Shown: one piece after another, positions 1-64,000 of the stretch
How positions within the stretch are numbered: position 1 is the stretch's first letter
Layout: each line of letters begins with the position of its first letter
Assembly (NCBI RefSeq): GCF_011308835.1
Contig: NZ_JAAOHY010000001.1
Coordinates: forward strand, 1,302,001-1,366,000
DNA from: Paracoccus xiamenensis
GTDB lineage: Bacteria; Pseudomonadota; Alphaproteobacteria; Rhodobacterales; Rhodobacteraceae
Length of the DNA stretch: 64,000 nucleotides
Direction of reading: 5' to 3'
Notes under the pieces: generated by a model
Database searches by the model: none
Told to the model about the DNA's origin: nothing
The model's input: the letters and a program-made list of their open reading frames with translations, nothing else
Translations under genes and position numbers: made by a program

Positions 1-1013
1 GCGGCACCATCATGCTGGGCAGCCACTCTGACACCGTGCCTGATGGCGGCCGCTTCGACGGCGTCGCTGGCGTAATCGTGGCTCTAGAGGTCGCGCGGAT
101 GCTGGACGAACGCGGCATCAAGCTGCGGCACAACCTCGACGTGGTGGACTTTCTGGCCGAGGAGGTTTCGGTTTTCGGCGTCTCCTGCATCGGCTCTCGC
201 GGAATGGCGGGGATGCTGCCGCAGGACTGGCTGGCGCTGACGCATGAGGGCCGCAGTCTGGATCAGGCGATCCGCGACGTTGGCGGCAACCCGGACTGGC
301 AGACGCCTGCCACCAACATCCGCGCCTTTCTGGAACTCCATATCGAACAGGGCCGCGTGCTGGAAGCCGAGGGCACCGATCTGGGCATCGTCAGCGCCAT
401 CGCGGGGATCACCCGGATCGAGATCGTGCTGACGGGCCAGCCCGACCACGCCGGCACGACGCCCATGGGCACGCGGGCGGACGCACTTGTGGCCGCCGCC
501 GCCCTTGTCACCGACATTGATGCCGAGGCGATACGCCGCGCCCATGGCCCCGACCACTTCACCGCCACCGTTGGCGAGTTCTCGGTTGAACCGGGAGCGG
601 CCAATGTCGTGCCGGGCCAGGTGCGGATGCTGATCGACGCGCGTTCCGATAACCGCGACCAGATGCAGGAATTTCTGGGGTGGATTGAACAGCGGCTGAC
701 CAAGCTGCCAGCGAAGATCAGCGCGGACATGCGCTTGCTTTCCGACAACCAGCCTACACCCATGCACATGGACGCCATTAGCGCGTTGGAAACCGCTGCC
801 ACGAAAGTCGGGGCCAGCCATCGCCGCATGGTATCCGGCGCAGGCCATGACGCCGCATTCATGGCGCGTCTTGCCCCGACTGCGATGATCTTCGTCCCCA
901 GCAAGGACGGCCGATCCCATTGCCCCGAGGAATACAGCGAAATCGCCGATATCGCGCTTGGCGCGGAAGTCATGGCCGAGGCCGTGATCGCAATAGATCA
1001 AGAAGGAGACTAA
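1..1013 (+). CDS. M20-family amidohydrolase (N-carbamoyl-amino-acid hydrolase/allantoate amidohydrolase type), 5' truncated
   Basis: The frame is already open at base 3, so the start lies outside the window. The protein is a zinc-dependent M20 amidase that removes carbamoyl groups from N-carbamoyl amino acids or allantoate-like ureides. Visible motifs are the metal-binding GSHSDTVPDGGRFDG, the Glu-Glu pair in FLAEEVS, the dimerisation-domain motif GQPDHAGTTPMG, and the late metal or substrate motif SGAGHDAAF with SHCPEEYSE. Its TAA stop is one base from the next ATG, which has a strong GGAG site, so it is coupled to the DUF917 gene. Beside DUF917 and a urocanase homologue it is best read as an N-carbamoylglutamate hydrolase. 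That substrate is inference; the family call is secure. Confidence 0.9.
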   Translation, partial: GTIMLGSHSDTVPDGGRFDGVAGVIVALEVARMLDERGIKLRHNLDVVDFLAEEVSVFGVSCIGSRGMAGMLPQDWLALTHEGRSLDQAIRDVGGNPDWQTPATNIRAFLELHIEQGRVLEAEGTDLGIVSAIAGITRIEIVLTGQPDHAGTTPMGTRADALVAAAALVTDIDAEAIRRAHGPDHFTATVGEFSVEPGAANVVPGQVRMLIDARSDNRDQMQEFLGWIEQRLTKLPAKISADMRLLSDNQPTPMHMDAISALETAATKVGASHRRMVSGAGHDAAFMARLAPTAMIFVPSKDGRSHCPEEYSEIADIALGAEVMAEAVIAIDQEGD

Positions 1014-1014
1014 G

Positions 1015-2115
1015 ATGCGTCGTGTCCTGACCGAAAAAGACGTGGAGCCCGCCGTTCGTGGTGGTTCCGTCTATGCTGCCGGTGGCGGAGGCTGGGCCGA
1101 TCATGGCCGAATGCTGGGCTATGCCGCCGTCAAGGCGGGCGCGCCCGAACTGGTCAGCGTGGACGAGCTGAACGAGGACGATCTCATCGCCACCGCCGCC
1201 GCCATCGGCGCACCTGCATCCACGACGCCGTGGGAAATGCGCGGCGTCGATTACATCAAGGCCGTGCAGATGCTGAACGACGCGCTTGGCCGGCCCGTCG
1301 CCGGGCTGATGATCGGGCAGAACGGCAAATCCTCGACCCTGAACGGCTGGCTGCCCTCGGCCATTCTGGGCTGCAAGGTCGTCGATGCGGTTGGCGACAT
1401 TCGTGCCCATCCGACCGGTGACATGGGGTCGATCGGCATGGCGGGCAGCCCTGAACAGATGATCCAGACGGCTGTCGGCGGAAACCGCGAACAGAACCGT
1501 TATATCGAGTTGGTCGTGCGGGGTGCGACTGCCAAGGTGTCACCTATCCTACGCACGGCATCCGATATGTCGGGCGGCTTCATCGCATCGGCGCGGAACC
1601 CGCTGCGCGTGTCCTATGTCGCGAGACATGCGGCACTTGGCGGGATTTCGATGGCGCTGGATCTGGGCCATGCGATCCTTGCCGCGGAGCCGAAAGGCCC
1701 CTCCGCCGTGATCGACGCGATTGTCGACAAGACGCGGGGGACCGTCCTCGCCAACGGGGAAATCACCGCGAAGAATGTGGTCTATACGCCCGAGGCGTTC
1801 GATGTGGGCACCGTGACCGTGGGTCGCGGCGAAAAGGCCCTGACGCTGCATGTGATGAACGAATACATGGCCATCGACGATGCCGGCGGCAATCGCGTCG
1901 CCAGCTTCCCCGATGTGATCACAACGCTGTCAGAAGACGCCCTGCCCCTATCGGTGGGCGAACTCGAGGTCGGCATGAAGGTGCATATCCTGCATGTCCC
2001 GAAATCGGTGATCCCGCTGAGTTCCAGCGTCCTAGACCCCTCTGTCTATCCCGTCTGCGAACGCGCCATGGGGATCGAACTGGCCCGCTACGCCTTGGAT
2101 GGCACCGATGCCTAA
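1015..2115 (+). CDS. DUF917 protein, candidate S-methyl-thiohydantoin desulfurase
   Basis: A 366-residue protein spanning a full DUF917 family member. Family features seen are the Gly-rich N-terminus (YAAGGGGW), an SVDELNEDD segment, and HPTGDMGSIGMAG followed by a C-terminal beta-rich half. Members act on hydantoins; one named activity is removal of the sulfur substituent from S-methyl-thiohydantoin propionate in ergothioneine-derived catabolism. The start follows GAAGGAGACTAAG, a strong ribosome site. It lies between an M20 amidase one base away and a urocanase homologue that overlaps its end by 17 bases, matching a thio(uro)canate, thiohydantoin, hydantoin and carbamoylglutamate route. The family is confident; the reaction is inferred from context. 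Confidence 0.8.
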   Translation: MRRVLTEKDVEPAVRGGSVYAAGGGGWADHGRMLGYAAVKAGAPELVSVDELNEDDLIATAAAIGAPASTTPWEMRGVDYIKAVQMLNDALGRPVAGLMIGQNGKSSTLNGWLPSAILGCKVVDAVGDIRAHPTGDMGSIGMAGSPEQMIQTAVGGNREQNRYIELVVRGATAKVSPILRTASDMSGGFIASARNPLRVSYVARHAALGGISMALDLGHAILAAEPKGPSAVIDAIVDKTRGTVLANGEITAKNVVYTPEAFDVGTVTVGRGEKALTLHVMNEYMAIDDAGGNRVASFPDVITTLSEDALPLSVGELEVGMKVHILHVPKSVIPLSSSVLDPSVYPVCERAMGIELARYALDGTDA

Positions 2116-3766
2116 ACCAAACCCCCGCCACCCCGACTTCCCCATCCCAAGCGGCCCGGACAAGCGGGCAAAGTCATGGCGCGCCGAAGGCTTGCTGCGA
2201 CTGATGGAAAATGTCCTTGCCGTGGGCGAGGCGCCGGAGAAGCTGATCGTCTATGCGGCACTCGGCAAGGCGGCGCGGAACTGGCCCGCGCATGATGCCA
2301 TCGTCCGCACCCTGACCGAGATGGACGAGGATCAGACCCTGATTATCCAGTCGGGCAAGCCCGTCGGCCTGCTGAAAACATCCGCCACCGCGCCGATGGT
2401 CATCATGGCCAACTGCAATATCGTCGGACAATGGGCCAAAGCCGAGGTGTTCTATGATCTGGAACGCAAGGGGCTGATCTGCTGGGGCGGGCTGACCGCC
2501 GGGGCGTGGCAATATATAGGGTCACAGGGCGTCATTCAGGGCACCTATGAGATCTTCATGCGCATCGCGGAACGGCGCTTCAATGGCAGTCTGAAGGGGC
2601 GTTTCATCCTGACCGCGGGCCTCGGTGGCATGGGCGGCGCGCAGCCCTTGGCGGGGCGCATGGCGGGCGCGGCGATCCTTTGCATCGACATCGACCCCAA
2701 GCGCGCCGAAATGCGCAAGGAAATCGGATTCCTCGATGAAATCGCCCCCGATCTGGATACGGCCTTGAAGATGATCGACGATGCAAAGGCGGAAGGCCGG
2801 GCGACCTCTATCGCGCTGATCGGCAATGCGGCGGAGATCTATCCCGAAATCGCCGCGCGGGGAATCGTGCCCGATATCGTGACCGATCAAACCTCGGCCC
2901 ATGATCTGGTTTATGGTTATGTGCCAGCGGGTTACGATCTGGAGCGTGTTCGCCGCCTGCGCGATCAGAACCCGGATGAACTGATCGAGGAAGGCCGCAA
3001 ATCCATCGCGCGCCATGTCGCGGCAATGCTGGAATTTCAGGCCGAGGGGGCCGAGGTTTTCGACAACGGCAACCTGATCCGCACGCAAGCGAAACAGGGC
3101 GGCATCGAAAACGCATTCGACATTCCGATCTTTACCGAGGCTTACCTTCGCCCGCTATTCGCCCGAGCCATCGGCCCATTCCGCTGGATGGCGCTGTCGG
3201 GCGAGGCCGAAGACATCGCCAAGATCGACGATCTCGTTTTGCAGATGTTCCCCGACAACAAGATTGTCACCAACTGGATCCGCCTCGCCCGCGAGAATGT
3301 CCCCTTCGAAGGCCTGCCGGCACGCATCGCCTGGCTGGGACATGGTGAGCGGACGGCACTGGCGCGGGCCGTCAACAAGATGGTGGCGGATGGTACCCTT
3401 TCCGGGCCGGTCGCTTTCTCTCGCGATCATCTGGATGCAGGTGCCATGGCCCATCCGAATATCATGACCGAGAACATGCGCGACGGATCGGACGCCATCG
3501 CCGACTGGCCGCTGCTGGACGCGATGACGCTGTGCGCGTCCGGCGCGGATCTGGTGGCGGTGCATTCGGGCGGCGGCGGCTATGCCGGTTACATGACCTC
3601 GGCCGGCGTCACGGTGGTCGCCGATGGCACCGAGGCCGCCGATACCCGGCTGGACCGGGCCCTGACAAACGATACCTCGCTGGGGGTCATCCGCTATGCC
3701 GATGCCGGATACCCCGAGGCGTTGGACGAGGCGGCGCAGAAGCAGGTCGGCCATATCCGGCTGTAA
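2099..3766 (+). CDS. Urocanase-family hydratase lacking the signature cysteine, candidate (S-methyl)thiourocanate hydratase
   Basis: A full-length urocanase homologue of 555 residues using NAD+ as an electrophile to hydrate an imidazole acrylate. Typical blocks are LIIQSGKPVGLL (about 82-93), QGVIQGTYE, the Rossmann loop GLGGMGGAQP, PDIVTDQTSAHD and SRDHLDAGAM. The urocanase signature FQGLPxRICW reads FEGLPARIAW here (bases 3302-3337), so the usual catalytic-loop Cys is Ala411. The HHGGGVGMG block is HSGGGGYAG. No hutH, hutI or hutG is nearby; DUF917 and an M20 amidase are. This supports a substrate other than urocanate. A second ATG at 2108 (MPKPNP) is an equally plausible start. Confidence 0.85.
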   Translation: MAPMPKPNPRHPDFPIPSGPDKRAKSWRAEGLLRLMENVLAVGEAPEKLIVYAALGKAARNWPAHDAIVRTLTEMDEDQTLIIQSGKPVGLLKTSATAPMVIMANCNIVGQWAKAEVFYDLERKGLICWGGLTAGAWQYIGSQGVIQGTYEIFMRIAERRFNGSLKGRFILTAGLGGMGGAQPLAGRMAGAAILCIDIDPKRAEMRKEIGFLDEIAPDLDTALKMIDDAKAEGRATSIALIGNAAEIYPEIAARGIVPDIVTDQTSAHDLVYGYVPAGYDLERVRRLRDQNPDELIEEGRKSIARHVAAMLEFQAEGAEVFDNGNLIRTQAKQGGIENAFDIPIFTEAYLRPLFARAIGPFRWMALSGEAEDIAKIDDLVLQMFPDNKIVTNWIRLARENVPFEGLPARIAWLGHGERTALARAVNKMVADGTLSGPVAFSRDHLDAGAMAHPNIMTENMRDGSDAIADWPLLDAMTLCASGADLVAVHSGGGGYAGYMTSAGVTVVADGTEAADTRLDRALTNDTSLGVIRYADAGYPEALDEAAQKQVGHIRL

Positions 3767-3799
3767 TCGGTCGGGCCGGCGGCGATGCTGGGCCTTTCC

Positions 3800-6043
3800 T
3801 CAGGCGAAATCAATGTGGTTATGCAGCGGCAATTCGCGGATCCGCTGGCCGGTCGCGGCAAAGATCGCATTGGCCAATGCGGGCGCGGTCGGTGGCACCG
3901 GCGGCTCGCCGATGCCGCGGATCTTCGCGGCCTGCCCCAACGAGCGGACCTGAATGTCCGGACATTGATACAGCCGCATCCCTTCATGGCTGTCGAAATT
4001 CGTCTGTTCAGCCGCGCCGCCGGCATAGGTGATTTCGCAATTCATCGCCGCGCCGAGGCCGAAGACCACGCCCCCCTGCACCAGGTTTTCGAAATTCACC
4101 GGGTCCAGCACCGGCCCGACATCGCAGGCGACGAAAACCTTGTCGATACGGATGCCGCTGTCGGTCGCGGTCACCTCGACCACCTCGGCCACCGGTACGC
4201 AGAAGCTTTGGACCATGGCCACGCCGCGCCCGCGCCCGCGCCCGCGCCCCTCGGGCAACGCGGTGCCCCAGCCCGACATCTCGCCCACCGCCTCCAGCAC
4301 GCCGCGCGCCACCGGGTCCGAGGCGAGCGGGATCCGTTCGCCCAGCGGATCAGCCCCGGCATGCAGGATCAATTCGTCCAGAAAGCCTTCCAGAATAAAG
4401 CCCGCGCCGTTCGCCCCCACCGCGCGCCAGCTTGATACAGGGGCAAGCCCCTCGACGGCATAAGCGCGGACGCGGAAATCAGGGATGGCATAGGGCGCGT
4501 TCCACGCCCCGGCGGGGATCTGGATGTCGGGGCCAAGGCCCGGAATGCCCAGCCGCTCCATCTGCGAGCGCGTGACCGAGGGCGCGGCGATCTGCAGATC
4601 CAGCGCCACCACCTGCCCGCCCTGCATCGCACCGCGCCCGCGTCCCATGGCGATATGGCGGGGGAAATCGGTGGCGAAATCCTCCTCGCGCCGAAAGGTC
4701 ATCTTGACCGGCGTGCCGCGCAACTGGTTGGCGATGGCGCTTGCATGGGCGATGAAGTCGGGCTCAAGCCGATGCCCGAAGCTGCCGCCGATCAGGTGGT
4801 TATGGAAACGCACCCGGTCCAGCTCGATCCCGGTAACGCGGGCGGCGGCCTTCTGCACCTCGCGCGGCATCTGGTGGCCTGACCAGATCTCGACCCCGGT
4901 ATCGTCGACGCGGACAATGGCCGAAAGCGGCTCCAGCGCGGCATGGGCAACATAGGGCGAACGGTATTCAGCACTCAGCGCATCGGCGGGCAGCGCCGCC
5001 TGCACATCGCCATCGTCGCGCCAGGTCCGGTCGAGCGCGTCCTCGGTGAAGCTGTCGGAAAGGCGCTGCCAATGTTCGGCCTGTTCGGGCGGATAGGCGG
5101 CAGGCGCCCAGTCGATATCCAGCGCCTCGGCCCCCTGCATGGCGTGCCAGCTGTTATCGGCGATGACGGCAAGGCCGCCGGGGATCTGCAACACATCGCG
5201 GACATAGGGCAATGCCCGGGCGGCGCTGTCGTCAAAGGACTGCACCGCACCGCGATGGGGGCTAAGCCGGATGGCGGCATGAACCATCCCCTCGATCGCC
5301 AGGTCGATGCCATAGCGCGCGGTGCCGGTGGACTTCGCGACCATGTCCAGCCGCTGCATGGGCTTGCCCAGCAACCGCCATTCGGCAGGTGGGCGCAGCG
5401 CCGGAGCGGCCACCGGGTCGATGGCGGCGGCCTCGGCGGCAAGTGCGGTATAGGCGATGCGGCTGCCATCGGGCAGGATCACCGCACCACCTTCGCTGCG
5501 CAGATCGGCAACCGCGACCCCGCTGCGCAGCGCGGCCGCCGCCTTCAGCGTCTCGCGCGCCATGGCCCCGGCCTCGCGCAGTTTGACGAAGCTGTCGGGC
5601 ACCGTGGTCGAGCCCCCCGTGACCTGCATCCCCAACAACTTGAAGGCGATATCTGCACCGCCCCGCGCGAGTTCTGCCAGCGTGCTGTCGTCGCTTGCGC
5701 GGAAGGGCACGGAATCGTCACCAAGCGCGGTGTTCCAATAAGCCTTTGCCGGGGTGCCAAAGCTGACCTCGAACCCGCCCCAGTCGAGGTCCATCTCCTC
5801 GGCCAGCAGGGCAGACTGCACCGACATCACCCCCTGCCCCTTATCGGCATGCGGCACGATCAGTGTCACCTTCTGCGCGTCGATCAGCACCCATGGGTTG
5901 AAGGTCACGCCGCCTTCCGGCAGGTCGCTTTCCAGCGGGTTGTCCGGGTCGCGGCGGGCTGCATAGACGCCAAAGGCCACGCCACCGGCGATGACCGCAG
6001 AGCCGACCATGAAAGCGCGGCGGGTGAATTTGCGCAGCGACAT
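3800..6043 (-). CDS. Molybdopterin-binding large subunit of an isoquinoline-1-oxidoreductase-type hydroxylase
   Basis: A 747-residue molybdenum hydroxylase large subunit of the xanthine oxidase family, IorB-like. It oxidises N-heterocycles or aldehydes with water as oxygen source. An N-terminal twin-arginine signal (RKFTRRAF plus a hydrophobic stretch) indicates Tat export with the bound cofactor. Mo-domain motifs include GGSFGHRLEPDF and the late GRGRGRGRGVAM. The latter contains four Gly-Arg repeats encoded by a perfect hexanucleotide repeat at 4225-4248. The gene starts three bases after its [2Fe-2S] partner ends. It converges on the urocanase homologue with a 33-base gap. The true substrate cannot be told; a role in processing heteroaromatic rings from the neighbouring pathway is only a possibility. 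Confidence 0.88.
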   Translation of the reverse strand: MSLRKFTRRAFMVGSAVIAGGVAFGVYAARRDPDNPLESDLPEGGVTFNPWVLIDAQKVTLIVPHADKGQGVMSVQSALLAEEMDLDWGGFEVSFGTPAKAYWNTALGDDSVPFRASDDSTLAELARGGADIAFKLLGMQVTGGSTTVPDSFVKLREAGAMARETLKAAAALRSGVAVADLRSEGGAVILPDGSRIAYTALAAEAAAIDPVAAPALRPPAEWRLLGKPMQRLDMVAKSTGTARYGIDLAIEGMVHAAIRLSPHRGAVQSFDDSAARALPYVRDVLQIPGGLAVIADNSWHAMQGAEALDIDWAPAAYPPEQAEHWQRLSDSFTEDALDRTWRDDGDVQAALPADALSAEYRSPYVAHAALEPLSAIVRVDDTGVEIWSGHQMPREVQKAAARVTGIELDRVRFHNHLIGGSFGHRLEPDFIAHASAIANQLRGTPVKMTFRREEDFATDFPRHIAMGRGRGAMQGGQVVALDLQIAAPSVTRSQMERLGIPGLGPDIQIPAGAWNAPYAIPDFRVRAYAVEGLAPVSSWRAVGANGAGFILEGFLDELILHAGADPLGERIPLASDPVARGVLEAVGEMSGWGTALPEGRGRGRGRGVAMVQSFCVPVAEVVEVTATDSGIRIDKVFVACDVGPVLDPVNFENLVQGGVVFGLGAAMNCEITYAGGAAEQTNFDSHEGMRLYQCPDIQVRSLGQAAKIRGIGEPPVPPTAPALANAIFAATGQRIRELPLHNHIDFA
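4225..4248. repeat. Hexanucleotide repeat, four perfect CGCGCC copies
   Basis: Four uninterrupted CGCGCC units lie inside the molybdenum hydroxylase gene and encode the Gly-Arg run near residue 600. The unit length is a multiple of three, so copy-number change would add or remove Gly-Arg pairs without a frameshift. Confidence 0.9.
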
Positions 6044-6046
6044 GGC

Positions 6047-6505
6047 TTAGCCCTCCGCCACGGTGGCAGCGCGGCGGATCGCGGCACGGATGCGCGGATA
6101 GGTGCCGCAGCGGCACAGATTGCCCGACATGGCATCGTCGATTTCCGCATCCGTCGGCGCGGGTGTCGTGGCCAGCAGTGCAGCGGCCTGCATGATCTGG
6201 CCCGACTGGCAATAACCGCATTGCGCCACCTGCGCCTCTATCCAGGCGGCTTGCACAGGATGGGGGGCGTCGGGCGTGCCCAACCCCTCAATTGTGGTGA
6301 TCTCTGCCCCGTCCAGATCGCCAGCGAGAACCTGACAGGATCGCACCGCCTCGCCATTCAGATGCACGGTGCAGGCGCCGCAGGCACCAATGCCGCAGCC
6401 ATATTTGGTGCCCGGCAAGTCCAGCACCTCGCGTAGCACCCACAGAAGCGGCATATCGGGATCAAGCTCGGGGTCGTGCAGGGCCCCGTTGACGGTGAAT
6501 GACAT
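6047..6505 (-). CDS. [2Fe-2S] small subunit of the molybdenum hydroxylase
   Basis: A 152-residue xanthine oxidase-family iron-sulfur subunit (IorA type) that passes electrons from the Mo site. The plant-type cluster uses Cys37, Cys42, Cys45 and Cys57 ([11 protein letters not shown]...C). The helical-domain cluster uses Cys96, Cys99, Cys131 and Cys133 (CGYCQSG...LCRCG). The start chosen is the ATG at 6505 preceded by GGGGAA; the reading frame continues upstream but that part has no family sequence. It has no signal peptide, so it would be exported bound to the Tat-bearing large subunit encoded three bases downstream. This is the first gene of a two-gene operon. Confidence 0.92.
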
Positions 6506-7046
6506 GGCTTTCCCCGAATGGCTGGTCGGAATGCAACTGTAGTCGCGCATCCGCCCACCGCACCAGCGGGCCGCTGCGTCAGACCGGGACAAAGGGCCGA
6601 GAAGGGCGGTTTCCCGCTGGAATGTCGGTCTGGCCGGTCGCCACTTGCGGCTTTGACTTGGCCCGCCCCGGATCGGAACTTGAAGGCCAAGCAAACGAAA
6701 TCAGGTAGCCTCACGCGACCCATCGACTTTTCTCGCCGCCAGTTCCTCTCCTCCGCCGCCGCCCTTGAGGTCGTCGCCGCAGGGAGTGATGAGCTTCTGC
6801 ATATTCCCGGTCCTGTCCCGTTCCGCCAGCCACATGCTGGCCGAAAATATCCGCGCCACTTCTGCCCTTCGGCTGGCCGAGCGCATCGCCGGTGCGATCA
6901 GCCAGACCGGTGGCACCGAAGCCGCACATTAGACAGGTCCGGGCCTCTGCTTCACGAATTTCACGGTGGTCACGGGTTTGCGACTTGCCCAGACGCGCCG
7001 GGCCAGCGACATTGTCTGCATGCCAATGAGCCATGTTCGCAAGCCA
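6506..7046. other. 541-base gap without a convincing gene; one possible 48-codon ORF
   Basis: This gap separates two divergent transcription units and should hold their promoters, though I cannot place them. The only candidate gene is a 48-codon + strand ORF at 6788-6934, preceded by GGGAG two bases before its ATG. It would encode a small, largely helical peptide with no recognised family. It may be a remnant of a regulator once paired with the RND pump, or chance. The pump operon has no TetR-type regulator beside it, which is unusual. Confidence 0.5.
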
Positions 7047-8333
7047 ATGAGCCGACCCCGACCAAAGCACACCTTCCGCCTGGCCGCCTTGGCCGGGGCT
7101 GTCGCGGCATTGCTGGCGGCTGGCCCCGCACAGGCGCAGCAAATGCGCGGCCCGCAAGGTCCGACCGAGGTTGGCGTCATGCCCGTCACCCGCAGCGACG
7201 TGCCGGTGACGGTGGAACTGCCGGGCCGCGCCGTGGCCTATCAGCTGGCCGCCATCCGTCCCAAGGTCGGCGGCGAGATCACCGAGATCCCTTACCAGCC
7301 CGGCACCGAGGTCGAGGCCGGCACCGTGCTTTTCCGGTTGGAAGACGAAAGCCTGGAAGCGGCACTCGCGGCCGAAGAGGTCGCCGTTACCTCGGCAGAG
7401 GCAGCGCTGGAATGGGCGCGCGACACGGTCGAGCGTTACCGCAAGCTCAGCGGTTCGGGGGTCAGTCTGACCGATGTGCGGTCGGCGGTGGTGTCGCTGG
7501 CGCAGGCCGAAGCCGCGTTGGGGGCCTCGAAATCGCGCCTGCAACTGGCACGTCTGGCGCTGGAAAGGACCGAAATCACCAGCCCGATCCCCGGCATCGT
7601 CGCCGTCACCCCCTTTAGCGTCGGCGACATTGTCAGCGCCAATCAGGCGGAACAGCTGACCGAGGTGGCGCAGGTCGATCCGATCTATGTCGACGTGTCT
7701 GAATCCCGCGCCCGCATCCTGCGCCATCAGCAAAGCATCAATGCCGGCAGCATGCAGCGCCCCGGCGCACCCATCGATGCCCGGCTGACGCTGGAAACCG
7801 GCGAGGTTTACGGCCAGCCGGGCCGCGTTCTCAGCCCCGGCTCGGCGGTGTCGGCCACGACCGGCACCATCCCGATCCGGCTGCAATTTCCCAATCCCGA
7901 CCGGATGATCCTGCCCGGCCAGTTTGTCCGCGTCACCCTGACCATCGGCCAGATCGACGCCATTCTGGTCCCGCAACGCGCCACCAGCCGTTCGGCCGCC
8001 GGTCAACTGACTGCCTTCGTCGCACAGGATGGCCGCGCCGTGCAGGTCCGGCTGACCGAACAGGGCACGCATGACAACGCCTGGATCGTGACCGACGGCC
8101 TGGTCGAAGGCGACCCGCTGATCCTTGACGGGCTGGACAATCTGCGCGACGGGGCAGAGATCACCACCGTTCCCGTCACCATCGACGCCGAAGGCGTGGT
8201 CCGCGATGCCACACCCACAGCCCAACCAACACAGGAAGACGCCGCAGCGCCCTCTGCCCGGCGGGACGCCCCGCAACCCGGCGTGACCTCGACCGCCGCC
8301 GCGGCCGCGCCCGCCAATACCGTCAGCAACTGA
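7047..8333 (+). CDS. RND efflux periplasmic adaptor (membrane fusion protein)
   Basis: A 428-residue AcrA/MexA-type adaptor that bridges an inner-membrane RND pump to an outer-membrane channel. The chosen ATG at 7047 places a Sec signal at the N-terminus (MSRPRPKHTF then hydrophobic, ending AQAQ). There is no lipobox Cys, so it is not a lipoprotein. Domains run barrel-sandwich, helical hairpin (about residues 85-160), lipoyl half and beta-barrel (motif ITSPIPGIVAVT). An alternative in-frame ATG at 7026 lies in an 11-base repeat of the same start context. The stop TGA is one base from the pump's ATG. The low-complexity Ala/Pro tail at the C-terminus is typical. Confidence 0.9.
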   Translation: MSRPRPKHTFRLAALAGAVAALLAAGPAQAQQMRGPQGPTEVGVMPVTRSDVPVTVELPGRAVAYQLAAIRPKVGGEITEIPYQPGTEVEAGTVLFRLEDESLEAALAAEEVAVTSAEAALEWARDTVERYRKLSGSGVSLTDVRSAVVSLAQAEAALGASKSRLQLARLALERTEITSPIPGIVAVTPFSVGDIVSANQAEQLTEVAQVDPIYVDVSESRARILRHQQSINAGSMQRPGAPIDARLTLETGEVYGQPGRVLSPGSAVSATTGTIPIRLQFPNPDRMILPGQFVRVTLTIGQIDAILVPQRATSRSAAGQLTAFVAQDGRAVQVRLTEQGTHDNAWIVTDGLVEGDPLILDGLDNLRDGAEITTVPVTIDAEGVVRDATPTAQPTQEDAAAPSARRDAPQPGVTSTAAAAAPANTVSN

Positions 8334-8334
8334 G

Positions 8335-11300
8335 ATGGGCCAGTTCTTCATCCATCGCCCCGTCTTCGCCTGGGTGCTGGCCATTGTCACCATGCTGGCG
8401 GGGATCTACGGCCTGCTGGGTCTGCCGGTATCGCAATATCCCGACATCGCGCCAACCACGGTGCGGATTGGCGCCAGCTATTCCGGCGCCACCGCCGAGG
8501 CAGTGCAGAATTCCGTCACCACCCCCATCGAGGACGCCCTTACCGGGATCGAGGGCCTGCTGTATTTCGAAAGCAGTTCTTCGCAGGGGCGATCGGGGAT
8601 CACGCTGACCTTCGACGACAGTGTCGAACCGACGGATGCGCTGAACGATGTGCAATCCAAGGTCCGCAGCGTCGAATCGCGCCTGCCGACACCGGTGCAG
8701 AATGACGGGGTCAGCGTCACCCGCTCGACCTCCTCGATCCTGATGGTCGGCTCGCTGGTGTCGACCAATGGGCGATACAGCACGGTCGAGCTGGGCAATA
8801 TGCTGGAAGAAATCGTCGAGGGGCCGGTCAAGCGGGTGCCGGGCGTGGGCAGCATCAATGTCTTCGGCTCTGGCTATGCCATGCGGATCTGGCTGGATCC
8901 GTTCCGGCTGGCGCAATACAACCTGCTGCCCACGGACATCACGGCGGCGGTGGCGGCGCAGAATTCGACCGTCTCGGTCGGCTCGCTGGGGTCGCAGCCG
9001 GTGCTTCCGGGGCAGCAATTCACCTCGACCATCACGGCGCAAAGCCAGCTGACCAATCTGGAACAGTTCAACCGCATCCTGCTGAAAACCGACGAGGACG
9101 GCGGCAATGTCTGGCTGGGTGACGTTGCCCGGATCGAGATCGGGCAGCAGCGCTATGGTTCCGACAGCCGTTTCAACGGACTCAATGCGGCCGGGTTCGG
9201 GGTGAACCTTGAAACCGGTGCCAATGCGGTCGAAACCGCCGAGGGCGTGCGCGAGGTACTTGAAAACCTGAATCGGACCCTGCCTGAAGGCGTCGATCTG
9301 CGCGTCGCCTATGACACTTCGCCCTTCGTGGAGCTGTCGATCGAGAAGGTTTATCATACCCTGATCGAGGCGATCGTTCTGGTCGTCGCCGTCATCCTGA
9401 TCTTCCTGCAAACGTGGCGCGCAACAATCATTCCGGTGATCGTGGTGCCGGTGGTGCTGCTGGGCACCTTCGCGGTGCTTGCGGCACTCGGCTACTCCAT
9501 CAACACGCTGACCATGTTCGCGATGGTGCTGGCCATCGGTCTGCTGGTCGACGACGCCATCGTGGTGGTGGAAAACGTCGAGCGGGTGATGCGCGAGGAC
9601 GGGCTGGGTCCGGTCGCGGCCACCGAAAAATCAATGCGGCAGATCTCTGGCGCGCTGATCGGGATTGCTGCGGTGCTGTCGGCGGTGTTCCTGCCCATGG
9701 CCTTCATGGCCGGATCCACGGGCGTTGTTTACCGGCAGTTTTCGGTAACCATCATCACCGCCATGGGCCTGTCGCTGGCCGCCGCGCTGATCCTGACGCC
9801 GTCCCAGACCGCCAGCATCCTGCGCCCGCATCACGGGTCCGCGCGCTTTGCCCCCGCACGCTGGTTCAACCGCCAGTTCGACCGTCTGGCCGATGGCTAT
9901 GCCGCGATCATCACCCGGCTTCTTCGTCGCCCCTTCATGGCGCTGGTGGTGCTGGTACTGATCTCTGCCGGGGCATGGCAATTGTTCAGCCGGATGAACT
10001 CGACCTTCCTGCCGACCGAGGATCAGGGCGTGCTGATGGCCCAGATTTCGCTGTCCGAAGGCTCGACCGCGCAGCAGACCCGCGCCGTCGTCGAGGAGAT
10101 CGAGGCATATCTGCTGACCGAGGAGCCGGCCGTGGAATCGGTCTTCGGTGCGCTTGGCTGGGGTTGGTCGGGCAGTGCGCAAAGCCGGGCGATGCTGTTC
10201 GTGAAGCTGAAGGATTTCGACCTGCGCGATACGCCAGAATCCTCGGCCCGCGCGGTGGCGCAGCGCGCCAATGACCGCTTCGGCAAAGACCGCGCCGGAC
10301 GCATCAGCTTCAACCAGCCGCCGCCTATTCAGGGCCTGGGCAATCAGGCCGGTTTCAGCATGTTCCTGATCGACCAGACCGCGCAGGGGACCGAAAAGCT
10401 GCGCGAGGCCTCGGCCTCGCTGGAAACGCTTGGCGAGACCAGCACGCTGGTGACCAATGTCGAAGGGCGCGGCGACGAGGATGACGCCGCCCTGCATCTG
10501 GATATCGACGCCCAACGCGCCGAGGCACTTGGCCTGAATGTCAGCGAGGTGAACGGCATGCTGTCGGTCATCTTCTCGGGGCGCGAGGTGAATGACTTCG
10601 CCATGGGGGCCACCTTGCGCCCGGTGATCGTGCAGGGCGATGCCGGTTTCCGCATGCAGCCCGAGGATCTGGAGGCATGGTACGCCCGCAACGCATCGGG
10701 CGAAATGGTCCCGTTCAGCGCGTTCTCATCGTATCGCTGGGAACCGGTGGCCCCGCGCCTGCAACGCTTTGACGGGACGGACGCGATTTCCATGTCCGGA
10801 TCCGAGGCCGATGGCGCAAGCTCTGGTCAGGCGATGGAGGCGATGGCGCAGATGGTCAGCGACCTGCCCGGCGGTTTCGGGGTCGCCTGGACCGGGCTTT
10901 CCTATCAGGAACAGCAATCGGGCAATCAGGCACCCTGGCTTTACGCGCTGTCGGCGCTGGTGGTGTTCCTGTCGCTGGCGGCGATCTATGAAAGCTGGTC
11001 AGTGCCGTTTTCGGTCATGCTGGCGGTGCCGGTTGGCATCCTTGGCGCGGTGCTGGCGGCGCTGCTGTTCGGGCAGGCGAATGATGTCTATTTCAAGGTC
11101 GGCATCCTGACGACCATCGGGCTGGCCGCCAAGAACGCCATCCTGATCGTCGAATTCGCCCGCGTGCTGGAGCTGGAGGGCCGCAGCACCATCGCCGCCG
11201 CGACCGAGGCCGCGCGCCTGCGCCTGCGCCCGATCCTGATGACCTCGCTGGCCTTCATTCTGGGCGTGCTGCCGCTGGCCACCGCGCGCGGTGCCGGGGC

Positions 11301-11457
11301 TGCGGCGCAGAACTCCATCGGGATCGGGGTGATGGGCGGTATGATCGCCGCGACCTTCATCGGCATCTTCATGGTGCCCAGCTTCTATGTGGCCGTCCGC
11401 CGGCTGTCCGGGCCGCTGCGCGGCGCACGTGCGCCTGAACCTATGCCGGGCGAATGA
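8335..11457 (+). CDS. RND multidrug efflux pump inner-membrane subunit (HAE-1 family)
   Basis: A 1040-residue AcrB/MexB-like proton-driven exporter, full length for the family. Visible are TM1 (FFIHRPVFAWVLAIV), the porter-domain motif YPDIAPTTVRI, the TM4 proton-relay pair Asp406-Asp407 in GLLVDDAIVVVENVER, and TM10 Lys933 in AAKNAILIVEFAR. Two large periplasmic loops separate the two six-helix halves. It is coupled to the adaptor gene with a one-base gap. No outer-membrane factor (TolC/OprM type) follows, so a channel encoded elsewhere must serve. Substrates of HAE-1 pumps are usually hydrophobic drugs, dyes or solvents; none is implied here. Confidence 0.95.
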   Translation: MGQFFIHRPVFAWVLAIVTMLAGIYGLLGLPVSQYPDIAPTTVRIGASYSGATAEAVQNSVTTPIEDALTGIEGLLYFESSSSQGRSGITLTFDDSVEPTDALNDVQSKVRSVESRLPTPVQNDGVSVTRSTSSILMVGSLVSTNGRYSTVELGNMLEEIVEGPVKRVPGVGSINVFGSGYAMRIWLDPFRLAQYNLLPTDITAAVAAQNSTVSVGSLGSQPVLPGQQFTSTITAQSQLTNLEQFNRILLKTDEDGGNVWLGDVARIEIGQQRYGSDSRFNGLNAAGFGVNLETGANAVETAEGVREVLENLNRTLPEGVDLRVAYDTSPFVELSIEKVYHTLIEAIVLVVAVILIFLQTWRATIIPVIVVPVVLLGTFAVLAALGYSINTLTMFAMVLAIGLLVDDAIVVVENVERVMREDGLGPVAATEKSMRQISGALIGIAAVLSAVFLPMAFMAGSTGVVYRQFSVTIITAMGLSLAAALILTPSQTASILRPHHGSARFAPARWFNRQFDRLADGYAAIITRLLRRPFMALVVLVLISAGAWQLFSRMNSTFLPTEDQGVLMAQISLSEGSTAQQTRAVVEEIEAYLLTEEPAVESVFGALGWGWSGSAQSRAMLFVKLKDFDLRDTPESSARAVAQRANDRFGKDRAGRISFNQPPPIQGLGNQAGFSMFLIDQTAQGTEKLREASASLETLGETSTLVTNVEGRGDEDDAALHLDIDAQRAEALGLNVSEVNGMLSVIFSGREVNDFAMGATLRPVIVQGDAGFRMQPEDLEAWYARNASGEMVPFSAFSSYRWEPVAPRLQRFDGTDAISMSGSEADGASSGQAMEAMAQMVSDLPGGFGVAWTGLSYQEQQSGNQAPWLYALSALVVFLSLAAIYESWSVPFSVMLAVPVGILGAVLAALLFGQANDVYFKVGILTTIGLAAKNAILIVEFARVLELEGRSTIAAATEAARLRLRPILMTSLAFILGVLPLATARGAGAAAQNSIGIGVMGGMIAATFIGIFMVPSFYVAVRRLSGPLRGARAPEPMPGE

Positions 11458-11496
11458 GGATGGCGCGCCGGCGAACAATTGGCGATGGATTCGGCG

Positions 11497-12504
11497 TCAT
11501 CCATTCTGGACACCAAGCGAGGATGCGCGCGCGACCAGCGTGACCGGCGCACGGGTTTCATCGGGCGGCACAATGCCGCCATTCAACCAGCCCAGAAGCC
11601 GGGCCGCGGTATCATGCCCGAAGCGCGCAATATCGCAGCTGACCGAGGAAAGCGCAGGCCAGACCTCGGCACATTCCTCGATATCGTCGAAGCCGATAAG
11701 GCGAATGTCCTGACCCACGCGCCGCCCCTGCCGGGCCAGCCCGTTCATCAGCCCAAGTGCCACGAGGTCGTTGAAGCACAGCACCGCCTGAATATCCTTG
11801 GGCAGGTTCAGCGCCGCTTCATGCCCGCCATGCCGGGTAATCGCCCCCGACAGCACCAGCGGCGTCAACCCCGCCGCCGCCATTTCCGCCACATAGCCCG
11901 AGGCGCGCTCGGCGGTGATCTGGCGCTCAGGCCTGCCGCCCAGAAAGGCGATGCGGGTCAGCCCCTCATCCAGCAGATGCCGCGTCGCGACCGCGCCCCC
12001 GGTGGCATAATCAAACGATGCGAAAGGGATGCGCCCGGCGCTGCCATCAAGCTTGCGCAGCACCTGCATGGCCGGGATCTGCGCCGCCGCGATCTGGTCC
12101 ATGATCGCACCGGGATCGCCGAATGTGGGCGAAATCACCAAGCCCGCCACCCCGTGTTCGATCATCGACTGCACCAGTTGCGCCTGCCGGTCCGGGTCTT
12201 CGTCCGAATTGCCGATCACCGTGGCATAGCCCTGCTCTGCCAGCGCCATCTGCATCGAGGTCGCGAATTCGGTAAAGAACGGGTTGCGCAGATCATTGAT
12301 GACCAGCCCGATCAGCCCGGTCTGCGCCGACCGCAGATTGGCCGCCGCGCGGTTATAGACATAGCCGACCCGCGCCATGGCGTCGCGCACCGTCAGCGCG
12401 GTTTCTTCGCGCACCAGTTCACTGCCTTGCAGCACCAGCGAGACGGTGGATTTCGATACCCCCGCAGCCCTGGCCACGTCCAGAATGGTCGGCCGCCGTT
12501 TCAT
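11497..12504 (-). CDS. LacI-family transcriptional regulator of the catabolic operon
   Basis: A 335-residue repressor. The N-terminal HTH (TILDVARAAGVSKSTVS) is followed by the hinge region (NRAAANLRSAQTGLIGLVIND) and a periplasmic-binding-like effector domain with GLVISPTFGDPG and IGFDDIEECAEVWPALSSV. The start ATG at 12504 overlaps the DUF993 stop as ATGA. The frame extends further upstream, but that is the DUF993 shadow. As the last gene of a 14-gene operon it is probably autoregulated. A 20-base palindrome with a central CG, typical of LacI-family operators, overlaps the operon promoter at 27010-27029. Its inducer is unknown. Confidence 0.93.
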   Translation of the reverse strand: MKRRPTILDVARAAGVSKSTVSLVLQGSELVREETALTVRDAMARVGYVYNRAAANLRSAQTGLIGLVINDLRNPFFTEFATSMQMALAEQGYATVIGNSDEDPDRQAQLVQSMIEHGVAGLVISPTFGDPGAIMDQIAAAQIPAMQVLRKLDGSAGRIPFASFDYATGGAVATRHLLDEGLTRIAFLGGRPERQITAERASGYVAEMAAAGLTPLVLSGAITRHGGHEAALNLPKDIQAVLCFNDLVALGLMNGLARQGRRVGQDIRLIGFDDIEECAEVWPALSSVSCDIARFGHDTAARLLGWLNGGIVPPDETRAPVTLVARASSLGVQNG

Positions 12505-13667
12505 GCCCCGATGCCATAGGTGGCAAGCAACTGGCGCATTCGCGACTCGGCCAGATCGGGGTTGGACAGAAGGCCAGCATCCGCAGCCAGCCGGTAGACC
12601 TCGGCATAATGGGTGATCGAGCGCGTCGACTGGAAGCCTGCGGGCATGATGAAGGCAGGCTGCATGCCGTTCAGCCATGACAGAAAGGCGATGCCAGCCT
12701 TGTAGAACTGCGTTGGCGCGCGGAAAAGCTCGCGTGAAAGGGGAACGGTCGGGTCCATCAGTGCGTCATAGGTTGCGCGGTCGCCGTCCGCCAGTGCCTC
12801 CAGCGCCTGCGCGGCGGCGGGGGCAATGGCGGTGAAGGCGCCCAGCAGCGCGTGGGAATGGTGCTTGCCGTCGCCCGCGATCAGCGCGGCATAGTTGAAA
12901 TCATCCCCGGTATACAGCTTCACCCCCTCCGGCAGCCGGGCACGGAAAGATTCCTCATGCGCCTGATCCAGCAGCGAGATCTTGATGCCGTCAACCTTGT
13001 CCCGATGCGCCGCAATCAGGTCCAGCACGGCGTCCGAGGCGGCGGCGATATCGGTATGACCCCAGTAACCTTTCAGCGCCGGGTCGAACATGTCGCCCAG
13101 CCAGTGCAGCACCACCGGATCCTTCGCTTGGCCCAGCAGACGATCGTAGACGTGGCGGTAATCGTCCGGTGCGGCGCCTATCGCCGGCAGCGCGCGCGTG
13201 GCCATCAGGATCAACTGCCCGCGTTCCGTTTCGATCGCCTCCATCTGGTGTTCATAGGCGGCGATGATGCTGTTCAGATCCGGCAGTTCCTCTAGCACCT
13301 TGTGATCGGTCCCTGCCCCGCAGGCAACGCGGGGTTTCAGCGGATGGGCCCTGGCCTCCTTCATGGTCCGCGCAATCAGCTCTCGCGCGGTTTCCCAGTC
13401 AACACCCATGCCGCGCTGCGCGGTGTCCATCGCCTCGGCCAGTCCCAGTCCCTGATCCCACAGGCTGCGGCGGAAGTTCAGCGTCGGTTCCCAGTCCACC
13501 GCCGGGCGGTCCGTCAAGGGGTTCCGCTCGGCCAGCGGGTCGCTGACGACATGGGCGGCGGCAAAGGCCACGCGCGTCCATTCGCGCTGAGGCGCGCGGG
13601 GCACCAGCGGCTCTCGCGTGCTGGCGAATGGGGCAAGCGTGCCGTCATAGGTGGGCAGGTGCAGCAT
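12501..13667 (-). CDS. DUF993 family protein (dihydrodipicolinate synthase/aldolase-like)
   Basis: A 388-residue member of DUF993, related to the class I aldolases of the DHDPS/NAL superfamily. Segments such as VDGIKISLLDQAHEE (about 227-241) with a candidate Schiff-base Lys, KLYTGDDFNYAALIAGDGKHHSHALLG in pieces, and the C-terminal helices fit a TIM barrel. The family has no well-established reaction. In this operon, with sugar-type dehydrogenases and CoA enzymes, a retro-aldol cleavage of an oxidised sugar-like ring is a reasonable guess. The gene starts three bases after the Dabb gene ends and overlaps lacI by four bases, so it is co-expressed with both. Confidence 0.85.
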   Translation of the reverse strand: MLHLPTYDGTLAPFASTREPLVPRAPQREWTRVAFAAAHVVSDPLAERNPLTDRPAVDWEPTLNFRRSLWDQGLGLAEAMDTAQRGMGVDWETARELIARTMKEARAHPLKPRVACGAGTDHKVLEELPDLNSIIAAYEHQMEAIETERGQLILMATRALPAIGAAPDDYRHVYDRLLGQAKDPVVLHWLGDMFDPALKGYWGHTDIAAASDAVLDLIAAHRDKVDGIKISLLDQAHEESFRARLPEGVKLYTGDDFNYAALIAGDGKHHSHALLGAFTAIAPAAAQALEALADGDRATYDALMDPTVPLSRELFRAPTQFYKAGIAFLSWLNGMQPAFIMPAGFQSTRSITHYAEVYRLAADAGLLSNPDLAESRMRQLLATYGIGA

Positions 13668-13670
13668 GGC

Positions 13671-13985
13671 TCAATCCTTCACAGCAAGATCGAAAACGAG
13701 GATTCCGTCCAGCCCGCCCACCGCATTCGCGATCAGCGCGTCACCGACGCGGCGGTGGTCGGGATGGTCCTGATAGGCGGCGAGCGCGTCCCAGTCGGTG
13801 AAATCGGCGACAAACCCGTGCAGGAAGCCGCGCTCGATCTGCTCGGGGCTTTCGCTGCGGCCAGCGGTGATCGACAGCACCCCCGGCAGCACGTCGCGGA
13901 TGCGGTGCAGATCGGCGAAGATCTGGGCGATGCGATCTTCCGGCACCTCATCACGAAAGCGGATCAGGACGATATGGCGGATCAC
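13671..13985 (-). CDS. Dabb family (stress-responsive A/B barrel) small protein
   Basis: A 104-residue dimeric alpha/beta-barrel protein. The family signature is visible as MIRHIVLIRFRDEVPEDRI, then LPGVLSITAGRSESPE and FADFTDWDALAAYQDHPDHR-like text near residues 60-75. Dabb proteins in catabolic operons often act as small lyases, cyclases or intermediate-binding proteins; none is proven for this one. The ATG overlaps the upstream GMC oxidoreductase stop by four bases, and the next gene begins three bases on. Strict coupling between a GMC flavoprotein and DUF993 suggests that it handles the keto product of the flavoprotein. Confidence 0.85.
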   Translation of the reverse strand: MIRHIVLIRFRDEVPEDRIAQIFADLHRIRDVLPGVLSITAGRSESPEQIERGFLHGFVADFTDWDALAAYQDHPDHRRVGDALIANAVGGLDGILVFDLAVKD

Positions 13986-15574
13986 CTCGCATCCTCCTTG
14001 ATCATGTCGGCGGCCTTTTCGGCGATCATGATGGTCGGCGCGTTGGTATTCGAAGACACTAGGCGCGGCATGATCGAGGCATCGACGATGCGCAGCCCCT
14101 CGATCCCGTTGAAACGCAGCCTAGTGTCCACCACCGCCGCCGCTTCGCTTCCCATCCGGCAGGTGCCGGCGGGGTGGTGGTCGGTCTTGGCATTGGCCAC
14201 GGCGTAGTTGATGTAATCGTCTTCGGTCTGGACCCCCGGCCCCGGCAGGACCTCGCGCAGTACATAGGGTTTCAACGCGTCCTGCCGCATGATCTCCTGC
14301 GCAAGCTTCAGCCCCTTGATCGACATCTCGCGGTCATGCGGATCGGCCCAGTAATTCGGGTCGATCAGCGGCGCGGCCTTGGGATCGCTGCTGGCCAGCC
14401 GCACCGTCCCGCGCGAGCGTGGTCGCAGATAGGCCGAGTTCAGCGTGACGCCGCCATTCGGCATCGCGGCCACGCCCGCCTCGATCCCGGAACCGAGGCC
14501 CAGATGGAACTGGATATCCGGGGACCGCGCGCCTTCGTCGGCATACCAGAAGCCGCCGGTTTCAAATAGCGAGGACGCGACCGGCCCCTTGCGGGTCAGC
14601 AGATATTGCAGCCCGGCCAGCACGGAATAATGCGGTTTGGCATAGCGATCATAGGTGTGCGGGCCGGTGCATTCGGCGATGACGAACAGGTCCAGATGGT
14701 CCTGAAGGTCGGACCCGACTCCCGGCTGGTCCAGCACCACATCGACGCCGACGCCGCGCAGATGGTCCGCCGGGCCTATCCCCGACAGCTGCAGCAGACG
14801 CGGCGAGCCGATGGCGCCGGATGACAGGATCACCTCTGCATCCGCATCAATCCGCTTTTCGCTGGTCCCGTCTGCCACTCGGATAGCCTTGGCCCGACCG
14901 TTTTCGACCACGATCCCCAGCACCTGCGCGCCCGACATCACCGTCAGGTTCGGACGGCTTCGCGCCGGGTCCAGAAACGCCACGGAAGTCGAGGACCGCC
15001 GCGCATGTTTTTGCGTCAGCTGGTAGTAGCCCAGCCCCTCCTGATCCTCGCCCGTCATGTCGTGATTGGTGGGGATCCCAAGCTCTCGCCCGGCCTTGAA
15101 ATACGCATCGCAGATTGGCAGGGGCGCAGCAGGTTTTGACACGCCCAACGGCCCGCCCTGCCCGTGGTAACGGTTGTTGTGGGTGTCGTTATCCTCGGAC
15201 TTCTTGAAATAGGGCAGCACGTCCTCATAGGACCAGCCATCGCAGCCCATCTGCCGCCATTCGTCGTAATCCAGCGCATTGCCGCGCGTATAGATCTGCG
15301 CGTTGATGCTGGACCCACCGCCCAAGACACGGGCCTGCGTGAAACGGACCACGCGGTCCTGCATGTGTTTTTGCGGAACAGTTTCCCACCCCCAACTGCC
15401 GATGCCCTTGGTCATTTTCGCAAAGCCCGCAGGCATGGCATAGAACGGGTGGCGAGGTCGCCCGCCAGCCTCGACCAGCAGAACGCGGGCTTCGGGATTC
15501 TCGCTCAGCCGGTTGGCCAGCACGCAGCCCGCACTGCCGCCACCGATAATGATGAAATCGTAACCTTCGGCCAT
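13982..15574 (-). CDS. GMC-family FAD oxidoreductase (choline/glucose dehydrogenase-like), second copy
   Basis: A 530-residue FAD alcohol dehydrogenase or oxidase. The N-terminal dinucleotide fold (YDFIIIGGGSAGCVLANRLSE) is followed by the GMC signature VLGGGSSINAQIYTRGN and SSGAIGSPRLLQLSGIGP. The C-terminal active-site pair is His in HHPAGTCRMG and Asn in SSNTNAPTIMIAEKAA. The start at 15574 has a strong AAGGAGG site; upstream in-frame codons lie in the SDR region and are not used. There is no signal peptide, so it is cytoplasmic. It is more like choline-dehydrogenase-type GMC proteins than the first GMC in this operon, so the two probably oxidise different positions or intermediates. Confidence 0.93.
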   Translation of the reverse strand: MAEGYDFIIIGGGSAGCVLANRLSENPEARVLLVEAGGRPRHPFYAMPAGFAKMTKGIGSWGWETVPQKHMQDRVVRFTQARVLGGGSSINAQIYTRGNALDYDEWRQMGCDGWSYEDVLPYFKKSEDNDTHNNRYHGQGGPLGVSKPAAPLPICDAYFKAGRELGIPTNHDMTGEDQEGLGYYQLTQKHARRSSTSVAFLDPARSRPNLTVMSGAQVLGIVVENGRAKAIRVADGTSEKRIDADAEVILSSGAIGSPRLLQLSGIGPADHLRGVGVDVVLDQPGVGSDLQDHLDLFVIAECTGPHTYDRYAKPHYSVLAGLQYLLTRKGPVASSLFETGGFWYADEGARSPDIQFHLGLGSGIEAGVAAMPNGGVTLNSAYLRPRSRGTVRLASSDPKAAPLIDPNYWADPHDREMSIKGLKLAQEIMRQDALKPYVLREVLPGPGVQTEDDYINYAVANAKTDHHPAGTCRMGSEAAAVVDTRLRFNGIEGLRIVDASIMPRLVSSNTNAPTIMIAEKAADMIKEDAR

Positions 15575-15585
15575 CGGGGCCTCCT

Positions 15586-16335
15586 TCACAGTCGCGGGAT
15601 GGACAGACCGCCATCCACGGAAATCACGCTGCCGGTCGAGAATGCCATCTCGCCGCACACCAGCGGCAGCACCGCGCGGCCAATGTCGGCGGGTTCGCCC
15701 CAACGGGCGGCGGGGACCAGCCCGCCCTCGATCAGCGCGTCATATTTGGCGGAAACGCCTTCGGTCATGGGGGTGCGGATGATGCCGGGGCGCAGTTCGA
15801 AGACGCCGATGCCGTCTGCGGCGAGCCTTGCCGCGAAAAGCTTCGTCATCATGGATGCTGCGGCCTTCGACATGCAGTATTCCGCGCGTTCGGGTGACAC
15901 CATCTCGGCGCTGACCGAGGTCACGAAGATGATGCTGCGATAAGGATCGGCGCCCTGCCCCAGCATCCGCCGCGCGACCTGTTGCGCCAGAAAGAAGTTG
16001 CCGCGCAGGTTGATGTTCATGGTCCAGTCGAAGTTTTCGGGCAGCATTTCCAGCATGTCGCCCCTGATCCGCGCAGGCACCCCCGCGTTGCAGATCAGGC
16101 TCGTGACGGGGCCGAGGTCTGCGTCGACGGCATCGAGCAGCGTCGGCACCGCGTCGATCTGCGAGAGATCGTGCTGGTAATAGCGCGCTTCCGTTCCGAG
16201 TTGTGCCATGCCGTCTGCCACGGCATCGGTCGGTTGCTCGGCGGCGATGGCCAACTGCCAGCCCGCATCCCGCAGCGCCTGCGCGATGCCAAGCCCGATG
16301 CCCTGCTGGCCGCCGGTGATCAGCGCGACGCTCAT
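15586..16335 (-). CDS. SDR-family NAD(P)-dependent oxidoreductase
   Basis: A 249-residue classical short-chain dehydrogenase/reductase. The cofactor loop TGGQQGIGLG is at residues 8-17, the NAG motif is CNAGVP, catalytic Ser lies in VTSVSAEM, and the YxxxK pair in YCMSKAA. The C-terminus FSTGSVISVDGGLSIPRL is typical of the family. The ATG at 16335 overlaps the preceding GMC gene as ATGA, and the following GMC gene begins 11 bases on. It is therefore co-translated with two flavoprotein dehydrogenases and likely oxidises or reduces a hydroxyl/keto intermediate of the same substrate. The substrate is unknown. Confidence 0.93.
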   Translation of the reverse strand: MSVALITGGQQGIGLGIAQALRDAGWQLAIAAEQPTDAVADGMAQLGTEARYYQHDLSQIDAVPTLLDAVDADLGPVTSLICNAGVPARIRGDMLEMLPENFDWTMNINLRGNFFLAQQVARRMLGQGADPYRSIIFVTSVSAEMVSPERAEYCMSKAAASMMTKLFAARLAADGIGVFELRPGIIRTPMTEGVSAKYDALIEGGLVPAARWGEPADIGRAVLPLVCGEMAFSTGSVISVDGGLSIPRL

Positions 16336-17825
16336 GCCCAGTCCTTTCCGCGAATGTGGTCCGCGGCGCGCAAGGACAGCGCCGCGATGGTCAGCGCCGG
16401 GTTCACGGCGGCAGAGGTCGGAAGAACGCTCGCATCGGTGATGAACAGGTTGGGATGGTCGTGGCTGCGGTTGTGGATGTCGGTGACGCTGGCGGCGGGG
16501 TCGTGCCCCATCTTCGCGGTTCCGCACTGATGCGACGGCGTGCGCCGGTCGAAGGGTTTTGACAGCACGATGGGGTAGCCCGCGCGGCGCAGTTCTTTCT
16601 TCAGCCGCGCCACAAGCGCCTCATGCGCGGCCCAGTTCGAGCGCTTCCAGTCCAGCACGATCTGATCGCCCTTCAGGCTGACGCGGCTTTCGGGGTCGGG
16701 TAAGTCTTCGGACATGGCGTAAAGATCCAGCGCGCGCGATGAAATCGCATTCGCGACCGGCAGCGGCAGGCCCGAGCCTGCCTTCAGGATCGGGCCCGTC
16801 ACCCGGCCCAGCATCTGGATATTGCCGAGCGGTTCGCCATCCGGTCCGCCGGTTTCGTAAAAATCATTCACCATCAGCGTCTTCTGGTAAACGGTCCCGT
16901 TCCGCCGGAACGGATGGATCGCCAGCACCGCCGAGCAATTGTGGTTCATGAAATTCCGGCCCAACTGGTCGGAGCCATTTGCCAGCCCGTTCGGATGCGC
17001 CTCATCCGCGGAGCGCAACAGCAGCGCGGCAGAGTTCACCGCCCCCGTCGCCAGCGCAAACAGCGGTGCCTCCAGCCGCTGCTCGCCTTCAGGACCGACG
17101 ACATGAACCGCCACGATCCGCCCATCCGTCCCGCATTCCAGCCGTATGGCCTGCGTCCCGGTCAGCAAGGTCACATTCGAATGCCGCAGCGCCTCGGCAA
17201 TGCCGATTGTCTCCGCATCCATCTTGCCGCCGACCGTATTCGGATAACCGTCCCAACCGATTTTGGCACGTTCCAACCAGCGGTCGAGATCCACCCCCAG
17301 CGGCAGGTATGAGGGGTTGAGGCCAATTCCCTTCAAGCGGCGGCGCAGATCGGCAACCTCTGGTTCGTCGGGGACGGGTGGGAAAGGATAGGTGCCTGAA
17401 TGCGCAGGCTCGCTCGGGTCGTCGCCAAGCTGGCCGCGGACCTGATACATTTCTTCGGCAGCCTGATACCACGGTTCCAACTCGGCATAGGGGATCGGCC
17501 AGCCCGGCGTGGTGCCGCCCATGTGGCGGATCGGGCTGAAATCGCTTTCGCGATAGCGCAGCAGCACCGCACCATAGAATTTCGAATTGCCGCCGACGTA
17601 GTAGAAGTTGCCGGGGCTGAATGGCTGCCCCTGCCCGTCAAGCCAGGTTTCCTTGGGCCGGAACACGCCCCGCCCGTGAATCGCGTAACCGTCCACGGCG
17701 TCGGGGCTGTCCTGCATCCGCTCGCCGGTTTCGACGATCAGGATGCGTTTGCCGGATGGGGCAAGCGCGGCGGCAAGTGTCGCGCCCCCCATGCCCGATC
17801 CGATGATGATAAGATCCGCGTCCAT
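16332..17825 (-). CDS. GMC-family FAD oxidoreductase, first copy (sugar-dehydrogenase-like)
   Basis: A 497-residue GMC flavoprotein. The FAD fold starts at DADLIIIGSGMGGATLAAAL. The mid region holds PGNFYYVGGNSKFYGAVLLRYRE in pieces, and the C-terminal catalytic His is in PSHQCGTAKMGHDP with Asn in SAAVNPALTIAALSL. The ATG at 17825 shares the TGATG junction with the transporter ATPase gene; a TTG one codon earlier is less likely. It is a divergent GMC of the type often annotated as glucose-methanol-choline or sugar 3-dehydrogenase-like. Its position directly after the ABC genes suggests that it takes the first oxidation of the imported compound. That role is inference. Confidence 0.9.
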   Translation of the reverse strand: MDADLIIIGSGMGGATLAAALAPSGKRILIVETGERMQDSPDAVDGYAIHGRGVFRPKETWLDGQGQPFSPGNFYYVGGNSKFYGAVLLRYRESDFSPIRHMGGTTPGWPIPYAELEPWYQAAEEMYQVRGQLGDDPSEPAHSGTYPFPPVPDEPEVADLRRRLKGIGLNPSYLPLGVDLDRWLERAKIGWDGYPNTVGGKMDAETIGIAEALRHSNVTLLTGTQAIRLECGTDGRIVAVHVVGPEGEQRLEAPLFALATGAVNSAALLLRSADEAHPNGLANGSDQLGRNFMNHNCSAVLAIHPFRRNGTVYQKTLMVNDFYETGGPDGEPLGNIQMLGRVTGPILKAGSGLPLPVANAISSRALDLYAMSEDLPDPESRVSLKGDQIVLDWKRSNWAAHEALVARLKKELRRAGYPIVLSKPFDRRTPSHQCGTAKMGHDPAASVTDIHNRSHDHPNLFITDASVLPTSAAVNPALTIAALSLRAADHIRGKDWA

Positions 17826-18943
17826 CAATCCACGATCCGGTCTTCGGTCGCTGGATCGAAGACCACGGCCTTGTCCATGTTCACCACGAAATCGAAGGGC
17901 TGTCCGGCATGGACATCCACATCGGCACGCATTCGCGCGATGCAGGCCTTGCCCGACAGCGAGGTCTCGACAAAGGTGTCGGACCCGGCAGGCTCGGTCA
18001 CGTGCACCATATTGCGCAGGGCCTGTGTGTTCTTCGCATTGCGGTCGACGCCATCGGCATCGGTGATCGCCTCGGGGCGGATGCCAAGGATCACTTGCTT
18101 GCCCAGATAGCTGCGCAGGTTCGGGCCGTTCTGCGTCAGGTTCAGCATGATCTGCTGGCCCTCGGCACCCGTCAGTTCCGCCGCAACGACGCCGTTCACG
18201 TCCCGCAATGTCGCGGGGATCAGGTTCATCGACGGGCTGCCCATGAAGCTGGCGACGAACATATTGGCCGGCGTGTCATAGACCTCTTTCGGGGTGCCGA
18301 GCTGCTGGACGTAGCCCTTGTTCATCACCGCGATGCGGGTGGACAGGGTCAGCGCCTCGATCTGGTCGTGGGTGACGTAGACGATGGTGCTTTTCAGGCG
18401 CTGATGCAGCTTCTTGATCTCGGTCCGCATGTCCACGCGCAGCTTGGCGTCAAGGTTCGACAAAGGTTCATCGAACAGGAACACATCCGGGTCGCGGGTC
18501 AGCGCCCGGCCCATGGCGACGCGCTGACGCTGACCGCCCGACAGCTGGCCGGGCTTGCGGGCCAGTAGCTGTTCGATCTGCAGAAGCTTCGCCACCTCGG
18601 CCAGTTTCTTCTCGCGCTCGGGCTTGGGGATCTTGTGCATCTCCATCCCGAAGGTGATGTTCTGGCCCACGGTCATGTTCGGGTAAAGCGCATAGCTTTG
18701 GAACACCATGGCGATGTTGCGCTTGGACGGGTGCACATCGTTGACCACCCGGTCCTTGATCGAGATCGTGCCGCTGGTGATGTTTTCCAGCCCCGCGATC
18801 ATGTTCAGCAGGGTGGATTTCCCGCAGCCGGACGGGCCGACGAGAACCAGAAACTCGCCCTCCTCGACGCCGATGTCGACGCGGTGCAGCACCTCGACGG
18901 CGCCGTAGGATTTGGTGACGTTGTCGATGTCAAGAAACGGCAT
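17825..18943 (-). CDS. Sugar ABC transporter ATP-binding protein (UgpC/MalK type)
   Basis: A 372-residue CUT1-family ATPase. Walker A is GPSGCGKST (about 37-45), the signature LSGGQRQRVAMGRAL, Walker B DVFLFDEPLSNLDAKLR and the switch His in YVTHDQIEAL. The C-terminal OB-fold regulatory domain is present (GIRPEAITDADG). It powers import by the two permeases encoded just upstream, four bases away. Its stop overlaps the GMC start. The regulatory domain in this class can couple transport to metabolic state. Substrate specificity lies with the binding protein, not with this subunit. Confidence 0.95.
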   Translation of the reverse strand: MPFLDIDNVTKSYGAVEVLHRVDIGVEEGEFLVLVGPSGCGKSTLLNMIAGLENITSGTISIKDRVVNDVHPSKRNIAMVFQSYALYPNMTVGQNITFGMEMHKIPKPEREKKLAEVAKLLQIEQLLARKPGQLSGGQRQRVAMGRALTRDPDVFLFDEPLSNLDAKLRVDMRTEIKKLHQRLKSTIVYVTHDQIEALTLSTRIAVMNKGYVQQLGTPKEVYDTPANMFVASFMGSPSMNLIPATLRDVNGVVAAELTGAEGQQIMLNLTQNGPNLRSYLGKQVILGIRPEAITDADGVDRNAKNTQALRNMVHVTEPAGSDTFVETSLSGKACIARMRADVDVHAGQPFDFVVNMDKAVVFDPATEDRIVD

Positions 18944-18947
18944 CGCG

Positions 18948-19829
18948 TTATCCTTTTACTGAGCCAGCCATGAGGCCGCGCACGAAGTAGCGACCGGCGA
19001 CGATATAGACGAGCAGCGTTGGAAGCGCCGCCAGGATCGCGCCGGCGAAGTCGACGTTATAGGCTTTGACGCCGGTCGAGCTGTTCACGAGGTTGTTCAG
19101 CGCCACCGTCATCGGCATGGAATCGAGATCGGCGAATGATGCGCCGAACAGGAAGTCGTTCCAGATATTGGTGAACTGCCAGATGATGCAGACGACCGCG
19201 ATGGGCCCGGACACCGGCAGCATGATGCGCCAGAAGATGCGGAAGAACCCGGCCCCGTCCATCATCGCCGCCCGCACCAGTTCGGTCGGGAAGGCTGCGT
19301 AATAGTTGCGGAAGTAGAGGGTCGAGAAGCCGATCCCGTAAACCACATGGACAAGGATCAGCCCCGAGGTCGTTCCCGCCAGCCCGATCGTTCCCAGCAC
19401 CCGCGCCATTGGGATCAACACGATCTGGAAAGGGATGAAGCAGGAAAACAGCATCAGCCCGAACAGGATATCCGATCCGCGGAATTTCCACTTGGTCAAG
19501 ATATAGCCATTCATCGCCCCGAGGATGGTGGAAATCGCGACGGCCGGCACCACCATCAGGATCGAGTTCATGAAATAGGGCTTCAGCCCCGTCGCCTCGA
19601 CCCCGATCTGCGCGCTGCCCCAGGCGGAAATCCACGGCTCAACGGTGGGTTCGTTCGGCAGCGACATCATGTTGCCGCCGGTGATCTCGGGCAGCGGCTT
19701 GATCGAGTTAATCAGCATGATGAAAAACGGCAGCAGATAGAACAAAGCGAAGAAGATCAGCACCACATAGATGAAGGTGCGGGTGATGCGGCCTGTGCGG
19801 ACGGCCTGGTCCTGAGCGCCCCCTGACAT
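18948..19829 (-). CDS. Carbohydrate ABC transporter permease (MalG-like)
   Basis: A CUT1 inner-membrane permease of 293 residues with six predicted helices. It carries the coupling EAA loop as ELVRAAMMDGAGFFRIFWRIMLPVSGP (quoted in part: RAAMMDGAGFF and MLPVSGP), which contacts the ATPase. The ATG at 19829 shares a TGATG junction with the partner permease; a GTG one codon earlier is possible. It forms the translocation pore with the 19829-20728 product. The pairing with a glucose/mannose-type binding protein suggests a mono- or disaccharide-like substrate or polyol. Confidence 0.94.
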   Translation of the reverse strand: MSGGAQDQAVRTGRITRTFIYVVLIFFALFYLLPFFIMLINSIKPLPEITGGNMMSLPNEPTVEPWISAWGSAQIGVEATGLKPYFMNSILMVVPAVAISTILGAMNGYILTKWKFRGSDILFGLMLFSCFIPFQIVLIPMARVLGTIGLAGTTSGLILVHVVYGIGFSTLYFRNYYAAFPTELVRAAMMDGAGFFRIFWRIMLPVSGPIAVVCIIWQFTNIWNDFLFGASFADLDSMPMTVALNNLVNSSTGVKAYNVDFAGAILAALPTLLVYIVAGRYFVRGLMAGSVKG

Positions 19830-20728
19830 CACTTCTGCTCCTTCAACTCGGCATAGACGTAGGGCACCATGATCGCGGCGATGCCCATCAGCATGATGAC
19901 CGCGGATGCCGCACCGACGCCCATCTGGTTACGGGTGAAGGTGTAGGAATACATGAAGGTCGCGGGTAACTCGGTCGCCCGGCCCGGCCCGCCGCCTGTC
20001 AACGCGATCACAAGGTCATAGGACTTGATCGCGAGGTGCGCGAGGATCACGAAGGCCGACAGGAAGGCGGGCCTGAGCAGCGGGATGACGATGCGGCGAT
20101 ACAGGTTCCAGTTCGACGCGCCGTCGATCTGGGCGGCCTTGAGCATCTCGTTGTCAATGCCGCGCAGGCCCGCCAGAAACATCGCCATGACGAAGCCCGA
20201 AGACTGCCAGACGGCGGCGATCACCAGCGTGTAGATCGCGTAGTCACGGTCCTTGATCCAGCCGAACTTGAAGCTTTCCCAACCCCACAGATGCATGGTG
20301 TTTTCCAGCCCGATGCCGGGGTCCAGCAGCCATTTCCACGCGGTCCCCGTCACGATGAAGGACAGCGCCATGGGGTACAGATATATCGGGCGCAGCATCC
20401 CTTCGCCCCGGATCTTCTGGTCAAGGAAGATCGCCAGCAGCAGCCCGATGGCGATGCAGATGACGATGTAAAGCGACGCGAAGATGGCGAGGTTGATCAG
20501 CGCCGTGGTCCATGCCGAAAGGCCAAACAGGCGGGCATAGTTTTCAAAGCCGACCAGATCATAGCTGGGCAGCATCTTGCTGTCCGTGAAGGACAGATAG
20601 ATCGTATAGACGATAAAGCCATAGACAAAGACCAGCATCGCCGCCAGCGAGGGCGAAAGAACCAGCTTCGGCAGCCAGTTCTGCAATGTGGTGCGCATGT
20701 CCTGTGGCGCGCGGGTGGACCCGGCCAT
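19829..20728 (-). CDS. Carbohydrate ABC transporter permease (MalF-like)
   Basis: A 299-residue CUT1 permease. The first helix follows a short cytoplasmic N-terminus (LVLSPSLAAMLVFVYGF), and the EAA coupling motif is EMLKAAQIDGASNWNLYRRI. It forms a heterodimer with the MalG-like product encoded next. The gene is separated from the upstream binding-protein gene by 89 bases that hold a strong hairpin, which could lower expression of the membrane genes relative to the binding protein, as in other binding-protein transport operons. Confidence 0.94.
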   Translation of the reverse strand: MAGSTRAPQDMRTTLQNWLPKLVLSPSLAAMLVFVYGFIVYTIYLSFTDSKMLPSYDLVGFENYARLFGLSAWTTALINLAIFASLYIVICIAIGLLLAIFLDQKIRGEGMLRPIYLYPMALSFIVTGTAWKWLLDPGIGLENTMHLWGWESFKFGWIKDRDYAIYTLVIAAVWQSSGFVMAMFLAGLRGIDNEMLKAAQIDGASNWNLYRRIVIPLLRPAFLSAFVILAHLAIKSYDLVIALTGGGPGRATELPATFMYSYTFTRNQMGVGAASAVIMLMGIAAIMVPYVYAELKEQK

Positions 20729-20777
20729 GAAAACTCCTCCCCCTCGATTTCGGTGACGCGGGACCAGCCTGCGTGGG

Positions 20778-20808
20778 GCGATGGCGGCACCCGTCGGGCC
20801 GCCATCGC
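20778..20808 (-). promoter_or_regulatory. Intercistronic hairpin between binding protein and permease genes
   Basis: Perfect 11-base arms GCGATGGCGGC (20778-20788) and GCCGCCATCGC (20798-20808) enclose a nine-base loop. There is no T-run after the stem, so it is not a standard terminator. Its place after the binding-protein gene fits an mRNA-stabilising or attenuating element giving excess binding protein. Confidence 0.7.
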
Positions 20809-20817
20809 GAAAGGCGA

Positions 20818-22074
20818 TTACATCGCGCCTTCGACGGCGTTGGCCAGTTCTTCGGCGGCCGTTGCGCTGTCATATTCGCCGTTGAAATGCGCGGTGATGA
20901 CGTCATACATCGCGTTTTTCACCGCCGCAGGGTTGGCGTGGCCGTGGCCCATCGACCCCAGCAGCGTGCCGCCTTCGGCTGCGGCGGCAAGGTCTTTCAT
21001 GCCCTGCTTGGCGCAATCGTCGAAGCCTTCGTCCGACACGTCGGTCCGCGCCGGGACTGAGCCCTTGACCTGGTTGAACGCCGCCTGGAAGGCGGGCGAT
21101 TCAGCGGCCTTGGCCATTTCGATCTGGGCGGCCTGCGCTTCGGGGCTGTCCTGCTTGAACATGACGAACTGGTCGCTGTTGAAGGTCACCACACCTTCCG
21201 TCCCCGGCACACGGAAGCACAGGAAATCGGTGCCCGGCACCTTTTCGGCGCGCAGGAATTCGCCCTTGGCCCAGTCACCCATGATCTGGAAGGCGGCCTC
21301 GCCATTGATGACCATGGCCGAGGCCAGGTTCCAGTCGCGACCCGAGAAGTTGTCGTCAACAAAGCCGCGCAGCTGGCCCATCTTGTCGAAAGCCGCGACC
21401 ATTTCGGGCGAGTTCAGCGCCTCGGGGTCGAGATCGATCATCGACTTCTGATAGAATTCCGGCCCCCCGGACGCCAGCACGGCGCTGTCGAAGATGGTCG
21501 CTTCCTGCCAGGGCTGACCGCCATGGGCGAGTGCCACCTTGCCCGCATCCTTCACCGTCTGAAGGGCGGCGATGAATTCGTCCCAATTGGTCGGCTGGGC
21601 AATCCCCAGCTCGTCCAGAACGGCCTTGTTGGCCCAGACCCAGTTGGTCGAGTGGACGTTCACCGGCGCGGCAATCCAGTTGCCATTCGGCTTGGAGAAT
21701 TTCTGGATGGCGGCGGGGATGACGGCGTCCCAGTTCTCGGCCGTCGCGGCCTCGTTCAGGTCGGCCAGAACATCGCCCTGCTCGACCCAGTCGAGAATGT
21801 CGAAGCCCAGCATCTGCACGGCGGTCGGCGGGTTGCCCGAGGTGACGCGGGCGCGCAGCGCGGTCATCGCGGCCTCGCCACCGCCACCTGCGACGGGCAT
21901 GTCGTTCCAGCCGATATCCTTGCCGGCCAGATCCTCCTTCAACACGTTCAACGCCGCAGCCTCGCCGCCGGCGGTCCACCAGTGCAGGACTTCGACGTCC
22001 TCGGCCATGGCGACGCTTGCCGTCAGACCCAGCGCCATTGCCGCAGTGGTTGCCAGTTTCAGTTTCAAACGCAT
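20818..22074 (-). CDS. Periplasmic sugar-binding protein of the ABC transporter
   Basis: A 418-residue family 1 extracellular solute-binding protein. The signal peptide ([17 protein letters not shown]...AMA) ends before [15 protein letters not shown], the opening seen in glucose/mannose-type binding proteins. Aromatic segments such as [12 protein letters not shown] and [11 protein letters not shown] are likely to line the sugar pocket. The start is fixed by AGGGGAGG five bases before the ATG. It captures the substrate in the periplasm for the permease pair encoded next. The resemblance to glucose/mannose binders suggests a sugar-like ligand but does not name it. Confidence 0.93.
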
Positions 22075-22122
22075 GGTTTCCTCCCCTATTGCGTTATGCC
22101 TTTATCGCTAACAGCTTGCCCG

Positions 22123-23646
22123 TTAGCTGTCACGCACCCAGTTTGCCCGTCCGGGTGCGACCCGCAATTGCACTGTTTTCACTTCCAGATATTCCTCCAG
22201 CCCATAGCGCCCAAGCTCGCGCCCCTGACCGCTTTCCTTGACGCCGCCAAAGGGCATTTCGGCGAAGCCGTCCATCCAGGTATTGGTCCAGACGGTGCCT
22301 GCCTGCACCTTGCGGGCGAAGTTCAGGCAGGTGTGGATATCCGTGCTCCAGACCCCTGCCGACAGGCCGTATGCGGCGTTGTTGGCAAGGGTGATCGCCT
22401 CGTCCGCGTCGGTGAAGGTCAGGACCGACAGGACGGGGCCGAAGACTTCCTCTCGCGCGATGGCCATGTCGGGGGTGACGCCGGCGATGACGGTCGGGCC
22501 ATAGAACTGCCCGCCCATGCCCGGCACCGCCAGATCGGAGCCGCCGATCAACACCTTGGCCCCGGCCTTTTCAGCCTCGCGGACATAGCCGTCGATCTTC
22601 TGGCGATGCGCGTCGGAAATGATCGCGCCGACTTGCGTGCGTTCATCCAGCGGGTCGCCGAATGGCACTTTCGCGGACAAGGCCGTCACCTTCGCCAGCA
22701 ACTCGTCCGCAACGTCCTTATGAACGATGATACGGCTGCCGGAATTGCAGCATTCGCCCGCATTGAAATAGACCCCGAAGGCGATTGCGTCCGCCGCCGC
22801 GTCCAGATCTGCGTCGGGGAAAATCACCTGCGGGTTTTTACCGCCGAGTTCGAGCGAGACCTTTTTCAGCGTCCCCGCCGCCGCTTCGACGATCCGCTTG
22901 CCCACCCCGGTCGAGCCGGTGAAGCTGACCATATCGACCCGAGGATCGGACGACATGATCGCCCCCACCGGATCCCCGTAGCCCAGAATAATGTTGACGA
23001 CACCGGCAGGCAGCCCGGCCTCGATCAGCAACTCGCCAAGGATCACCGTGGTCGAGGGCGTCATCTCGGATGGCTTCACCACTGCCGTGCAGCCCGCCGC
23101 GAGTGCGAAGGGCAGTTTCTGGCTGACGATCAGGAAGGGGAAATTCCAGGGCGTGATGATCGACGCAACGCCGATCGGTTCCTTCAGCACCACGCCCAGC
23201 ATATCGGGGCCAAGGCTGTTATGGCTTTCACCGTGCACCGTGCGCGCCAGTGCGGCGGCATAGCGCCACAGATCGGCGGCGCCTTCGATCTCTGCCCGCG
23301 CCTGTGCGATGGGTTTGCCGGATTCCAGCACCTCGATCACGGCGATACGTTCGCGTTCGCGGTCGATCAGATCGGCCACCCGGTTCAGGATCGCCGCGCG
23401 ATCCTTGCCCGAGGACATACGCCACGAGCCTTCATCAAAGGTCTTGCGGGCGGCGGCGATGGCGGCCAGCACCTCGACCTCGCCACCCTTTGCGGACCGG
23501 CTGACGACGACGCCATGCGCGGGCGACAGGCGTTCGAATGTCGCGCCGCCCTCGCTGTCCTGCCATTCGCCATTGATCAGGTGACGCCCGGTAAAGGCTT
23601 CGGGAAGGGTTGCGCCACTGGCGCCGATTACGGTCATTTCAGTCAT
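22123..23646 (-). CDS. NAD(P)-dependent aldehyde dehydrogenase
   Basis: A 507-residue ALDH superfamily enzyme oxidising an aldehyde to a carboxylate. Motifs are SIITPWNFPFLIVSQK, SFTGSTGVGKRI, the general base Glu in SLELGGKNPQ and the catalytic thiol in FNAGECCNSGSR. The C-terminus carries the PFGGVKESGQGRELG motif. The gene begins one base after the enoyl-CoA hydratase stop and lies 48 bases before the binding-protein gene. In this operon it would oxidise an aldehyde released by cleavage or dehydrogenation of the substrate, giving an acid for the CoA transferase. That order is inference. Confidence 0.93.
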   Translation of the reverse strand: MTEMTVIGASGATLPEAFTGRHLINGEWQDSEGGATFERLSPAHGVVVSRSAKGGEVEVLAAIAAARKTFDEGSWRMSSGKDRAAILNRVADLIDRERERIAVIEVLESGKPIAQARAEIEGAADLWRYAAALARTVHGESHNSLGPDMLGVVLKEPIGVASIITPWNFPFLIVSQKLPFALAAGCTAVVKPSEMTPSTTVILGELLIEAGLPAGVVNIILGYGDPVGAIMSSDPRVDMVSFTGSTGVGKRIVEAAAGTLKKVSLELGGKNPQVIFPDADLDAAADAIAFGVYFNAGECCNSGSRIIVHKDVADELLAKVTALSAKVPFGDPLDERTQVGAIISDAHRQKIDGYVREAEKAGAKVLIGGSDLAVPGMGGQFYGPTVIAGVTPDMAIAREEVFGPVLSVLTFTDADEAITLANNAAYGLSAGVWSTDIHTCLNFARKVQAGTVWTNTWMDGFAEMPFGGVKESGQGRELGRYGLEEYLEVKTVQLRVAPGRANWVRDS

Positions 23647-23647
23647 G

Positions 23648-24418
23648 TCATTTCCCCGGAAAGACGGGTTTGCGTTTTTCAGTGAAGGCGGCGACGCCCT
23701 CGGCCTTGTCGGCGCTGGCGGCGATCATGCCCGACCCGAGCGCCTCGATCATGGCGTCGCGATCCTCGCCCACGGCAGCGTGGATCATGTATTTTGCCAC
23801 TTCCGTTGCACGGGGCGAGGTGGTCAGCAGCTTTTCAGCAATTTCCAGCGCTGCGGCGAAGGGCATTTCGGCAAGTTCCGCTACGAAACCGCAGGACAGC
23901 GCGCGTTCGGCGCTGATCCGGCGGCCGAAAAGGGCCATTTCCTTCAGCATCGGTTCCGGGATCAGCCGGGCAAGGCGCTGCGTCCCCGACCAGCCCGGCA
24001 CGATACCAACCTGAGTTTCCGGCAGCGCCAGCGTCGCGTCGGGTGCCATGACGCGAATGTCGCAACAGGCGGCCAGTTCCAGCCCCCCGCCGAAAGCATG
24101 CGCATGGATCACCGCGATTGTGGGCTTCGACAGCCGCGCCAACCGGTCGAAAATCCGATGCCCGTCGCGCACCCAATGACGCGAGAAATCGAAGGGCGAC
24201 AGCGGCGCCCAGGCTTTGATGTCTGCCCCTGCGCAGAAAGCACGCCCGCCCTCTCCCGTCAGGATCACGCAACGGACGGCAGGATCGTTGTCCAGCGTCG
24301 CGCAATGGCGTTCCAGCTGGGCCAACATTTCCGGTGTAAACGCGTTCAGCCGCGCCGGGTTGTTCAGCAGCAGCTTGGCGATGCCGCCGTCAATGGTCAG
24401 ATCCAGCGAGGCACTCAT
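23648..24418 (-). CDS. Enoyl-CoA hydratase/isomerase family protein
   Basis: A 256-residue crotonase-fold protein. The oxyanion-hole segments are AFCAGADIKAW (about 60-70) and HAFGGGLELAACCDIRV (about 105-122), with LPETQVGIVPGWSGTQRL carrying the usual acidic residue. The ATG at 24418 overlaps the CoA-transferase stop as ATGA; the frame upstream is a shadow of that gene. Enoyl-CoA hydratases add water to an unsaturated CoA ester, but crotonase relatives also do retro-Claisen or isomerase reactions. Pairing with a CoA transferase says that the substrate's carbon skeleton becomes a CoA thioester in this pathway. Confidence 0.92.
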   Translation of the reverse strand: MSASLDLTIDGGIAKLLLNNPARLNAFTPEMLAQLERHCATLDNDPAVRCVILTGEGGRAFCAGADIKAWAPLSPFDFSRHWVRDGHRIFDRLARLSKPTIAVIHAHAFGGGLELAACCDIRVMAPDATLALPETQVGIVPGWSGTQRLARLIPEPMLKEMALFGRRISAERALSCGFVAELAEMPFAAALEIAEKLLTTSPRATEVAKYMIHAAVGEDRDAMIEALGSGMIAASADKAEGVAAFTEKRKPVFPGK

Positions 24419-25986
24419 AGCTCCAGCCCCATCGCGCCCTGCGACAACAGCGCCTTGGGCATGGTCGCAGCGCTTTCGGCCACCTGCACCCGGCCCTGCG
24501 AGGCTTGCACGATGTCGCGTTCCGCCTCGATCCCCGGCATGATTTCTGTCGCAATCAGCCCCTTGTCGGTCAGCCGCATCACGCAGCGTTCGGTGACATA
24601 CAGCACCTTCTGGCCCCGGCTCAGCGCCCGCTGGCCAGAGAAGGTGACGTGTTCCACCGCCTCGACCATCTTGGTGAACTTGCCGGGCTTGCGGACGCGC
24701 AAGCCGTCCTCGGTCAGGTCCAGATCGGCCCCGGCTTCGAAAAAGCCGGAAAAGACGATCTCGGGCGCGTTGGCGGTAATGTCGACGAACCCGCCGCAAC
24801 CTGCTGTCAGATAAGGTTTTTTGCCAAGTTTTGAGACGTTAACGTTGCCCTGCACATCAACCTCCAGAAAGGACAGGAAGGACAGATCAAATCCACCGCC
24901 CTGAAAATAAGTGAACTGCTGCGGCGAGGGCATATAGGCGTCGGCGTTCGACGCGCAGCCAAAGGCAAAGCCGGTCAGCGGCATGCCACCCACCGCGCCC
25001 TGTTCAATGGCCCATGTGACGGCCTCGGGGTGGCCGGCCTCCAGCAGGATGCGGGGGACCATCGCCGAAATCCCAAAACCCAGATTGGCGGTCTGGCCGC
25101 GCTTCAGCTCCATCGCGGCGCGGCGCGCGATGACTTTTTCAACGCCGTACTCGGCCAGCGAAAAACTGTCCCACGGCCGCATGATCTGGCCCGAAATCGC
25201 CGGGTCATAGTCGGTTTCCGTGGTCTGGCGCTGATCGGGATCCACCACGATCAGATCGACCAGATGGCCGGGCACATGCACGTCATGGGGGCGCAAGGAT
25301 CCGCGCGCGGTGACGCGCTTGACCTGAGCGATGACCAGCCCGCCATGGTTCTTGGCGGTGATTGCCTGCTCCATGCCGCCAAGATAGGCACCTTCATGTT
25401 CATAGGTCAGGTTACCATGTTCATCCGCCGTGGTGGCACGGATGATGGCGACATTGGGGATGATGTTCGGGAAATGCAGCCACGTCTCGCCCGCGAATTC
25501 GGTGCGGTGGACGATGGGGTGTTCGGCGGCGCGCTCGTTCATGGCGCAGCCTTCGCGGATCGGGTCGGCAAAGGTGTCCAGCCCCACCTGCGTCAGCACG
25601 CCCGGACGGCGCGCGCCCGCGTCGCGGTTCATGTCGAACATGATCCCCGAAGGCACGTTATAGGCCGCGACCCGGTTTTCGACGACCATCTTCCAGATTT
25701 CCGGCATTTCAAGCGAGGACGGCCCGGACGGGTAGGACCCGGCCAGAATGCGCGTCAGCAGCCCGTCCTTGGCGATGTGGTCGATGCCCTTGATGCCATA
25801 CATATCACCCGCCGCGATGGGATGCAGCGTGGTCAGTTTGCGGGGATGGCCTTCGGCATCGAAGCGCGCGCCGATGGCGCGCAGCACCGCATCCGGGCAA
25901 CCCAACCCCGAGGATGAGGAAACCGAGACGACAGCCCCGTCCGCAATGCGCGAGGCAGCCTCGGCCGCCGTCACAACCTTGGACAT
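24415..25986 (-). CDS. Acyl-CoA:acetate/3-ketoacid CoA transferase (single-chain, YdiF-like)
   Basis: A 523-residue family I CoA transferase with alpha and beta halves fused. The second half holds TANLGFGISAMVP, and the catalytic Glu is Glu328 in TWAIEQGAVGGMP, matching the family's active-site Glu. GGGFDLSFLSFLEVDVQGNVNVSK follows in the family pattern. It would move CoA from an acyl-CoA donor to a carboxylate made by the operon's dehydrogenases. The start overlaps the Gfo/Idh/MocA stop by one base (TAATG). The FG-IS variant of the usual GIGxPEG motif is a small departure from the norm. Confidence 0.9.
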   Translation of the reverse strand: MSKVVTAAEAASRIADGAVVSVSSSSGLGCPDAVLRAIGARFDAEGHPRKLTTLHPIAAGDMYGIKGIDHIAKDGLLTRILAGSYPSGPSSLEMPEIWKMVVENRVAAYNVPSGIMFDMNRDAGARRPGVLTQVGLDTFADPIREGCAMNERAAEHPIVHRTEFAGETWLHFPNIIPNVAIIRATTADEHGNLTYEHEGAYLGGMEQAITAKNHGGLVIAQVKRVTARGSLRPHDVHVPGHLVDLIVVDPDQRQTTETDYDPAISGQIMRPWDSFSLAEYGVEKVIARRAAMELKRGQTANLGFGISAMVPRILLEAGHPEAVTWAIEQGAVGGMPLTGFAFGCASNADAYMPSPQQFTYFQGGGFDLSFLSFLEVDVQGNVNVSKLGKKPYLTAGCGGFVDITANAPEIVFSGFFEAGADLDLTEDGLRVRKPGKFTKMVEAVEHVTFSGQRALSRGQKVLYVTERCVMRLTDKGLIATEIMPGIEAERDIVQASQGRVQVAESAATMPKALLSQGAMGLEL

Positions 25987-26987
25987 TACAGCAGTCCCCC
26001 GTAATCCACCGCCGTGCGCTGCCCGCTTGCCGCCGCGCGCGCAACCGCATCGGCCACCGCCAGCGAGGCCACGCCATCGCGCCCATCAGCCGCAGGACGA
26101 CCCTGCCCCGCCGCCGCCTGACCGAACAGCCGGACAGAGCGGGCGTAAAGATCCTCGGCCTCAAACGTGACGGGGGTGTAGTCCAGCCCGCGACGGATCG
26201 AGATTTCACCGATGGGCCGTTGGCTCATCACATCGCGCGCGAAGATCGACCCGGTTGTGCCGTGAAATTCGATCCCGGTGCCGGCATGGGCGTGGGTAAA
26301 GCTTTCATGCGTCTGCACCTGCACGCCCGAGGGCATGGACCAGATCGACATCACGCTGTCCTCGACTCCCTGCCCCATATGCTGGCCGGTGGTCATGGCC
26401 ACGACCTCGACCGGGTTTTCGTCCAGATGGAAGCGGATCGTGTCGGCGTCATGGACAACGATATCCAGAATGACGCCTCCACCCGCGCCTGCATTATCGA
26501 CTCGCCAGCCCTGCAAGGCCTGCGGCAGGTTCACCGCATGGAAGACCCGCGCGCTGAGGACCTCGCCAATCGCGCCGTCTTTCAGCAAGTCGTGGATCGC
26601 GCGGTGGCTGGCGGCATTGCGCAGATGGTGGTTGGTGGCGAAGGTGACGCCAGCTTCCTCGGCCGCGCGGACCATGGCCACGGCATCGGCGACATTCATC
26701 GCCAGCGGCTTTTCGCACAGCACATGCTTGCCCGCCGCGATGGCCGCCATGGCCTGCGGAAAATGCTTTTCGTTGGTCGAGGAGATATAGACCGCGTCCA
26801 GATCCGGCTGGGCCAGCAACTCGTCAATCGTGGTCGTGGCGAACGCAATGTCGTTTTCCGACGCGAATTTATCGGCATGCGCCTGACCGGAGCTTTGGAC
26901 GGCCACAACCTCATCCCCGTTGCCGCGGAACGCGCCGATCATTCGGCCGCTCGCAATCGCACTTGCCCCGATCAATCCCCATTTCAT
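25986..26987 (-). CDS. Gfo/Idh/MocA family NAD(P)-dependent oxidoreductase
   Basis: A 333-residue sugar-type dehydrogenase. The N-terminal Rossmann loop is WGLIGASAIASG, and the conserved CEKPLAMN motif supplies the active-site Lys. The C-terminal half has the family's substrate domain, with a His in ILDIVVHDADTIRF. Members oxidise sugars, inositols or anhydrosugars at a ring hydroxyl. It is the first gene of the 14-gene operon, and the promoter and operator palindrome lie 22-70 bases before its ATG. With two GMC flavoproteins and an SDR, this pathway has four distinct alcohol dehydrogenases, which is unusually many for a simple sugar. Confidence 0.93.
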   Translation of the reverse strand: MKWGLIGASAIASGRMIGAFRGNGDEVVAVQSSGQAHADKFASENDIAFATTTIDELLAQPDLDAVYISSTNEKHFPQAMAAIAAGKHVLCEKPLAMNVADAVAMVRAAEEAGVTFATNHHLRNAASHRAIHDLLKDGAIGEVLSARVFHAVNLPQALQGWRVDNAGAGGGVILDIVVHDADTIRFHLDENPVEVVAMTTGQHMGQGVEDSVMSIWSMPSGVQVQTHESFTHAHAGTGIEFHGTTGSIFARDVMSQRPIGEISIRRGLDYTPVTFEAEDLYARSVRLFGQAAAGQGRPAADGRDGVASLAVADAVARAAASGQRTAVDYGGLL

Positions 26988-27009
26988 CGCAATATCCCCC
27001 TCGGATCAC

Positions 27010-27057
27010 AATTTGGACCGTTCCAAATTTGATAAGTAAGCGTTTCGATTCGGTCAA
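27010..27057 (-). promoter_or_regulatory. Promoter with overlapping LacI-type operator for the 14-gene operon
   Basis: On the minus strand a -35 box TTGACC (27052-27057) is separated by 17 bases from a -10-like TATCAA (27029-27034). A near-perfect 20-base palindrome, AATTTGGAACGGTCCAAATT (27010-27029), begins at the last base of the -10 and would cover the start of transcription. Its central CG is typical of LacI-family operators. The likely ligand is the operon's own LacI regulator. Confidence 0.65.
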
Positions 27058-27065
27058 GCACCGTT

Positions 27066-28556
27066 TCAGTGACTATCGGCGGCGATACGCCTTCTCCAGA
27101 TGGACAGAAGGATCAGGGCGGCGCTGGCGATGACGAAGCCGCAGGCGATGGGACGTTCCAGAAATACCATCGGATCGCCGCGCGAAATCAGCATGGCGCG
27201 GCGCAGGTTCGTCTCGATCAGCGGGCCAAGGACAAAACCCAGCAGCAGCAGCGCCGGGCTGAAGCGGGCTAGCGCCAGCAGGTATCCGACGACGCCCACC
27301 ACCGCGACGGTGGCGATGTCAAAAGCCGAACCCCGCACCGAATAGACGCCGAGGCAGACAAAAATCAGGATCGCCGGATATAGAAAGCGGAAGGGGATGC
27401 GCAGCATGGACACCCAGATCCCGATCAGCGGCAGGTTCAGGATCAGCAGCAACAGGTTGCCAATGCCAAAGCTGACGACCAGCCCCCAGAACATATCCGG
27501 GCGTGCGGTCAGCATTTCCGGGCCGGGCTGGATGCCGTGGATCACCAGCGCGCCCAGCATCAGCGCCATGATCGGATCGCCGGGAATGCCCAGCGTCAGC
27601 GTCGGCACGAAGGCGGTTATGGCGGCGGCGTTATTCGCGGCCTCGGGCCCGGCGACGCCTTCGACGGCGCCGTTGCCGAAGCGTTCGGGATGGCGGGCGA
27701 TGCGGCGTTCAAGCGCGTAGGACAGGAAGGATGACAGGGTCGAGCCGGTGCCGGGAAGCGCCCCGAAAAAGCTGCCCAGCCCGGTGCCGCGCAGTGTCGC
27801 GCCGGGCATGCGGCGCAGGTCGTCGCGGGTGGGCATCATCTGGCGGAAGGTCACGCGCTCGGGCGCGGCATGGCGTTCGGCATTGCGGATATTGCCGATC
27901 ACCTCGGCCACGCCGAACAGGCCCATGGCGAGCGCGACTAGATTGATGCCGTCCATCAGCTCGGACTGGCCGAAGGTAAAGCGCTGCGCGCCGGAATTCA
28001 CATCCGTGCCCACGCAGCCGAGGATCAGCCCCAGCGTGACCATGGCGAAGGCCTTGGCCGGGCGGTCCGAACCAATGGTCGAGGCGGCGACCAGCCCCAG
28101 CACCATCATCGCCGCGTAATCGGCGGCGCGGAAGGCGGTGGCCACCTGCGACAGCCACCCCGCCAGCACCACCAGCACCACGATCCCCAGCATCGAACCC
28201 GCAAAGGACGACACCATCGACACGAACAGTGCCACCCCTGCCCGGCCCTGCCGCGCCATGGGGTAGCCGTCCAGCGTCGTGACCGCCGATTGCGGCGTGC
28301 CGGGCAGACGCAGCAGGATGGACGCCACCGCGCCGCCATATTGCGCGCCGTAATAGACGCCCGCCAGCATCACCAGCGCGGCCTCGGGGCTGATGTAAAA
28401 GGTGATCGGCAGCAGCAGCGAGATCGCCGCCATCGCCCCGATCCCCGGCAGGACGCCGATGAAGGTGCCAAGCGTTACGCCAAGCAGGCAATAGATCAGC
28501 ACATCCGCCTGCAGCGCCACGCCGAAACCGTGGGCAAGGCCTTCCCATGCGGTCAT
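27066..28556 (-). CDS. tctA: Tripartite tricarboxylate transporter large permease (TctA)
   Basis: A 496-residue TctA with about 12 membrane helices. Family motifs are GTFIGVLPGIGAMAAISLLLP near the N-terminus, YGGAVASILLRLPGTPQSA, and the repeated half GSFFGALPGTGSTLSSFLSYALE with FVPTLTLGIPGDPIMALMLGAL. The start is the ATG at 28556, which overlaps the TctB stop as ATGA; the upstream in-frame part is a shadow of tctB. It imports carboxylates or other small organics with TctB and the TctC binding protein. Its stop is only 78 bases from the next operon. Confidence 0.94.
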   Translation of the reverse strand: MTAWEGLAHGFGVALQADVLIYCLLGVTLGTFIGVLPGIGAMAAISLLLPITFYISPEAALVMLAGVYYGAQYGGAVASILLRLPGTPQSAVTTLDGYPMARQGRAGVALFVSMVSSFAGSMLGIVVLVVLAGWLSQVATAFRAADYAAMMVLGLVAASTIGSDRPAKAFAMVTLGLILGCVGTDVNSGAQRFTFGQSELMDGINLVALAMGLFGVAEVIGNIRNAERHAAPERVTFRQMMPTRDDLRRMPGATLRGTGLGSFFGALPGTGSTLSSFLSYALERRIARHPERFGNGAVEGVAGPEAANNAAAITAFVPTLTLGIPGDPIMALMLGALVIHGIQPGPEMLTARPDMFWGLVVSFGIGNLLLLILNLPLIGIWVSMLRIPFRFLYPAILIFVCLGVYSVRGSAFDIATVAVVGVVGYLLALARFSPALLLLGFVLGPLIETNLRRAMLISRGDPMVFLERPIACGFVIASAALILLSIWRRRIAADSH

Positions 28557-28999
28557 GGCAGCTTCGGGAAGACGGGGATGGACATGCGCAGGCCAAGGAT
28601 AAAGACAGCCCAGCACAACAGGGTGACGCTGGCCGCCAGCAGGATGCGCCAGCGCCAGCCGTCATGCGGGGCGGGCAGGCTGGCGATCAGGACGGCTGCG
28701 AAACAGGCCAGCAGGATGCCAAGGCGGTTCATGCCAAACCCGAAAATCAGGATGGCACCGATGACGGCGCTCGCGTCACCCCATGCAATCTTCGGGCTTT
28801 CGGCGGCGCGGTTCCACGCGGGCAGCGCGACCGCCGCACCCAGCACAGCCAAGGCCACGCCTAACACGGTCGGAAAGAACCCTGGCCCCATGGCGCGAAG
28901 GCTGCCGAAATCCAGCCGCAGCCCGGCATAAATCGCGACGCCCGCGCCCAGCAGGCCGAGCGCAAGCCCGCCCCAGATATCCGCCCAGTCCCGGTTCAT
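28553..28999 (-). CDS. tctB: Tripartite tricarboxylate transporter small permease (TctB)
   Basis: A 148-residue small membrane subunit with four predicted helices. The LRAMGPGFFPTVLGVAL segment is the typical TctB motif. It sits between the binding-protein gene (nine bases upstream) and tctA (four-base overlap). It completes the transporter but does not decide the substrate. Confidence 0.9.
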   Translation of the reverse strand: MNRDWADIWGGLALGLLGAGVAIYAGLRLDFGSLRAMGPGFFPTVLGVALAVLGAAVALPAWNRAAESPKIAWGDASAVIGAILIFGFGMNRLGILLACFAAVLIASLPAPHDGWRWRILLAASVTLLCWAVFILGLRMSIPVFPKLP

Positions 29000-29008
29000 G
29001 CGGGCGAT

Positions 29009-30028
29009 TTACTGCGCAGCACCGACCTTGTCGATCACCGCGCCCCACATTTCGGTGTCCTCGGTGATGCGCGCCGCCAGATCCTCGGCCGAACCGCCCG
29101 CTGCCTGCCAGCCCATATCCAGCAGCTTCTTTTGCACCTCGGCATCAGACAGAATGGCGTTCACTTCGGTATTCAGGCGTTCGACAATGGCGGGATCGGT
29201 GCCAGCGGGGGCGATGAAGGCGTTCCACAGCTCGGCCTTGAAGTCGGCGGGAAGGCCCGCGTTTCCGGCGATCACCGGCACGTCGGGGATCTGCGCGAAG
29301 GGCTCGGCCGAGGTCACACCCAGCATCTTCATCTTGCCGCCCGCGACATGCGGCAGCGCGGCAGACGGAGCCATGAAGCCTGCATCGATCTCACCCCCGA
29401 TGATCGAGGTCGTGACCTCGGCATAGGCGGTGAAGGGGACGTGCAGCATCTCGATCCCGGCGGCGTTGTTGAACAGCTCGGCCGTCAGATGCGCGCCCGA
29501 CCCCTGCCCGACCGAACCATAGGCCAGTGCACCGGGTTCGGCCTTCGCAAGGTCGATGAAGCTGGCCAGATCAGCGACTTCGGATGTGCCCGACACCGCC
29601 AGCACCAAGGGCGAGGTGGCGATCAGCGCCACCGGCTGGATGTCCGTGGCCACATCATAGCCCAAATCCGGCATCATCCGCCCGGCAGTCGTCAGCGGCC
29701 CGTTAATGGTGGTGCCGAAGCTGTGCCCGTCATCGGCCGCGGCCAACATCTGCTGCACCCCGATCACCCCGCCCGCACCGGGCTTGTTTTCCACGACGAC
29801 CGGCTGACCCAGCTTTTCGGCCAGCGGCTCGGTGATGATCCGCGCCAGCAGATCGGGCGAGGAGCCGGCGGGGAAGCCGACGTAGACATGGACCGGCCCG
29901 GTCGGCCATTCCTGCGCGAATGCAGGGGTCGTCAGGGCAAACGCTGCGGCCGCTGCAAGCGCCGCGCGGCGGGTAATGGTCGCGCCAACACCTGCAATAT
30001 TGCCGGTTCCGATCAGTTGCTGCTTCAT
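29009..30028 (-). CDS. tctC: Tripartite tricarboxylate transporter binding protein (TctC/Bug family)
   Basis: A 339-residue Bug-type periplasmic receptor. The N-terminal signal contains a twin Arg (ITRRAALAAAAAFAL) ending in AFAQ, so Tat or Sec export is possible. Family motifs are HVYVGFPAGSSPDLLARI, VVVENKPGAGGVIG, YGSVGQGSGAHLTAELF and IEMLHVPFTAYAEV. Bug proteins bind carboxylates, amino acids or nicotinate-like compounds through two conserved water-held contacts. The promoter region shares a 12-base -35 block with the 14-gene operon, which suggests that this receptor serves the same pathway or a product of it. Confidence 0.93.
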   Translation of the reverse strand: MKQQLIGTGNIAGVGATITRRAALAAAAAFALTTPAFAQEWPTGPVHVYVGFPAGSSPDLLARIITEPLAEKLGQPVVVENKPGAGGVIGVQQMLAAADDGHSFGTTINGPLTTAGRMMPDLGYDVATDIQPVALIATSPLVLAVSGTSEVADLASFIDLAKAEPGALAYGSVGQGSGAHLTAELFNNAAGIEMLHVPFTAYAEVTTSIIGGEIDAGFMAPSAALPHVAGGKMKMLGVTSAEPFAQIPDVPVIAGNAGLPADFKAELWNAFIAPAGTDPAIVERLNTEVNAILSDAEVQKKLLDMGWQAAGGSAEDLAARITEDTEMWGAVIDKVGAAQ

Positions 30029-30051
30029 CCCTGTCCCTCCGAGAACGTCAT

Positions 30052-30096
30052 CCTGAACAGCTCCAAGCGAGTAGATGGGCGGCGCGATTCGGTCAA
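30052..30096 (-). promoter_or_regulatory. Possible promoter and degenerate operator of the TTT transporter operon
   Basis: On the minus strand TTGACCGAATCG includes a -35 box (30091-30096) identical over 12 bases to the -35 region of the 14-gene operon. After a 17-base spacer comes TACTCG (30068-30073), a weak -10, then CTTGGAGCTGTTCAGG (30052-30067). That last segment matches the LacI-type palindrome core at 10 of 16 positions and at the same distance. Both promoter and operator are tentative. Confidence 0.35.
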
Positions 30097-30239
30097 CACG
30101 CTTGGCCTTCGCTGCACCTGCCTACGTGGACCGTATATGCGGTTGATCCCCAAATGGATTCGCGGCACAGATCAGCGGTCGACGTGCAGATGGAAGGCAC
30201 GCCGGGATCGCAGACAATGACTGGAAAGGGACAGCCAAC

Positions 30240-31169
30240 ATGACCTGGGATGTGGTGGTAACCGCCAAGGATACCCGCGAGGCAATCGGACTGTTCATCA
30301 GCCGCTACAAGCGGATGGGGGCGTCGCGGATATTCATCCATTACGATGATCCTGACCATGTTCACCTTTTCGATGACGAACGGATCGAAATCACCGTCTG
30401 CGATGCAGATTATTGGGCCGGTGCCAGGCCGGACGGGCTGGAGCGGCGCCAGAAACACAACGCAACGCTGGCCCGCGCCCGCTCGGGTGCGGATTGGATA
30501 TTCAGCTGTGATGTCGACGAACACCTGTGGAGCGAGCAGCAGGTCAGCAAATTGCTGGACGCGGTGCCCGAACATGTGCTGTCGGTCTCGGTCCCGCCGG
30601 TCGAGGCTGTCTATACTGCCGCCCCGGAAAGTGAAGATGACATCGTTTCCACCCCGTGGTTCAAAGTCCAGGAACGCGACGCCGCAGCGCGCGGTACGTT
30701 CTGGACCGAAAAGCTGGGCGATCTGGCCGGTCTAAGCACTGCCGGCTATTGGGGACACACGCATGGCAAATCGTTCACCCGCGTCCGGGGCACCCCCCCG
30801 CTGGCGGAAATGCCGCTGCACAATCATGCCGGCCGCACCCCCTTCGCACCGGCCAGGCTGCCGGGGCTTTGGCTGCGCCATTACGATTGCCGCATTCTGG
30901 ACAGTTGGCGCAAAAAACATGTCGAACGTATTGACGGCACAGTCCGGACGCCCCGGATGGGCAACGAGCGGCGCCAGATCGCTAAGCTGATCCAGCGCGC
31001 CTATGCGGCGGATGGCGAAGCAGGCTTGCAGCCGATCTATGAAAGGATGTTCTGCCTTGATCCGGCGACGCTGCAGCTGGCGGCGGAACAGGGCTTCATC
31101 CGCCGCTTTCCGCCCGAGGAAGGCGGGCAGGAGCTGCCGGAAGAAGGAAGCTGCCAGACCGGCCTGTGA
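30240..31169 (+). CDS. Glycosyltransferase family 2-like protein
   Basis: A 309-residue soluble protein. The opening TWDVVVTAKDTREAIGLFISRYKRMGAS and the acidic SCDVDEHLW motif resemble the family 2 (Glyco_tranf_2_4) fold, where the Asp-x-Asp-like site binds the metal of a nucleotide sugar. A conserved HNHAGRTPF segment lies in the middle. It stands alone between two transporter operons on the other strand, and the preceding AAAGGGACAGCCAAC is a fair ribosome site. Related proteins in Rhodobacteraceae lie in cell-surface polysaccharide loci, but no such neighbours are here. The acceptor is unknown. Confidence 0.75.
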   Translation: MTWDVVVTAKDTREAIGLFISRYKRMGASRIFIHYDDPDHVHLFDDERIEITVCDADYWAGARPDGLERRQKHNATLARARSGADWIFSCDVDEHLWSEQQVSKLLDAVPEHVLSVSVPPVEAVYTAAPESEDDIVSTPWFKVQERDAAARGTFWTEKLGDLAGLSTAGYWGHTHGKSFTRVRGTPPLAEMPLHNHAGRTPFAPARLPGLWLRHYDCRILDSWRKKHVERIDGTVRTPRMGNERRQIAKLIQRAYAADGEAGLQPIYERMFCLDPATLQLAAEQGFIRRFPPEEGGQELPEEGSCQTGL

Positions 31170-31181
31170 TGCAGGTCCGGT
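31158..31181. terminator. Terminator-like hairpin between convergent genes
   Basis: ACCGG plus CCTG (31158-31166) pairs with CAGG, a bulged T, then CCGGT (31172-31181) around a five-base loop. It covers the glycosyltransferase stop. No T-run follows, so it is a weak candidate shared by the two convergent transcripts. Confidence 0.35.
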
Positions 31182-31196
31182 TTCCGGTTCCCAGTC

Positions 31197-32522
31197 TTAC
31201 CCGGCCAGAAACCGCACCAGCCATAGCGACATTTCAGGAAAGCCCGCAACGACGGCCAGCCCGACAAGGCTGGCCAGCAGAAAGGGCAGCGCGCCTTTCG
31301 CCACGTTCTCGATCGACAGGCGCGTCACGTTGGCGGCGACATACAGGTTGATGCCCACGGGCGGGGTAATCAGCCCGATGGCCAGATTGACCATCAGCAG
31401 CACGCCGAACCAGACCGGCGACCAGCCCATTTCGTGGACCACCGGCATGAAGATCGGCAGCGAGATGAACATGACTGTGACCGCATCCATGAACATCCCC
31501 GCGATCAGCAGGATCACCATGATGACGATCAGGATTACCGTCTGATTGTCAGAAATGCCAAGCAGCGCGGTTGAATAGCTGCCGACCAGATCCTCGACCG
31601 TGACGACCCAGCCGAACAGGCTGGCATAGGCCACAACCAGCATCACCACCGCAGATGACGCGGCGGCATCGGCCAGTGAATCATACAGGCCCCGGACGGT
31701 CAGCGTGCGATAGATCAGCCCGCCGACGGCAAGCGCATAGACGGTGGCCACAAGTGCCGCCTCGGTGGGTGTGAAAACGCCGGAATAGATGCCGCCAAGG
31801 ATGACGACCGGCGTCATCAGCCCCCAAAAGCTGTCCCGGAAGGATTGCCACAGCCGCGCGCCGTAAGGCAGGCCCACATACGGGTCGGGGCTAAGCCGAT
31901 CCAGCGCCGCGCGCCCCTGCCCGCGTTTCGCAAAAGGCAATACGGCCAGCATCATCAGCCCCATGAACATGCCGGGGATGACGGCGGCAATGAAAAGCTG
32001 CGAGATCGAGGTTTCCGCGATCACGCCATAGATCACCAGCCCGATCGAGGGCGGGATGACGATGGAAAAGGCCGCACCCGTCGCGACCAGTCCGGCGGCG
32101 AAAGCGCGGCTGTACCCGTCTTCCTCCATCGCGCGGATCAGCATCGGGCCGATGGCCGCGACCGATGCGGGGCCTGACCCGGAAACCGCACCCCAGAACA
32201 GGCAGACGACGGTGCCGACGACACCCATCCCACCCGGCAGATTGCCGATCAGCACCCGGAAAAAACGGATCATGCGTTCAGCTATGCCAAGCGACCCCAT
32301 CAGTGACCCGGCGAGGATGAAGAACGGGATGGCCAGCAGCGAGTATTTGGCGATACCGGCGGCGATCAGGTCACCCGCCAGATCGAAACCAAAGCCGATC
32401 ACCCACATCGCGTACAGCGCCGACAGCCCCAGCGAAAACGCCACCGGCACGCCGATGGCCATCAGCAAGAAGAAGGCGATGACCATCTGGGTCCCGGCGG
32501 GGATCGCGATCAGCTCAGACAT
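31197..32522 (-). CDS. TRAP transporter large permease (DctM family)
   Basis: A 441-residue DctM-type membrane subunit with about 12 helices. Typical segments are IPFFILAGSLMGSLGIAERMIRF, GTVVCLFWGAVSGSGPASVAAIGPML and GLITPPVGINLYVAANV. It drives sodium-coupled uptake of an organic acid with DctQ and DctP. Its start overlaps the DctQ gene by eight bases, and its end converges on the glycosyltransferase gene. Confidence 0.94.
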   Translation of the reverse strand: MSELIAIPAGTQMVIAFFLLMAIGVPVAFSLGLSALYAMWVIGFGFDLAGDLIAAGIAKYSLLAIPFFILAGSLMGSLGIAERMIRFFRVLIGNLPGGMGVVGTVVCLFWGAVSGSGPASVAAIGPMLIRAMEEDGYSRAFAAGLVATGAAFSIVIPPSIGLVIYGVIAETSISQLFIAAVIPGMFMGLMMLAVLPFAKRGQGRAALDRLSPDPYVGLPYGARLWQSFRDSFWGLMTPVVILGGIYSGVFTPTEAALVATVYALAVGGLIYRTLTVRGLYDSLADAAASSAVVMLVVAYASLFGWVVTVEDLVGSYSTALLGISDNQTVILIVIMVILLIAGMFMDAVTVMFISLPIFMPVVHEMGWSPVWFGVLLMVNLAIGLITPPVGINLYVAANVTRLSIENVAKGALPFLLASLVGLAVVAGFPEMSLWLVRFLAG

Positions 32523-33000
32523 CGGGGACCTCGGTCCGGGCGCGGCCCATCAGCACGTCGCGAGCATGTTGCAGATAGCGCAGAATGATCAGCGCGAAAC
32601 CGAAGGGCACGGCGGCCTGATAATACCAGGCCGGGATTTGCAGGGCATAGGACTTCATGCCGTTGTTCCACAGGTTCACCAGCGCCTGCCACGAAAACCA
32701 CGCCGACATCGCCAGCAGCAGAACCGACAGCGTCACCGCCAGCAGAAAGACCGCGCGGCGCAGCCTGTGCGGCAGCTTGTCGACCAGCAGCGTGACCGCC
32801 AGATGTTCGCCCCGGCGCGCGGCGATGGCGGCGCCAAAGACGGTCAACAGCAGAAAGCCGTTTGTCAGCAATTCCTCGGTCGAGGCCAGCGAGAGATTGG
32901 TCAGGTAACGCACGCAGACATTCGCGAACCCGATTGCTGTCATGCCCAGAAAGATCACCGCGCAGATGATCTTTTCGGCCTCGTCGAAGATGAAGCGCAT
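32515..33000 (-). CDS. TRAP transporter small permease (DctQ family)
   Basis: A 161-residue four-helix membrane subunit. It shows the family's EELLTNGFLLLTVFGAAIAARRGEHLAVTLLVD pattern (quoted in parts: EELLTNGFLL and RRGEHLAV). It stabilises the DctM subunit. The start lies 43 bases after the DctP stop. Confidence 0.9.
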   Translation of the reverse strand: MRFIFDEAEKIICAVIFLGMTAIGFANVCVRYLTNLSLASTEELLTNGFLLLTVFGAAIAARRGEHLAVTLLVDKLPHRLRRAVFLLAVTLSVLLLAMSAWFSWQALVNLWNNGMKSYALQIPAWYYQAAVPFGFALIILRYLQHARDVLMGRARTEVPDV

Positions 33001-33043
33001 GGCGTCCCCCCGTGATGGCGGACCCGAAGGCCCGCCTTGCCGG

Positions 33044-34039
33044 TCACTGTGCGGAAGCCACCGCGTCCTGGAAGGATTTCACCAGATCGGGGCCGACCTT
33101 TTCGGCCCAGGTATCAAATGCGGGCTTGGTCGCCTCGCGGAAGGCCGCGAGTTCTTCGGGCGAGGGCTCGTGAACCTCCATCCCCTGCTCTTTCAGGAAG
33201 GCCACGCCCTTGTCGGTGCCTTCGCGGCTGATCTGGCGCTGGAAGGCCATGGCTTCGGTCGCGGCTTCCTGAAACTTGGCCTGGGTGTCGGCGTCCAGAC
33301 CTTCCCACTTGGCCTTGGAAATCCCCAGGAACAGCGGGTCATAGGAATAGTGCCAGGTCGTGATGTATTTCTGCATCTCATAGACCTGCTGCGGGATGAT
33401 GACCGCGCCGATCGGGTTTTCCTGTCCGTCGACCACGCCCTGCTGCAACGCTGTCAGGGTTTCCGACCACTGCATCTGCTGCGGGTTTGCGCCAAGCGCA
33501 TTCATCACGTCGATATACATCGGCCCGGCCACGCGGACATTCAGGCCCTTCATATCGTCGGGGGATTTGACCGCCTGCTTGTTATTGGTCAGCTCGCGAA
33601 AGCCGTTCTCGCCCCAGGCCAGCACCTTGATGCCCTTTTCATCAAGGATCGCTTCCAGCGGCTTGACCGCATCGCCCTGCGTTGTCGCATCGACCTGCGC
33701 ATAGTTTTCATACATGTAAGGCAATGAGAAAACGGCCATTTCCGGCACCAGCGGCGTTACGTTGATGGCCGAGGTCACGACCAGATCCAGCGCGCCACGC
33801 CCGACCATCTCGGCCTGCTTCATCTGGTCGCCGCCCGACAGCTGCGCGTTCGGGAAGACGCGGACGTCATAGGCGCCTTCGGTCTTTTCCGACAGAAGCT
33901 CGCCGAACTTTTCGGCACCCTGCTGCCATGTGGTGGTGTCGCCGACATTGTGCGACAGGCGCAGCGTTTCGGCCTGTGCCGAGATCGCCATGATCGCCGA
34001 GGCAGCAAGTGCGGCAAAGCTGATGCGGGTGATGGTCAT
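33044..34039 (-). CDS. TRAP transporter periplasmic binding protein (DctP family)
   Basis: A 331-residue DctP receptor. The start at 34039 has GGGAGGA seven bases before it and gives a clean signal peptide (MTITRISFAALAASAIM...SAQA). The ligand-binding Arg lies in GLNVRVAGPMYIDVMNALGA, with the family's LQQGVVDGQENPIGAV following. Substrates are carboxylates in nearly all members. It follows fghA by 114 bases on the same strand, so it might be transcribed with the formaldehyde genes or from its own promoter; the sequence does not decide. Confidence 0.92.
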   Translation of the reverse strand: MTITRISFAALAASAIMAISAQAETLRLSHNVGDTTTWQQGAEKFGELLSEKTEGAYDVRVFPNAQLSGGDQMKQAEMVGRGALDLVVTSAINVTPLVPEMAVFSLPYMYENYAQVDATTQGDAVKPLEAILDEKGIKVLAWGENGFRELTNNKQAVKSPDDMKGLNVRVAGPMYIDVMNALGANPQQMQWSETLTALQQGVVDGQENPIGAVIIPQQVYEMQKYITTWHYSYDPLFLGISKAKWEGLDADTQAKFQEAATEAMAFQRQISREGTDKGVAFLKEQGMEVHEPSPEELAAFREATKPAFDTWAEKVGPDLVKSFQDAVASAQ

Positions 34040-34153
34040 GTCTTCCTCCCTTGATCCGTTCAAGCGGCCGGGATCTGCGCCCGGCCTTCAGGTCACGCGG
34101 AACCATGGCCCGAAGGCCGGGCTGCATACAAGGCGTATTTTCGCAATTCCGCC

Positions 34154-34993
34154 TTAGTTGCCCCGCAGCCGCTCGGCATGCCAGCGGATGTGATCGCCCA
34201 TGAAACTCTGCACGAAGAAATAGCTGTGGTCATAGCCGTCCTGCAGTCGCATCACCGAAGCCTGACGCCGCGCCGCCATCGCATCCGCAAGCGCCTGCGG
34301 GCGCAGCAGGTCATAGAACTGGTCACTGCTGCCCTGGTCTATCAGGATATCGCCCGGAAAGCCGCGCTCCGCCATCAGCAGCGTCGTATCATGGGCGGCC
34401 CATTTCGTCCGGTCCTCGCCCAGATAGGCGGTCAACTGTTTGCGGCCCCATTCCGACTCGGTCGGGTTGGCGATGGGCGCAAAGGCCGACACGCTGCGAT
34501 AGGTGTCGGGCATGGTCATCGCCATGGTCAGCGCGCCATGACCGCCCATCGAATGCCCGGTGATGCCCTGCGCATCGCGCCGCAACGGGAAGGCGTCGAA
34601 GACCACGCGAGGCAGATCGCGGGTGACATAGTCCCACATGCGAAAATGCGGCGCCCAAGGCTTTTGCGTCGCATCGACATAAAAGCCCGCGCCCTGCCCC
34701 AGATCATAGGCGTCATCATCCGCGACTCCATCGCCCCGCGGCGAGGTGTCCGGGAAGATCAGCGCCATCCCTTCGCGCGCGGCGTGTTCTTGCGCGCCGG
34801 CCTTGGTCATGGCGTTTTCATGGGTGCAGGTCAGCCCCGACAGGTACCACAGGACCGGCACCGGCCCGGCTTTGGCTGCGGGCGGCAGATAGACCGCGAA
34901 AGTCATGTCGGTGCCCGTGGCTTCTGACGCGTGGCGGTACACGCCTTGCGTGCCGCCGAAGCTGCGGTTTTCGGAAACGGTTTCAAGCGGCAT
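34154..34993 (-). CDS. fghA: S-formylglutathione hydrolase
   Basis: A 279-residue esterase-D family serine hydrolase that splits S-formylglutathione into formate and glutathione. The nucleophile is in TGHSMGGHGALT, the Asp in DQGSSDQFYDLL and the His in GYDHSYFFV. The family's WYLSGLTCTHENAM oxyanion segment is present. It follows the glutathione-dependent formaldehyde dehydrogenase and a GNAT protein, overlapping the latter by 11 bases, so formaldehyde oxidation enzymes are made together. This pair is characteristic of methylotrophic Paracoccus, though it also serves general formaldehyde detoxification. Confidence 0.95.
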   Translation of the reverse strand: MPLETVSENRSFGGTQGVYRHASEATGTDMTFAVYLPPAAKAGPVPVLWYLSGLTCTHENAMTKAGAQEHAAREGMALIFPDTSPRGDGVADDDAYDLGQGAGFYVDATQKPWAPHFRMWDYVTRDLPRVVFDAFPLRRDAQGITGHSMGGHGALTMAMTMPDTYRSVSAFAPIANPTESEWGRKQLTAYLGEDRTKWAAHDTTLLMAERGFPGDILIDQGSSDQFYDLLRPQALADAMAARRQASVMRLQDGYDHSYFFVQSFMGDHIRWHAERLRGN

Positions 34994-35494
34994 CGGCAGC
35001 CCCTTCGGTCAGGTCGTGATACATCACCAGCGCATCGACATAGCCAAGGCTGGGATGCAGAAATGCCCCCGGCAGGCGACCAACGACATCAAAGCCCGCT
35101 TTCTTCCAGGAATGCACGGCATCGTCATTGCTGGCGACGACGAAGTTGAACTGCATGGCGCGAAAGCCCTGCCCGCGCGCCCAGTCCTTCGCATGGGCGA
35201 CCAGCGCCGCCGCAACGCCTTGCCCGCGCGCTGCCGTTGCCGTCGCAAAACTGGCATTGGCCACATGCGACGCCCCGCCGGGACGGTTTCGCCCCACATG
35301 GCTGGTGCCGAGCACCACGCCGTCGCGTTCGGCCACGAACACGGTGAAGGGCGACGCAAACCAATCCGCCAGCGCATCCTCGCGGCTGATGTCGCGGTCG
35401 ATGCAATAGGTCTCGCCCGCGCGGTAAACGGGTTCAAGGATGGCCCAGATGGCACCCTGATCGTCAGCCGTCGCGGGACGCAACTCGACTGTCA

Positions 35495-35495
<1 letters not shown>
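34983..35495 (-). CDS. GNAT family N-acetyltransferase
   Basis: A 170-residue GNAT protein. The acetyl-CoA loop ATAARGQGVAAALVAHAKDWA contains the R/Q-x-x-G-x-G/A pattern, and FVVASNDDAVHSWKKAGFDVVG is the usual beta-bulge and C-terminal region. The ATG at 35495 shares a TGATG junction with the dehydrogenase gene; a TTG one codon before is unlikely. It lies between the two enzymes of the formaldehyde pathway with overlaps on both sides. Its substrate is unknown; acetylation of an amine or a toxic electrophile adduct is possible. Confidence 0.88.
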
Positions 35496-36622
<1,127 letters not shown>

Positions 36623-36756
36623 CGGCATCTCCTTTGCTTTGAATCATGTTTTGGACAGCAGGGCGCGCGGGTCAACCCATCTCCGGCCCTGTGGTTCGCC
36701 GTTGCCGAACGGGCGGGGCTCTGGCAGGGTTGGCCTGTCTGTTAAAGGGGGGCGCG

Positions 36757-39700
36757 ATGCGCAACGTGGTTTCGGCGGCAATCGCCACGATGTTGATGGG
36801 GCTGGCCACGATGGCCGGCGCGCAAACTGTCACCCCGCAGGCGCGGCTTCCCTTGCAAGACGGGTTTGACCTGCCCGGTGGCGATCTGGGGCCGATCTTC
36901 AACATCAATCAATCCGCTTGCGTCCAGGCCTGTCTGACCAACGAATCCTGCACGGCGCTGACCTACAACGCCGCCAGCAGGGCCTGCTTCCCCAAGGCAA
37001 ACCCGGGCGATCCCATCCCCTTCGGCGGCGCGCTGTCGGGCGAGGTGATTCGCACCGACCCGATCACCGCCGCCCGCGCCCGCGACCGTGCCGAGGCCGC
37101 GAAGGACTGGCTGTACGAAGGCGACCGCAACCGGGCACTGTCGCAAGCCACGGAACTGGGACAGACCTATCCGGGCTATGGCATGCCGGTCGAGGATCTG
37201 CGCAGCTCGGTCGACGCCTGGCGCGGCGCTGACCCGCAGGGCGCGTTGCGTGCGCAGGGCGCAGTCACGGCGCTGACCGATCTTGCCGCCGATTGGGCGA
37301 CCCTTTCGGCACTGATGACTGCCGCCGCCAAGGACGCCAACAACTCTAGCGCCCTGCGGCAGGCCGCGCTGGATGCCGCCACCAATGCCTGGCTGCGCGA
37401 TCCCGGCAACGGGGCCGGCAATCTGGCGCTGTGGGCGCAAGCGGCAGAGGAGCTCGGCCGGGGCCGCAACGGCCTGCAGGCGCTGCGCGCCGGACCCGAG
37501 GATGCCCCCGCCATCGCCGCGATCATTGACGAATTCGAAGGCCGCTATGGCTTCCGCGTCTCGGATCACATGGTTGCCAGCGACGGACCCGAGCCGCGGC
37601 TTTGCATCTTCTTTTCCGAAAACGTGGCCCGCAACGTCGACCTGCGCCCCTTCGTCGGCCTGCCCGACCCGGCGCTGGGGATCGAGACGCAGGGCTCGGA
37701 CCTGTGCATTACCGGCATGGCGCGCGGTCAGGACATTACCGTGACCATGCGCGCGGGCCTGCCTTCTGCTACGGGCGAAAAGCTGCGTCGCGACGTGGCG
37801 ACCACGGCCTATATCCCCGACCGCAGCCCTCTCGTGCGCTTTCCCGGCCGGGCCTATGTGCTGCCGGCCTCGGGCGATCTGGGGCTGACCATGTCGACGG
37901 TCAACACCGCCGAGGTGGCGCTGACCCTTTACCGCATGTCCGACCGCAATCTGGTTGGCGCGCTGCGTGACGACATGTTCGGAATGCCGCTGGATGGCTG
38001 GCGGCAAAGCAGCTTTACCGGCCAGCTGGGCGAAGCGGTCTGGACCGGTTTTGCCACCATCGCCCCGCCTGCAGGCGGCGGCGATCATCCGGTGAATGCC
38101 GAGGTCGCGACCCGGCTGGACCTGCGCGATCAGGCAGGCCCGCTGCTGCCCGGCATCTATGCGCTCAGCGCCGCGGTCCCGAATGCCGATCCGGATGTCA
38201 GCCCGGCGGCAACGCAATGGTTCATGGTCTCGGATCTGGGCCTGTCCAGCTTTTCGGGCACGGACGGGCTGACGGTCGCCGTGCGCGGCCTGTCCGATGC
38301 CGGCGCACGTCCGGGGATCGAGGTGGCGCTGATTTCGCGCGGGAACGCGGTGCTGGGCACGGCGCTGACCGACGATCAGGGCATCGCGCGTTTCGATGCC
38401 GGGCTGACGCGCGGACGCGATGCCGCAGCGCCTGCGCTGGTGACAGCCACCCGGATGGAGGGCGAGGACGTCGCCGATCTCAGCTTCCTGTCGCTGACCG
38501 ACCCGGAATTTGACCTTTCGGATCGCGGGGTCGAGGGCAACCCGCCCGCCCCGCCGGTCGATGTCTTCATGGCACTTGATCGCGGTGCTTACCGGGCCGG
38601 CGAAACGGCACATGCCACCATTCTGGCCCGCGACGGGCTTGCCGGTGCCATTGACGGGCTGCCGATGCAGGCCCGCATCATTCGCCCCGACGGCGCAGAG
38701 TTTTCCCGTGTCATGCCCGCGCCCGCCGGCGATGGCGGCTATGTGCTGGACTTCGCCATCCCCGCCACCGCCACCCGCGGCGCCTGGCGCATTGACCTGC
38801 GGGTCGAGGAGGACGGCCCTGCGCTCGCCTCTGCCCGGATGCTGGTCGAGGATTTCCTGCCCGAGCGTATCGACTTTGCGCTGGAACTGGGCGACGCGCC
38901 CCTGCCCCCCTCGGGCCGGGTAACGACCGAGATCGCCGCCCGCTGGCTGTTCGGTGCGCCGGCGGCCGATCTGCCGGTCGAGGGCCAGATGATCCTCAGC
39001 CCGGCGCGCAGCCTGCCGGGCTGGGACGGCTATCAGTTCGGCCGCCATGACGACACCCAGTCGCAAAGCGCCGAGATGCTGGCCGGGCGCACCGACGCGG
39101 ACGGCAATTTCACCGCCAATGTCGACCTGCCCGCCACGATGGCCACCGCCACCCGACCATGGACTGCCGAATTGCGGCTGAACGTGCTGGAAGGCGCAGG
39201 TCGCCCGGTCGAGCGTCGCGACGATGCGCTGGTCCTGCCCGCAAAGCTGGCGCTTGGCATCCGGCCAGGATTCGATGGCGGCACCGTACCCGAAGGCAGC
39301 GACGCCCCTTTCCAGATCGTCGCCCTTGGCCCCGACCTGACCCCGCAGGCGGGCAGCTTCACCTGGGAACTGAACAAGATCGACACCGATTATCAGTGGT
39401 ATGCCATCGACGGCGACTGGCAGTGGGAACCGGTGACAAACCGCAGCAGCGCCGGCTCCGGCAGCATCGAGCTTGCCGCAGGCCAGCCCACCACGCTGTC
39501 GGTCCCGGTCACCTGGGGCGAGTTCGAGCTGGTGCTGAGGGGCGCCGACGGTTCCGAAAGCTCGGTCCTGTTCGATGCCGGCTGGGGCGCAGTTTCGGCC
39601 TCGCAAGACACGCCCGACCGGCTGCGCGTCACGCTGGATAAGCCCGCCTATCGTCCTGGCGAGACCGCAACCGTCACCTTTGAGGCACCCGCCGATGGCG

Positions 39701-42240
39701 CGGCGCTGATTTCGGTCATATCGAACCGGCTGATCGCGCTGGAAACCGTTGCCACCTCGGCGGGCACCAATAGCGTCGAGCTGCCGGTCACCGACGACTG
39801 GGGTGCCGGCGTCTATGTCGCGGTCAGCGCCATCCGCCCGGTAGGCACCGACGCCGGCCATGCGCCGGTGCGCGGCCTTGGCCTTGTACCCGCCGCCGTC
39901 GATCCCGGCGCCAAACTGCTGCAAGCCTCGCTTGAAGCCCCGGCCGAAACCGATCCCCGACAGGACGCGCAGGTTACCTTGCGCGTTGCGGGGGCCGAGC
40001 CGGGCGAGACGGTTCACGCCACCATCTGGGCCGTCGATCAGGGCATCCTGAACCTGACCGGCTATGAGCCACCTTCAGCCAGCGACCATTATTTCGGCCA
40101 GCGTCGGCTGGGCGTTGGGCTGCGCGATTTGTATGGACGGCTGATCCTCGCCTCGGGCGCAGCCGACGGGGCGATCCGCTCGGGCGGGGATGCTTCGGGG
40201 CCTGGCACGACCGCGCCACCGCCGACCGAAAAGCTGATGGCCTGGTTCTCGGGTCCGGTCACGCTGGGGGCGGATGGGACCGCCACGGTCGCCGTGCCGC
40301 TGCCCGATTTCAACGGCGAGGTGCGGCTGATCGCGCTTGCCTGGTCGAAAACCGGGGTCGGTCAGGCCGATATGACCATGCTTGTGCGCGACCCGGTGGT
40401 GATGACCGTCACCGCGCCGCCCTTCCTCGCGCCCGGCGATCAGGCGCGGGCGGAAATCGCGCTGACCCATGTCTCCGGCCCCGCCGGAGATGTCGGCCTC
40501 AGCGTGGCGCCCGAAGGTGGTACGGTGACGCTGGCCACGGCGGACCTGCCCGCCTCGGTTCCGCTGGCCGAGGGAGAGCGCAAGCCGCTGACGCTGCTGG
40601 TGACTGCGCCCCAGACCGAAGGCGCGGCGGGGCTGCGGGTCGCGGCCACCCTGCCCGATGGCCGCACGGTCACAAAGGATCTGCAAATCCCGGTGCTGCG
40701 GCTGGATCAGCCGGTCACCCGCGCGCTGCGGATGACGCTGGAACCGGGTGCCTCGGTCACGCCGGATCTTGCTGCCCTTGGCGCCTTCGCGCCGGGGTCG
40801 GGGCGGCTGACAATGTCGGTGGGCGCCTATGCGCTGCTGGATATTCCCGCCGCGCTGACGCTGCTGCGCGATTTCGACTATGGCTGCACCGAACAGATCA
40901 CCTCGGCCGCCATGCCGCAGCTTTACGCCGCCGGGCTGATGCCCGAGGACGCACCGACTTTGCCCGGCGATCCGCCCCGCACCATCGAGTCCGCGATCAC
41001 CCAGATCCTGACCCGCCAGACCCCCGAAGGCGGTTTCGGATTGTGGAGCGCGCAGGGCGCCGAGCCCTGGCTGAACGCCTATGTCACCGACTTCCTGTCG
41101 CGGGCGCGCCAGTCCGGCCATGCGGTGCCAGAGACGAATTTCCGCCGCGCGCTGACCAGCCTGCAAAACTACCTCAACGCGTCGTCGGATCCGCAATACG
41201 CCTCGGCGGATGAGGCCGCGGCCATGGCCTATTCGGCCTATGTGCTGGCGCGCGAACGTTCGGCGGTGGTCAGCGACCTGCGCTATTACGCCGATATGGG
41301 CAGCGAAAGCTTTGCCACCCCGATGGCGGCGGCGCAGCTGGGTGCCGCCCTTGCCTTCCTGGGTGATCAGCCCCGCGCCGACCGCATGTTCGGCCGCGCT
41401 GTCACGCTGATTGTCGCCCAGGCCGATCCGCAGGGCCTCCGCCGCGACTTCGGCACCTCCTTGCGCGACCGCGCCGCCGTGCTGGCGCTGGCGGCCGAGG
41501 CCGGATCGCAGCGGGTCGACCGCGACACCCTCGCCGCCGCCATCGCCCGCGACATCGCCAGCCGCAGCTATGGCCTGTCCACTCAGGAAGCGCTGTGGAC
41601 GGTCATGGCCGGTCAGGCGCTGGTATCGGGCAGCGATCCGGCTCAAGGCGTGACCTTGGGCGGCGCGCCGCTGCCCGGACCGGTCGCCGATCTGGGCGAC
41701 GCCGCCACGCCCATCGCGCAGCCGCTTGGAAATTCCAGCGGCAGTCCTGTCGATGTCACTCTGTCCGTCACGGCCATCCCGACTGATCCCGTCGCGGCCG
41801 GCGGCACCGCCTATCAGATCACCCGGCGCTATTTCACGCCGGAAGGCCAACCGGTCGATCCGTCGCTGGTCGCGCAAGGGCAGCGCATGGTCGCAGTGCT
41901 GGAGGTGACGGCCTTCAACGAGGGGCAGGATGGCCGCCTGATCATCACCGATCCGCTGCCCGCGGGGTTCGAGATCGACAACCCGAACCTGATCGCTGCG
42001 GGCGAACTGTCGGGCCTCGACTGGCTGCAAGGCGACACCCAGACCGAAATGACCGAGTTCCGCAGCGACCGCTTCGCGGCCTCGGTCGAATTCGGCGGCG
42101 AGGGCACGCTGCAACTGGCTTACCGGTTGCGGGCGGTGACGCCGGGCAGCTTCCACCACCCGGCAGCTTCGGTCGCCGACTTCTACCGTGCCGAACGGCG
42201 CGGCTGGACCGAGAGCGGTGTCGTCATCGTCGCGCCCTGA
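36757..42240 (+). CDS. Bacterial alpha-2-macroglobulin family protein with N-terminal PAN/apple domain
   Basis: A 1827-residue exported giant. The ATG at 36757 follows AAAGGGGGG and starts a signal peptide (MRNVVSAAIATMLMGL...AGAQ); the next residue is not Cys, so no lipidation is expected. A small four-Cys PAN-like module (QSACVQACLTNESCTAL to RACFPK) lies at about 47-80. Macroglobulin domains follow, with FMALDRGAYRAGETAHAT and RLRVTLDKPAYRPGETATVTF. The thioester motif is DYGCTEQITS with Cys1377. Such proteins trap attacking proteases covalently in the periplasm. The pbpC gene overlaps its end, the usual bacterial pairing that links protease defence with cell-wall repair. Confidence 0.93.
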   Translation: MRNVVSAAIATMLMGLATMAGAQTVTPQARLPLQDGFDLPGGDLGPIFNINQSACVQACLTNESCTALTYNAASRACFPKANPGDPIPFGGALSGEVIRTDPITAARARDRAEAAKDWLYEGDRNRALSQATELGQTYPGYGMPVEDLRSSVDAWRGADPQGALRAQGAVTALTDLAADWATLSALMTAAAKDANNSSALRQAALDAATNAWLRDPGNGAGNLALWAQAAEELGRGRNGLQALRAGPEDAPAIAAIIDEFEGRYGFRVSDHMVASDGPEPRLCIFFSENVARNVDLRPFVGLPDPALGIETQGSDLCITGMARGQDITVTMRAGLPSATGEKLRRDVATTAYIPDRSPLVRFPGRAYVLPASGDLGLTMSTVNTAEVALTLYRMSDRNLVGALRDDMFGMPLDGWRQSSFTGQLGEAVWTGFATIAPPAGGGDHPVNAEVATRLDLRDQAGPLLPGIYALSAAVPNADPDVSPAATQWFMVSDLGLSSFSGTDGLTVAVRGLSDAGARPGIEVALISRGNAVLGTALTDDQGIARFDAGLTRGRDAAAPALVTATRMEGEDVADLSFLSLTDPEFDLSDRGVEGNPPAPPVDVFMALDRGAYRAGETAHATILARDGLAGAIDGLPMQARIIRPDGAEFSRVMPAPAGDGGYVLDFAIPATATRGAWRIDLRVEEDGPALASARMLVEDFLPERIDFALELGDAPLPPSGRVTTEIAARWLFGAPAADLPVEGQMILSPARSLPGWDGYQFGRHDDTQSQSAEMLAGRTDADGNFTANVDLPATMATATRPWTAELRLNVLEGAGRPVERRDDALVLPAKLALGIRPGFDGGTVPEGSDAPFQIVALGPDLTPQAGSFTWELNKIDTDYQWYAIDGDWQWEPVTNRSSAGSGSIELAAGQPTTLSVPVTWGEFELVLRGADGSESSVLFDAGWGAVSASQDTPDRLRVTLDKPAYRPGETATVTFEAPADGAALISVISNRLIALETVATSAGTNSVELPVTDDWGAGVYVAVSAIRPVGTDAGHAPVRGLGLVPAAVDPGAKLLQASLEAPAETDPRQDAQVTLRVAGAEPGETVHATIWAVDQGILNLTGYEPPSASDHYFGQRRLGVGLRDLYGRLILASGAADGAIRSGGDASGPGTTAPPPTEKLMAWFSGPVTLGADGTATVAVPLPDFNGEVRLIALAWSKTGVGQADMTMLVRDPVVMTVTAPPFLAPGDQARAEIALTHVSGPAGDVGLSVAPEGGTVTLATADLPASVPLAEGERKPLTLLVTAPQTEGAAGLRVAATLPDGRTVTKDLQIPVLRLDQPVTRALRMTLEPGASVTPDLAALGAFAPGSGRLTMSVGAYALLDIPAALTLLRDFDYGCTEQITSAAMPQLYAAGLMPEDAPTLPGDPPRTIESAITQILTRQTPEGGFGLWSAQGAEPWLNAYVTDFLSRARQSGHAVPETNFRRALTSLQNYLNASSDPQYASADEAAAMAYSAYVLARERSAVVSDLRYYADMGSESFATPMAAAQLGAALAFLGDQPRADRMFGRAVTLIVAQADPQGLRRDFGTSLRDRAAVLALAAEAGSQRVDRDTLAAAIARDIASRSYGLSTQEALWTVMAGQALVSGSDPAQGVTLGGAPLPGPVADLGDAATPIAQPLGNSSGSPVDVTLSVTAIPTDPVAAGGTAYQITRRYFTPEGQPVDPSLVAQGQRMVAVLEVTAFNEGQDGRLIITDPLPAGFEIDNPNLIAAGELSGLDWLQGDTQTEMTEFRSDRFAASVEFGGEGTLQLAYRLRAVTPGSFHHPAASVADFYRAERRGWTESGVVIVAP

Positions 42241-44344
42241 TCCTGCCCGCAAGGCAGGCCGCCGGCTGATCGCGCTTGCCGCGGCACTTGGCCTGCTGGC
42301 GGCCGCGGCGGATCTGGGCCGCGACGCCTTTGGGCTCTGGCTGGACGCGACACCGTTGCCGCCTTTGGCGGTGCCGACCGGAACCGAGGTTCTGGCCCGC
42401 GATGGCAGCCTGCTGCGTGCCTTTCAGGTGGGCGACGGGTTATGGCGTCTTTCGCCGCCTGCCGATGGCGTCGATCCGCGCTTTCTGCAGATGCTGGTCG
42501 CTTGGGAGGACCGCCGATTTTCCGATCACGACGGGGTGGACCGCCGCGCCGTGATCCGCGCCGCCGCTCAGGCAGTCTGGAACCGGCGGATCGTGTCGGG
42601 GGCCTCGACCCTGTCGATGCAAACGGCGCGGCTTTTGGAACGCGGGCCCACCGCCGACTGGGGCGCCAAGCTGCGCCAGGCCCGGCTGGCCATGGCGCTG
42701 GAACGGCGCATCGGCAAGGACGGGATCATGACGCTGTATCTGCGTCTGGCCCCTTACGGCGGCAACACCGAAGGGGTGCGGGCGGCTGCGCTGATGTGGT
42801 TCGGCAAGGAACCGACCCGCCTGACCCCGGCGGAATCGGCGCTGCTGGTGGCCCTGCCTCAGGCGCCCGAGCTGCGCCGCCCGGACATCCCGGCCCGGCG
42901 CGAAGCCGCCCGCGTCGCCCGCGACCGCGTCATCGACCGTGCGCAGGCGGTGGGCATCCTTGACGCTCAGGCCGCCGATCTGGCCCGCGCCACGCCGCTG
43001 CCCACCGCACGCCGCGCTTTCCCGGCCCATGCGGCCCTGCTGGCCGAACGGCTGCGGCGGGAACATCCCGGTGCGGCCCGGATCGAAACCACCATCGACC
43101 CACATCTGCAACGCGCCGCCGAAACACTGGTCGCCCGCGCCACCGCCGGCCAGTCCGAACGCGTCTCGACCGCCGCCCTGCTGGCAGACCATACCACCGG
43201 CGAAATCCTCGCCTCGGTCGGGACGGCTGATTTCGGCGCCACTCCGCGGGCCGGCTTCGTCGACATGACCCGCGCGCTGCGCTCGCCCGGGTCGACGCTG
43301 AAACCCTTCGTCTATGCATTGGGCTTCGATGACGGGCTGATCCATCCCGACACCCTGATCGAGGACCGCCCCGCCGTCTTCGGTCGCTGGCAGCCGGAAA
43401 ACTTCGACCGCCGGTTCCGCGGCACCGTCACCATCCGAGAGGCGCTGCGCCAATCGCTGAACGTCCCCGTCGTCCGCGTGGCCGAGGCACTTGGCCCGGC
43501 CCGCGTCATGGCCGGGCTGCGCCGGGCCGGAATGCGCGTCGAAGCCCAGGGCGCGACGCCCGGCCTCGCAGTGGTGCTGGGCGGGGCGGGCGTGTCCTTG
43601 CACGATCTGGTCGCAGGCTATGCGGCGCTGGCGCAAGGCGGCCGCGCGGTGCTGCTGCACGACACGCCACTGCAGGTGCAGCCCCCGCAGCCCGCCCGCC
43701 TGATCAGCGCAGCCTCCGCCTGGCAGGTGGCAGACATCTTGGCGCAGATCCCTGCGCCCGAGGGGCGCAGTCCCGGCCGTATCGCCTATAAGACCGGCAC
43801 CAGCTATGGCCATCGCGACGCGTTGTCGGTGGGCTTCGACGGGCAATTCGTGGCCGGCGTCTGGCTGGGCAGACCAGACGGCACGCCGGTACCGGGTGCA
43901 TTCGGCGGCCAGGTCGCCGCCCCCTTGCTGTTCGACCTGTTCGACGCGCTCGGACCTCGTGACCGACCGCTGCCCCCGCCACCGCCCGAAACCGTGATCG
44001 CCGCCAACCCGCAGTTGCCGCCACCACTGCGCCGATTTACCCCGAAGGGCAGCGCCAGCCCTGCCCCCGCGCGACCCGGAGCCCCCATCACCGCGCCCGA
44101 GGATCCGCTGGTCATCGTCTTCCCCCCCGACGGTGCCGAACTGGAACTCGCCGGCTCCACCATCCCCGTACGGCTGCGCGGCGGCGTGCCGCCTTATACC
44201 TGGTTGCTGAACGGCGCCCCGGCGGTGATCGCCACCCGCGACCCAGTGACGCGGCTGACCAGCAGCCCCGGCATGTCCGAACTGTCGGTCACCGACGCCG
44301 CCGGCACCACCCGGCGCGCCCGTCTGCGCATGATCCTGCCGTGA
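42188..44344 (+). CDS. pbpC: Penicillin-binding protein 1C
   Basis: A 718-residue class A-type bifunctional peptidoglycan synthase. After one membrane anchor, the glycosyltransferase domain shows EDRRFSDHDGVD, GASTLSMQTARL and KLRQARLAMALER. The transpeptidase domain has SPGSTLKPFVYAL (SxxK), QSLNVPVVR (SxN) and YKTGTSYGHRD (KTG). The PbpC-specific beta-rich C-terminal domain (about 640-718) is present. The start is a GTG at 42188 inside the macroglobulin gene; a second in-frame GTG at 42218 would shorten the overlap and is just as likely. It probably repairs wall damage in concert with the macroglobulin. Confidence 0.92.
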   Translation: MPNGAAGPRAVSSSSRPDPARKAGRRLIALAAALGLLAAAADLGRDAFGLWLDATPLPPLAVPTGTEVLARDGSLLRAFQVGDGLWRLSPPADGVDPRFLQMLVAWEDRRFSDHDGVDRRAVIRAAAQAVWNRRIVSGASTLSMQTARLLERGPTADWGAKLRQARLAMALERRIGKDGIMTLYLRLAPYGGNTEGVRAAALMWFGKEPTRLTPAESALLVALPQAPELRRPDIPARREAARVARDRVIDRAQAVGILDAQAADLARATPLPTARRAFPAHAALLAERLRREHPGAARIETTIDPHLQRAAETLVARATAGQSERVSTAALLADHTTGEILASVGTADFGATPRAGFVDMTRALRSPGSTLKPFVYALGFDDGLIHPDTLIEDRPAVFGRWQPENFDRRFRGTVTIREALRQSLNVPVVRVAEALGPARVMAGLRRAGMRVEAQGATPGLAVVLGGAGVSLHDLVAGYAALAQGGRAVLLHDTPLQVQPPQPARLISAASAWQVADILAQIPAPEGRSPGRIAYKTGTSYGHRDALSVGFDGQFVAGVWLGRPDGTPVPGAFGGQVAAPLLFDLFDALGPRDRPLPPPPPETVIAANPQLPPPLRRFTPKGSASPAPARPGAPITAPEDPLVIVFPPDGAELELAGSTIPVRLRGGVPPYTWLLNGAPAVIATRDPVTRLTSSPGMSELSVTDAAGTTRRARLRMILP

Positions 44345-44415
44345 ACCCGTCAAATCCCCGTGAAAACCTCAAATCCGACAGAAAAAGTTTGACTACCCCG
44401 TCGCGATCTGATGAA

Positions 44416-44445
44416 ACAGGAATGCCCTACTAAAACACTTCCTGT
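44416..44445. repeat. Short inverted repeat upstream of bfd
   Basis: ACAGGAA (44416-44422) and TTCCTGT (44439-44445) form perfect seven-base arms around 16 bases. They lie 20-49 bases before the bfd start, where an iron-responsive operator could sit. It is not a recognised Fur or Irr box. Confidence 0.35.
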
Positions 44446-44464
44446 CCCCGAGGATGCAGCAGCC

Positions 44465-44710
44465 ATGATCGTCTGCCACTGCAATCAAATCACTGATCGC
44501 GACATTCGTGCCGCTGTTGGCTGGATGCGCGCCTCGGACCCTGATACCATTGTCACGCCGGGCAAGGTTTACCATGCTCTGGGCAAGCGCGCCGATTGTG
44601 GCGGCTGCATGAAGCTGTTCGTCTCTGAAATGCGGGCCGCCGACGGCTTTGCGGTCAGCGACGGGCAGAAATTGCCGCCGATCCTGACCGGGCTGCGCAA
44701 CAAGGCATAG
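44465..44710 (+). CDS. bfd: Bacterioferritin-associated ferredoxin
   Basis: An 81-residue [2Fe-2S] protein that reduces bacterioferritin to release stored iron. The four cluster cysteines are in IVCHCNQIT near the N-terminus and ADCGGCMKL. The ATG at 44465 is the natural start, since MIVCHCNQ is the family's opening; upstream codons are not conserved. It lies 21 bases before bfr with a strong GGAAAGGAAG site between, so store and release partners are made together. Confidence 0.93.
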   Translation: MIVCHCNQITDRDIRAAVGWMRASDPDTIVTPGKVYHALGKRADCGGCMKLFVSEMRAADGFAVSDGQKLPPILTGLRNKA

Positions 44711-44731
44711 GGAGACAGGAAAGGAAGAAGA

Positions 44732-45217
44732 ATGAAGGGCGACGCGAAGGTCATTGAATACCTCAACGCAGCATTACGTTCAGAACTGACCGCAGTCAGC
44801 CAATACTGGCTGCATTATCGTTTGCAGGAAGACTGGGGCTACGGTCGCATCGCCGACAAGTCCCGCGCCGAATCGATCGAGGAAATGAACCACGCCGACC
44901 GGCTGATCCAGCGGATCATCTTCCTTGAAGGCCACCCGAACCTGCAAAAGCTCGACCCGCTGCGGATCGGGCAGGATATCAAGGAAACGCTGGAATCCGA
45001 CCTCGCCGGCGAACATGACGCCCGCACGCTTTACATCGAGGCGCGCGACCATTGTGAAAAAGTCGGCGACTATGTCAGCAAGATGCTGTTCGAAGACCTG
45101 ATCTCGGACGAGGAAGGCCATATCGATTTCCTCGAAACCCAGATCGAGCTTTACGACACCATCGGCGCGCAGAACTATGGCCTGCTGAACGCCAAGCCGG
45201 CCGACGAAGCCGAGTAA
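44732..45217 (+). CDS. bfr: Bacterioferritin
   Basis: A 161-residue haem-containing ferritin that forms 24-mers and stores iron as a mineral core. The di-iron ferroxidase ligands Glu18, Glu51, His54, Glu94, Glu127 and His130 are all present, and Met52 is the haem ligand between subunits. The length equals that of E. coli Bfr plus a short tail. It follows bfd and ends 18 bases before a rho-independent terminator. Confidence 0.97.
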
Positions 45218-45235
45218 GCCCCCTGACAGCAAAAG

Positions 45236-45264
45236 AAAGGCGCCGCTCTCGCGACGCCTTTTTT
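45236..45264. terminator. Rho-independent terminator after bfr, probably bidirectional
   Basis: AAAGGCGCCGC (45236-45246) pairs with GCGACGCCTTT (45251-45261) with one mismatch and a TCTC loop, followed by T's to 45264. The purine-rich left flank gives a U-rich tail on the other strand, so it may also stop the pyruvate carboxylase transcript. Confidence 0.85.
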
Positions 45265-45292
45265 CATTCTGGCCCCAGTATCCCGGGGTGAA

Positions 45293-45324
45293 TTGGCCGC
45301 AAGGCCAAGAGGGGCAGCGCCCCT
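45293..45324. repeat. Tandem short hairpins between bfr and pyc
   Basis: TTGGCC-GCAA-GGCCAA (45293-45308) has a six-base stem with a GNRA tetraloop. One base later AGGGGC-AGC-GCCCCT (45310-45324) forms a second perfect stem. The pair lies just past the pyruvate carboxylase stop and looks like a REP-type intergenic element. Whether it recurs in the genome cannot be seen here. Confidence 0.6.
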
Positions 45325-45332
45325 GCCCGCCT

Positions 45333-48300
45333 TCATTCCAGCTCGATCAGCAGATCCTTGGCGTCGATCTGCTGCCCCGGCGCGACATGAACCGCCTTCA
45401 CGACGCCTTCGCGGTCAGCGTGAATTGCGGTTTCCATCTTCATCGCCTCGATCGTCAGCAGCAAATCGCCCGGATTGACCTTCTGCCCCTGCTGGGCAGC
45501 CACCGTGGCCACCACGCCCGGCATCGGTGCGCCGACATGGCTCGCATTCGCAGGGTCGGCCTTCGGACGCGCCATCGCCTGCGCACCCTCCGCACGGTTT
45601 GGCACCCGGATATTGCGCGGTTGGCCGTTCAGCTCGAAAAAGGCCTTCACCTCGCCCTTTTCATCGGTCTCGCCCAGTGCCTGCAGGCGGATTTCCAATG
45701 TCTTTCCGGGGTCGATCTCGACGCTGATCTGGTCGCCGGCCTGCATCCCATAAAAGAAGTTCCGCGTCGGCAGCGTTCGCACCGGACCGTAGATCCTGTG
45801 CCGTCCCATGTAATCCAGGAAGACCTTCGGATACATCAGATACCCATTCAGATCCTCGTCATCGACCGATTTGCCATCCAGCTGCTTCGACAGATCGGCG
45901 CGCGTCGCCTCAAGATCGACCGGCGCCATCGTGGCACCGGGACGGGTCAGCATCGCGGCCTCTCCCTTCAGCACCTTCTTTTGCAGGGCCTCCGGCCAGC
46001 CGCCGGGGGGCTGCCCCAGATTGCCGCGCATCATGTCGACGACGCTGTCGGGGAAGGCAACCTCGACGGCCGGGTCCTCGACCTGTGCGCGGGTCAGCCC
46101 TTGGCTGACCATCATCAGCGCCATGTCGCCCACGACCTTGGAGGACGGCGTGACCTTTACGATATCGCCGAACATCTGGTTGGCGTCGGCATAAGCCTGC
46201 GCCACCTCGTGCCAGCGATCCTCCAGCCCGAGGCTGCGCGCTTGCGCCTTGAGGTTGGTGAACTGTCCGCCCGGCATTTCGTGCAGATAGACCTCGGAAG
46301 CCGGTGCCTGAAGCCCGGATTCGAAGGCCGCGTAGTCTTCGCGGACCTGCTCCCAATAATTGGAAATCTCGCGGATCGCGCCAACATCCAGGCCGGTGTC
46401 GCGGTCGGTCCGCGCCAGCGCCTCGACGATCGAGCCCAGCGTCGGCTGCGAGGTATTGCCCGACAGCGCATCCATCGCGCCATCGACAATGTCGACGCCG
46501 GCTGCAGCGGCCGCCAGATAGGTCGCGCCGCCCATGCCGGACGTGTCATGCGTGTGGAAATGGATCGGCAGCCCGACCTCGTCCTTCAGCGCCTTGACCA
46601 GCACGCTGGCGGCAGCAGGTTTCAGCAGACCCGCCATATCCTTCAGCCCGATGATATGCGCGCCCGCATCCCGCAGATCTTTCCCCATAGAAACATAGTA
46701 TTGCAGGTCATACTTCGCACGATCCGGATCGAGGATATCGCCGGTATAGCAGATCGCCGCCTCGCAGATCTTGCCGCTGTCGACCACCGCGTCCATGGCG
46801 ACGCGCATATTCTCGACCCAGTTCAGGCTGTCAAAGACGCGGAAGACGTCGATGCCGGTTTCTGCCGCCTGCTTCACAAAGGCCTGCACCACGTTGTCGG
46901 GATAGTTGGTATAACCCACCCCGTTCGAGGCGCGCAGCAGCATCTGCGTCAGCAGGTTCGGCATCGCCTCGCGGATGTTACGCAGCCGCTGCCACGGGCA
47001 TTCCTGCAAGAAGCGATAGGCCACGTCAAAGGTCGCGCCACCCCAGCATTCGACGCTGAACAGTTGCGGCAGGTTGGCGGCATAGGCCGGCGCCACGCGG
47101 ATCATGTCGATGGACCGCATCCGCGTCGCCAGCAGCGACTGATGGCCGTCGCGCATCGCCGTATCGGTCAGCAGCAGCCGCTGCTGCGCGCCGACCCAAT
47201 CGGCCACCGCCTGCGCGCCTTTTTCCTCCAGCAGCTGGCGGGTTCCGGCGGGCGGCGGCGATACGTGCGCTTGCGGCGCGACCGGCGGGCGCGCTTCCGC
47301 CGGGGGGGCGGCGCGGCCGGCGGTTTCAGGATGCCCGTTGACGGAGATATCAGCCAGATAGGTCAGGATCTTCGTCGCCCGGTCCTGACGCGCGCGGAAC
47401 TCGAACAGGTCCGGCGTCGTGTCGATGAACTTCGTCGTATAGGTGTTGTCGAGGAAGGTCGGGTGCTTCAGCAGGTTGATGACGAAATCGATATTGGTGC
47501 TGACGCCGCGCACGCGGAATTCGCGCAGGGCCCGGTCCATCCGCCGGATCGCCTGTTCAGGCGTCTGCGCCCAGGCGGTCACCTTCACCAACAGCGAATC
47601 GTAATAGCGCGTGATGACCCCGCCGGAATAGGCGGTGCCGCCGTCCAGGCGGATCCCCATGCCCGTCGCGCTGCGATAGGCGGTGATGCGGCCGTAATCG
47701 GGGATGAAGTTGTTCTGCGGGTCTTCGGTCGTGACCCGGCACTGAACGGCATGGCCGGACAGCGTGACATGGGCCTGGTCGGGGGTGCCGGTGGCCTCGG
47801 CCAGCGTCGCGCCTTCGGCGATGCGGATCTGGGCCTGCACGATGTCGATGCCGGTCACTTCCTCGGTGACGGTATGTTCGACCTGAATGCGCGGATTCAC
47901 CTCGATGAAGTAGAAATTGCCGCTGTCCATATCCATCAGGAACTCGACCGTGCCGGCGTTCTGATAGCCGACAGCGCGGCCGATCTTCAGCGCCAGTTCG
48001 CAGACCTCGTTGCGCTGTTCGTCATCAAGGTAAGGCGCGGGCGCACGTTCGACGACCTTCTGGTTGCGGCGCTGCACGGTGCAGTCGCGTTCATACAGGT
48101 GATAGAGATCGCCGTGCAGGTCACCCAGCAGCTGCACCTCGACATGGCGGGCGCGCAGGATCATCTTTTCCAGATAGCCCTCGCCATTGCCGAAAGCGGC
48201 CTCGGCCTCGCGCCGGCCTTCGCGGACCTTTTCGGCCAGCTCGTCCGGGCTGTTGATCGGGCGCATCCCGCGCCCGCCGCCGCCCCAGCTGGCTTTCAGC

Positions 48301-48776
48301 ATCAGGGGATAGCCGATCTCGGCGGCCTCGGCGCGGATGGCGTCGAAATCGTCGCCCAGAACCTCGGTCGCGGGAATGACGGGGACGCCGGCCTCGATGG
48401 CAACGCGCCGCGCACTGGCCTTGTCGCCAAGTGCCCGCATGGTTTCGGCCTTGGGACCGATGAAGATGATGCCTTCGCGCGCGCAGGCGTCGACCAGTTC
48501 CGGGTTTTCCGACAGCAGACCATAGCCTGGATGGATCGCGTCGGCGCCCGACTCCTTGGCCACACGGATAATTTCGGGGATGGAGAGATAGGCGGCCACG
48601 GGCCCGAGGCCTTCGCCGATCCGGTAGGCCTCATCCGCCTTGAAACGATGCAGGCCCAGCTTGTCTTCTTCGGCATAGACGGCAACGGTCTTCTTGCCGA
48701 GTTCGTTGGCAGCACGCATGACGCGGATTGCGATTTCACCACGATTGGCGATCAGGATCTTGCGGATGTCGCGCAT
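45333..48776 (-). CDS. pyc: Pyruvate carboxylase
   Basis: A 1147-residue biotin enzyme turning pyruvate, bicarbonate and ATP into oxaloacetate. Order: biotin carboxylase (KILIANRGEIAIRV, HPGYGLLSENPE, KASWGGGGRGMR, FIEVNPRIQVEHTVTEEVTG), then the metal-dependent carboxyltransferase (DTAMRDGHQSLLATRMR, HFHTHDTSGMGGATYL), then the C-terminal biotin lysine in IEAMKMETAI. The start at 48776 is the conserved MRDIRKILIAN with GGGGGA before it. The region from residue about 490 to 530 is a Pro/Ala-rich linker. A promoter sits 33-60 bases upstream. It replenishes the citric acid cycle and stands as a single gene. Confidence 0.97.
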   Translation of the reverse strand: MRDIRKILIANRGEIAIRVMRAANELGKKTVAVYAEEDKLGLHRFKADEAYRIGEGLGPVAAYLSIPEIIRVAKESGADAIHPGYGLLSENPELVDACAREGIIFIGPKAETMRALGDKASARRVAIEAGVPVIPATEVLGDDFDAIRAEAAEIGYPLMLKASWGGGGRGMRPINSPDELAEKVREGRREAEAAFGNGEGYLEKMILRARHVEVQLLGDLHGDLYHLYERDCTVQRRNQKVVERAPAPYLDDEQRNEVCELALKIGRAVGYQNAGTVEFLMDMDSGNFYFIEVNPRIQVEHTVTEEVTGIDIVQAQIRIAEGATLAEATGTPDQAHVTLSGHAVQCRVTTEDPQNNFIPDYGRITAYRSATGMGIRLDGGTAYSGGVITRYYDSLLVKVTAWAQTPEQAIRRMDRALREFRVRGVSTNIDFVINLLKHPTFLDNTYTTKFIDTTPDLFEFRARQDRATKILTYLADISVNGHPETAGRAAPPAEARPPVAPQAHVSPPPAGTRQLLEEKGAQAVADWVGAQQRLLLTDTAMRDGHQSLLATRMRSIDMIRVAPAYAANLPQLFSVECWGGATFDVAYRFLQECPWQRLRNIREAMPNLLTQMLLRASNGVGYTNYPDNVVQAFVKQAAETGIDVFRVFDSLNWVENMRVAMDAVVDSGKICEAAICYTGDILDPDRAKYDLQYYVSMGKDLRDAGAHIIGLKDMAGLLKPAAASVLVKALKDEVGLPIHFHTHDTSGMGGATYLAAAAAGVDIVDGAMDALSGNTSQPTLGSIVEALARTDRDTGLDVGAIREISNYWEQVREDYAAFESGLQAPASEVYLHEMPGGQFTNLKAQARSLGLEDRWHEVAQAYADANQMFGDIVKVTPSSKVVGDMALMMVSQGLTRAQVEDPAVEVAFPDSVVDMMRGNLGQPPGGWPEALQKKVLKGEAAMLTRPGATMAPVDLEATRADLSKQLDGKSVDDEDLNGYLMYPKVFLDYMGRHRIYGPVRTLPTRNFFYGMQAGDQISVEIDPGKTLEIRLQALGETDEKGEVKAFFELNGQPRNIRVPNRAEGAQAMARPKADPANASHVGAPMPGVVATVAAQQGQKVNPGDLLLTIEAMKMETAIHADREGVVKAVHVAPGQQIDAKDLLIELE

Positions 48777-48808
48777 GGCGTCCCCCAAAGTTTCTGCAGC
48801 TGCGAAGA

Positions 48809-48836
48809 ACATTACCCATCGCAAAAGACTTGTAAA
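48809..48836 (-). promoter_or_regulatory. Probable sigma-70 promoter of pyc
   Basis: On the minus strand TTTACA (48831-48836) and TAATGT (48809-48814) are separated by 16 bases, 33 bases before the pyc start. Both boxes are close to consensus, in an A/T-rich patch that stands out locally. Confidence 0.5.
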
Positions 48837-48873
48837 CGCGTGATGACACAGACGGCGCCGCCATAGGCCAGCC

Positions 48874-49659
48874 CTATGCCGCCAGCTCCACCCAGACCGG
48901 CACGTGATCCGAAGGCTTTTCGCCGGCGCGTGCCTCGCGATCCACACCGGTTTCGCAAACAAGATCAGCAGCCTGAGGGGATAACATCAGGTGATCAATG
49001 CGGATCCCGTTGTCGCGCTGCCAGGCACCAGCCTGATAGTCCCAGAAAGTGAAGGGCCCGCGTTGGCCGAACGGATCCGAATCGCGCAGGGCATCGGTCC
49101 AGCCCTGCGCTGCAATGCGGCGAAACGCTGCCCGGCTGGCTGGCAGGAACAGCGCGTCATCGACCCATTGGCCGGGGCTGGCCGCATCGCGCGGTTCGGG
49201 GATGATGTTATAATCCCCCAGCATGACCACCGGCATTTCGCTGGCCAGCAATTCGGCTGCACGGATCCGCAGGCGTTCCATCCAGGCGAGCTTATAGTCG
49301 TATTTGGGCCCCGGTGCCGGGTTGCCATTGGGCAGGTACAGCCCGGCGATACGGACGGCGCGGTCCCCCACCACGGTCGCCTCGATATAGCGGGCCTGTT
49401 CGTCCTCGTCGTCGCCGGGAAGGCCGCGCGTCACGTCCTCCAGCGGCAGTTTCGACAGGATGGCCACGCCGTTGAACCCCTTCTGGCCGTGGGTTTCGAC
49501 ATTATAGCCGAGATCCTCGATCAGCTGGACGGGAAAGCCCTCGTCCACGGTTTTGATTTCCTGCAGCACGGCCAGATCGGGCTGGGCCTCCTGCAACCAT
49601 GCTTGCAGCGCCTCGATCCGAGCCTTGACGCCATTGATGTTAAAGCTTGCGATTTTCAT
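48874..49659 (-). CDS. xthA: Exodeoxyribonuclease III
   Basis: A 261-residue AP endonuclease and 3' exonuclease for base-excision repair. Family motifs: KIASFNINGVKAR, the metal Glu in LAVLQEIKT, LYLPNGNP, the catalytic LGDYNIIPEPRD, and the C-terminal IDHLMLSPQ with DHVPVWVEL. The start at 49659 gives the conserved MKIASFNING; the longer frame is not conserved. It lies 97 bases upstream of pyc on the same strand, but pyc seems to have its own promoter. It is divergent from a small secreted protein. Confidence 0.95.
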   Translation of the reverse strand: MKIASFNINGVKARIEALQAWLQEAQPDLAVLQEIKTVDEGFPVQLIEDLGYNVETHGQKGFNGVAILSKLPLEDVTRGLPGDDEDEQARYIEATVVGDRAVRIAGLYLPNGNPAPGPKYDYKLAWMERLRIRAAELLASEMPVVMLGDYNIIPEPRDAASPGQWVDDALFLPASRAAFRRIAAQGWTDALRDSDPFGQRGPFTFWDYQAGAWQRDNGIRIDHLMLSPQAADLVCETGVDREARAGEKPSDHVPVWVELAA

Positions 49660-49883
49660 GGCCGCATCATGTGCTGGACGGGTCAGTTTGGCAAGGCAAG
49701 GGCATCGCAGCAGGCGCTTGCCCATCACGATAAAGGGGGCAATTTGGGCAATGATCGCCAAGACCAGCAACTGATCCGATCCTGCGCGAATGGCTGCGTC
49801 TCAAATCGAGATGGTCGGGATAACGGCAATTTGCGGCGACAGCCCCTCCTGCGCTCGTTACTGTGTTGCGAGGAAGGGGTTTC

Positions 49884-50618
49884 ATGCGCCACGCAGTCAT
49901 ACTTCTTGCGCTGCTTCTGACCGCGGCCCCGGCTGCGGCCGAGGAACCGCCGCGCGTCGGGCTGATGTGGAAGCGGACCGACCTGCCGGCGACCCTGCCG
50001 CTGCAAGTGCAAGCCCCGCCCGGGCAGGATCACGTGGTGTTTCTGCACCCCGCGGATGGCGGCGACGCGATCATGGCGGGTTACGTTCAAGGCGGCGCGT
50101 TCTTTCGGCTGCTGGTACCACCGGGCGAATGGCGGATCCGGCTGGCTTCGGGCACGGACTGGCAGGGTGACGAGGCGCTGTTCGGTCCTAAGACCGAATG
50201 GCAGGAACTGCCCGAACCGCTGCGCTTTGCCGCCGGAAGTTCCCGGCTGAACGGCCATATCCTCAGGCTGGATGACAGCAACATCCAAGCCGCCCCACAG
50301 GCGATCTGCCGTCTGCCCAGCTGGCACAGGGGCGTTTTCGATGAAGACGACCCGGTCGGCCGCCAGCCACGCGAACCTCAGCCGCTTGAACCGCGCGAAA
50401 CGCAATCGCAGCAACCGCGCGAGCCGAAGCAGCTGGAACTGCGCGCCCCGCAATCCCCGCATCCGCGCAAGCTGCAGCCCCTGCGCCCGCCAGAGCCACC
50501 GCCCGCGCAAACACAACCCCGGCCACGCTATGCCGAACCGTCACGGCCGAATATTCACCAGCCGCCGCTCAGCTATCCTGACCGGCGGTTGCGCCTGCGC
50601 TCGGTGATCTGCGACTAG
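49884..50618 (+). CDS. Secreted protein with a proline-rich repeat tail, unknown function
   Basis: A 244-residue exported protein that I do not recognise. The ATG at 49884 has AGGAAGGGG before it and begins a signal peptide (MRHAVILLALLLTAAPAAA). The middle (25-150) looks like one beta domain. The tail has three degenerate 16-residue repeats at 161-176, 177-192 and 193-208, each beginning QPREP, QPREP or HPRKL, followed by more proline. Such a tail suggests a stiff spacer or a cell-wall contact. Its TAG stop overlaps the TAG of the convergent erpA-like gene in the shared CTAG, so the two genes have no gap. Confidence 0.75.
   Translation: MRHAVILLALLLTAAPAAAEEPPRVGLMWKRTDLPATLPLQVQAPPGQDHVVFLHPADGGDAIMAGYVQGGAFFRLLVPPGEWRIRLASGTDWQGDEALFGPKTEWQELPEPLRFAAGSSRLNGHILRLDDSNIQAAPQAICRLPSWHRGVFDEDDPVGRQPREPQPLEPRETQSQQPREPKQLELRAPQSPHPRKLQPLRPPEPPPAQTQPRPRYAEPSRPNIHQPPLSYPDRRLRLRSVICD
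50364..50507 (+). repeat. Three degenerate 48-base in-frame repeats
   Basis: Three consecutive 48-base units encode the 16-residue Pro/Arg/Glu/Gln repeats in the secreted protein. The first two are the most alike (QPREPQPLEPRETQSQ and QPREPKQLELRAPQSP). Confidence 0.6.
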
Positions 50619-50941
50619 ATCGAGAAGGAGGTCCCGCAGCCGCAGGAAGACGCGGCATTGGGATTTTCGATGGTAAAGCGGGCGCCGATCAGTTCATCCG
50701 CGAAGTCGATCGTGGCCCCGGCCAGAAACGGCAGTGAGATCGGATCGACCAACACCCGCTGGCCCTGACCTTCAAGGATCAGGTCGTCATCGGCGGGCGC
50801 ATCCATGCGGATGTCGTATTGAAAGCCGGAACAGCCGCCGCCTTCGACCGCGACCCGCAAAGCCTGCGGGGCATCGGCGCCGTCATTGATTTCGGCCAGC
50901 CGCGCAAAGGCGCGTTCGGTCACCATGGGGGGGAGGTTCAT
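50615..50941 (-). CDS. erpA: A-type iron-sulfur carrier (ErpA/IscA family)
   Basis: A 108-residue HesB-fold protein that inserts iron-sulfur clusters into apoproteins. The three cluster cysteines are Cys37 (EGGGCSGF), Cys100 and Cys102 (SSCGCGTSF). The ATG at 50941 is the family start. It diverges from the dGTPase gene with 69 bases between them. The ErpA-versus-IscA naming rests on lack of nearby isc/suf genes and is tentative. Confidence 0.9.
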   Translation of the reverse strand: MNLPPMVTERAFARLAEINDGADAPQALRVAVEGGGCSGFQYDIRMDAPADDDLILEGQGQRVLVDPISLPFLAGATIDFADELIGARFTIENPNAASSCGCGTSFSI

Positions 50942-51010
50942 GGGGCGTTCCCGTTTCGCTTGTCCTTCGGCGAATATAGGGTCGCGACCGACACCCTGCA
51001 AGGAACCCGC

Positions 51011-52165
51011 ATGACCGCGCCCTATGCCTGCCAGCCCCAAGACAGCCGCGGAAGGCTGTATCCCGAAAGCCTGTCCAGCTTTCGCTCGCCATGGCAGCGC
51101 GACCGTGACCGGATCATCCATTCCTCGGCCTTTCGCCGCTTGAAGCACAAGACCCAGGTTTTCGTCGAACAGGAAGGCGACGCCTATCGCGGCGATTATT
51201 TCCGCACCCGCCTGACCCACACGATCGAGGTGGCCCAGGTCGCCCGCACCATCGCTGGTACGCTTGGCCTGAACACCGATCTGGCCGAGACCGTCGCCCT
51301 GGCCCACGATCTTGGCCATCCGCCCTTTGGCCATACGGGCGAGGACGCGCTGGCGCTTCTGATGGCCCCCTATGGCGGCTTTGACCATAACGCGCAGGCG
51401 TTGCGGATCGTCACCCGGCTGGAACGCCATTACGCGGGCTTCGACGGGCTGAACCTGACATGGGAAGCGTTAGAGGGCATCGCCAAGCATAACGGCCCGG
51501 TCGAGGCGCCCTACCCCTACGCATTGGCCGAGGTCAACGCCCAGTGGGATCTGGAGCTGCAGACCAATGCCAGCGCCGAGGCGCAGGTCGCGGCAGTGGC
51601 CGATGACATCGCCTATAACCACCATGACCTGCATGACGGGCTGCGCGCCGATCTGTTCACCGAGGCCGATCTGGCCGAACTGCCCGTCGTCGGCCCCGCC
51701 TTCGCCGAGGTCGACGAAAAACATCCCGGCCTTGACCCCGACCGCCGCCGGCACGAAGCGCTGCGCCGCGTCTTCGGCGTCATGGTCGAAGACGTCATCG
51801 CCGTGGCGCAGAACCGCCTGACCGCGCTGCAACCCAAATCCGTGGACGAGATCCGCGCGATGGAGGGGCCGATCATTCGCTTCTCCAAGCCGCTGTATCA
51901 GAACCTGAAGGCGATCAAGTCCTTCCTGTTCACCCGCATGTATCGCGCGCCCTCCGTCGTGGATGAACGCAAGCTGGTCACGGGGATGCTGAATGATCTG
52001 TTTCCGCTGTTCATGTCGAACCCGGAAATGTTGCCCGAACATTGGCGTCCCGGCGCGTTCGCGGCCTCGGAAACCGAACGCGCGCGGATCGTGCTGGATT
52101 ATGTCGCCGGCATGACCGACCGCTATGCCATGGCGGAATGGGAAAGGCTTTGCGCCCAGGGCTGA
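51011..52165 (+). CDS. dgt: Deoxyguanosinetriphosphate triphosphohydrolase-like protein
   Basis: A 384-residue HD-domain dNTP triphosphohydrolase. The metal site is His in RLTHTIEVAQVAR, His-Asp in ALAHDLGHPPFGHTGE, and the later Asp in AAVADDIAYNHHDLHDGL. SAFRRLKHKTQVF is the family's N-terminal block. The start ATG at 51011 gives MTAPYACQ; the open frame before it runs through the erpA gene. It balances dNTP pools or limits foreign DNA replication by hydrolysing dNTPs to nucleosides. Confidence 0.94.
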   Translation: MTAPYACQPQDSRGRLYPESLSSFRSPWQRDRDRIIHSSAFRRLKHKTQVFVEQEGDAYRGDYFRTRLTHTIEVAQVARTIAGTLGLNTDLAETVALAHDLGHPPFGHTGEDALALLMAPYGGFDHNAQALRIVTRLERHYAGFDGLNLTWEALEGIAKHNGPVEAPYPYALAEVNAQWDLELQTNASAEAQVAAVADDIAYNHHDLHDGLRADLFTEADLAELPVVGPAFAEVDEKHPGLDPDRRRHEALRRVFGVMVEDVIAVAQNRLTALQPKSVDEIRAMEGPIIRFSKPLYQNLKAIKSFLFTRMYRAPSVVDERKLVTGMLNDLFPLFMSNPEMLPEHWRPGAFAASETERARIVLDYVAGMTDRYAMAEWERLCAQG

Positions 52166-52200
52166 GGCCCCCGCGCAAAGCCAGTTTTCACGCGCGCAGA

Positions 52201-52686
52201 TTAGTGCCCGGCATGAGGGTCGGCCTCGCCCTCGGCGGGGACGGCGCCTTCGGGCGCGTCCATGCCTTCGCGCGGGGTCGGCTTGTATTCGGGATCGTTC
52301 TTCTCCAGCCAGCCCTGCATGAAGGCAATCTCTGCCTCTTGCGCGGCAATGACTTCCTCGGCCAGCTTCTTCACCTCGGGATCGTCGCCCTGTTCCAGCG
52401 CGATCCGCGCCATGGCCACCGCGCCCTGATGATGCGGGATCATGCCGCGGATGAAGTCGATATCAGCATCGCCCGAATAGGGGATCGCCATATCGTGGTG
52501 CATGGCATTCATCGCCTCGACATAGGCGACGGTCGAGGGCGTGGCACCTTCCGGTTCCCCCTGCATCTGCATCGGCGCGGCCGGGGCTTCGGCTGGTGCA
52601 TCACTTGCAGTCTGGGCGATTCCCATCCCCGCGACAGCCGTCAGCGCTGCGGCCAGTGTGGTCGAGGTCAGGCCGGTACGGTCCAT
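52201..52686 (-). CDS. DUF305 family exported protein
   Basis: A 161-residue exported helical protein. A signal-like N-terminus ends near GIAQTA, followed by an Ala/Pro-rich spacer. The DUF305 core has [35 protein letters not shown] in pieces (HHDM and MIPHHQGAV), rich in His and Met. Such proteins are often tied to copper handling, though not proven here. The start at 52686 follows AAAGGAAA. It ends in a His-rich tail (DPHAGH). It stands alone. Confidence 0.88.
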
Positions 52687-52787
52687 GCTGTTTCCTTTCA
52701 CGGCAATTGCATCGGCCCCAACGCGACCCGGCCATCGCCGGTTCACCGGATCCGTGAAATCACCGCCCCAAGCACCGTTTGCGGTCG

Positions 52788-53705
52788 TCAGCGCAGGAAG
52801 ATCAACGCCATGCCGGCCACGGCAATCGCCGCACCCAGCCAGCTTGTGGCGCTTGGCCGCGCGCCGGTAACGATCCACAGCCCCGGCAGGATGAACACGG
52901 GCGACAGCGCCGACAGCGTCGACACGATCCCGACCTTGCCGCCCTGCAAGGCAAACAGCAGCAGCGACATGCCGATCGCCATGGCCAGTATCCCCGACCC
53001 GGCCAGCAGCGCGAACAGCCGCAGATCAAGCTTGCCCTGCGGTTTGACCTGGCGGATCGGCAGCGCCACCAGCACCGACAGGCAGACGGCCGCCGTCGCC
53101 ACCCGGATCAGGCTGGCCGCGAAGGGATCGACGCCCTGTTCCATCACCGGGCGCGCGATCAGCGAACCGGCGGCCTGCGCCAATGCCGCGATCAGCCCCA
53201 GCAGGATACCGATACTGACAGAGCCGCGCACGGCCTCGAAACTGTGGCTGCCGCTGCGGCCGGGCCGCCCCAGCACGGCCAGACCGACCCCCGACGCGCA
53301 CAGGAACACCCCCATCCATGCCGCAGCGCTGAGGCTTTCGCCCAACACCGCCCAGCCCAGAATAGCCGCAATCGGCGCATTCAGCGCGAACAGTGCCCCG
53401 GCACGGCGCGGCCCCAACCGGCTGACACTGCCAAACAGCAGCGTGTCACCCACGAATATCCCGACGATACCCGACAGAATCAGCGGCCAGACATGCGCCA
53501 CGGTCACGCCATGCCACATGCCGCCCAGCCAGACGATCAGCACCAGCACCAGCGTCGTGAAGACCTGCCGATAACAATTGAAGGCGAAGGTGCCCAGACG
53601 CTGCAACGGCGGGGCGACCATCAGCCCGGTCAGCGCCCAGCAAATCGCCGCGCCAATCGCCGCAAGCTCGTATATCGGCAAAACCATGTCTACCGCGTCC
53701 ATCAT
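52788..53705 (-). CDS. DMT-superfamily EamA-type transporter
   Basis: A 305-residue membrane protein with ten predicted helices in two EamA halves. The first repeat runs from [16 protein letters not shown] to [18 protein letters not shown], and the second ends with [18 protein letters not shown]. Members export metabolites, drugs or amino acids, or exchange sugar-nucleotides. It is divergent from osmC with 62 bases between. Confidence 0.9.
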
Positions 53706-53767
53706 TTCGCAAGTCGGTGAACCCGCACCCCTCGGGCGCGTTTATCTGGCAGATACAGGAGGACAAC

Positions 53768-54190
53768 ATGATTACCAAGACTGGTTCTGCTAAATGGCAA
53801 GGTGATCTGAAGACCGGAAAGGGCGAGGTTTCGACCCAATCGGGCGCGCTGTCGGCACAGCCCTACGGCTTTGCCACCCGCTTCGAAGATCAGCCCGGCA
53901 CCAACCCCGAAGAACTGATCGGCGCGGCGCACGCATCCTGCTTTTCGATGGCGCTGTCCAAGGCGCTTGGCGATGCGGGCGTGACTGATGTGACGATCGA
54001 AACGACCTCGGCCGTGTCGCTGGACAAGGAGGGCGAAGGGTTTGCGGTGAAGAAGGCGGCTCTGACCTCGACCGTGTCGGGCAATGGCGACCGGGCGGCC
54101 ATCGAACAGGCAGCGCAGGGTGCCAAGGACAATTGCCCGATCTCCAAGCTGCTGAACACAGAGATCACACTGGATCTGACCATCACATGA
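53768..54190 (+). CDS. OsmC family peroxiredoxin
   Basis: A 140-residue OsmC/Ohr-fold thiol peroxidase that reduces organic hydroperoxides. The two reactive cysteines are Cys58 in HASCFSMAL and Cys123 in DNCPISKLL. The ATG at 53768 has CAGGAGGA before it; the upstream frame is a shadow. Its stop overlaps the next start as ATGA, so it is coupled to a transglutaminase-like gene. Confidence 0.94.
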   Translation: MITKTGSAKWQGDLKTGKGEVSTQSGALSAQPYGFATRFEDQPGTNPEELIGAAHASCFSMALSKALGDAGVTDVTIETTSAVSLDKEGEGFAVKKAALTSTVSGNGDRAAIEQAAQGAKDNCPISKLLNTEITLDLTIT

Positions 54191-55041
54191 TGTACATCCG
54201 CTACGGTTTTGACATCACCATCGAAAGCGACGCACCGATCTCGATGCTGTTGCAGATGTCGGTCAGGCCCGAACGGCAGCTTGACCTGCTGGGGATCGAG
54301 GAGTTTTCCACGAACCCCGGCGTGCCCTATTCGACCTTTGTAGACGAGTTCGGGAATCACTGTCGAAGACTGTCCGCGCCCGGCGGTCTGTTCCGCATGC
54401 AGAAGACGGCGCTGATCACCGATAGCGGCCTGCCAGAGCCGGATTTCCCTGACGCGCAGGAAATGCCCATTCAGGCGTTGCCCGATGATGTGCTGCACTT
54501 CCTGCTGCCATCACGCTACTGCGATTCCGATCTGCTGATGCAGCCGGCATGGGATTTGTTCGGACAGATCCCGCCGGGTTGGGACCGGGTACAGGCGATC
54601 ATGGACTGGACCCATGACCACATCAAATTCAACTATCAGGATGCCGACGCGACCCGCACGGCCAAGGACGCGTTCGAACAGGGCAAGGGCGTTTGCCGCG
54701 ATTTCGCCCATCTGGCCATCGCCTTCTGCCGCGCGATGAATATCCCGGCGCGCTATGTCAACGGATATCTGGGCGATTTCGGCATCCCGGCGCCGCCGGA
54801 TCCAATGGACTTCGCGGCCTCGGTGCAGGTTTATCTGTCTGGTCGGTGGTGGGATTTCGATCCGCGCAACAATATCCGCCGGATCGGACGGCTGCCGGTT
54901 GGATACGGGCGCGATGCGACCGACGTGGCGTTGATTTCCAGCTTTGGCCAGCACCGTTTGGTGAATTTCACCGTCATCACAGATGAGGTGGATGCAGAGG
55001 GCAACATCATCCCTCCGATGAAAAAGGCGGCGGCGGAGTAA
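54187..55041 (+). CDS. Transglutaminase-like superfamily protein
   Basis: A 284-residue protein with an N-terminal beta domain (YIRYGFDITIES) and a transglutaminase-like core. The catalytic-type Cys lies in GKGVCRDFAHLAIAF and the Asp in RWWDFDPRNNIRRIG. The His expected in the HAWxEVYL motif is not there: this protein reads FAASVQVYL. Either another His serves or the protein is not a standard cysteine peptidase. The ATG at 54187 overlaps the osmC stop. A terminator for the opposite strand overlaps its last codons. Confidence 0.85.
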   Translation: MMYIRYGFDITIESDAPISMLLQMSVRPERQLDLLGIEEFSTNPGVPYSTFVDEFGNHCRRLSAPGGLFRMQKTALITDSGLPEPDFPDAQEMPIQALPDDVLHFLLPSRYCDSDLLMQPAWDLFGQIPPGWDRVQAIMDWTHDHIKFNYQDADATRTAKDAFEQGKGVCRDFAHLAIAFCRAMNIPARYVNGYLGDFGIPAPPDPMDFAASVQVYLSGRWWDFDPRNNIRRIGRLPVGYGRDATDVALISSFGQHRLVNFTVITDEVDAEGNIIPPMKKAAAE

Positions 55042-55052
55042 CCGCCACCGCC
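55021..55052 (-). terminator. Rho-independent terminator for the ALDH16 transcript
   Basis: Read on the minus strand, GGCGGTGGCGG (55052-55042) and CCGCCGCCGCC (55036-55026) pair with one mismatch around a five-base loop, followed by TTTTT (55025-55021). It begins six bases after the ALDH16 stop and lies within the end of the convergent transglutaminase gene. Confidence 0.75.
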
Positions 55053-55057
55053 CCCTA

Positions 55058-57391
55058 TCAGTAAACGATGCTGCCCGTCCCCGCTGGCAGCGCGCCATAG
55101 GGCAGCCAGACGGTCTTCCACTGGACCGCGTGATCCAGATAGGCGCGCCCCTGCCCGACGGGCTTCGACCAATCGCGATTGGCGAAAGACCAGACCGGCT
55201 TCAGGTTGCCGGTCGAAGCCTTCTCGACCGCCGCCGCACCTTCCGCGCCGCAGAACCACAGCGCGGCCACATCGTCATGCTGGGCCAGTACCTGCGCCAG
55301 TTCGTCTTTCGGACCCGACACGATATTGACCACGCCGCCCGGCAGGTCCGAGGTATCGAAGACCTGCGCCAGATCGAAAGCCGCGACCGGATCATCCTGC
55401 GCCGGGATCACCACGACGCTGTTGCCCATGGCAATGGCGGGCGCGACGAGGCTGATGAACCCCAGCAGGGGCGCGTCGTTCGGGCAAACGATGCCAATGG
55501 TCCCAAAAGATTCCGGGATCACGTTGACCAGATAGTTCGGCTTGGTCTGGACGTTCATCCCGTCATATTTGTCGGCCCATGCGGCATAGAAGAACAGCCG
55601 CTGAATCGCCGCATCCACGGGTTTTGCGCCATGTTTCTTCGCCAGATCATCGCGGCGCTGGGACAGGTTTTCAGCAATGAAATACAGCACCTGCGCACGG
55701 GCATGGCCGCCCATCGCCGCCCATTTGGTGGCCTTCTTCGCTGCCTCGACTGCATTGCGGATGTCCTTGCGATTGCCAAGCGGCACCAGATCGCCGGATG
55801 CCGCGCGATAGCTGGCCCCACCATCGGGCCGCTTCTGCGCACCACCGATATACAGCTTTTCGGTGCGGTCGATGCCGCCCGCCGCACTAGCGCCATCCAG
55901 CACCGCCTTGGGCGCGGGAGCGGCCTTTTCCTTCGCCTCGGCAATCTTGGGACCGCTGAGATAGTCCAGCAGGCCAACCCGCCCGCCTTCGCGACCGTAA
56001 CCGGATTCGCGCATGCCGCCGAATGGGGCGGCGGCGTCGAACATGTTCGCGCCGTTGATCCAGACCACCCCCGCCTTGACCGAGGCCGCCAGGTCGGTCG
56101 CGACCGTGGCGCTTTCGGACCAGATCTGCGCGGCCAGACCGTAGCGCGTGTTGTTGGCCAGACTGATCGCCTCATCCGCGGTGCGGAAGGTGGTCAGGGT
56201 GGCGATGGGGCCAAAGATCTCTTCGCTCCATGCCGGGTTGGCGGGCGAGACCTGACGCAGATAGCCGGGCGCGATGAAGCAGGCATCGCCCGGCGCACCG
56301 CCGATCAGATCGGCACCGGCTGCAATGGCCTGCGCGGTCAGGCCCAGAATGCGGTTCTTCTGCACCGGGTGGACAATCGCGCCGACATCGGTGGATTTGT
56401 CCAGCGGAGGGCCAACGCGCAGCGTCGCCAGACGGCGTTGCAACAAGGTCTCGAACCGCTCTGCCACGGCTTCGGCCACCAGAATGCGCGAACCCGCACA
56501 GCAGACCTGGCCCTGATTGAACCAGATGGAATCCACGACGCCTTCGACGGCTGCGTCCAGATCGGCATCCTCCATCACGATGAAGGGCGACTTGCCGCCC
56601 AGTTCCAGCGTCAGACGCTTGCCCGTCCCAGCAGTCGCGGCACGGATCGCACGCCCCACCTCGGTCGAGCCGGTGAAGGCGATCTTGTCCACCTCGGACG
56701 CCACAATCGCCGCCCCGGTCTCTCCATCGCCGGTGACGATATTGACGACGCCCTTGGGCAGCCCGACCTCCTGACAGATCTCGGCAAAGGCAAGCGCCGT
56801 CAGCGAGGTATATTCGGCAGGTTTCAGCACCACCGTATTGCCCGCCGCAATCGCCGGCGCGATCTTCCATGCCAGCATCAGCAGCGGGAAGTTCCACGGG
56901 ATGATCTGGCCCGCCACGCCGATGGCTGAGTGGTCGGGGAATTCATCGGCCATCAGCTCGGCCCAGCCTGCGTGATGATAGAAGTGGCGCACCACCAGCG
57001 GGATGTCGGCATCGCGGCTTTCGCGGATCGGCTTGCCGTTATCCATGCTTTCCAGCACCGACAGGAAGCGTTCACGCTTTTGAATCGTGCGTGCGATTGC
57101 ATAAAGATATTTCGCGCGTTCGTGCCCCGGCAGGCCGGCCCATTTCGGCTGCGCGCGGCGCGCGGCCTTGACGGCGGTATCCACGTCTTCCGCCGTGCCC
57201 TGGCTGATCTGGGCCAGCACGGTCCCGGTCGCCGGATCGGTCGTATCGAAGCCGTCGCCCGGCTTGGTAAAGCTGCCATTGATGAAATGGCCGAATTTCG
57301 GGTGAGCCTTGAGCCAGTCGCGCACGGCGCTGCTGTCCTCGACCGAGGGGCCATATTCCATCGTTTGCATGATCTCGCTCACAGTCGGCAT
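55058..57391 (-). CDS. Two-domain aldehyde dehydrogenase (ALDH16 family)
   Basis: A 777-residue protein with a complete ALDH domain (about 35-510) and a second, shorter ALDH-like domain (about 515-777). The first domain keeps the catalytic Cys297 in NQGQVCCAGSR and the Glu in LELGGKSPF, with the NAD motif SFTGSTEVG as AFTGSTEVG. The second domain (LYIGGAQKRPDGGASYRA, then VNVIPESFGTIGIVCPND) has no catalytic Cys motif. This is the bacterial ALDH16 layout, known from the related genus Loktanella. The start at 57391 lies eight bases after deoC, so it likely oxidises acetaldehyde made by DeoC. One unbroken frame rules out a sequencing fusion. Confidence 0.92.
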   Translation of the reverse strand: MPTVSEIMQTMEYGPSVEDSSAVRDWLKAHPKFGHFINGSFTKPGDGFDTTDPATGTVLAQISQGTAEDVDTAVKAARRAQPKWAGLPGHERAKYLYAIARTIQKRERFLSVLESMDNGKPIRESRDADIPLVVRHFYHHAGWAELMADEFPDHSAIGVAGQIIPWNFPLLMLAWKIAPAIAAGNTVVLKPAEYTSLTALAFAEICQEVGLPKGVVNIVTGDGETGAAIVASEVDKIAFTGSTEVGRAIRAATAGTGKRLTLELGGKSPFIVMEDADLDAAVEGVVDSIWFNQGQVCCAGSRILVAEAVAERFETLLQRRLATLRVGPPLDKSTDVGAIVHPVQKNRILGLTAQAIAAGADLIGGAPGDACFIAPGYLRQVSPANPAWSEEIFGPIATLTTFRTADEAISLANNTRYGLAAQIWSESATVATDLAASVKAGVVWINGANMFDAAAPFGGMRESGYGREGGRVGLLDYLSGPKIAEAKEKAAPAPKAVLDGASAAGGIDRTEKLYIGGAQKRPDGGASYRAASGDLVPLGNRKDIRNAVEAAKKATKWAAMGGHARAQVLYFIAENLSQRRDDLAKKHGAKPVDAAIQRLFFYAAWADKYDGMNVQTKPNYLVNVIPESFGTIGIVCPNDAPLLGFISLVAPAIAMGNSVVVIPAQDDPVAAFDLAQVFDTSDLPGGVVNIVSGPKDELAQVLAQHDDVAALWFCGAEGAAAVEKASTGNLKPVWSFANRDWSKPVGQGRAYLDHAVQWKTVWLPYGALPAGTGSIVY

Positions 57392-57399
57392 GTTATCCC

Positions 57400-58350
57400 T
57401 CAGGCCATGGTCAGGCGGTGCGACGCGGCATAGCGGCCGGTCACGTAATGGCTGATCTGGCGTTCCAGATCGCCCAGAAGCGAGCTTGCGCCGATGCGGA
57501 ACAGCTCCGGGCGCGTCCAATCGTCGCCGAGTTCTTCCTTCATCAGAACCTGCCAGGCAATCGCGTCCTTCGAGGTCTTGAGGCCGCCCGCAGGCTTGAA
57601 GCCGACCTTGAAGCCGGTCTGGTCCTGATAATCACGGATCGCCCTGCACATCACCAGCGACACCGGCAGCGTGGCATTGACGCCTTCCTTGCCAGTCGAG
57701 GTCTTGATGTAGTCGCTGCCCGCCTGCATGGCGACATGGCTGGCCTTGGCGACATTTTCCAGCGATTTCAGGTCACCGGTCGCAAGGATCGCTTTCATCC
57801 GGGCAGGCCCGCAGGCCTCGCGCATGGCGCGCATCTCGTCATATAGCGCGGTCCAGTTGCCTTGCAGGACATGGGCGCGGGTGATGACGATGTCGATTTC
57901 GTCCGCGCCCTGGTCGATGGCATAGCGGATTTCCGCAAGCCGCAGATCAAGCGGCATCAGCCCGGCCGGGAAACCCGTCGCCACGCTAGCGACCGGCACC
58001 CCCGAATTCCCAAGCGCGCGCTTGGCCGCGCCCACCATCGTCGGGTAGACGCAGACAGCGCCCGTGGTCAGGCTGTCCACCCCCATCGCGGCCAGCTGGT
58101 CCGGCGCGATCGGTTGCATCGCCTTGGCGCACAGGCGCGCCACGCGGTCCTCGGTATCGTCGCCCGCCAATGTGGTCAGGTCGATGCAGCGGATCGCATT
58201 CAGGATCCAGGCTGCCTGCCATTCCTTCTTCAAACTGCGCCGCACCGGCAGCGTCGCCGCCCGGCGTTCGACCGCCGGGGTGTTGATGCGGATCTGATCG
58301 AACCATTCCGGCGTCAGATCGGTGCCGGGATTGGGTTTCGTATGGGACAT
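57400..58350 (-). CDS. deoC: Deoxyribose-phosphate aldolase
   Basis: A 316-residue class I aldolase that splits 2-deoxyribose 5-phosphate into glyceraldehyde 3-phosphate and acetaldehyde. The Schiff-base Lys is in DYIKTSTGKEG, with a second active-site Lys in MKAILATGDL. The length is longer than E. coli DeoC (about 259) because of N- and C-terminal extensions usual in alphaproteobacteria. It is the first gene of a two-gene operon with the aldehyde dehydrogenase eight bases on. Confidence 0.94.
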   Translation of the reverse strand: MSHTKPNPGTDLTPEWFDQIRINTPAVERRAATLPVRRSLKKEWQAAWILNAIRCIDLTTLAGDDTEDRVARLCAKAMQPIAPDQLAAMGVDSLTTGAVCVYPTMVGAAKRALGNSGVPVASVATGFPAGLMPLDLRLAEIRYAIDQGADEIDIVITRAHVLQGNWTALYDEMRAMREACGPARMKAILATGDLKSLENVAKASHVAMQAGSDYIKTSTGKEGVNATLPVSLVMCRAIRDYQDQTGFKVGFKPAGGLKTSKDAIAWQVLMKEELGDDWTRPELFRIGASSLLGDLERQISHYVTGRYAASHRLTMA

Positions 58351-58497
58351 ACTGTTCTCGCGTCGATTTAGACGGTCACGGTAGCGGGCGATTTAGCACG
58401 CGACAAGCGGCGTCGCTATACCACCTTCACCACCTTGCGCACTGGCCTGTGGGTAACGGGCGACGTTCAAAAATTTGAGGTCTCCAGGGGGCGCAGT

Positions 58498-59238
58498 TTA
58501 GGAGGTGCCAGGATCACAGATAAGCGCGGCAAATTCCGCCTGCTCCTCGTCTGCGTCAAAACGATAGGTCATTAGCGCCACGTTCCAGAAGCGGGTCTCG
58601 ACATCCACAGGCGAGCGCCCTTCCTTAACCGGGAGGTCGGTCGCGAGCTCATCCAACGGCGAGCGCCCTTCCTTAACAACGAGGGCGGTCGCAAGCTCAT
58701 CGACACATCTGCGATGCACGGAAAGAGTGTTGCTAACATGCGCCCCCATACGACCAAGCGCAATCGCCTCGGGCCAGGGTTCAAAGTCATAAGCCGCGGC
58801 ATGTTCGTCGATCCAGTTCTGCGCAGCATCGGCCATTGCTGCCGAGGGCGTTGGCAACCTGTCACCGAGGACCTGTGCGCGATGTTTTTCGCCAAACATC
58901 GCGATCATTGCATCATCGAGATACGCCCCCACCGTGCATTCCCAATTTGCATGCCCCCCCGCGTCAGCAAGTACGCTCAGATTATGCGTCGGATGGAGGT
59001 ATGTTATCTTGTGCATCGCCAGGCCGGGTATGCTCCCATACGCGTCAATCACACGCTGAACGTCTTCGGGAATGGTAAATTCGTCCTGCAACTGGCTTTG
59101 ATCACCCTTCAGTACGAATGACAGGCAGGCCGTCATATACTGATCCGTCAGTTGTTCGAACTCTTGACCCGAGGCGGGAAGCGACATTCCGCCAAGAAGT
59201 GCAGCAGCAACCGGCCCAGCTGCCTTGTTGAAAAGCAT
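58498..59238 (-). CDS. Exported hypothetical protein with an internal 16-residue duplication
   Basis: A 246-residue protein with a signal peptide (MLFNKAAGPVAAALLGGMSLPASG). I recognise no family. The body is acidic with scattered Cys residues (about 38, 101, 179, 242) that could form disulfides. Residues about 181-212 hold the repeat DELATALVVKEGRSPL then DELATDLPVKEGRSPV, encoded by a 48-base tandem duplication. The local sequence is lower in GC than its neighbours, and the gene stands alone between deoC and the DUF1523 operon. These are signs of an accessory or acquired gene. Confidence 0.7.
   Translation of the reverse strand: MLFNKAAGPVAAALLGGMSLPASGQEFEQLTDQYMTACLSFVLKGDQSQLQDEFTIPEDVQRVIDAYGSIPGLAMHKITYLHPTHNLSVLADAGGHANWECTVGAYLDDAMIAMFGEKHRAQVLGDRLPTPSAAMADAAQNWIDEHAAAYDFEPWPEAIALGRMGAHVSNTLSVHRRCVDELATALVVKEGRSPLDELATDLPVKEGRSPVDVETRFWNVALMTYRFDADEEQAEFAALICDPGTS
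58610..58705 (-). repeat. 48-base tandem duplication inside the orphan gene
   Basis: Copy one is 58610-58657 and copy two 58658-58705. Both begin GGCGAGCGCCCTTCCTTAAC, and they differ at only a few positions. The period is a multiple of three, so the frame is kept. Confidence 0.85.
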
Positions 59239-59342
59239 GATACGTTTTCCTCGATTGATTCTGATTAGATGACAATCATCGCATCAAGTGACTGACATGC
59301 CTCAACTTCGGTGATGGCAGGGCAGTAAGAGGCGGGATCGCT

Positions 59343-60038
59343 CTACTTCGGATCGCGCGGCTTGCCCTTCCAGGTATCCAGCCAGCCGGTAAAGCCTTCG
59401 CGCGCCTCGTTGAATTCGGTCGAAACGCGGTCCATCGCGGCATCGGCGCGGGCATCGACATTGTCGACGGCGGCACCGACGCGCTTGGCTGCCGGATCAA
59501 TGGTGCGTTCGCGGAACTGGTTCCACATCCGCCAGATCAGCGCCAGGAACGCGCCCAGCACGACCAGGATCAGCATCGCGGGCCAGTTCAGCGGCGATTC
59601 ATTCGGGCCGGCGACCTGCTTGATCGAAATCGCGTTCGGATAGACCGAGAAGAACGGGATACGCCAGCCATAGGCGGTGACACTGACCCATTGCGGATTG
59701 GCCGAGTCGGAACGGAAATTCGTCGCCTCGGCATGCAGGTTCGAACTGTCATACTTGAAATAGGGCGGCCAGATCCAACCGGTATCCTCATTGCGATAGA
59801 CGAAGACCTTGCCGTTCGGACGCACCGTTTCGATAAAGCGGATGTCGCGCTGACCGGCGGCATTTTCAACTGTGCCGGTGTCGGCCGAGGCATAGAAGAT
59901 CGCGTTGGCCCCGACATCGGTCAGCCGGTTATAGGTGTTGGTGATGCGCACCGTGTTCTTGCTGGGCAGTGCGTAATCCAGAAACAAAAAAACGGTGACG
60001 CCCAGCAGAACGCCCAGTGTAACCTTGATGTAATGCAT
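59343..60038 (-). CDS. DUF1523 family membrane protein
   Basis: A 231-residue protein with two membrane helices, one at the N-terminus (VTLGVLLGVTVFLFLDYAL) and one near 150-168 (MLILVVLGAFLALIWRMW). The loop between (30-145) is the DUF1523 core (TYNRLTDVGANAIFYASADTG and NEDTGWIWPPYFKYD in part). A charged, probably helical tail follows. Function is unknown. It is the last gene in an operon with a small membrane protein, a DUF6638-like protein, an accessory protein and an AAA ATPase. Confidence 0.88.
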   Translation of the reverse strand: MHYIKVTLGVLLGVTVFLFLDYALPSKNTVRITNTYNRLTDVGANAIFYASADTGTVENAAGQRDIRFIETVRPNGKVFVYRNEDTGWIWPPYFKYDSSNLHAEATNFRSDSANPQWVSVTAYGWRIPFFSVYPNAISIKQVAGPNESPLNWPAMLILVVLGAFLALIWRMWNQFRERTIDPAAKRVGAAVDNVDARADAAMDRVSTEFNEAREGFTGWLDTWKGKPRDPK

Positions 60039-60054
60039 TATGGGCGACGCCTCC

Positions 60055-60333
60055 TTATTGCACGTTCACGTACCACGCGATCACCGCGATGACGATCGTC
60101 GGGATCACGAAAACAAGCGCAAGCAGCCGCGCTTTCAGCGTCTTCTGAAACCCTACCATCGAACGCCGCACGAAGGCCCTTCGTTCCTCGCTATCGCCGG
60201 CGCGGTCGGGATGGCGGCGGTCCCATTCCTTTTCCAGCGCTTCCGCCTTGGTGGAGCGCAGATAGACCGTCAGCAGGGCATAGAAGATCGCTTCGATCAC
60301 GAACAGGATGACGGCTAGCCGGATAATCGCCAT
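60055..60333 (-). CDS. Small two-helix membrane protein, unknown function
   Basis: A 92-residue protein. Hydrophobic segments are at 5-22 (RLAVILFVIEAIFYALL) and 70-89 (LLALVFVIPTIVIAVIAW), joined by a highly charged, helical loop. It begins three bases after the DUF6638-like gene and ends 16 bases before DUF1523. No named family is recognised. The tight spacing suggests that it works with the DUF1523 protein in the membrane. Confidence 0.8.
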   Translation of the reverse strand: MAIIRLAVILFVIEAIFYALLTVYLRSTKAEALEKEWDRRHPDRAGDSEERRAFVRRSMVGFQKTLKARLLALVFVIPTIVIAVIAWYVNVQ

Positions 60334-60336
60334 GAA

Positions 60337-61806
60337 TTACTTCCCCCATGGGCCGCGTAGCGCGGGTTTGGATGGCTGCACGGCATCCGCGTTCCAGCGC
60401 AATCCCTCCGCGCCGCTGCGCCAGCCGCCACCGCCCTGTTCGGTCAGACGCGTGCCGGATGCCGCCTTCACCGGCCCCCATGGACCGCTGGCCGGCATGG
60501 CAGAGGCGACCGGCTCTGCCATGCCCGGCTCTGGTCCGAAAAGCGCCTCGCGGGTGCCCTGCTTGTCGATCTGGTATTCGCGGGCCAGCTGGTTCGCGAC
60601 ATATTCCTTTTTCGCCTCGTCCCAGGTCTGGTAGCGCTTGTAGAACAGGGGCTTGTGCATGATGAACAACGCACGCACGTCATGCGGGGCCAGTTCCGTC
60701 AGCATCTGGTTGACCAGATCGCGGGTCGGCCCGGCACTGGCGCGGATGGCATAGAAATAGGCCGGATCGGCGCTGTCGATCACCGGCCAGTCCCCGCCTT
60801 CCTCGGCATAGCGCAGCAGCGCCGACAGCCCGCGGATCTCACCCGGCAGCCCCGAGCCCATCCGCGCCGCCGCCCGGCGCAGGGCCGAGCGCGTGCCGTC
60901 GCCGGTATCGATCCCCAGCTTGACCGCCGCATCGACCAGCACGAAATCGATCTTCTGGCGCAGGATCGCCGCGCCGTCCGCACCCTTGGCGGTGATGATC
61001 GGTTCGGCAAGCGCATTGCGCGCCAGCCACATCGCCACCGCATTGGTGTCCTGAAGCGCGATCACCTTCACGCCCGGCAGTTCGGTGTCGAATTGCGGGT
61101 CGGTGAAGGCCGAAGGATCGGTGAAGATCATCGCCTTTTCGCGCGGGGACCGGAAAACATAGACACCGCCGAAAAGCGAGGTCCAGAAATCCGGCACCTC
61201 GTATTCGCCGACCTCCAGATGGACCGGGTTGCGGATCACGTCGCCGGTTTCCTTGGCCTGTTCGATCATCCGCGCGATCAGCACATCGTCATACCAGCCC
61301 CCCGGCTCTGCCCGGAAACGCTGGATCAGCGCGGTCAGCTTGTCGGCGCCGGCGACATGGTTGCCGGTGGTGTCGGCGCTGATGCGGATGCGATTGATCT
61401 GCAACAGATCGGCGGGCGTCTTCACCTGCCAGACCATATCGTCCATCTCGCCCACCACGGCGTCGCGGGCGGTCAGGCTGAACAGCTGGTTTTCGTTATC
61501 CTGAATGAACTTCTGCAACAGATCCCGCAGGACCGAGAGATCCGCATTCAGCAGCGGCGCGGTCTTCTGTTCCGTAGTCAGCAGGATGAACTGCCGATGC
61601 GCGCCTTCGGGGTTGAGGTAATCGAGATCGCCGATCTCGTCCCCCACCTCGGGCGAGTATCCCGCAAGGTCGATATGAAATTCCGGCAGCTGCGTTTCCT
61701 TGCCGGTAATCAGCTTCAACGCCCGATTATAGCGCGCCACCCATGCCGGGCTGTCCACCCGGATCATGTTGCCGAACATCAGGCCTTTTTCGATGAGGCG
61801 TTTCAT
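60337..61806 (-). CDS. Conserved protein, probably DUF6638 family
   Basis: A 489-residue soluble protein opening MKRLIEKGLMFGNMIRVDSP, which I associate with the DUF6638 family of Rhodobacterales. That name is from memory and should be treated as tentative. No enzyme motif is obvious. The last 60 residues are Gly/Pro-rich and probably disordered. Its start overlaps the accessory membrane protein gene by four bases and it lies downstream of the AAA ATPase, so it may be a client or adaptor of that ATPase. Confidence 0.75.
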   Translation of the reverse strand: MKRLIEKGLMFGNMIRVDSPAWVARYNRALKLITGKETQLPEFHIDLAGYSPEVGDEIGDLDYLNPEGAHRQFILLTTEQKTAPLLNADLSVLRDLLQKFIQDNENQLFSLTARDAVVGEMDDMVWQVKTPADLLQINRIRISADTTGNHVAGADKLTALIQRFRAEPGGWYDDVLIARMIEQAKETGDVIRNPVHLEVGEYEVPDFWTSLFGGVYVFRSPREKAMIFTDPSAFTDPQFDTELPGVKVIALQDTNAVAMWLARNALAEPIITAKGADGAAILRQKIDFVLVDAAVKLGIDTGDGTRSALRRAAARMGSGLPGEIRGLSALLRYAEEGGDWPVIDSADPAYFYAIRASAGPTRDLVNQMLTELAPHDVRALFIMHKPLFYKRYQTWDEAKKEYVANQLAREYQIDKQGTREALFGPEPGMAEPVASAMPASGPWGPVKAASGTRLTEQGGGGWRSGAEGLRWNADAVQPSKPALRGPWGK

Positions 61807-62285
61807 CGCGATCCCCCACCTTTCGTTCGGATGTCTTCTTTGATCCGGTCCCAGCCGCGGTTGAGAATTGCCTGTGATAGCTCCACGATTTTTGCTGAAC
61901 TTGCTTCGTCGCTGCCGTCGAGAAGTTCCCTCCTAAATGATCGTATTTCGCGAAGGAGATCTACTGAATTTGGGTCGTCCATATTCAACATCATCATGAT
62001 CTCATGCAAACATAGTGACAGCTGTTGGGCACGCTGACGTTTTTGCTCATCCGTCGGTGCATCAGTATCCTGATATAAAATAGTCATCAGAGCCAGAAAG
62101 TCGGCCAATCTTGTCCTGAGTCGATCAAGCCACGCCTGTCGAAACTCAGCGATCTTCATTTCCTGCGCTAATCTTCGGTTGGCAGCGTGCGCTTGGTTGG
62201 CTGTCCAAGCCCCCCACAGAGCAGCTCCAGCTGCAATGCATGCGACGGCAACGGGAATGAAAATTGACCACTCGATCTCTTTCAC
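61803..62285 (-). CDS. Small membrane-anchored accessory protein
   Basis: A 160-residue protein starting at the GTG 62285, placed by AAGGAGG six bases before. One N-terminal helix (SIFIPVAVACIAAGAALWGAW) is followed by a long charged coil. The pattern KIAEFRQAWLDRLRTRLADF resembles the FRQxW-type small membrane proteins often seen as variable genes in accessory regions. Base composition is clearly lower in GC than the genes either side. Yet it overlaps the DUF6638 start by four bases and begins one base after the ATPase stop. No function is known. Confidence 0.7.
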   Translation of the reverse strand: MKEIEWSIFIPVAVACIAAGAALWGAWTANQAHAANRRLAQEMKIAEFRQAWLDRLRTRLADFLALMTILYQDTDAPTDEQKRQRAQQLSLCLHEIMMMLNMDDPNSVDLLREIRSFRRELLDGSDEASSAKIVELSQAILNRGWDRIKEDIRTKGGGSR

Positions 62286-62286
62286 A

Positions 62287-64000
62287 TCACCCCTCCTTGA
62301 ACCGCTTCTGCGCCTCGGCCATGCGCTCCATCCCGCGAACCGCCTCCTCAATCGCTGTCTCGTCGCTGCTATCGGCATAGCGCCATTCGCTGTCGGCGTA
62401 GCGGTTGATTTCCTGCGCGATCATCTCGCGGGTGATGGGCTGGCGCAGGGCCTCGATCATTTCCAGCTTGCGGGCATAGGGCTGGTGCATGAACGGCTCG
62501 GGCGAGGTGAACCATTCGTCGGGCATGTCGAAATCCATGCTGCGCGCCTTGATCGCGTCGGTGATGTTCTTGATGGCGCGGCCGGTGAAGCGTTCATCCG
62601 CCACCGAAATTGCGTGCAGATAGGTGCCGAACTCGGCAAGCGTATCCAGCGGGCCGGTCTGGGCGGTGACCTCGGACCAGACCTTTGCAAGCCCGGCCTC
62701 CTGCGGCTGATTGTGCTTTTCAAGGCTGTCGGCCACGGCGGTCTTGATGGCCTGCGCTTTCATCAGTTCATGCTCGCCCACGGGGATGTCGTGGCGCTTG
62801 CCCAGAAGCAGGGACAGGATGTCGATATAATCGGCCTGCGTCTTCGGCCCGTCGATCAGGAAGCGCGCGCCGGCCCGCTGTCGCAGCGCGTCGTCGATGG
62901 ATTCGGCATAGTTCGAAAACATCCCGAAGGTCGCATTGCCGCGCACGATGGTGCTGGCACCGGCAAACGCCTCCATCAGCACGGCGGTGATCTCCTGCTG
63001 GCCGGATGAGGACTGCTTGTCGCCGCGCTTGCCGGCGATCTGGTCGATATCGTCAATGGTGCCAAAACCGATCACGCCGGGGTCGATGACATTATTGATA
63101 AAGGCGCGGGCGTTCTGGCCCGACTTGCCCTGATAGCTGTCGACATTGTCGATGGACAGGTTCGCATAGCGGAAGGGATAGCCCGCGACGGTGCAGTAAT
63201 CGTTCAGCAGACCGGCCATCATCTGGATCAGCGTCGTCTTGCCGGTGCCGGGCTTGCCGTCGCCAAGGAAGGTATAGATGAACCCGCCGAGTTCGACGAA
63301 GGGGTTCATCCGCTTGTCGAAATCGTAAGCAACCAGCATCCGCGCCAGCCGCATCATCTGGTGTTTGGCGATGGCGTTGCCGACGACCTCCTCGGGCTTT
63401 TTGAAGGCCAGTTGCACGGGCTTGCCGCGCGCCTTGGTGGCGGGGGCATAGCCTGCGATGGGGAAATCATCCGCCGCAACACGCCAGCTTGCGCCGGTGA
63501 AGGCGCCGGTGCGGGGCGTGCTTTCGGCGCGAGCCTGAACGGCGGCCGACAGCGCCTCGGCATACGCGATGACGGTGGCGATCAGGGTCTTGTCGTCATG
63601 GGCAGTGCGCGACAGGTTCTGATCCAACTCCCACAGTGCGCCTTGCAGGGCGGTCAGGGGGTTGTCGGTCAGCAGCTCATCCGCCGTGATGCCTTCTACC
63701 GTTTCGGGGCCGGCATGTTCGGCCAGCAGAAAGGCGGTCGCGTTGGCAAAGACCGACAGCGCCGCCAGCGATTCCGCTGCCAGCAATTCGCCGAATTCGC
63801 CCCGCTTTTCGGCGGGAAGACGGCCTTCCAGATTGGCGCGCTTCAGTTCCGCCGCGCCGGAACGCGCCGCGACCTCATCCACCACCGCCAGCGAAATCGC
63901 CAACGCCCGGCGCAGCGCACGCGCCACCGTTGCAGCGGCGGGAGAGGCCAGGTCGTCGCCCCCCACCCCTTCGATGCGGTCAATCAGCTGGGTGCCTTCG
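62287..64000 (-). CDS. AAA-type ATPase, N-terminus beyond the window
   Basis: The frame is open to the last base, so the true start lies outside the window; at least 571 residues are seen. An N-terminal helical part precedes the AAA module. Walker A is GKPGTGKTTLIQMM, Walker B-like acid residues are in VIGFGTIDDIDQIAGK, and FGMFSNYAESIDDALRQRAGARFLID fits the sensor-1 and arginine-finger region of an AAA+ ring. It is the first visible gene of a five-gene operon and likely remodels a protein partner encoded there. The exact AAA subgroup cannot be told. Confidence 0.88.
   Translation of the reverse strand, partial: EGTQLIDRIEGVGGDDLASPAAATVARALRRALAISLAVVDEVAARSGAAELKRANLEGRLPAEKRGEFGELLAAESLAALSVFANATAFLLAEHAGPETVEGITADELLTDNPLTALQGALWELDQNLSRTAHDDKTLIATVIAYAEALSAAVQARAESTPRTGAFTGASWRVAADDFPIAGYAPATKARGKPVQLAFKKPEEVVGNAIAKHQMMRLARMLVAYDFDKRMNPFVELGGFIYTFLGDGKPGTGKTTLIQMMAGLLNDYCTVAGYPFRYANLSIDNVDSYQGKSGQNARAFINNVIDPGVIGFGTIDDIDQIAGKRGDKQSSSGQQEITAVLMEAFAGASTIVRGNATFGMFSNYAESIDDALRQRAGARFLIDGPKTQADYIDILSLLLGKRHDIPVGEHELMKAQAIKTAVADSLEKHNQPQEAGLAKVWSEVTAQTGPLDTLAEFGTYLHAISVADERFTGRAIKNITDAIKARSMDFDMPDEWFTSPEPFMHQPYARKLEMIEALRQPITREMIAQEINRYADSEWRYADSSDETAIEEAVRGMERMAEAQKRFKEG

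What the first reader, a model, noticed from the sequence alone, without database searches (positions are those of the whole stretch)
11497..26987. Fourteen-gene orphan catabolic operon
One uninterrupted operon joins a CUT1 sugar transporter to four different dehydrogenase types (Gfo/Idh/MocA, SDR, two GMC), a Dabb protein, a DUF993 aldolase-like protein, an aldehyde dehydrogenase, a crotonase and a CoA transferase, and ends with its own LacI regulator. Nearly every junction overlaps or is under 12 bases. Sugar-type uptake with CoA-ester chemistry is unusual: it suggests ring oxidation, aldol or retro-Claisen cleavage, then acyl-CoA entry into central metabolism. I know of no characterised pathway with this exact set.
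Basis: partly seen in the sequence, partly recalled or inferred. Interest (0 to 1): 0.75.

Follow-up and report, generated by a model that had tools for sequence, protein, structure and literature searches.

The report
Conserved putative anhydrosugar breakdown operon
A block of fourteen genes, kept together in many soil and marine bacteria, probably lets them take up and oxidise a glucose look-alike sugar (best guess: a 1,5-anhydro sugar made from starch), by a route whose later steps have not been worked out.

Summary
In detail: fourteen co-directional genes (minus strand, 26987 to 11497); 11 of 13 junctions overlap or lie within 11 bp. It is a conserved unit: 15 of 40 fetched Rhodobacterales loci have the identical 14-gene order, and close versions occur in Rhizobiaceae, Microvirga and Paraburkholderia. 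It is not quite an orphan. Its first gene is 51% identical to 1,5-anhydro-D-fructose reductase (AFR); the other Gfo families compared reach 28%. Sinorhizobium meliloti's AFR is encoded in its version of the operon. The binding protein keeps 11 of 12 glucose contacts of a Pseudomonas glucose-binding protein; the twelfth, a lysine, is leucine in 50 of 50 relatives compared. A LacI-type operator lies at the first gene in 39 of 40 loci. DUF993 has a DHDPS-type fold.

Best explanation (0.40): uptake of a 1,5-anhydrohexose, oxidation to an acid, transient CoA activation, ring opening by the crotonase, cleavage by DUF993, often with a glycerate exit. The lower half is inference and no substrate was tested. 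The host genome lacks the glycerate kinases searched for.

The parts
27012..27027 (.). LacI-type operator palindrome TTTGGAACGGTCCAAA upstream of the first gene
   Evidence: Only exact copy in the whole genome; TGGAnnnnTCCA at the Gfo start in 39 of 40 related loci with Gfo (together)
25986..26987 (-). Gfo/Idh/MocA oxidoreductase of the 1,5-anhydro-D-fructose reductase (AFR) group
   Evidence: Pfam; 349 and 341 bits to AFR 4koa and 2glx, next structure 96 bits; 51% identity to 2glx
24415..25986 (-). CoA transferase, YdiF/FadX-like, 523 aa, Glu328 present
   Evidence: Pfam CoA_trans; closest structure 2ahu YdiF; Glu328 in 40 of 40
23648..24418 (-). crotonase (enoyl-CoA hydratase/isomerase family) with Glu114 and Glu134
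   Evidence: Pfam ECH_1; Glu114 in 40 of 41 (one gap), Glu134 in 41 of 41
22123..23646 (-). aldehyde dehydrogenase, Cys299/Cys300 and Glu266 present
   Evidence: Pfam Aldedh; residues in 39 of 39
20818..22074 (-). CUT1 substrate-binding protein of the glucose-binding group
   Evidence: 65% identical to 4r2b (Oant_3817, entry title 'with bound glucose')
19829..20728 (-). CUT1 permease A
   Evidence: Position and homology across loci; homologue annotated as sugar ABC transporter permease in L045
18948..19829 (-). CUT1 permease B
   Evidence: Position and homology across loci; homologue annotated as carbohydrate ABC transporter permease in L045
17825..18943 (-). MalK/UgpC-type ABC ATPase
   Evidence: Homology across loci; homologue annotated UgpC in L045
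16332..17825 (-). GMC1: FAD glucose-dehydrogenase/fructose-dehydrogenase-like oxidoreductase
   Evidence: Best structures 6a2u and 7w2j; His432 and Asn475 in 40 of 40
15586..16335 (-). SDR of NCBIfam PRK12745 (325 bits, cut-off 250)
   Evidence: Tyr153, Lys157 and Ser140 in 41 of 41
13982..15574 (-). GMC2: choline-dehydrogenase-like GMC oxidoreductase
   Evidence: Pfam GMC_oxred_N and _C; NCBIfam PRK02106 570 bits, below its cut-off of 605
13671..13985 (-). Dabb-domain protein (GTG start)
   Evidence: Pfam PF07876; a Dabb of at least 40% identity in 20 of 40 loci
12501..13667 (-). DUF993 protein, DHDPS-like TIM barrel with invariant Lys229
   Evidence: Pfam PF06187 569.5 bits; fold search; Lys229 in 13 of 13 and 41 of 41
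11497..12504 (-). LacI-family regulator, last gene
   Evidence: Pfam LacI and Peripla_BP_3; present in 39 of 40 loci

Best explanation
A LacI-controlled operon for uptake and oxidative breakdown of a glucose look-alike, most likely a 1,5-anhydrohexose (1,5-anhydro-D-glucitol, -fructose or -mannitol). (1) The CUT1 transporter imports it [transporter type shown by homology; ligand inferred]. (2) GMC1 oxidises and the AFR-group Gfo reduces at C2, interconverting anhydroglucitol, anhydrofructose and anhydromannitol [AFR reaction known for a homologue; GMC1 step inferred]. (3) GMC2 and the aldehyde dehydrogenase oxidise the C6 alcohol to an acid [inferred]. (4) The CoA transferase activates the acid, taking CoA from the product thioester, so that CoA only cycles [inferred]. 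(5) The crotonase eliminates and adds water so that the ether ring opens, giving a keto-deoxy acid [inferred]. (6) SDR and DUF993, a Schiff-base-type aldolase, cleave the chain; in many relatives one fragment leaves as glycerate through glycerate kinase [fold and gene association shown; reaction inferred].
For: Gfo groups with AFR: the operon or paired proteins compared are 49-87% identical to 2glx, the other Gfo families 28% or less apart from one 46-residue piece. S. meliloti's operon Gfo is 332/333 identical to PDB 4koa, named AFR, and 87% to 2glx. Of 33 plasmid-collection records with an AFR homologue (E <= 1e-70), 20 have this CoA transferase beside it and 12 a GMC1 homologue; 1 has neither annotated nor found. 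Eleven of the 12 are Bradyrhizobium records with equal identity, so not independent. The binding-protein pocket reads WWEGQLWWNDKH in the operon proteins against WWEGQKWWNDKH in two glucose-binding proteins; Leu in 50 of 50, 46 distinct. The S. meliloti binding protein SMc04396 is reported as dextrin-induced (passage in PMC4960864); anhydrofructose is formed from starch and glycogen (start of abstract of PMC2974679). L105 keeps LacI, CoA transferase, crotonase, SDR and DUF993 beside an acid-type (TTT) importer and lacks the rest within 14.1 kb, splitting the operon into a 'sugar to acid' half and an 'acid' half. Glycerate kinase in 22 of 40 loci. DUF993 matches DHDPS folds.
Against: No substrate was tested. 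The window Gfo is only 51% identical to AFR, and a recalled NADPH-contacting Arg is His here. The binding-protein relative 4r2b was solved with glucose bound, so plain glucose may be the ligand; and the leucine is also present in two relatives outside this operon type, so it is not a marker of the operon alone. The published route from anhydromannitol is C1 hydroxylation to mannose by an unidentified P450-like enzyme (passage in PMC12441222); this operon holds no monooxygenase, and no CoA chemistry was mentioned there. The host genome has no glycerate kinase of PF02595 or PF13660 and no homologue of the operon-linked type. Sequence profiles did not link DUF993 to DHDPS (hhalign probability 0.24%, E 0.25). 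One genome has an AFR homologue without the operon within 19.9 kb (L138). Paraburkholderia largidicola lacks GMC1 in the cluster. C6 oxidation and ring opening are chemical reasoning only.
Confidence: 0.4

Rival explanations
1. The operon oxidises glucose itself, or another ordinary glucose-type sugar or glucoside, without phosphorylation: GMC1 oxidises the ring (C1 or C3) and the remaining enzymes work on keto-glucose or gluconate-type acids.
For: 4r2b, 65% identical, carries glucose; 11 of 12 glucose contacts conserved; GMC1 is closest to FAD glucose dehydrogenase; glycoside 3-dehydrogenase families give weak hits to Gfo (38-49 bits).
Against: Leucine for the contact lysine in 50 of 50; Gfo matches AFR far better than glucose-fructose oxidoreductase or sugar 3-ketoreductases; no glucokinase, lactonase or glycosidase in the operon.
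Confidence: 0.28
2. The substrate is a different glucose-like compound (a deoxy sugar, cyclitol or C-linked sugar), handled by a beta-oxidation-like sequence (CoA transferase, crotonase, SDR) in which DUF993 replaces thiolase.
For: A related cluster on S. meliloti pSymA pairs the same CoA transferase, crotonase, SDR and DUF993 types with acyl-CoA dehydrogenase and electron-transfer flavoproteins; the SDR family PRK12745 is named 3-ketoacyl-ACP reductase.
Against: No acyl-CoA dehydrogenase in the window operon; in a number of other loci DUF993 sits with a Gfo and a sugar-phosphate isomerase family protein and no CoA transferase (for example L047, L048, L051, L052, L054, L055), so it probably acts on non-CoA compounds; a DHDPS fold is not a thiolase fold.
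Confidence: 0.2
3. The genes are several pathways that happen to sit together.
For: The families are broad; Dabb and glycerate kinase are variable, and GMC1 is missing in a few relatives.
Against: Conserved order in 30 of 40 loci and near-complete sets in other families; a conserved operator at the first gene and a LacI gene in 39 of 40 loci; translational overlaps.
Confidence: 0.06

Closest known systems
1,5-anhydro-D-fructose catabolism of Rhizobiaceae (AFR, Sinorhizobium morelense)
   Same: First gene belongs to the AFR sequence group; S. meliloti's AFR lies in the homologous operon
   Different: Published route (known to me only from a passage of review PMC12441222) continues by C1 hydroxylation to mannose; here there are GMC, CoA transferase, crotonase, SDR and DUF993 and no oxygenase
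S. meliloti locus with SMc04390-SMc04401 (seen in strain Ak57, L126; equivalence of gene numbers inferred)
   Same: Homologues of 13 of the 14 genes (all but Dabb) plus glycerate kinase
   Different: LacI is the first gene and DUF993 is transcribed divergently in front of it; identities 43-73%; no published pathway found
Anaerobic 1,5-anhydroglucitol-6-phosphate pathway of gut bacteria (glycyl-radical YbiW/PflD)
   Same: Proposed same substrate class
   Different: Anaerobic, PTS-phosphorylated, radical enzyme; no such enzyme among the 14 genes (pathway known from a passage of PMC12441222)
Pseudomonas glucose ABC transporter (ppGBP/GltB)
   Same: Binding protein fold and 11 of 12 glucose contacts
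   Different: Contact lysine is leucine; linked to this catabolic set rather than to glucose phosphorylation genes
NAL/DHDPS aldolase superfamily
   Same: TIM-barrel fold; invariant Lys on the strand where the Schiff-base Lys is expected
   Different: DHDPS motif GTTGE (recalled) replaced by GAGTD; sequence profiles not alignable with confidence
Deoxyribonate oxidative pathway (recalled, no call)
   Same: Sugar acid, SDR, CoA-type cleavage, glycerate exit
   Different: Uses a beta-keto acid cleavage enzyme, no crotonase or DUF993

Membership tests
1,5-anhydro-D-fructose reductase (AFR) group | Sequence grouping with characterised AFR rather than other Gfo families | tested here: met
   51% to 2glx; seven other Gfo proteins 28% or less, apart from one 46-residue piece; 341 bits for 2glx against 96 for the next structure outside the group. 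The tree itself was poorly resolved (14 of 21 inner branches open)
1,5-anhydro-D-fructose reductase (AFR) group | Catalytic Lys, Asp, His retained (positions recalled) | tested here: met
   Lys93, Asp175, His179 in 39 of 39
1,5-anhydro-D-fructose reductase (AFR) group | NADPH-dependent reduction of 1,5-anhydrofructose to anhydromannitol | not testable with these tools
   Needs an enzyme assay; a recalled NADPH-contact Arg is His here (alignment)
CUT1 glucose-binding protein group | Twelve glucose-contacting residues of the P. putida protein (list read in a passage of PMC7927077) | tested here: inconclusive
   11 of 12 kept in the window; Lys92 is Leu in 50 of 50
NAL/DHDPS aldolase superfamily (DUF993) | DHDPS-type TIM-barrel fold | tested here: met
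   Foldseek E 8.2e-10, TM (target) 0.79, 15% identity to 3flu_D; 4dnh, a DUF993 protein, at E 4e-41
NAL/DHDPS aldolase superfamily (DUF993) | Schiff-base lysine on strand 6 | tested here: inconclusive
   Lys229 invariant, on predicted strand 225-231; hhalign did not align it confidently to DapA
NAL/DHDPS aldolase superfamily (DUF993) | GTTGE carboxylate-binding motif (recalled) | tested here: not met
   GAGTD at 117-121 at the corresponding strand by position
Enoyl-CoA hydratase-type crotonase | Two catalytic glutamates (GGGxELA, PExxxG; recalled) | tested here: met
   Glu114 in 40 of 41 (one gap), Glu134 in 41 of 41
YdiF-type CoA transferase | Catalytic glutamate in ExG motif (recalled) | tested here: met
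   Glu328 in 40 of 40; best structure 2ahu
Published anhydrofructose -> anhydromannitol -> mannose route | C1 monooxygenase after AFR | tested here: not met
   None of the 14 genes is a monooxygenase by the families found or homology; the rest of the genome was not searched for one

The most novel reading that the evidence does not exclude
An undescribed aerobic pathway that oxidises 1,5-anhydrohexitols to an anhydro-uronic acid, opens the ether ring at the level of a CoA thioester with a crotonase, recycles the CoA with a transferase, and cleaves the chain with DUF993 as a new aldolase family. Other DUF993 clusters would feed other sugar acids into the same cleavage.
Probability: 0.25. Interest if true: 0.78.

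Novelty: new variant of a known kind. Interest (0 to 1): 0.57.

Why it matters
A 2025 review (PMC12441222, passages read) says that the enzyme after AFR in aerobic Rhizobiaceae is unidentified, that an analogous oxidative pathway for 1,5-anhydroglucitol has not been described, and that a probiotic to lower intestinal anhydroglucitol (it accumulates as a toxic phosphate in two inherited neutropenias) would need an enzyme working under aerobic conditions. If the reading is right, this operon is a conserved, easily deleted candidate gene set for that chemistry. It also gives DUF993 (no paper found by name) a testable role and ties the AFR work to a locus.

Tried and rejected
Separate-pathway reading: rejected on conserved order. 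Thiolase-like exit to acetyl-CoA: no thiolase in the operon. Glycerate as an obligatory exit: weakened, because the own genome lacks PF02595 and PF13660 and 18 of 40 loci show no glycerate kinase in the stretch fetched, which reaches only about 3 kb downstream. Levoglucosan or C-glycoside pathway: NCBIfam levoglucosan dehydrogenase 79 bits against a cut-off of 650; DgpA structures 74-80 bits. Sequence-profile proof that DUF993 is DHDPS-like failed. A Gfo tree was poorly resolved because of long outgroups; identities were used instead. Literature: 12 search attempts, 2 of them rejected for their wording; no listing gave this gene set. The original AFR paper and the structure paper of the P. putida glucose-binding protein are not held, so I do not know which glucose hydroxyl Lys92 touches. 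Operator counts: double-counted sites; one search gave 35 of 40; the check showed that L066 has a site 43 bp before the conserved start and that in L084, L094 and L100 the start had been called too early, with sites 19-73 bp after it, so 39 of 40; L087 has only imperfect copies, seen by eye.
Full report
Observation. The fourteen genes exist as described, all on the minus strand: Gfo, CoA transferase, crotonase, aldehyde dehydrogenase, binding protein, two permeases, ATPase, GMC1, SDR, GMC2, Dabb, DUF993, LacI. Eleven of 13 junctions overlap or are at most 11 bp; gaps of 48 and 89 bp precede the binding protein and the first permease. The catalytic positions checked in eight proteins are unchanged at nearly every place across the window and 38-40 orthologs. 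GC content is like that of the rest of the window. The gene upstream is a TctA permease on the same strand, 78 bp away, so read-through from it is not excluded, but an operator lies in that gap.

Conservation. Of 390 Rhodobacterales genomes, 79 have a DUF993 homologue; identities fall into two groups, 43 genomes at 67% or more (own included) and the rest at 49-58%. I fetched 40 of the other 42 loci of the first group. Counts of 40: crotonase, SDR and DUF993 40; CoA transferase, GMC1, GMC2, LacI 39; Gfo and aldehyde dehydrogenase 38; each transporter gene 37; glycerate kinase 22; Dabb 20. L077 begins at a contig edge, which explains its missing Gfo and CoA transferase. The identical 14-gene order is in 15 of 40; the 13 genes without Dabb are in that order in 30 of 40. 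Peteryoungia desertarenae (Rhizobiaceae) has the same 14 genes in order, then glycerate kinase. S. meliloti, Shinella, Rhizobium daejeonense, Microvirga and Paraburkholderia carry rearranged versions. In the window's genus the operon is patchy: among the same-genus genomes listed, one besides the own genome has the close DUF993 type, two have the 50% type, and the 20 others listed have none. The nearest named relatives are Paracoccus (L001, L007), so the window is probably from Paracoccus or near it.

Regulation. TTTGGAACGGTCCAAA lies at 27012-27027 and is the only exact copy in the genome; one other place has two mismatches. Of 42 related loci (40 Rhodobacterales, 2 Rhizobiaceae), 40 have Gfo; 39 of these have TGGAnnnnTCCA close to the Gfo start (35; four more after correcting starts). 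Within 400 bp upstream there were 51 sites in 16 kb, against 85 in all 852 kb of these loci. In 16 loci a further site lies about 10.4-10.6 kb downstream of the Gfo start, mostly just before GMC1, suggesting a second promoter there. This is a LacI-type operator by shape; binding was not tested.

Gfo. The best structures by far are 4koa and 2glx, both named 1,5-anhydro-D-fructose reductase (349 and 341 bits; next 96). The S. meliloti Ak57 operon Gfo matches 4koa at 332 of 333 and 2glx at 87%. AFR homologues at E <= 1e-70 in the plasmid collection: 33 records, 20 beside this CoA transferase, 12 beside a GMC1 homologue (11 of them Bradyrhizobium records with equal identity), 1 beside neither. In a class-wide sample 3 of 289 genomes have one at E <= 1e-90; two hold the operon (window, L139), the third does not within 19.9 kb (L138). 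The Rhizobiaceae anhydrofructose route is known to me from a passage of a 2025 review (PMC12441222, section 5.1): AFR gives anhydromannitol, then an unidentified P450-like C1 hydroxylation gives mannose; the original paper is not held.

Binding protein. It is 65% identical to Oant_3817, solved with bound glucose, and about 44% to SAR11_0769 and the P. putida protein. The 12 glucose contacts listed in PMC7927077 (passage) were mapped: 11 are kept; Lys92 is Leu in 50 of 50 compared (46 distinct sequences; the set includes the window protein, Oant_3817 and, in L093, two binding proteins). At five other positions one sequence departs. Operon proteins from Sinorhizobium, Microvirga, Paraburkholderia, R. 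daejeonense and Shinella share the window's 12 letters exactly. Two relatives outside this operon type, from R. etli and a second copy in L139, differ at several positions but also have the leucine, so the leucine is not peculiar to the operon; what is peculiar is the glucose pocket with only that change. I read this as a glucose-shaped ligand altered at one group, which fits 1,5-anhydroglucitol but does not prove it. In S. meliloti the binding protein SMc04396 is reported as dextrin-induced (passage in PMC4960864); that SMc04396 is this gene is inferred from gene numbers.

DUF993. The AlphaFold model (pLDDT 83.9) matches 4dnh (S. meliloti SMc04132, called hypothetical) and then DHDPS structures (E 8e-10). 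Lys229, His188, Trp189, Tyr252, Asp255 and Asp256 are invariant. Profile alignment to the own DapA was not significant, so the Schiff-base role is inference. In the plasmid-collection regions read, DUF993 recurs with a Gfo and a sugar-phosphate isomerase family protein, in some with glycerate kinase, and elsewhere with CoA transferase, crotonase and SDR. L105 has LacI, CoA transferase, crotonase, SDR and DUF993 beside a TTT transporter (and TRAP-like genes, by eye) and lacks the other enzymes within its 14.1 kb, suggesting that these four enzymes process an imported acid; the rest of that genome was not searched.

Mechanism. I propose that Gfo and GMC1 set the C2 state of a 1,5-anhydrohexose, GMC2 and the aldehyde dehydrogenase make the C6 acid, the CoA transferase activates it by taking CoA from product, the crotonase opens the ring by elimination and hydration, and SDR plus DUF993 cleave the chain; glycerate kinase, where present, takes one fragment. 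Only gene content, homology, order and the operator are shown; every reaction in this operon is inferred. The largest difficulty is the absence of both glycerate-kinase families, and of any homologue of the operon-linked kinase, from the own genome, so in this strain a glycerate fragment would need another route.

Verdict. A genuine, conserved, uncharacterised catabolic operon, more interesting than its parts because it links a characterised enzyme without a known pathway locus (AFR) to a full gene set. It is not a new class of system: every protein belongs to a known family. Interest 0.57.

Noticed in passing
window 27066-30028, minus strand: Tripartite tricarboxylate transporter TctA, TctB, TctC directly upstream; a weak TctA-like hit (34%) also lies upstream in congener locus L066, so it may be a linked acid importer.
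   Followed up: partly
window 6966-11457, plus strand: HlyD-type adaptor and AcrB-type RND pump converge on the end of the operon; RND pump genes also lie next to the Peteryoungia and R. daejeonense versions.
   Followed up: no
window 31197-34993, minus strand: TRAP transporter genes (DctM at 31197-32522, DctP at 33044-34063) and a putative esterase at 34154-34993.
   Followed up: no
L128 2866-19555: S. meliloti pSymA cluster with the same CoA transferase, crotonase, SDR and DUF993 types plus acyl-CoA dehydrogenase, two aldo/keto reductases, glycerate kinase and electron-transfer flavoproteins: possibly a second CoA-linked sugar pathway.
   Followed up: partly
L106, L107, L115-L117, L119-L121, L123-L125: Third context: TetR, a roughly 380-residue Gfo, DUF993 and a sugar-phosphate isomerase family protein, in some with an enolase-family protein or acid transporters.
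   Followed up: partly
L067-L070, L073-L078 and others: A second, oppositely oriented LacI-family gene (about 25% identity) lies between the aldehyde dehydrogenase and binding protein genes.
   Followed up: no
L127 and 10 further Bradyrhizobium plasmid records: Gfo-GMC1 pair without CoA transferase beside it, suggesting these two enzymes act consecutively.
   Followed up: partly
S. meliloti SMc04390-SMc04392 and SMc04132 (paper PMC12542648, passages): These proteins are listed with negative log2 changes in a phbC phaR mutant against phbC, so the S. meliloti homologues may be influenced by the storage-polymer regulator PhaR.
   Followed up: no
L126 (CP090106.1): The record is labelled pSymB but is 3.7 Mb and carries what look like chromosomal loci; the label may be wrong.
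   Followed up: no
L135 10723-11157: A 435-bp stretch is flagged as a beta-lactamase by an automatic predictor in a Paraburkholderia plasmid; not examined.
   Followed up: no
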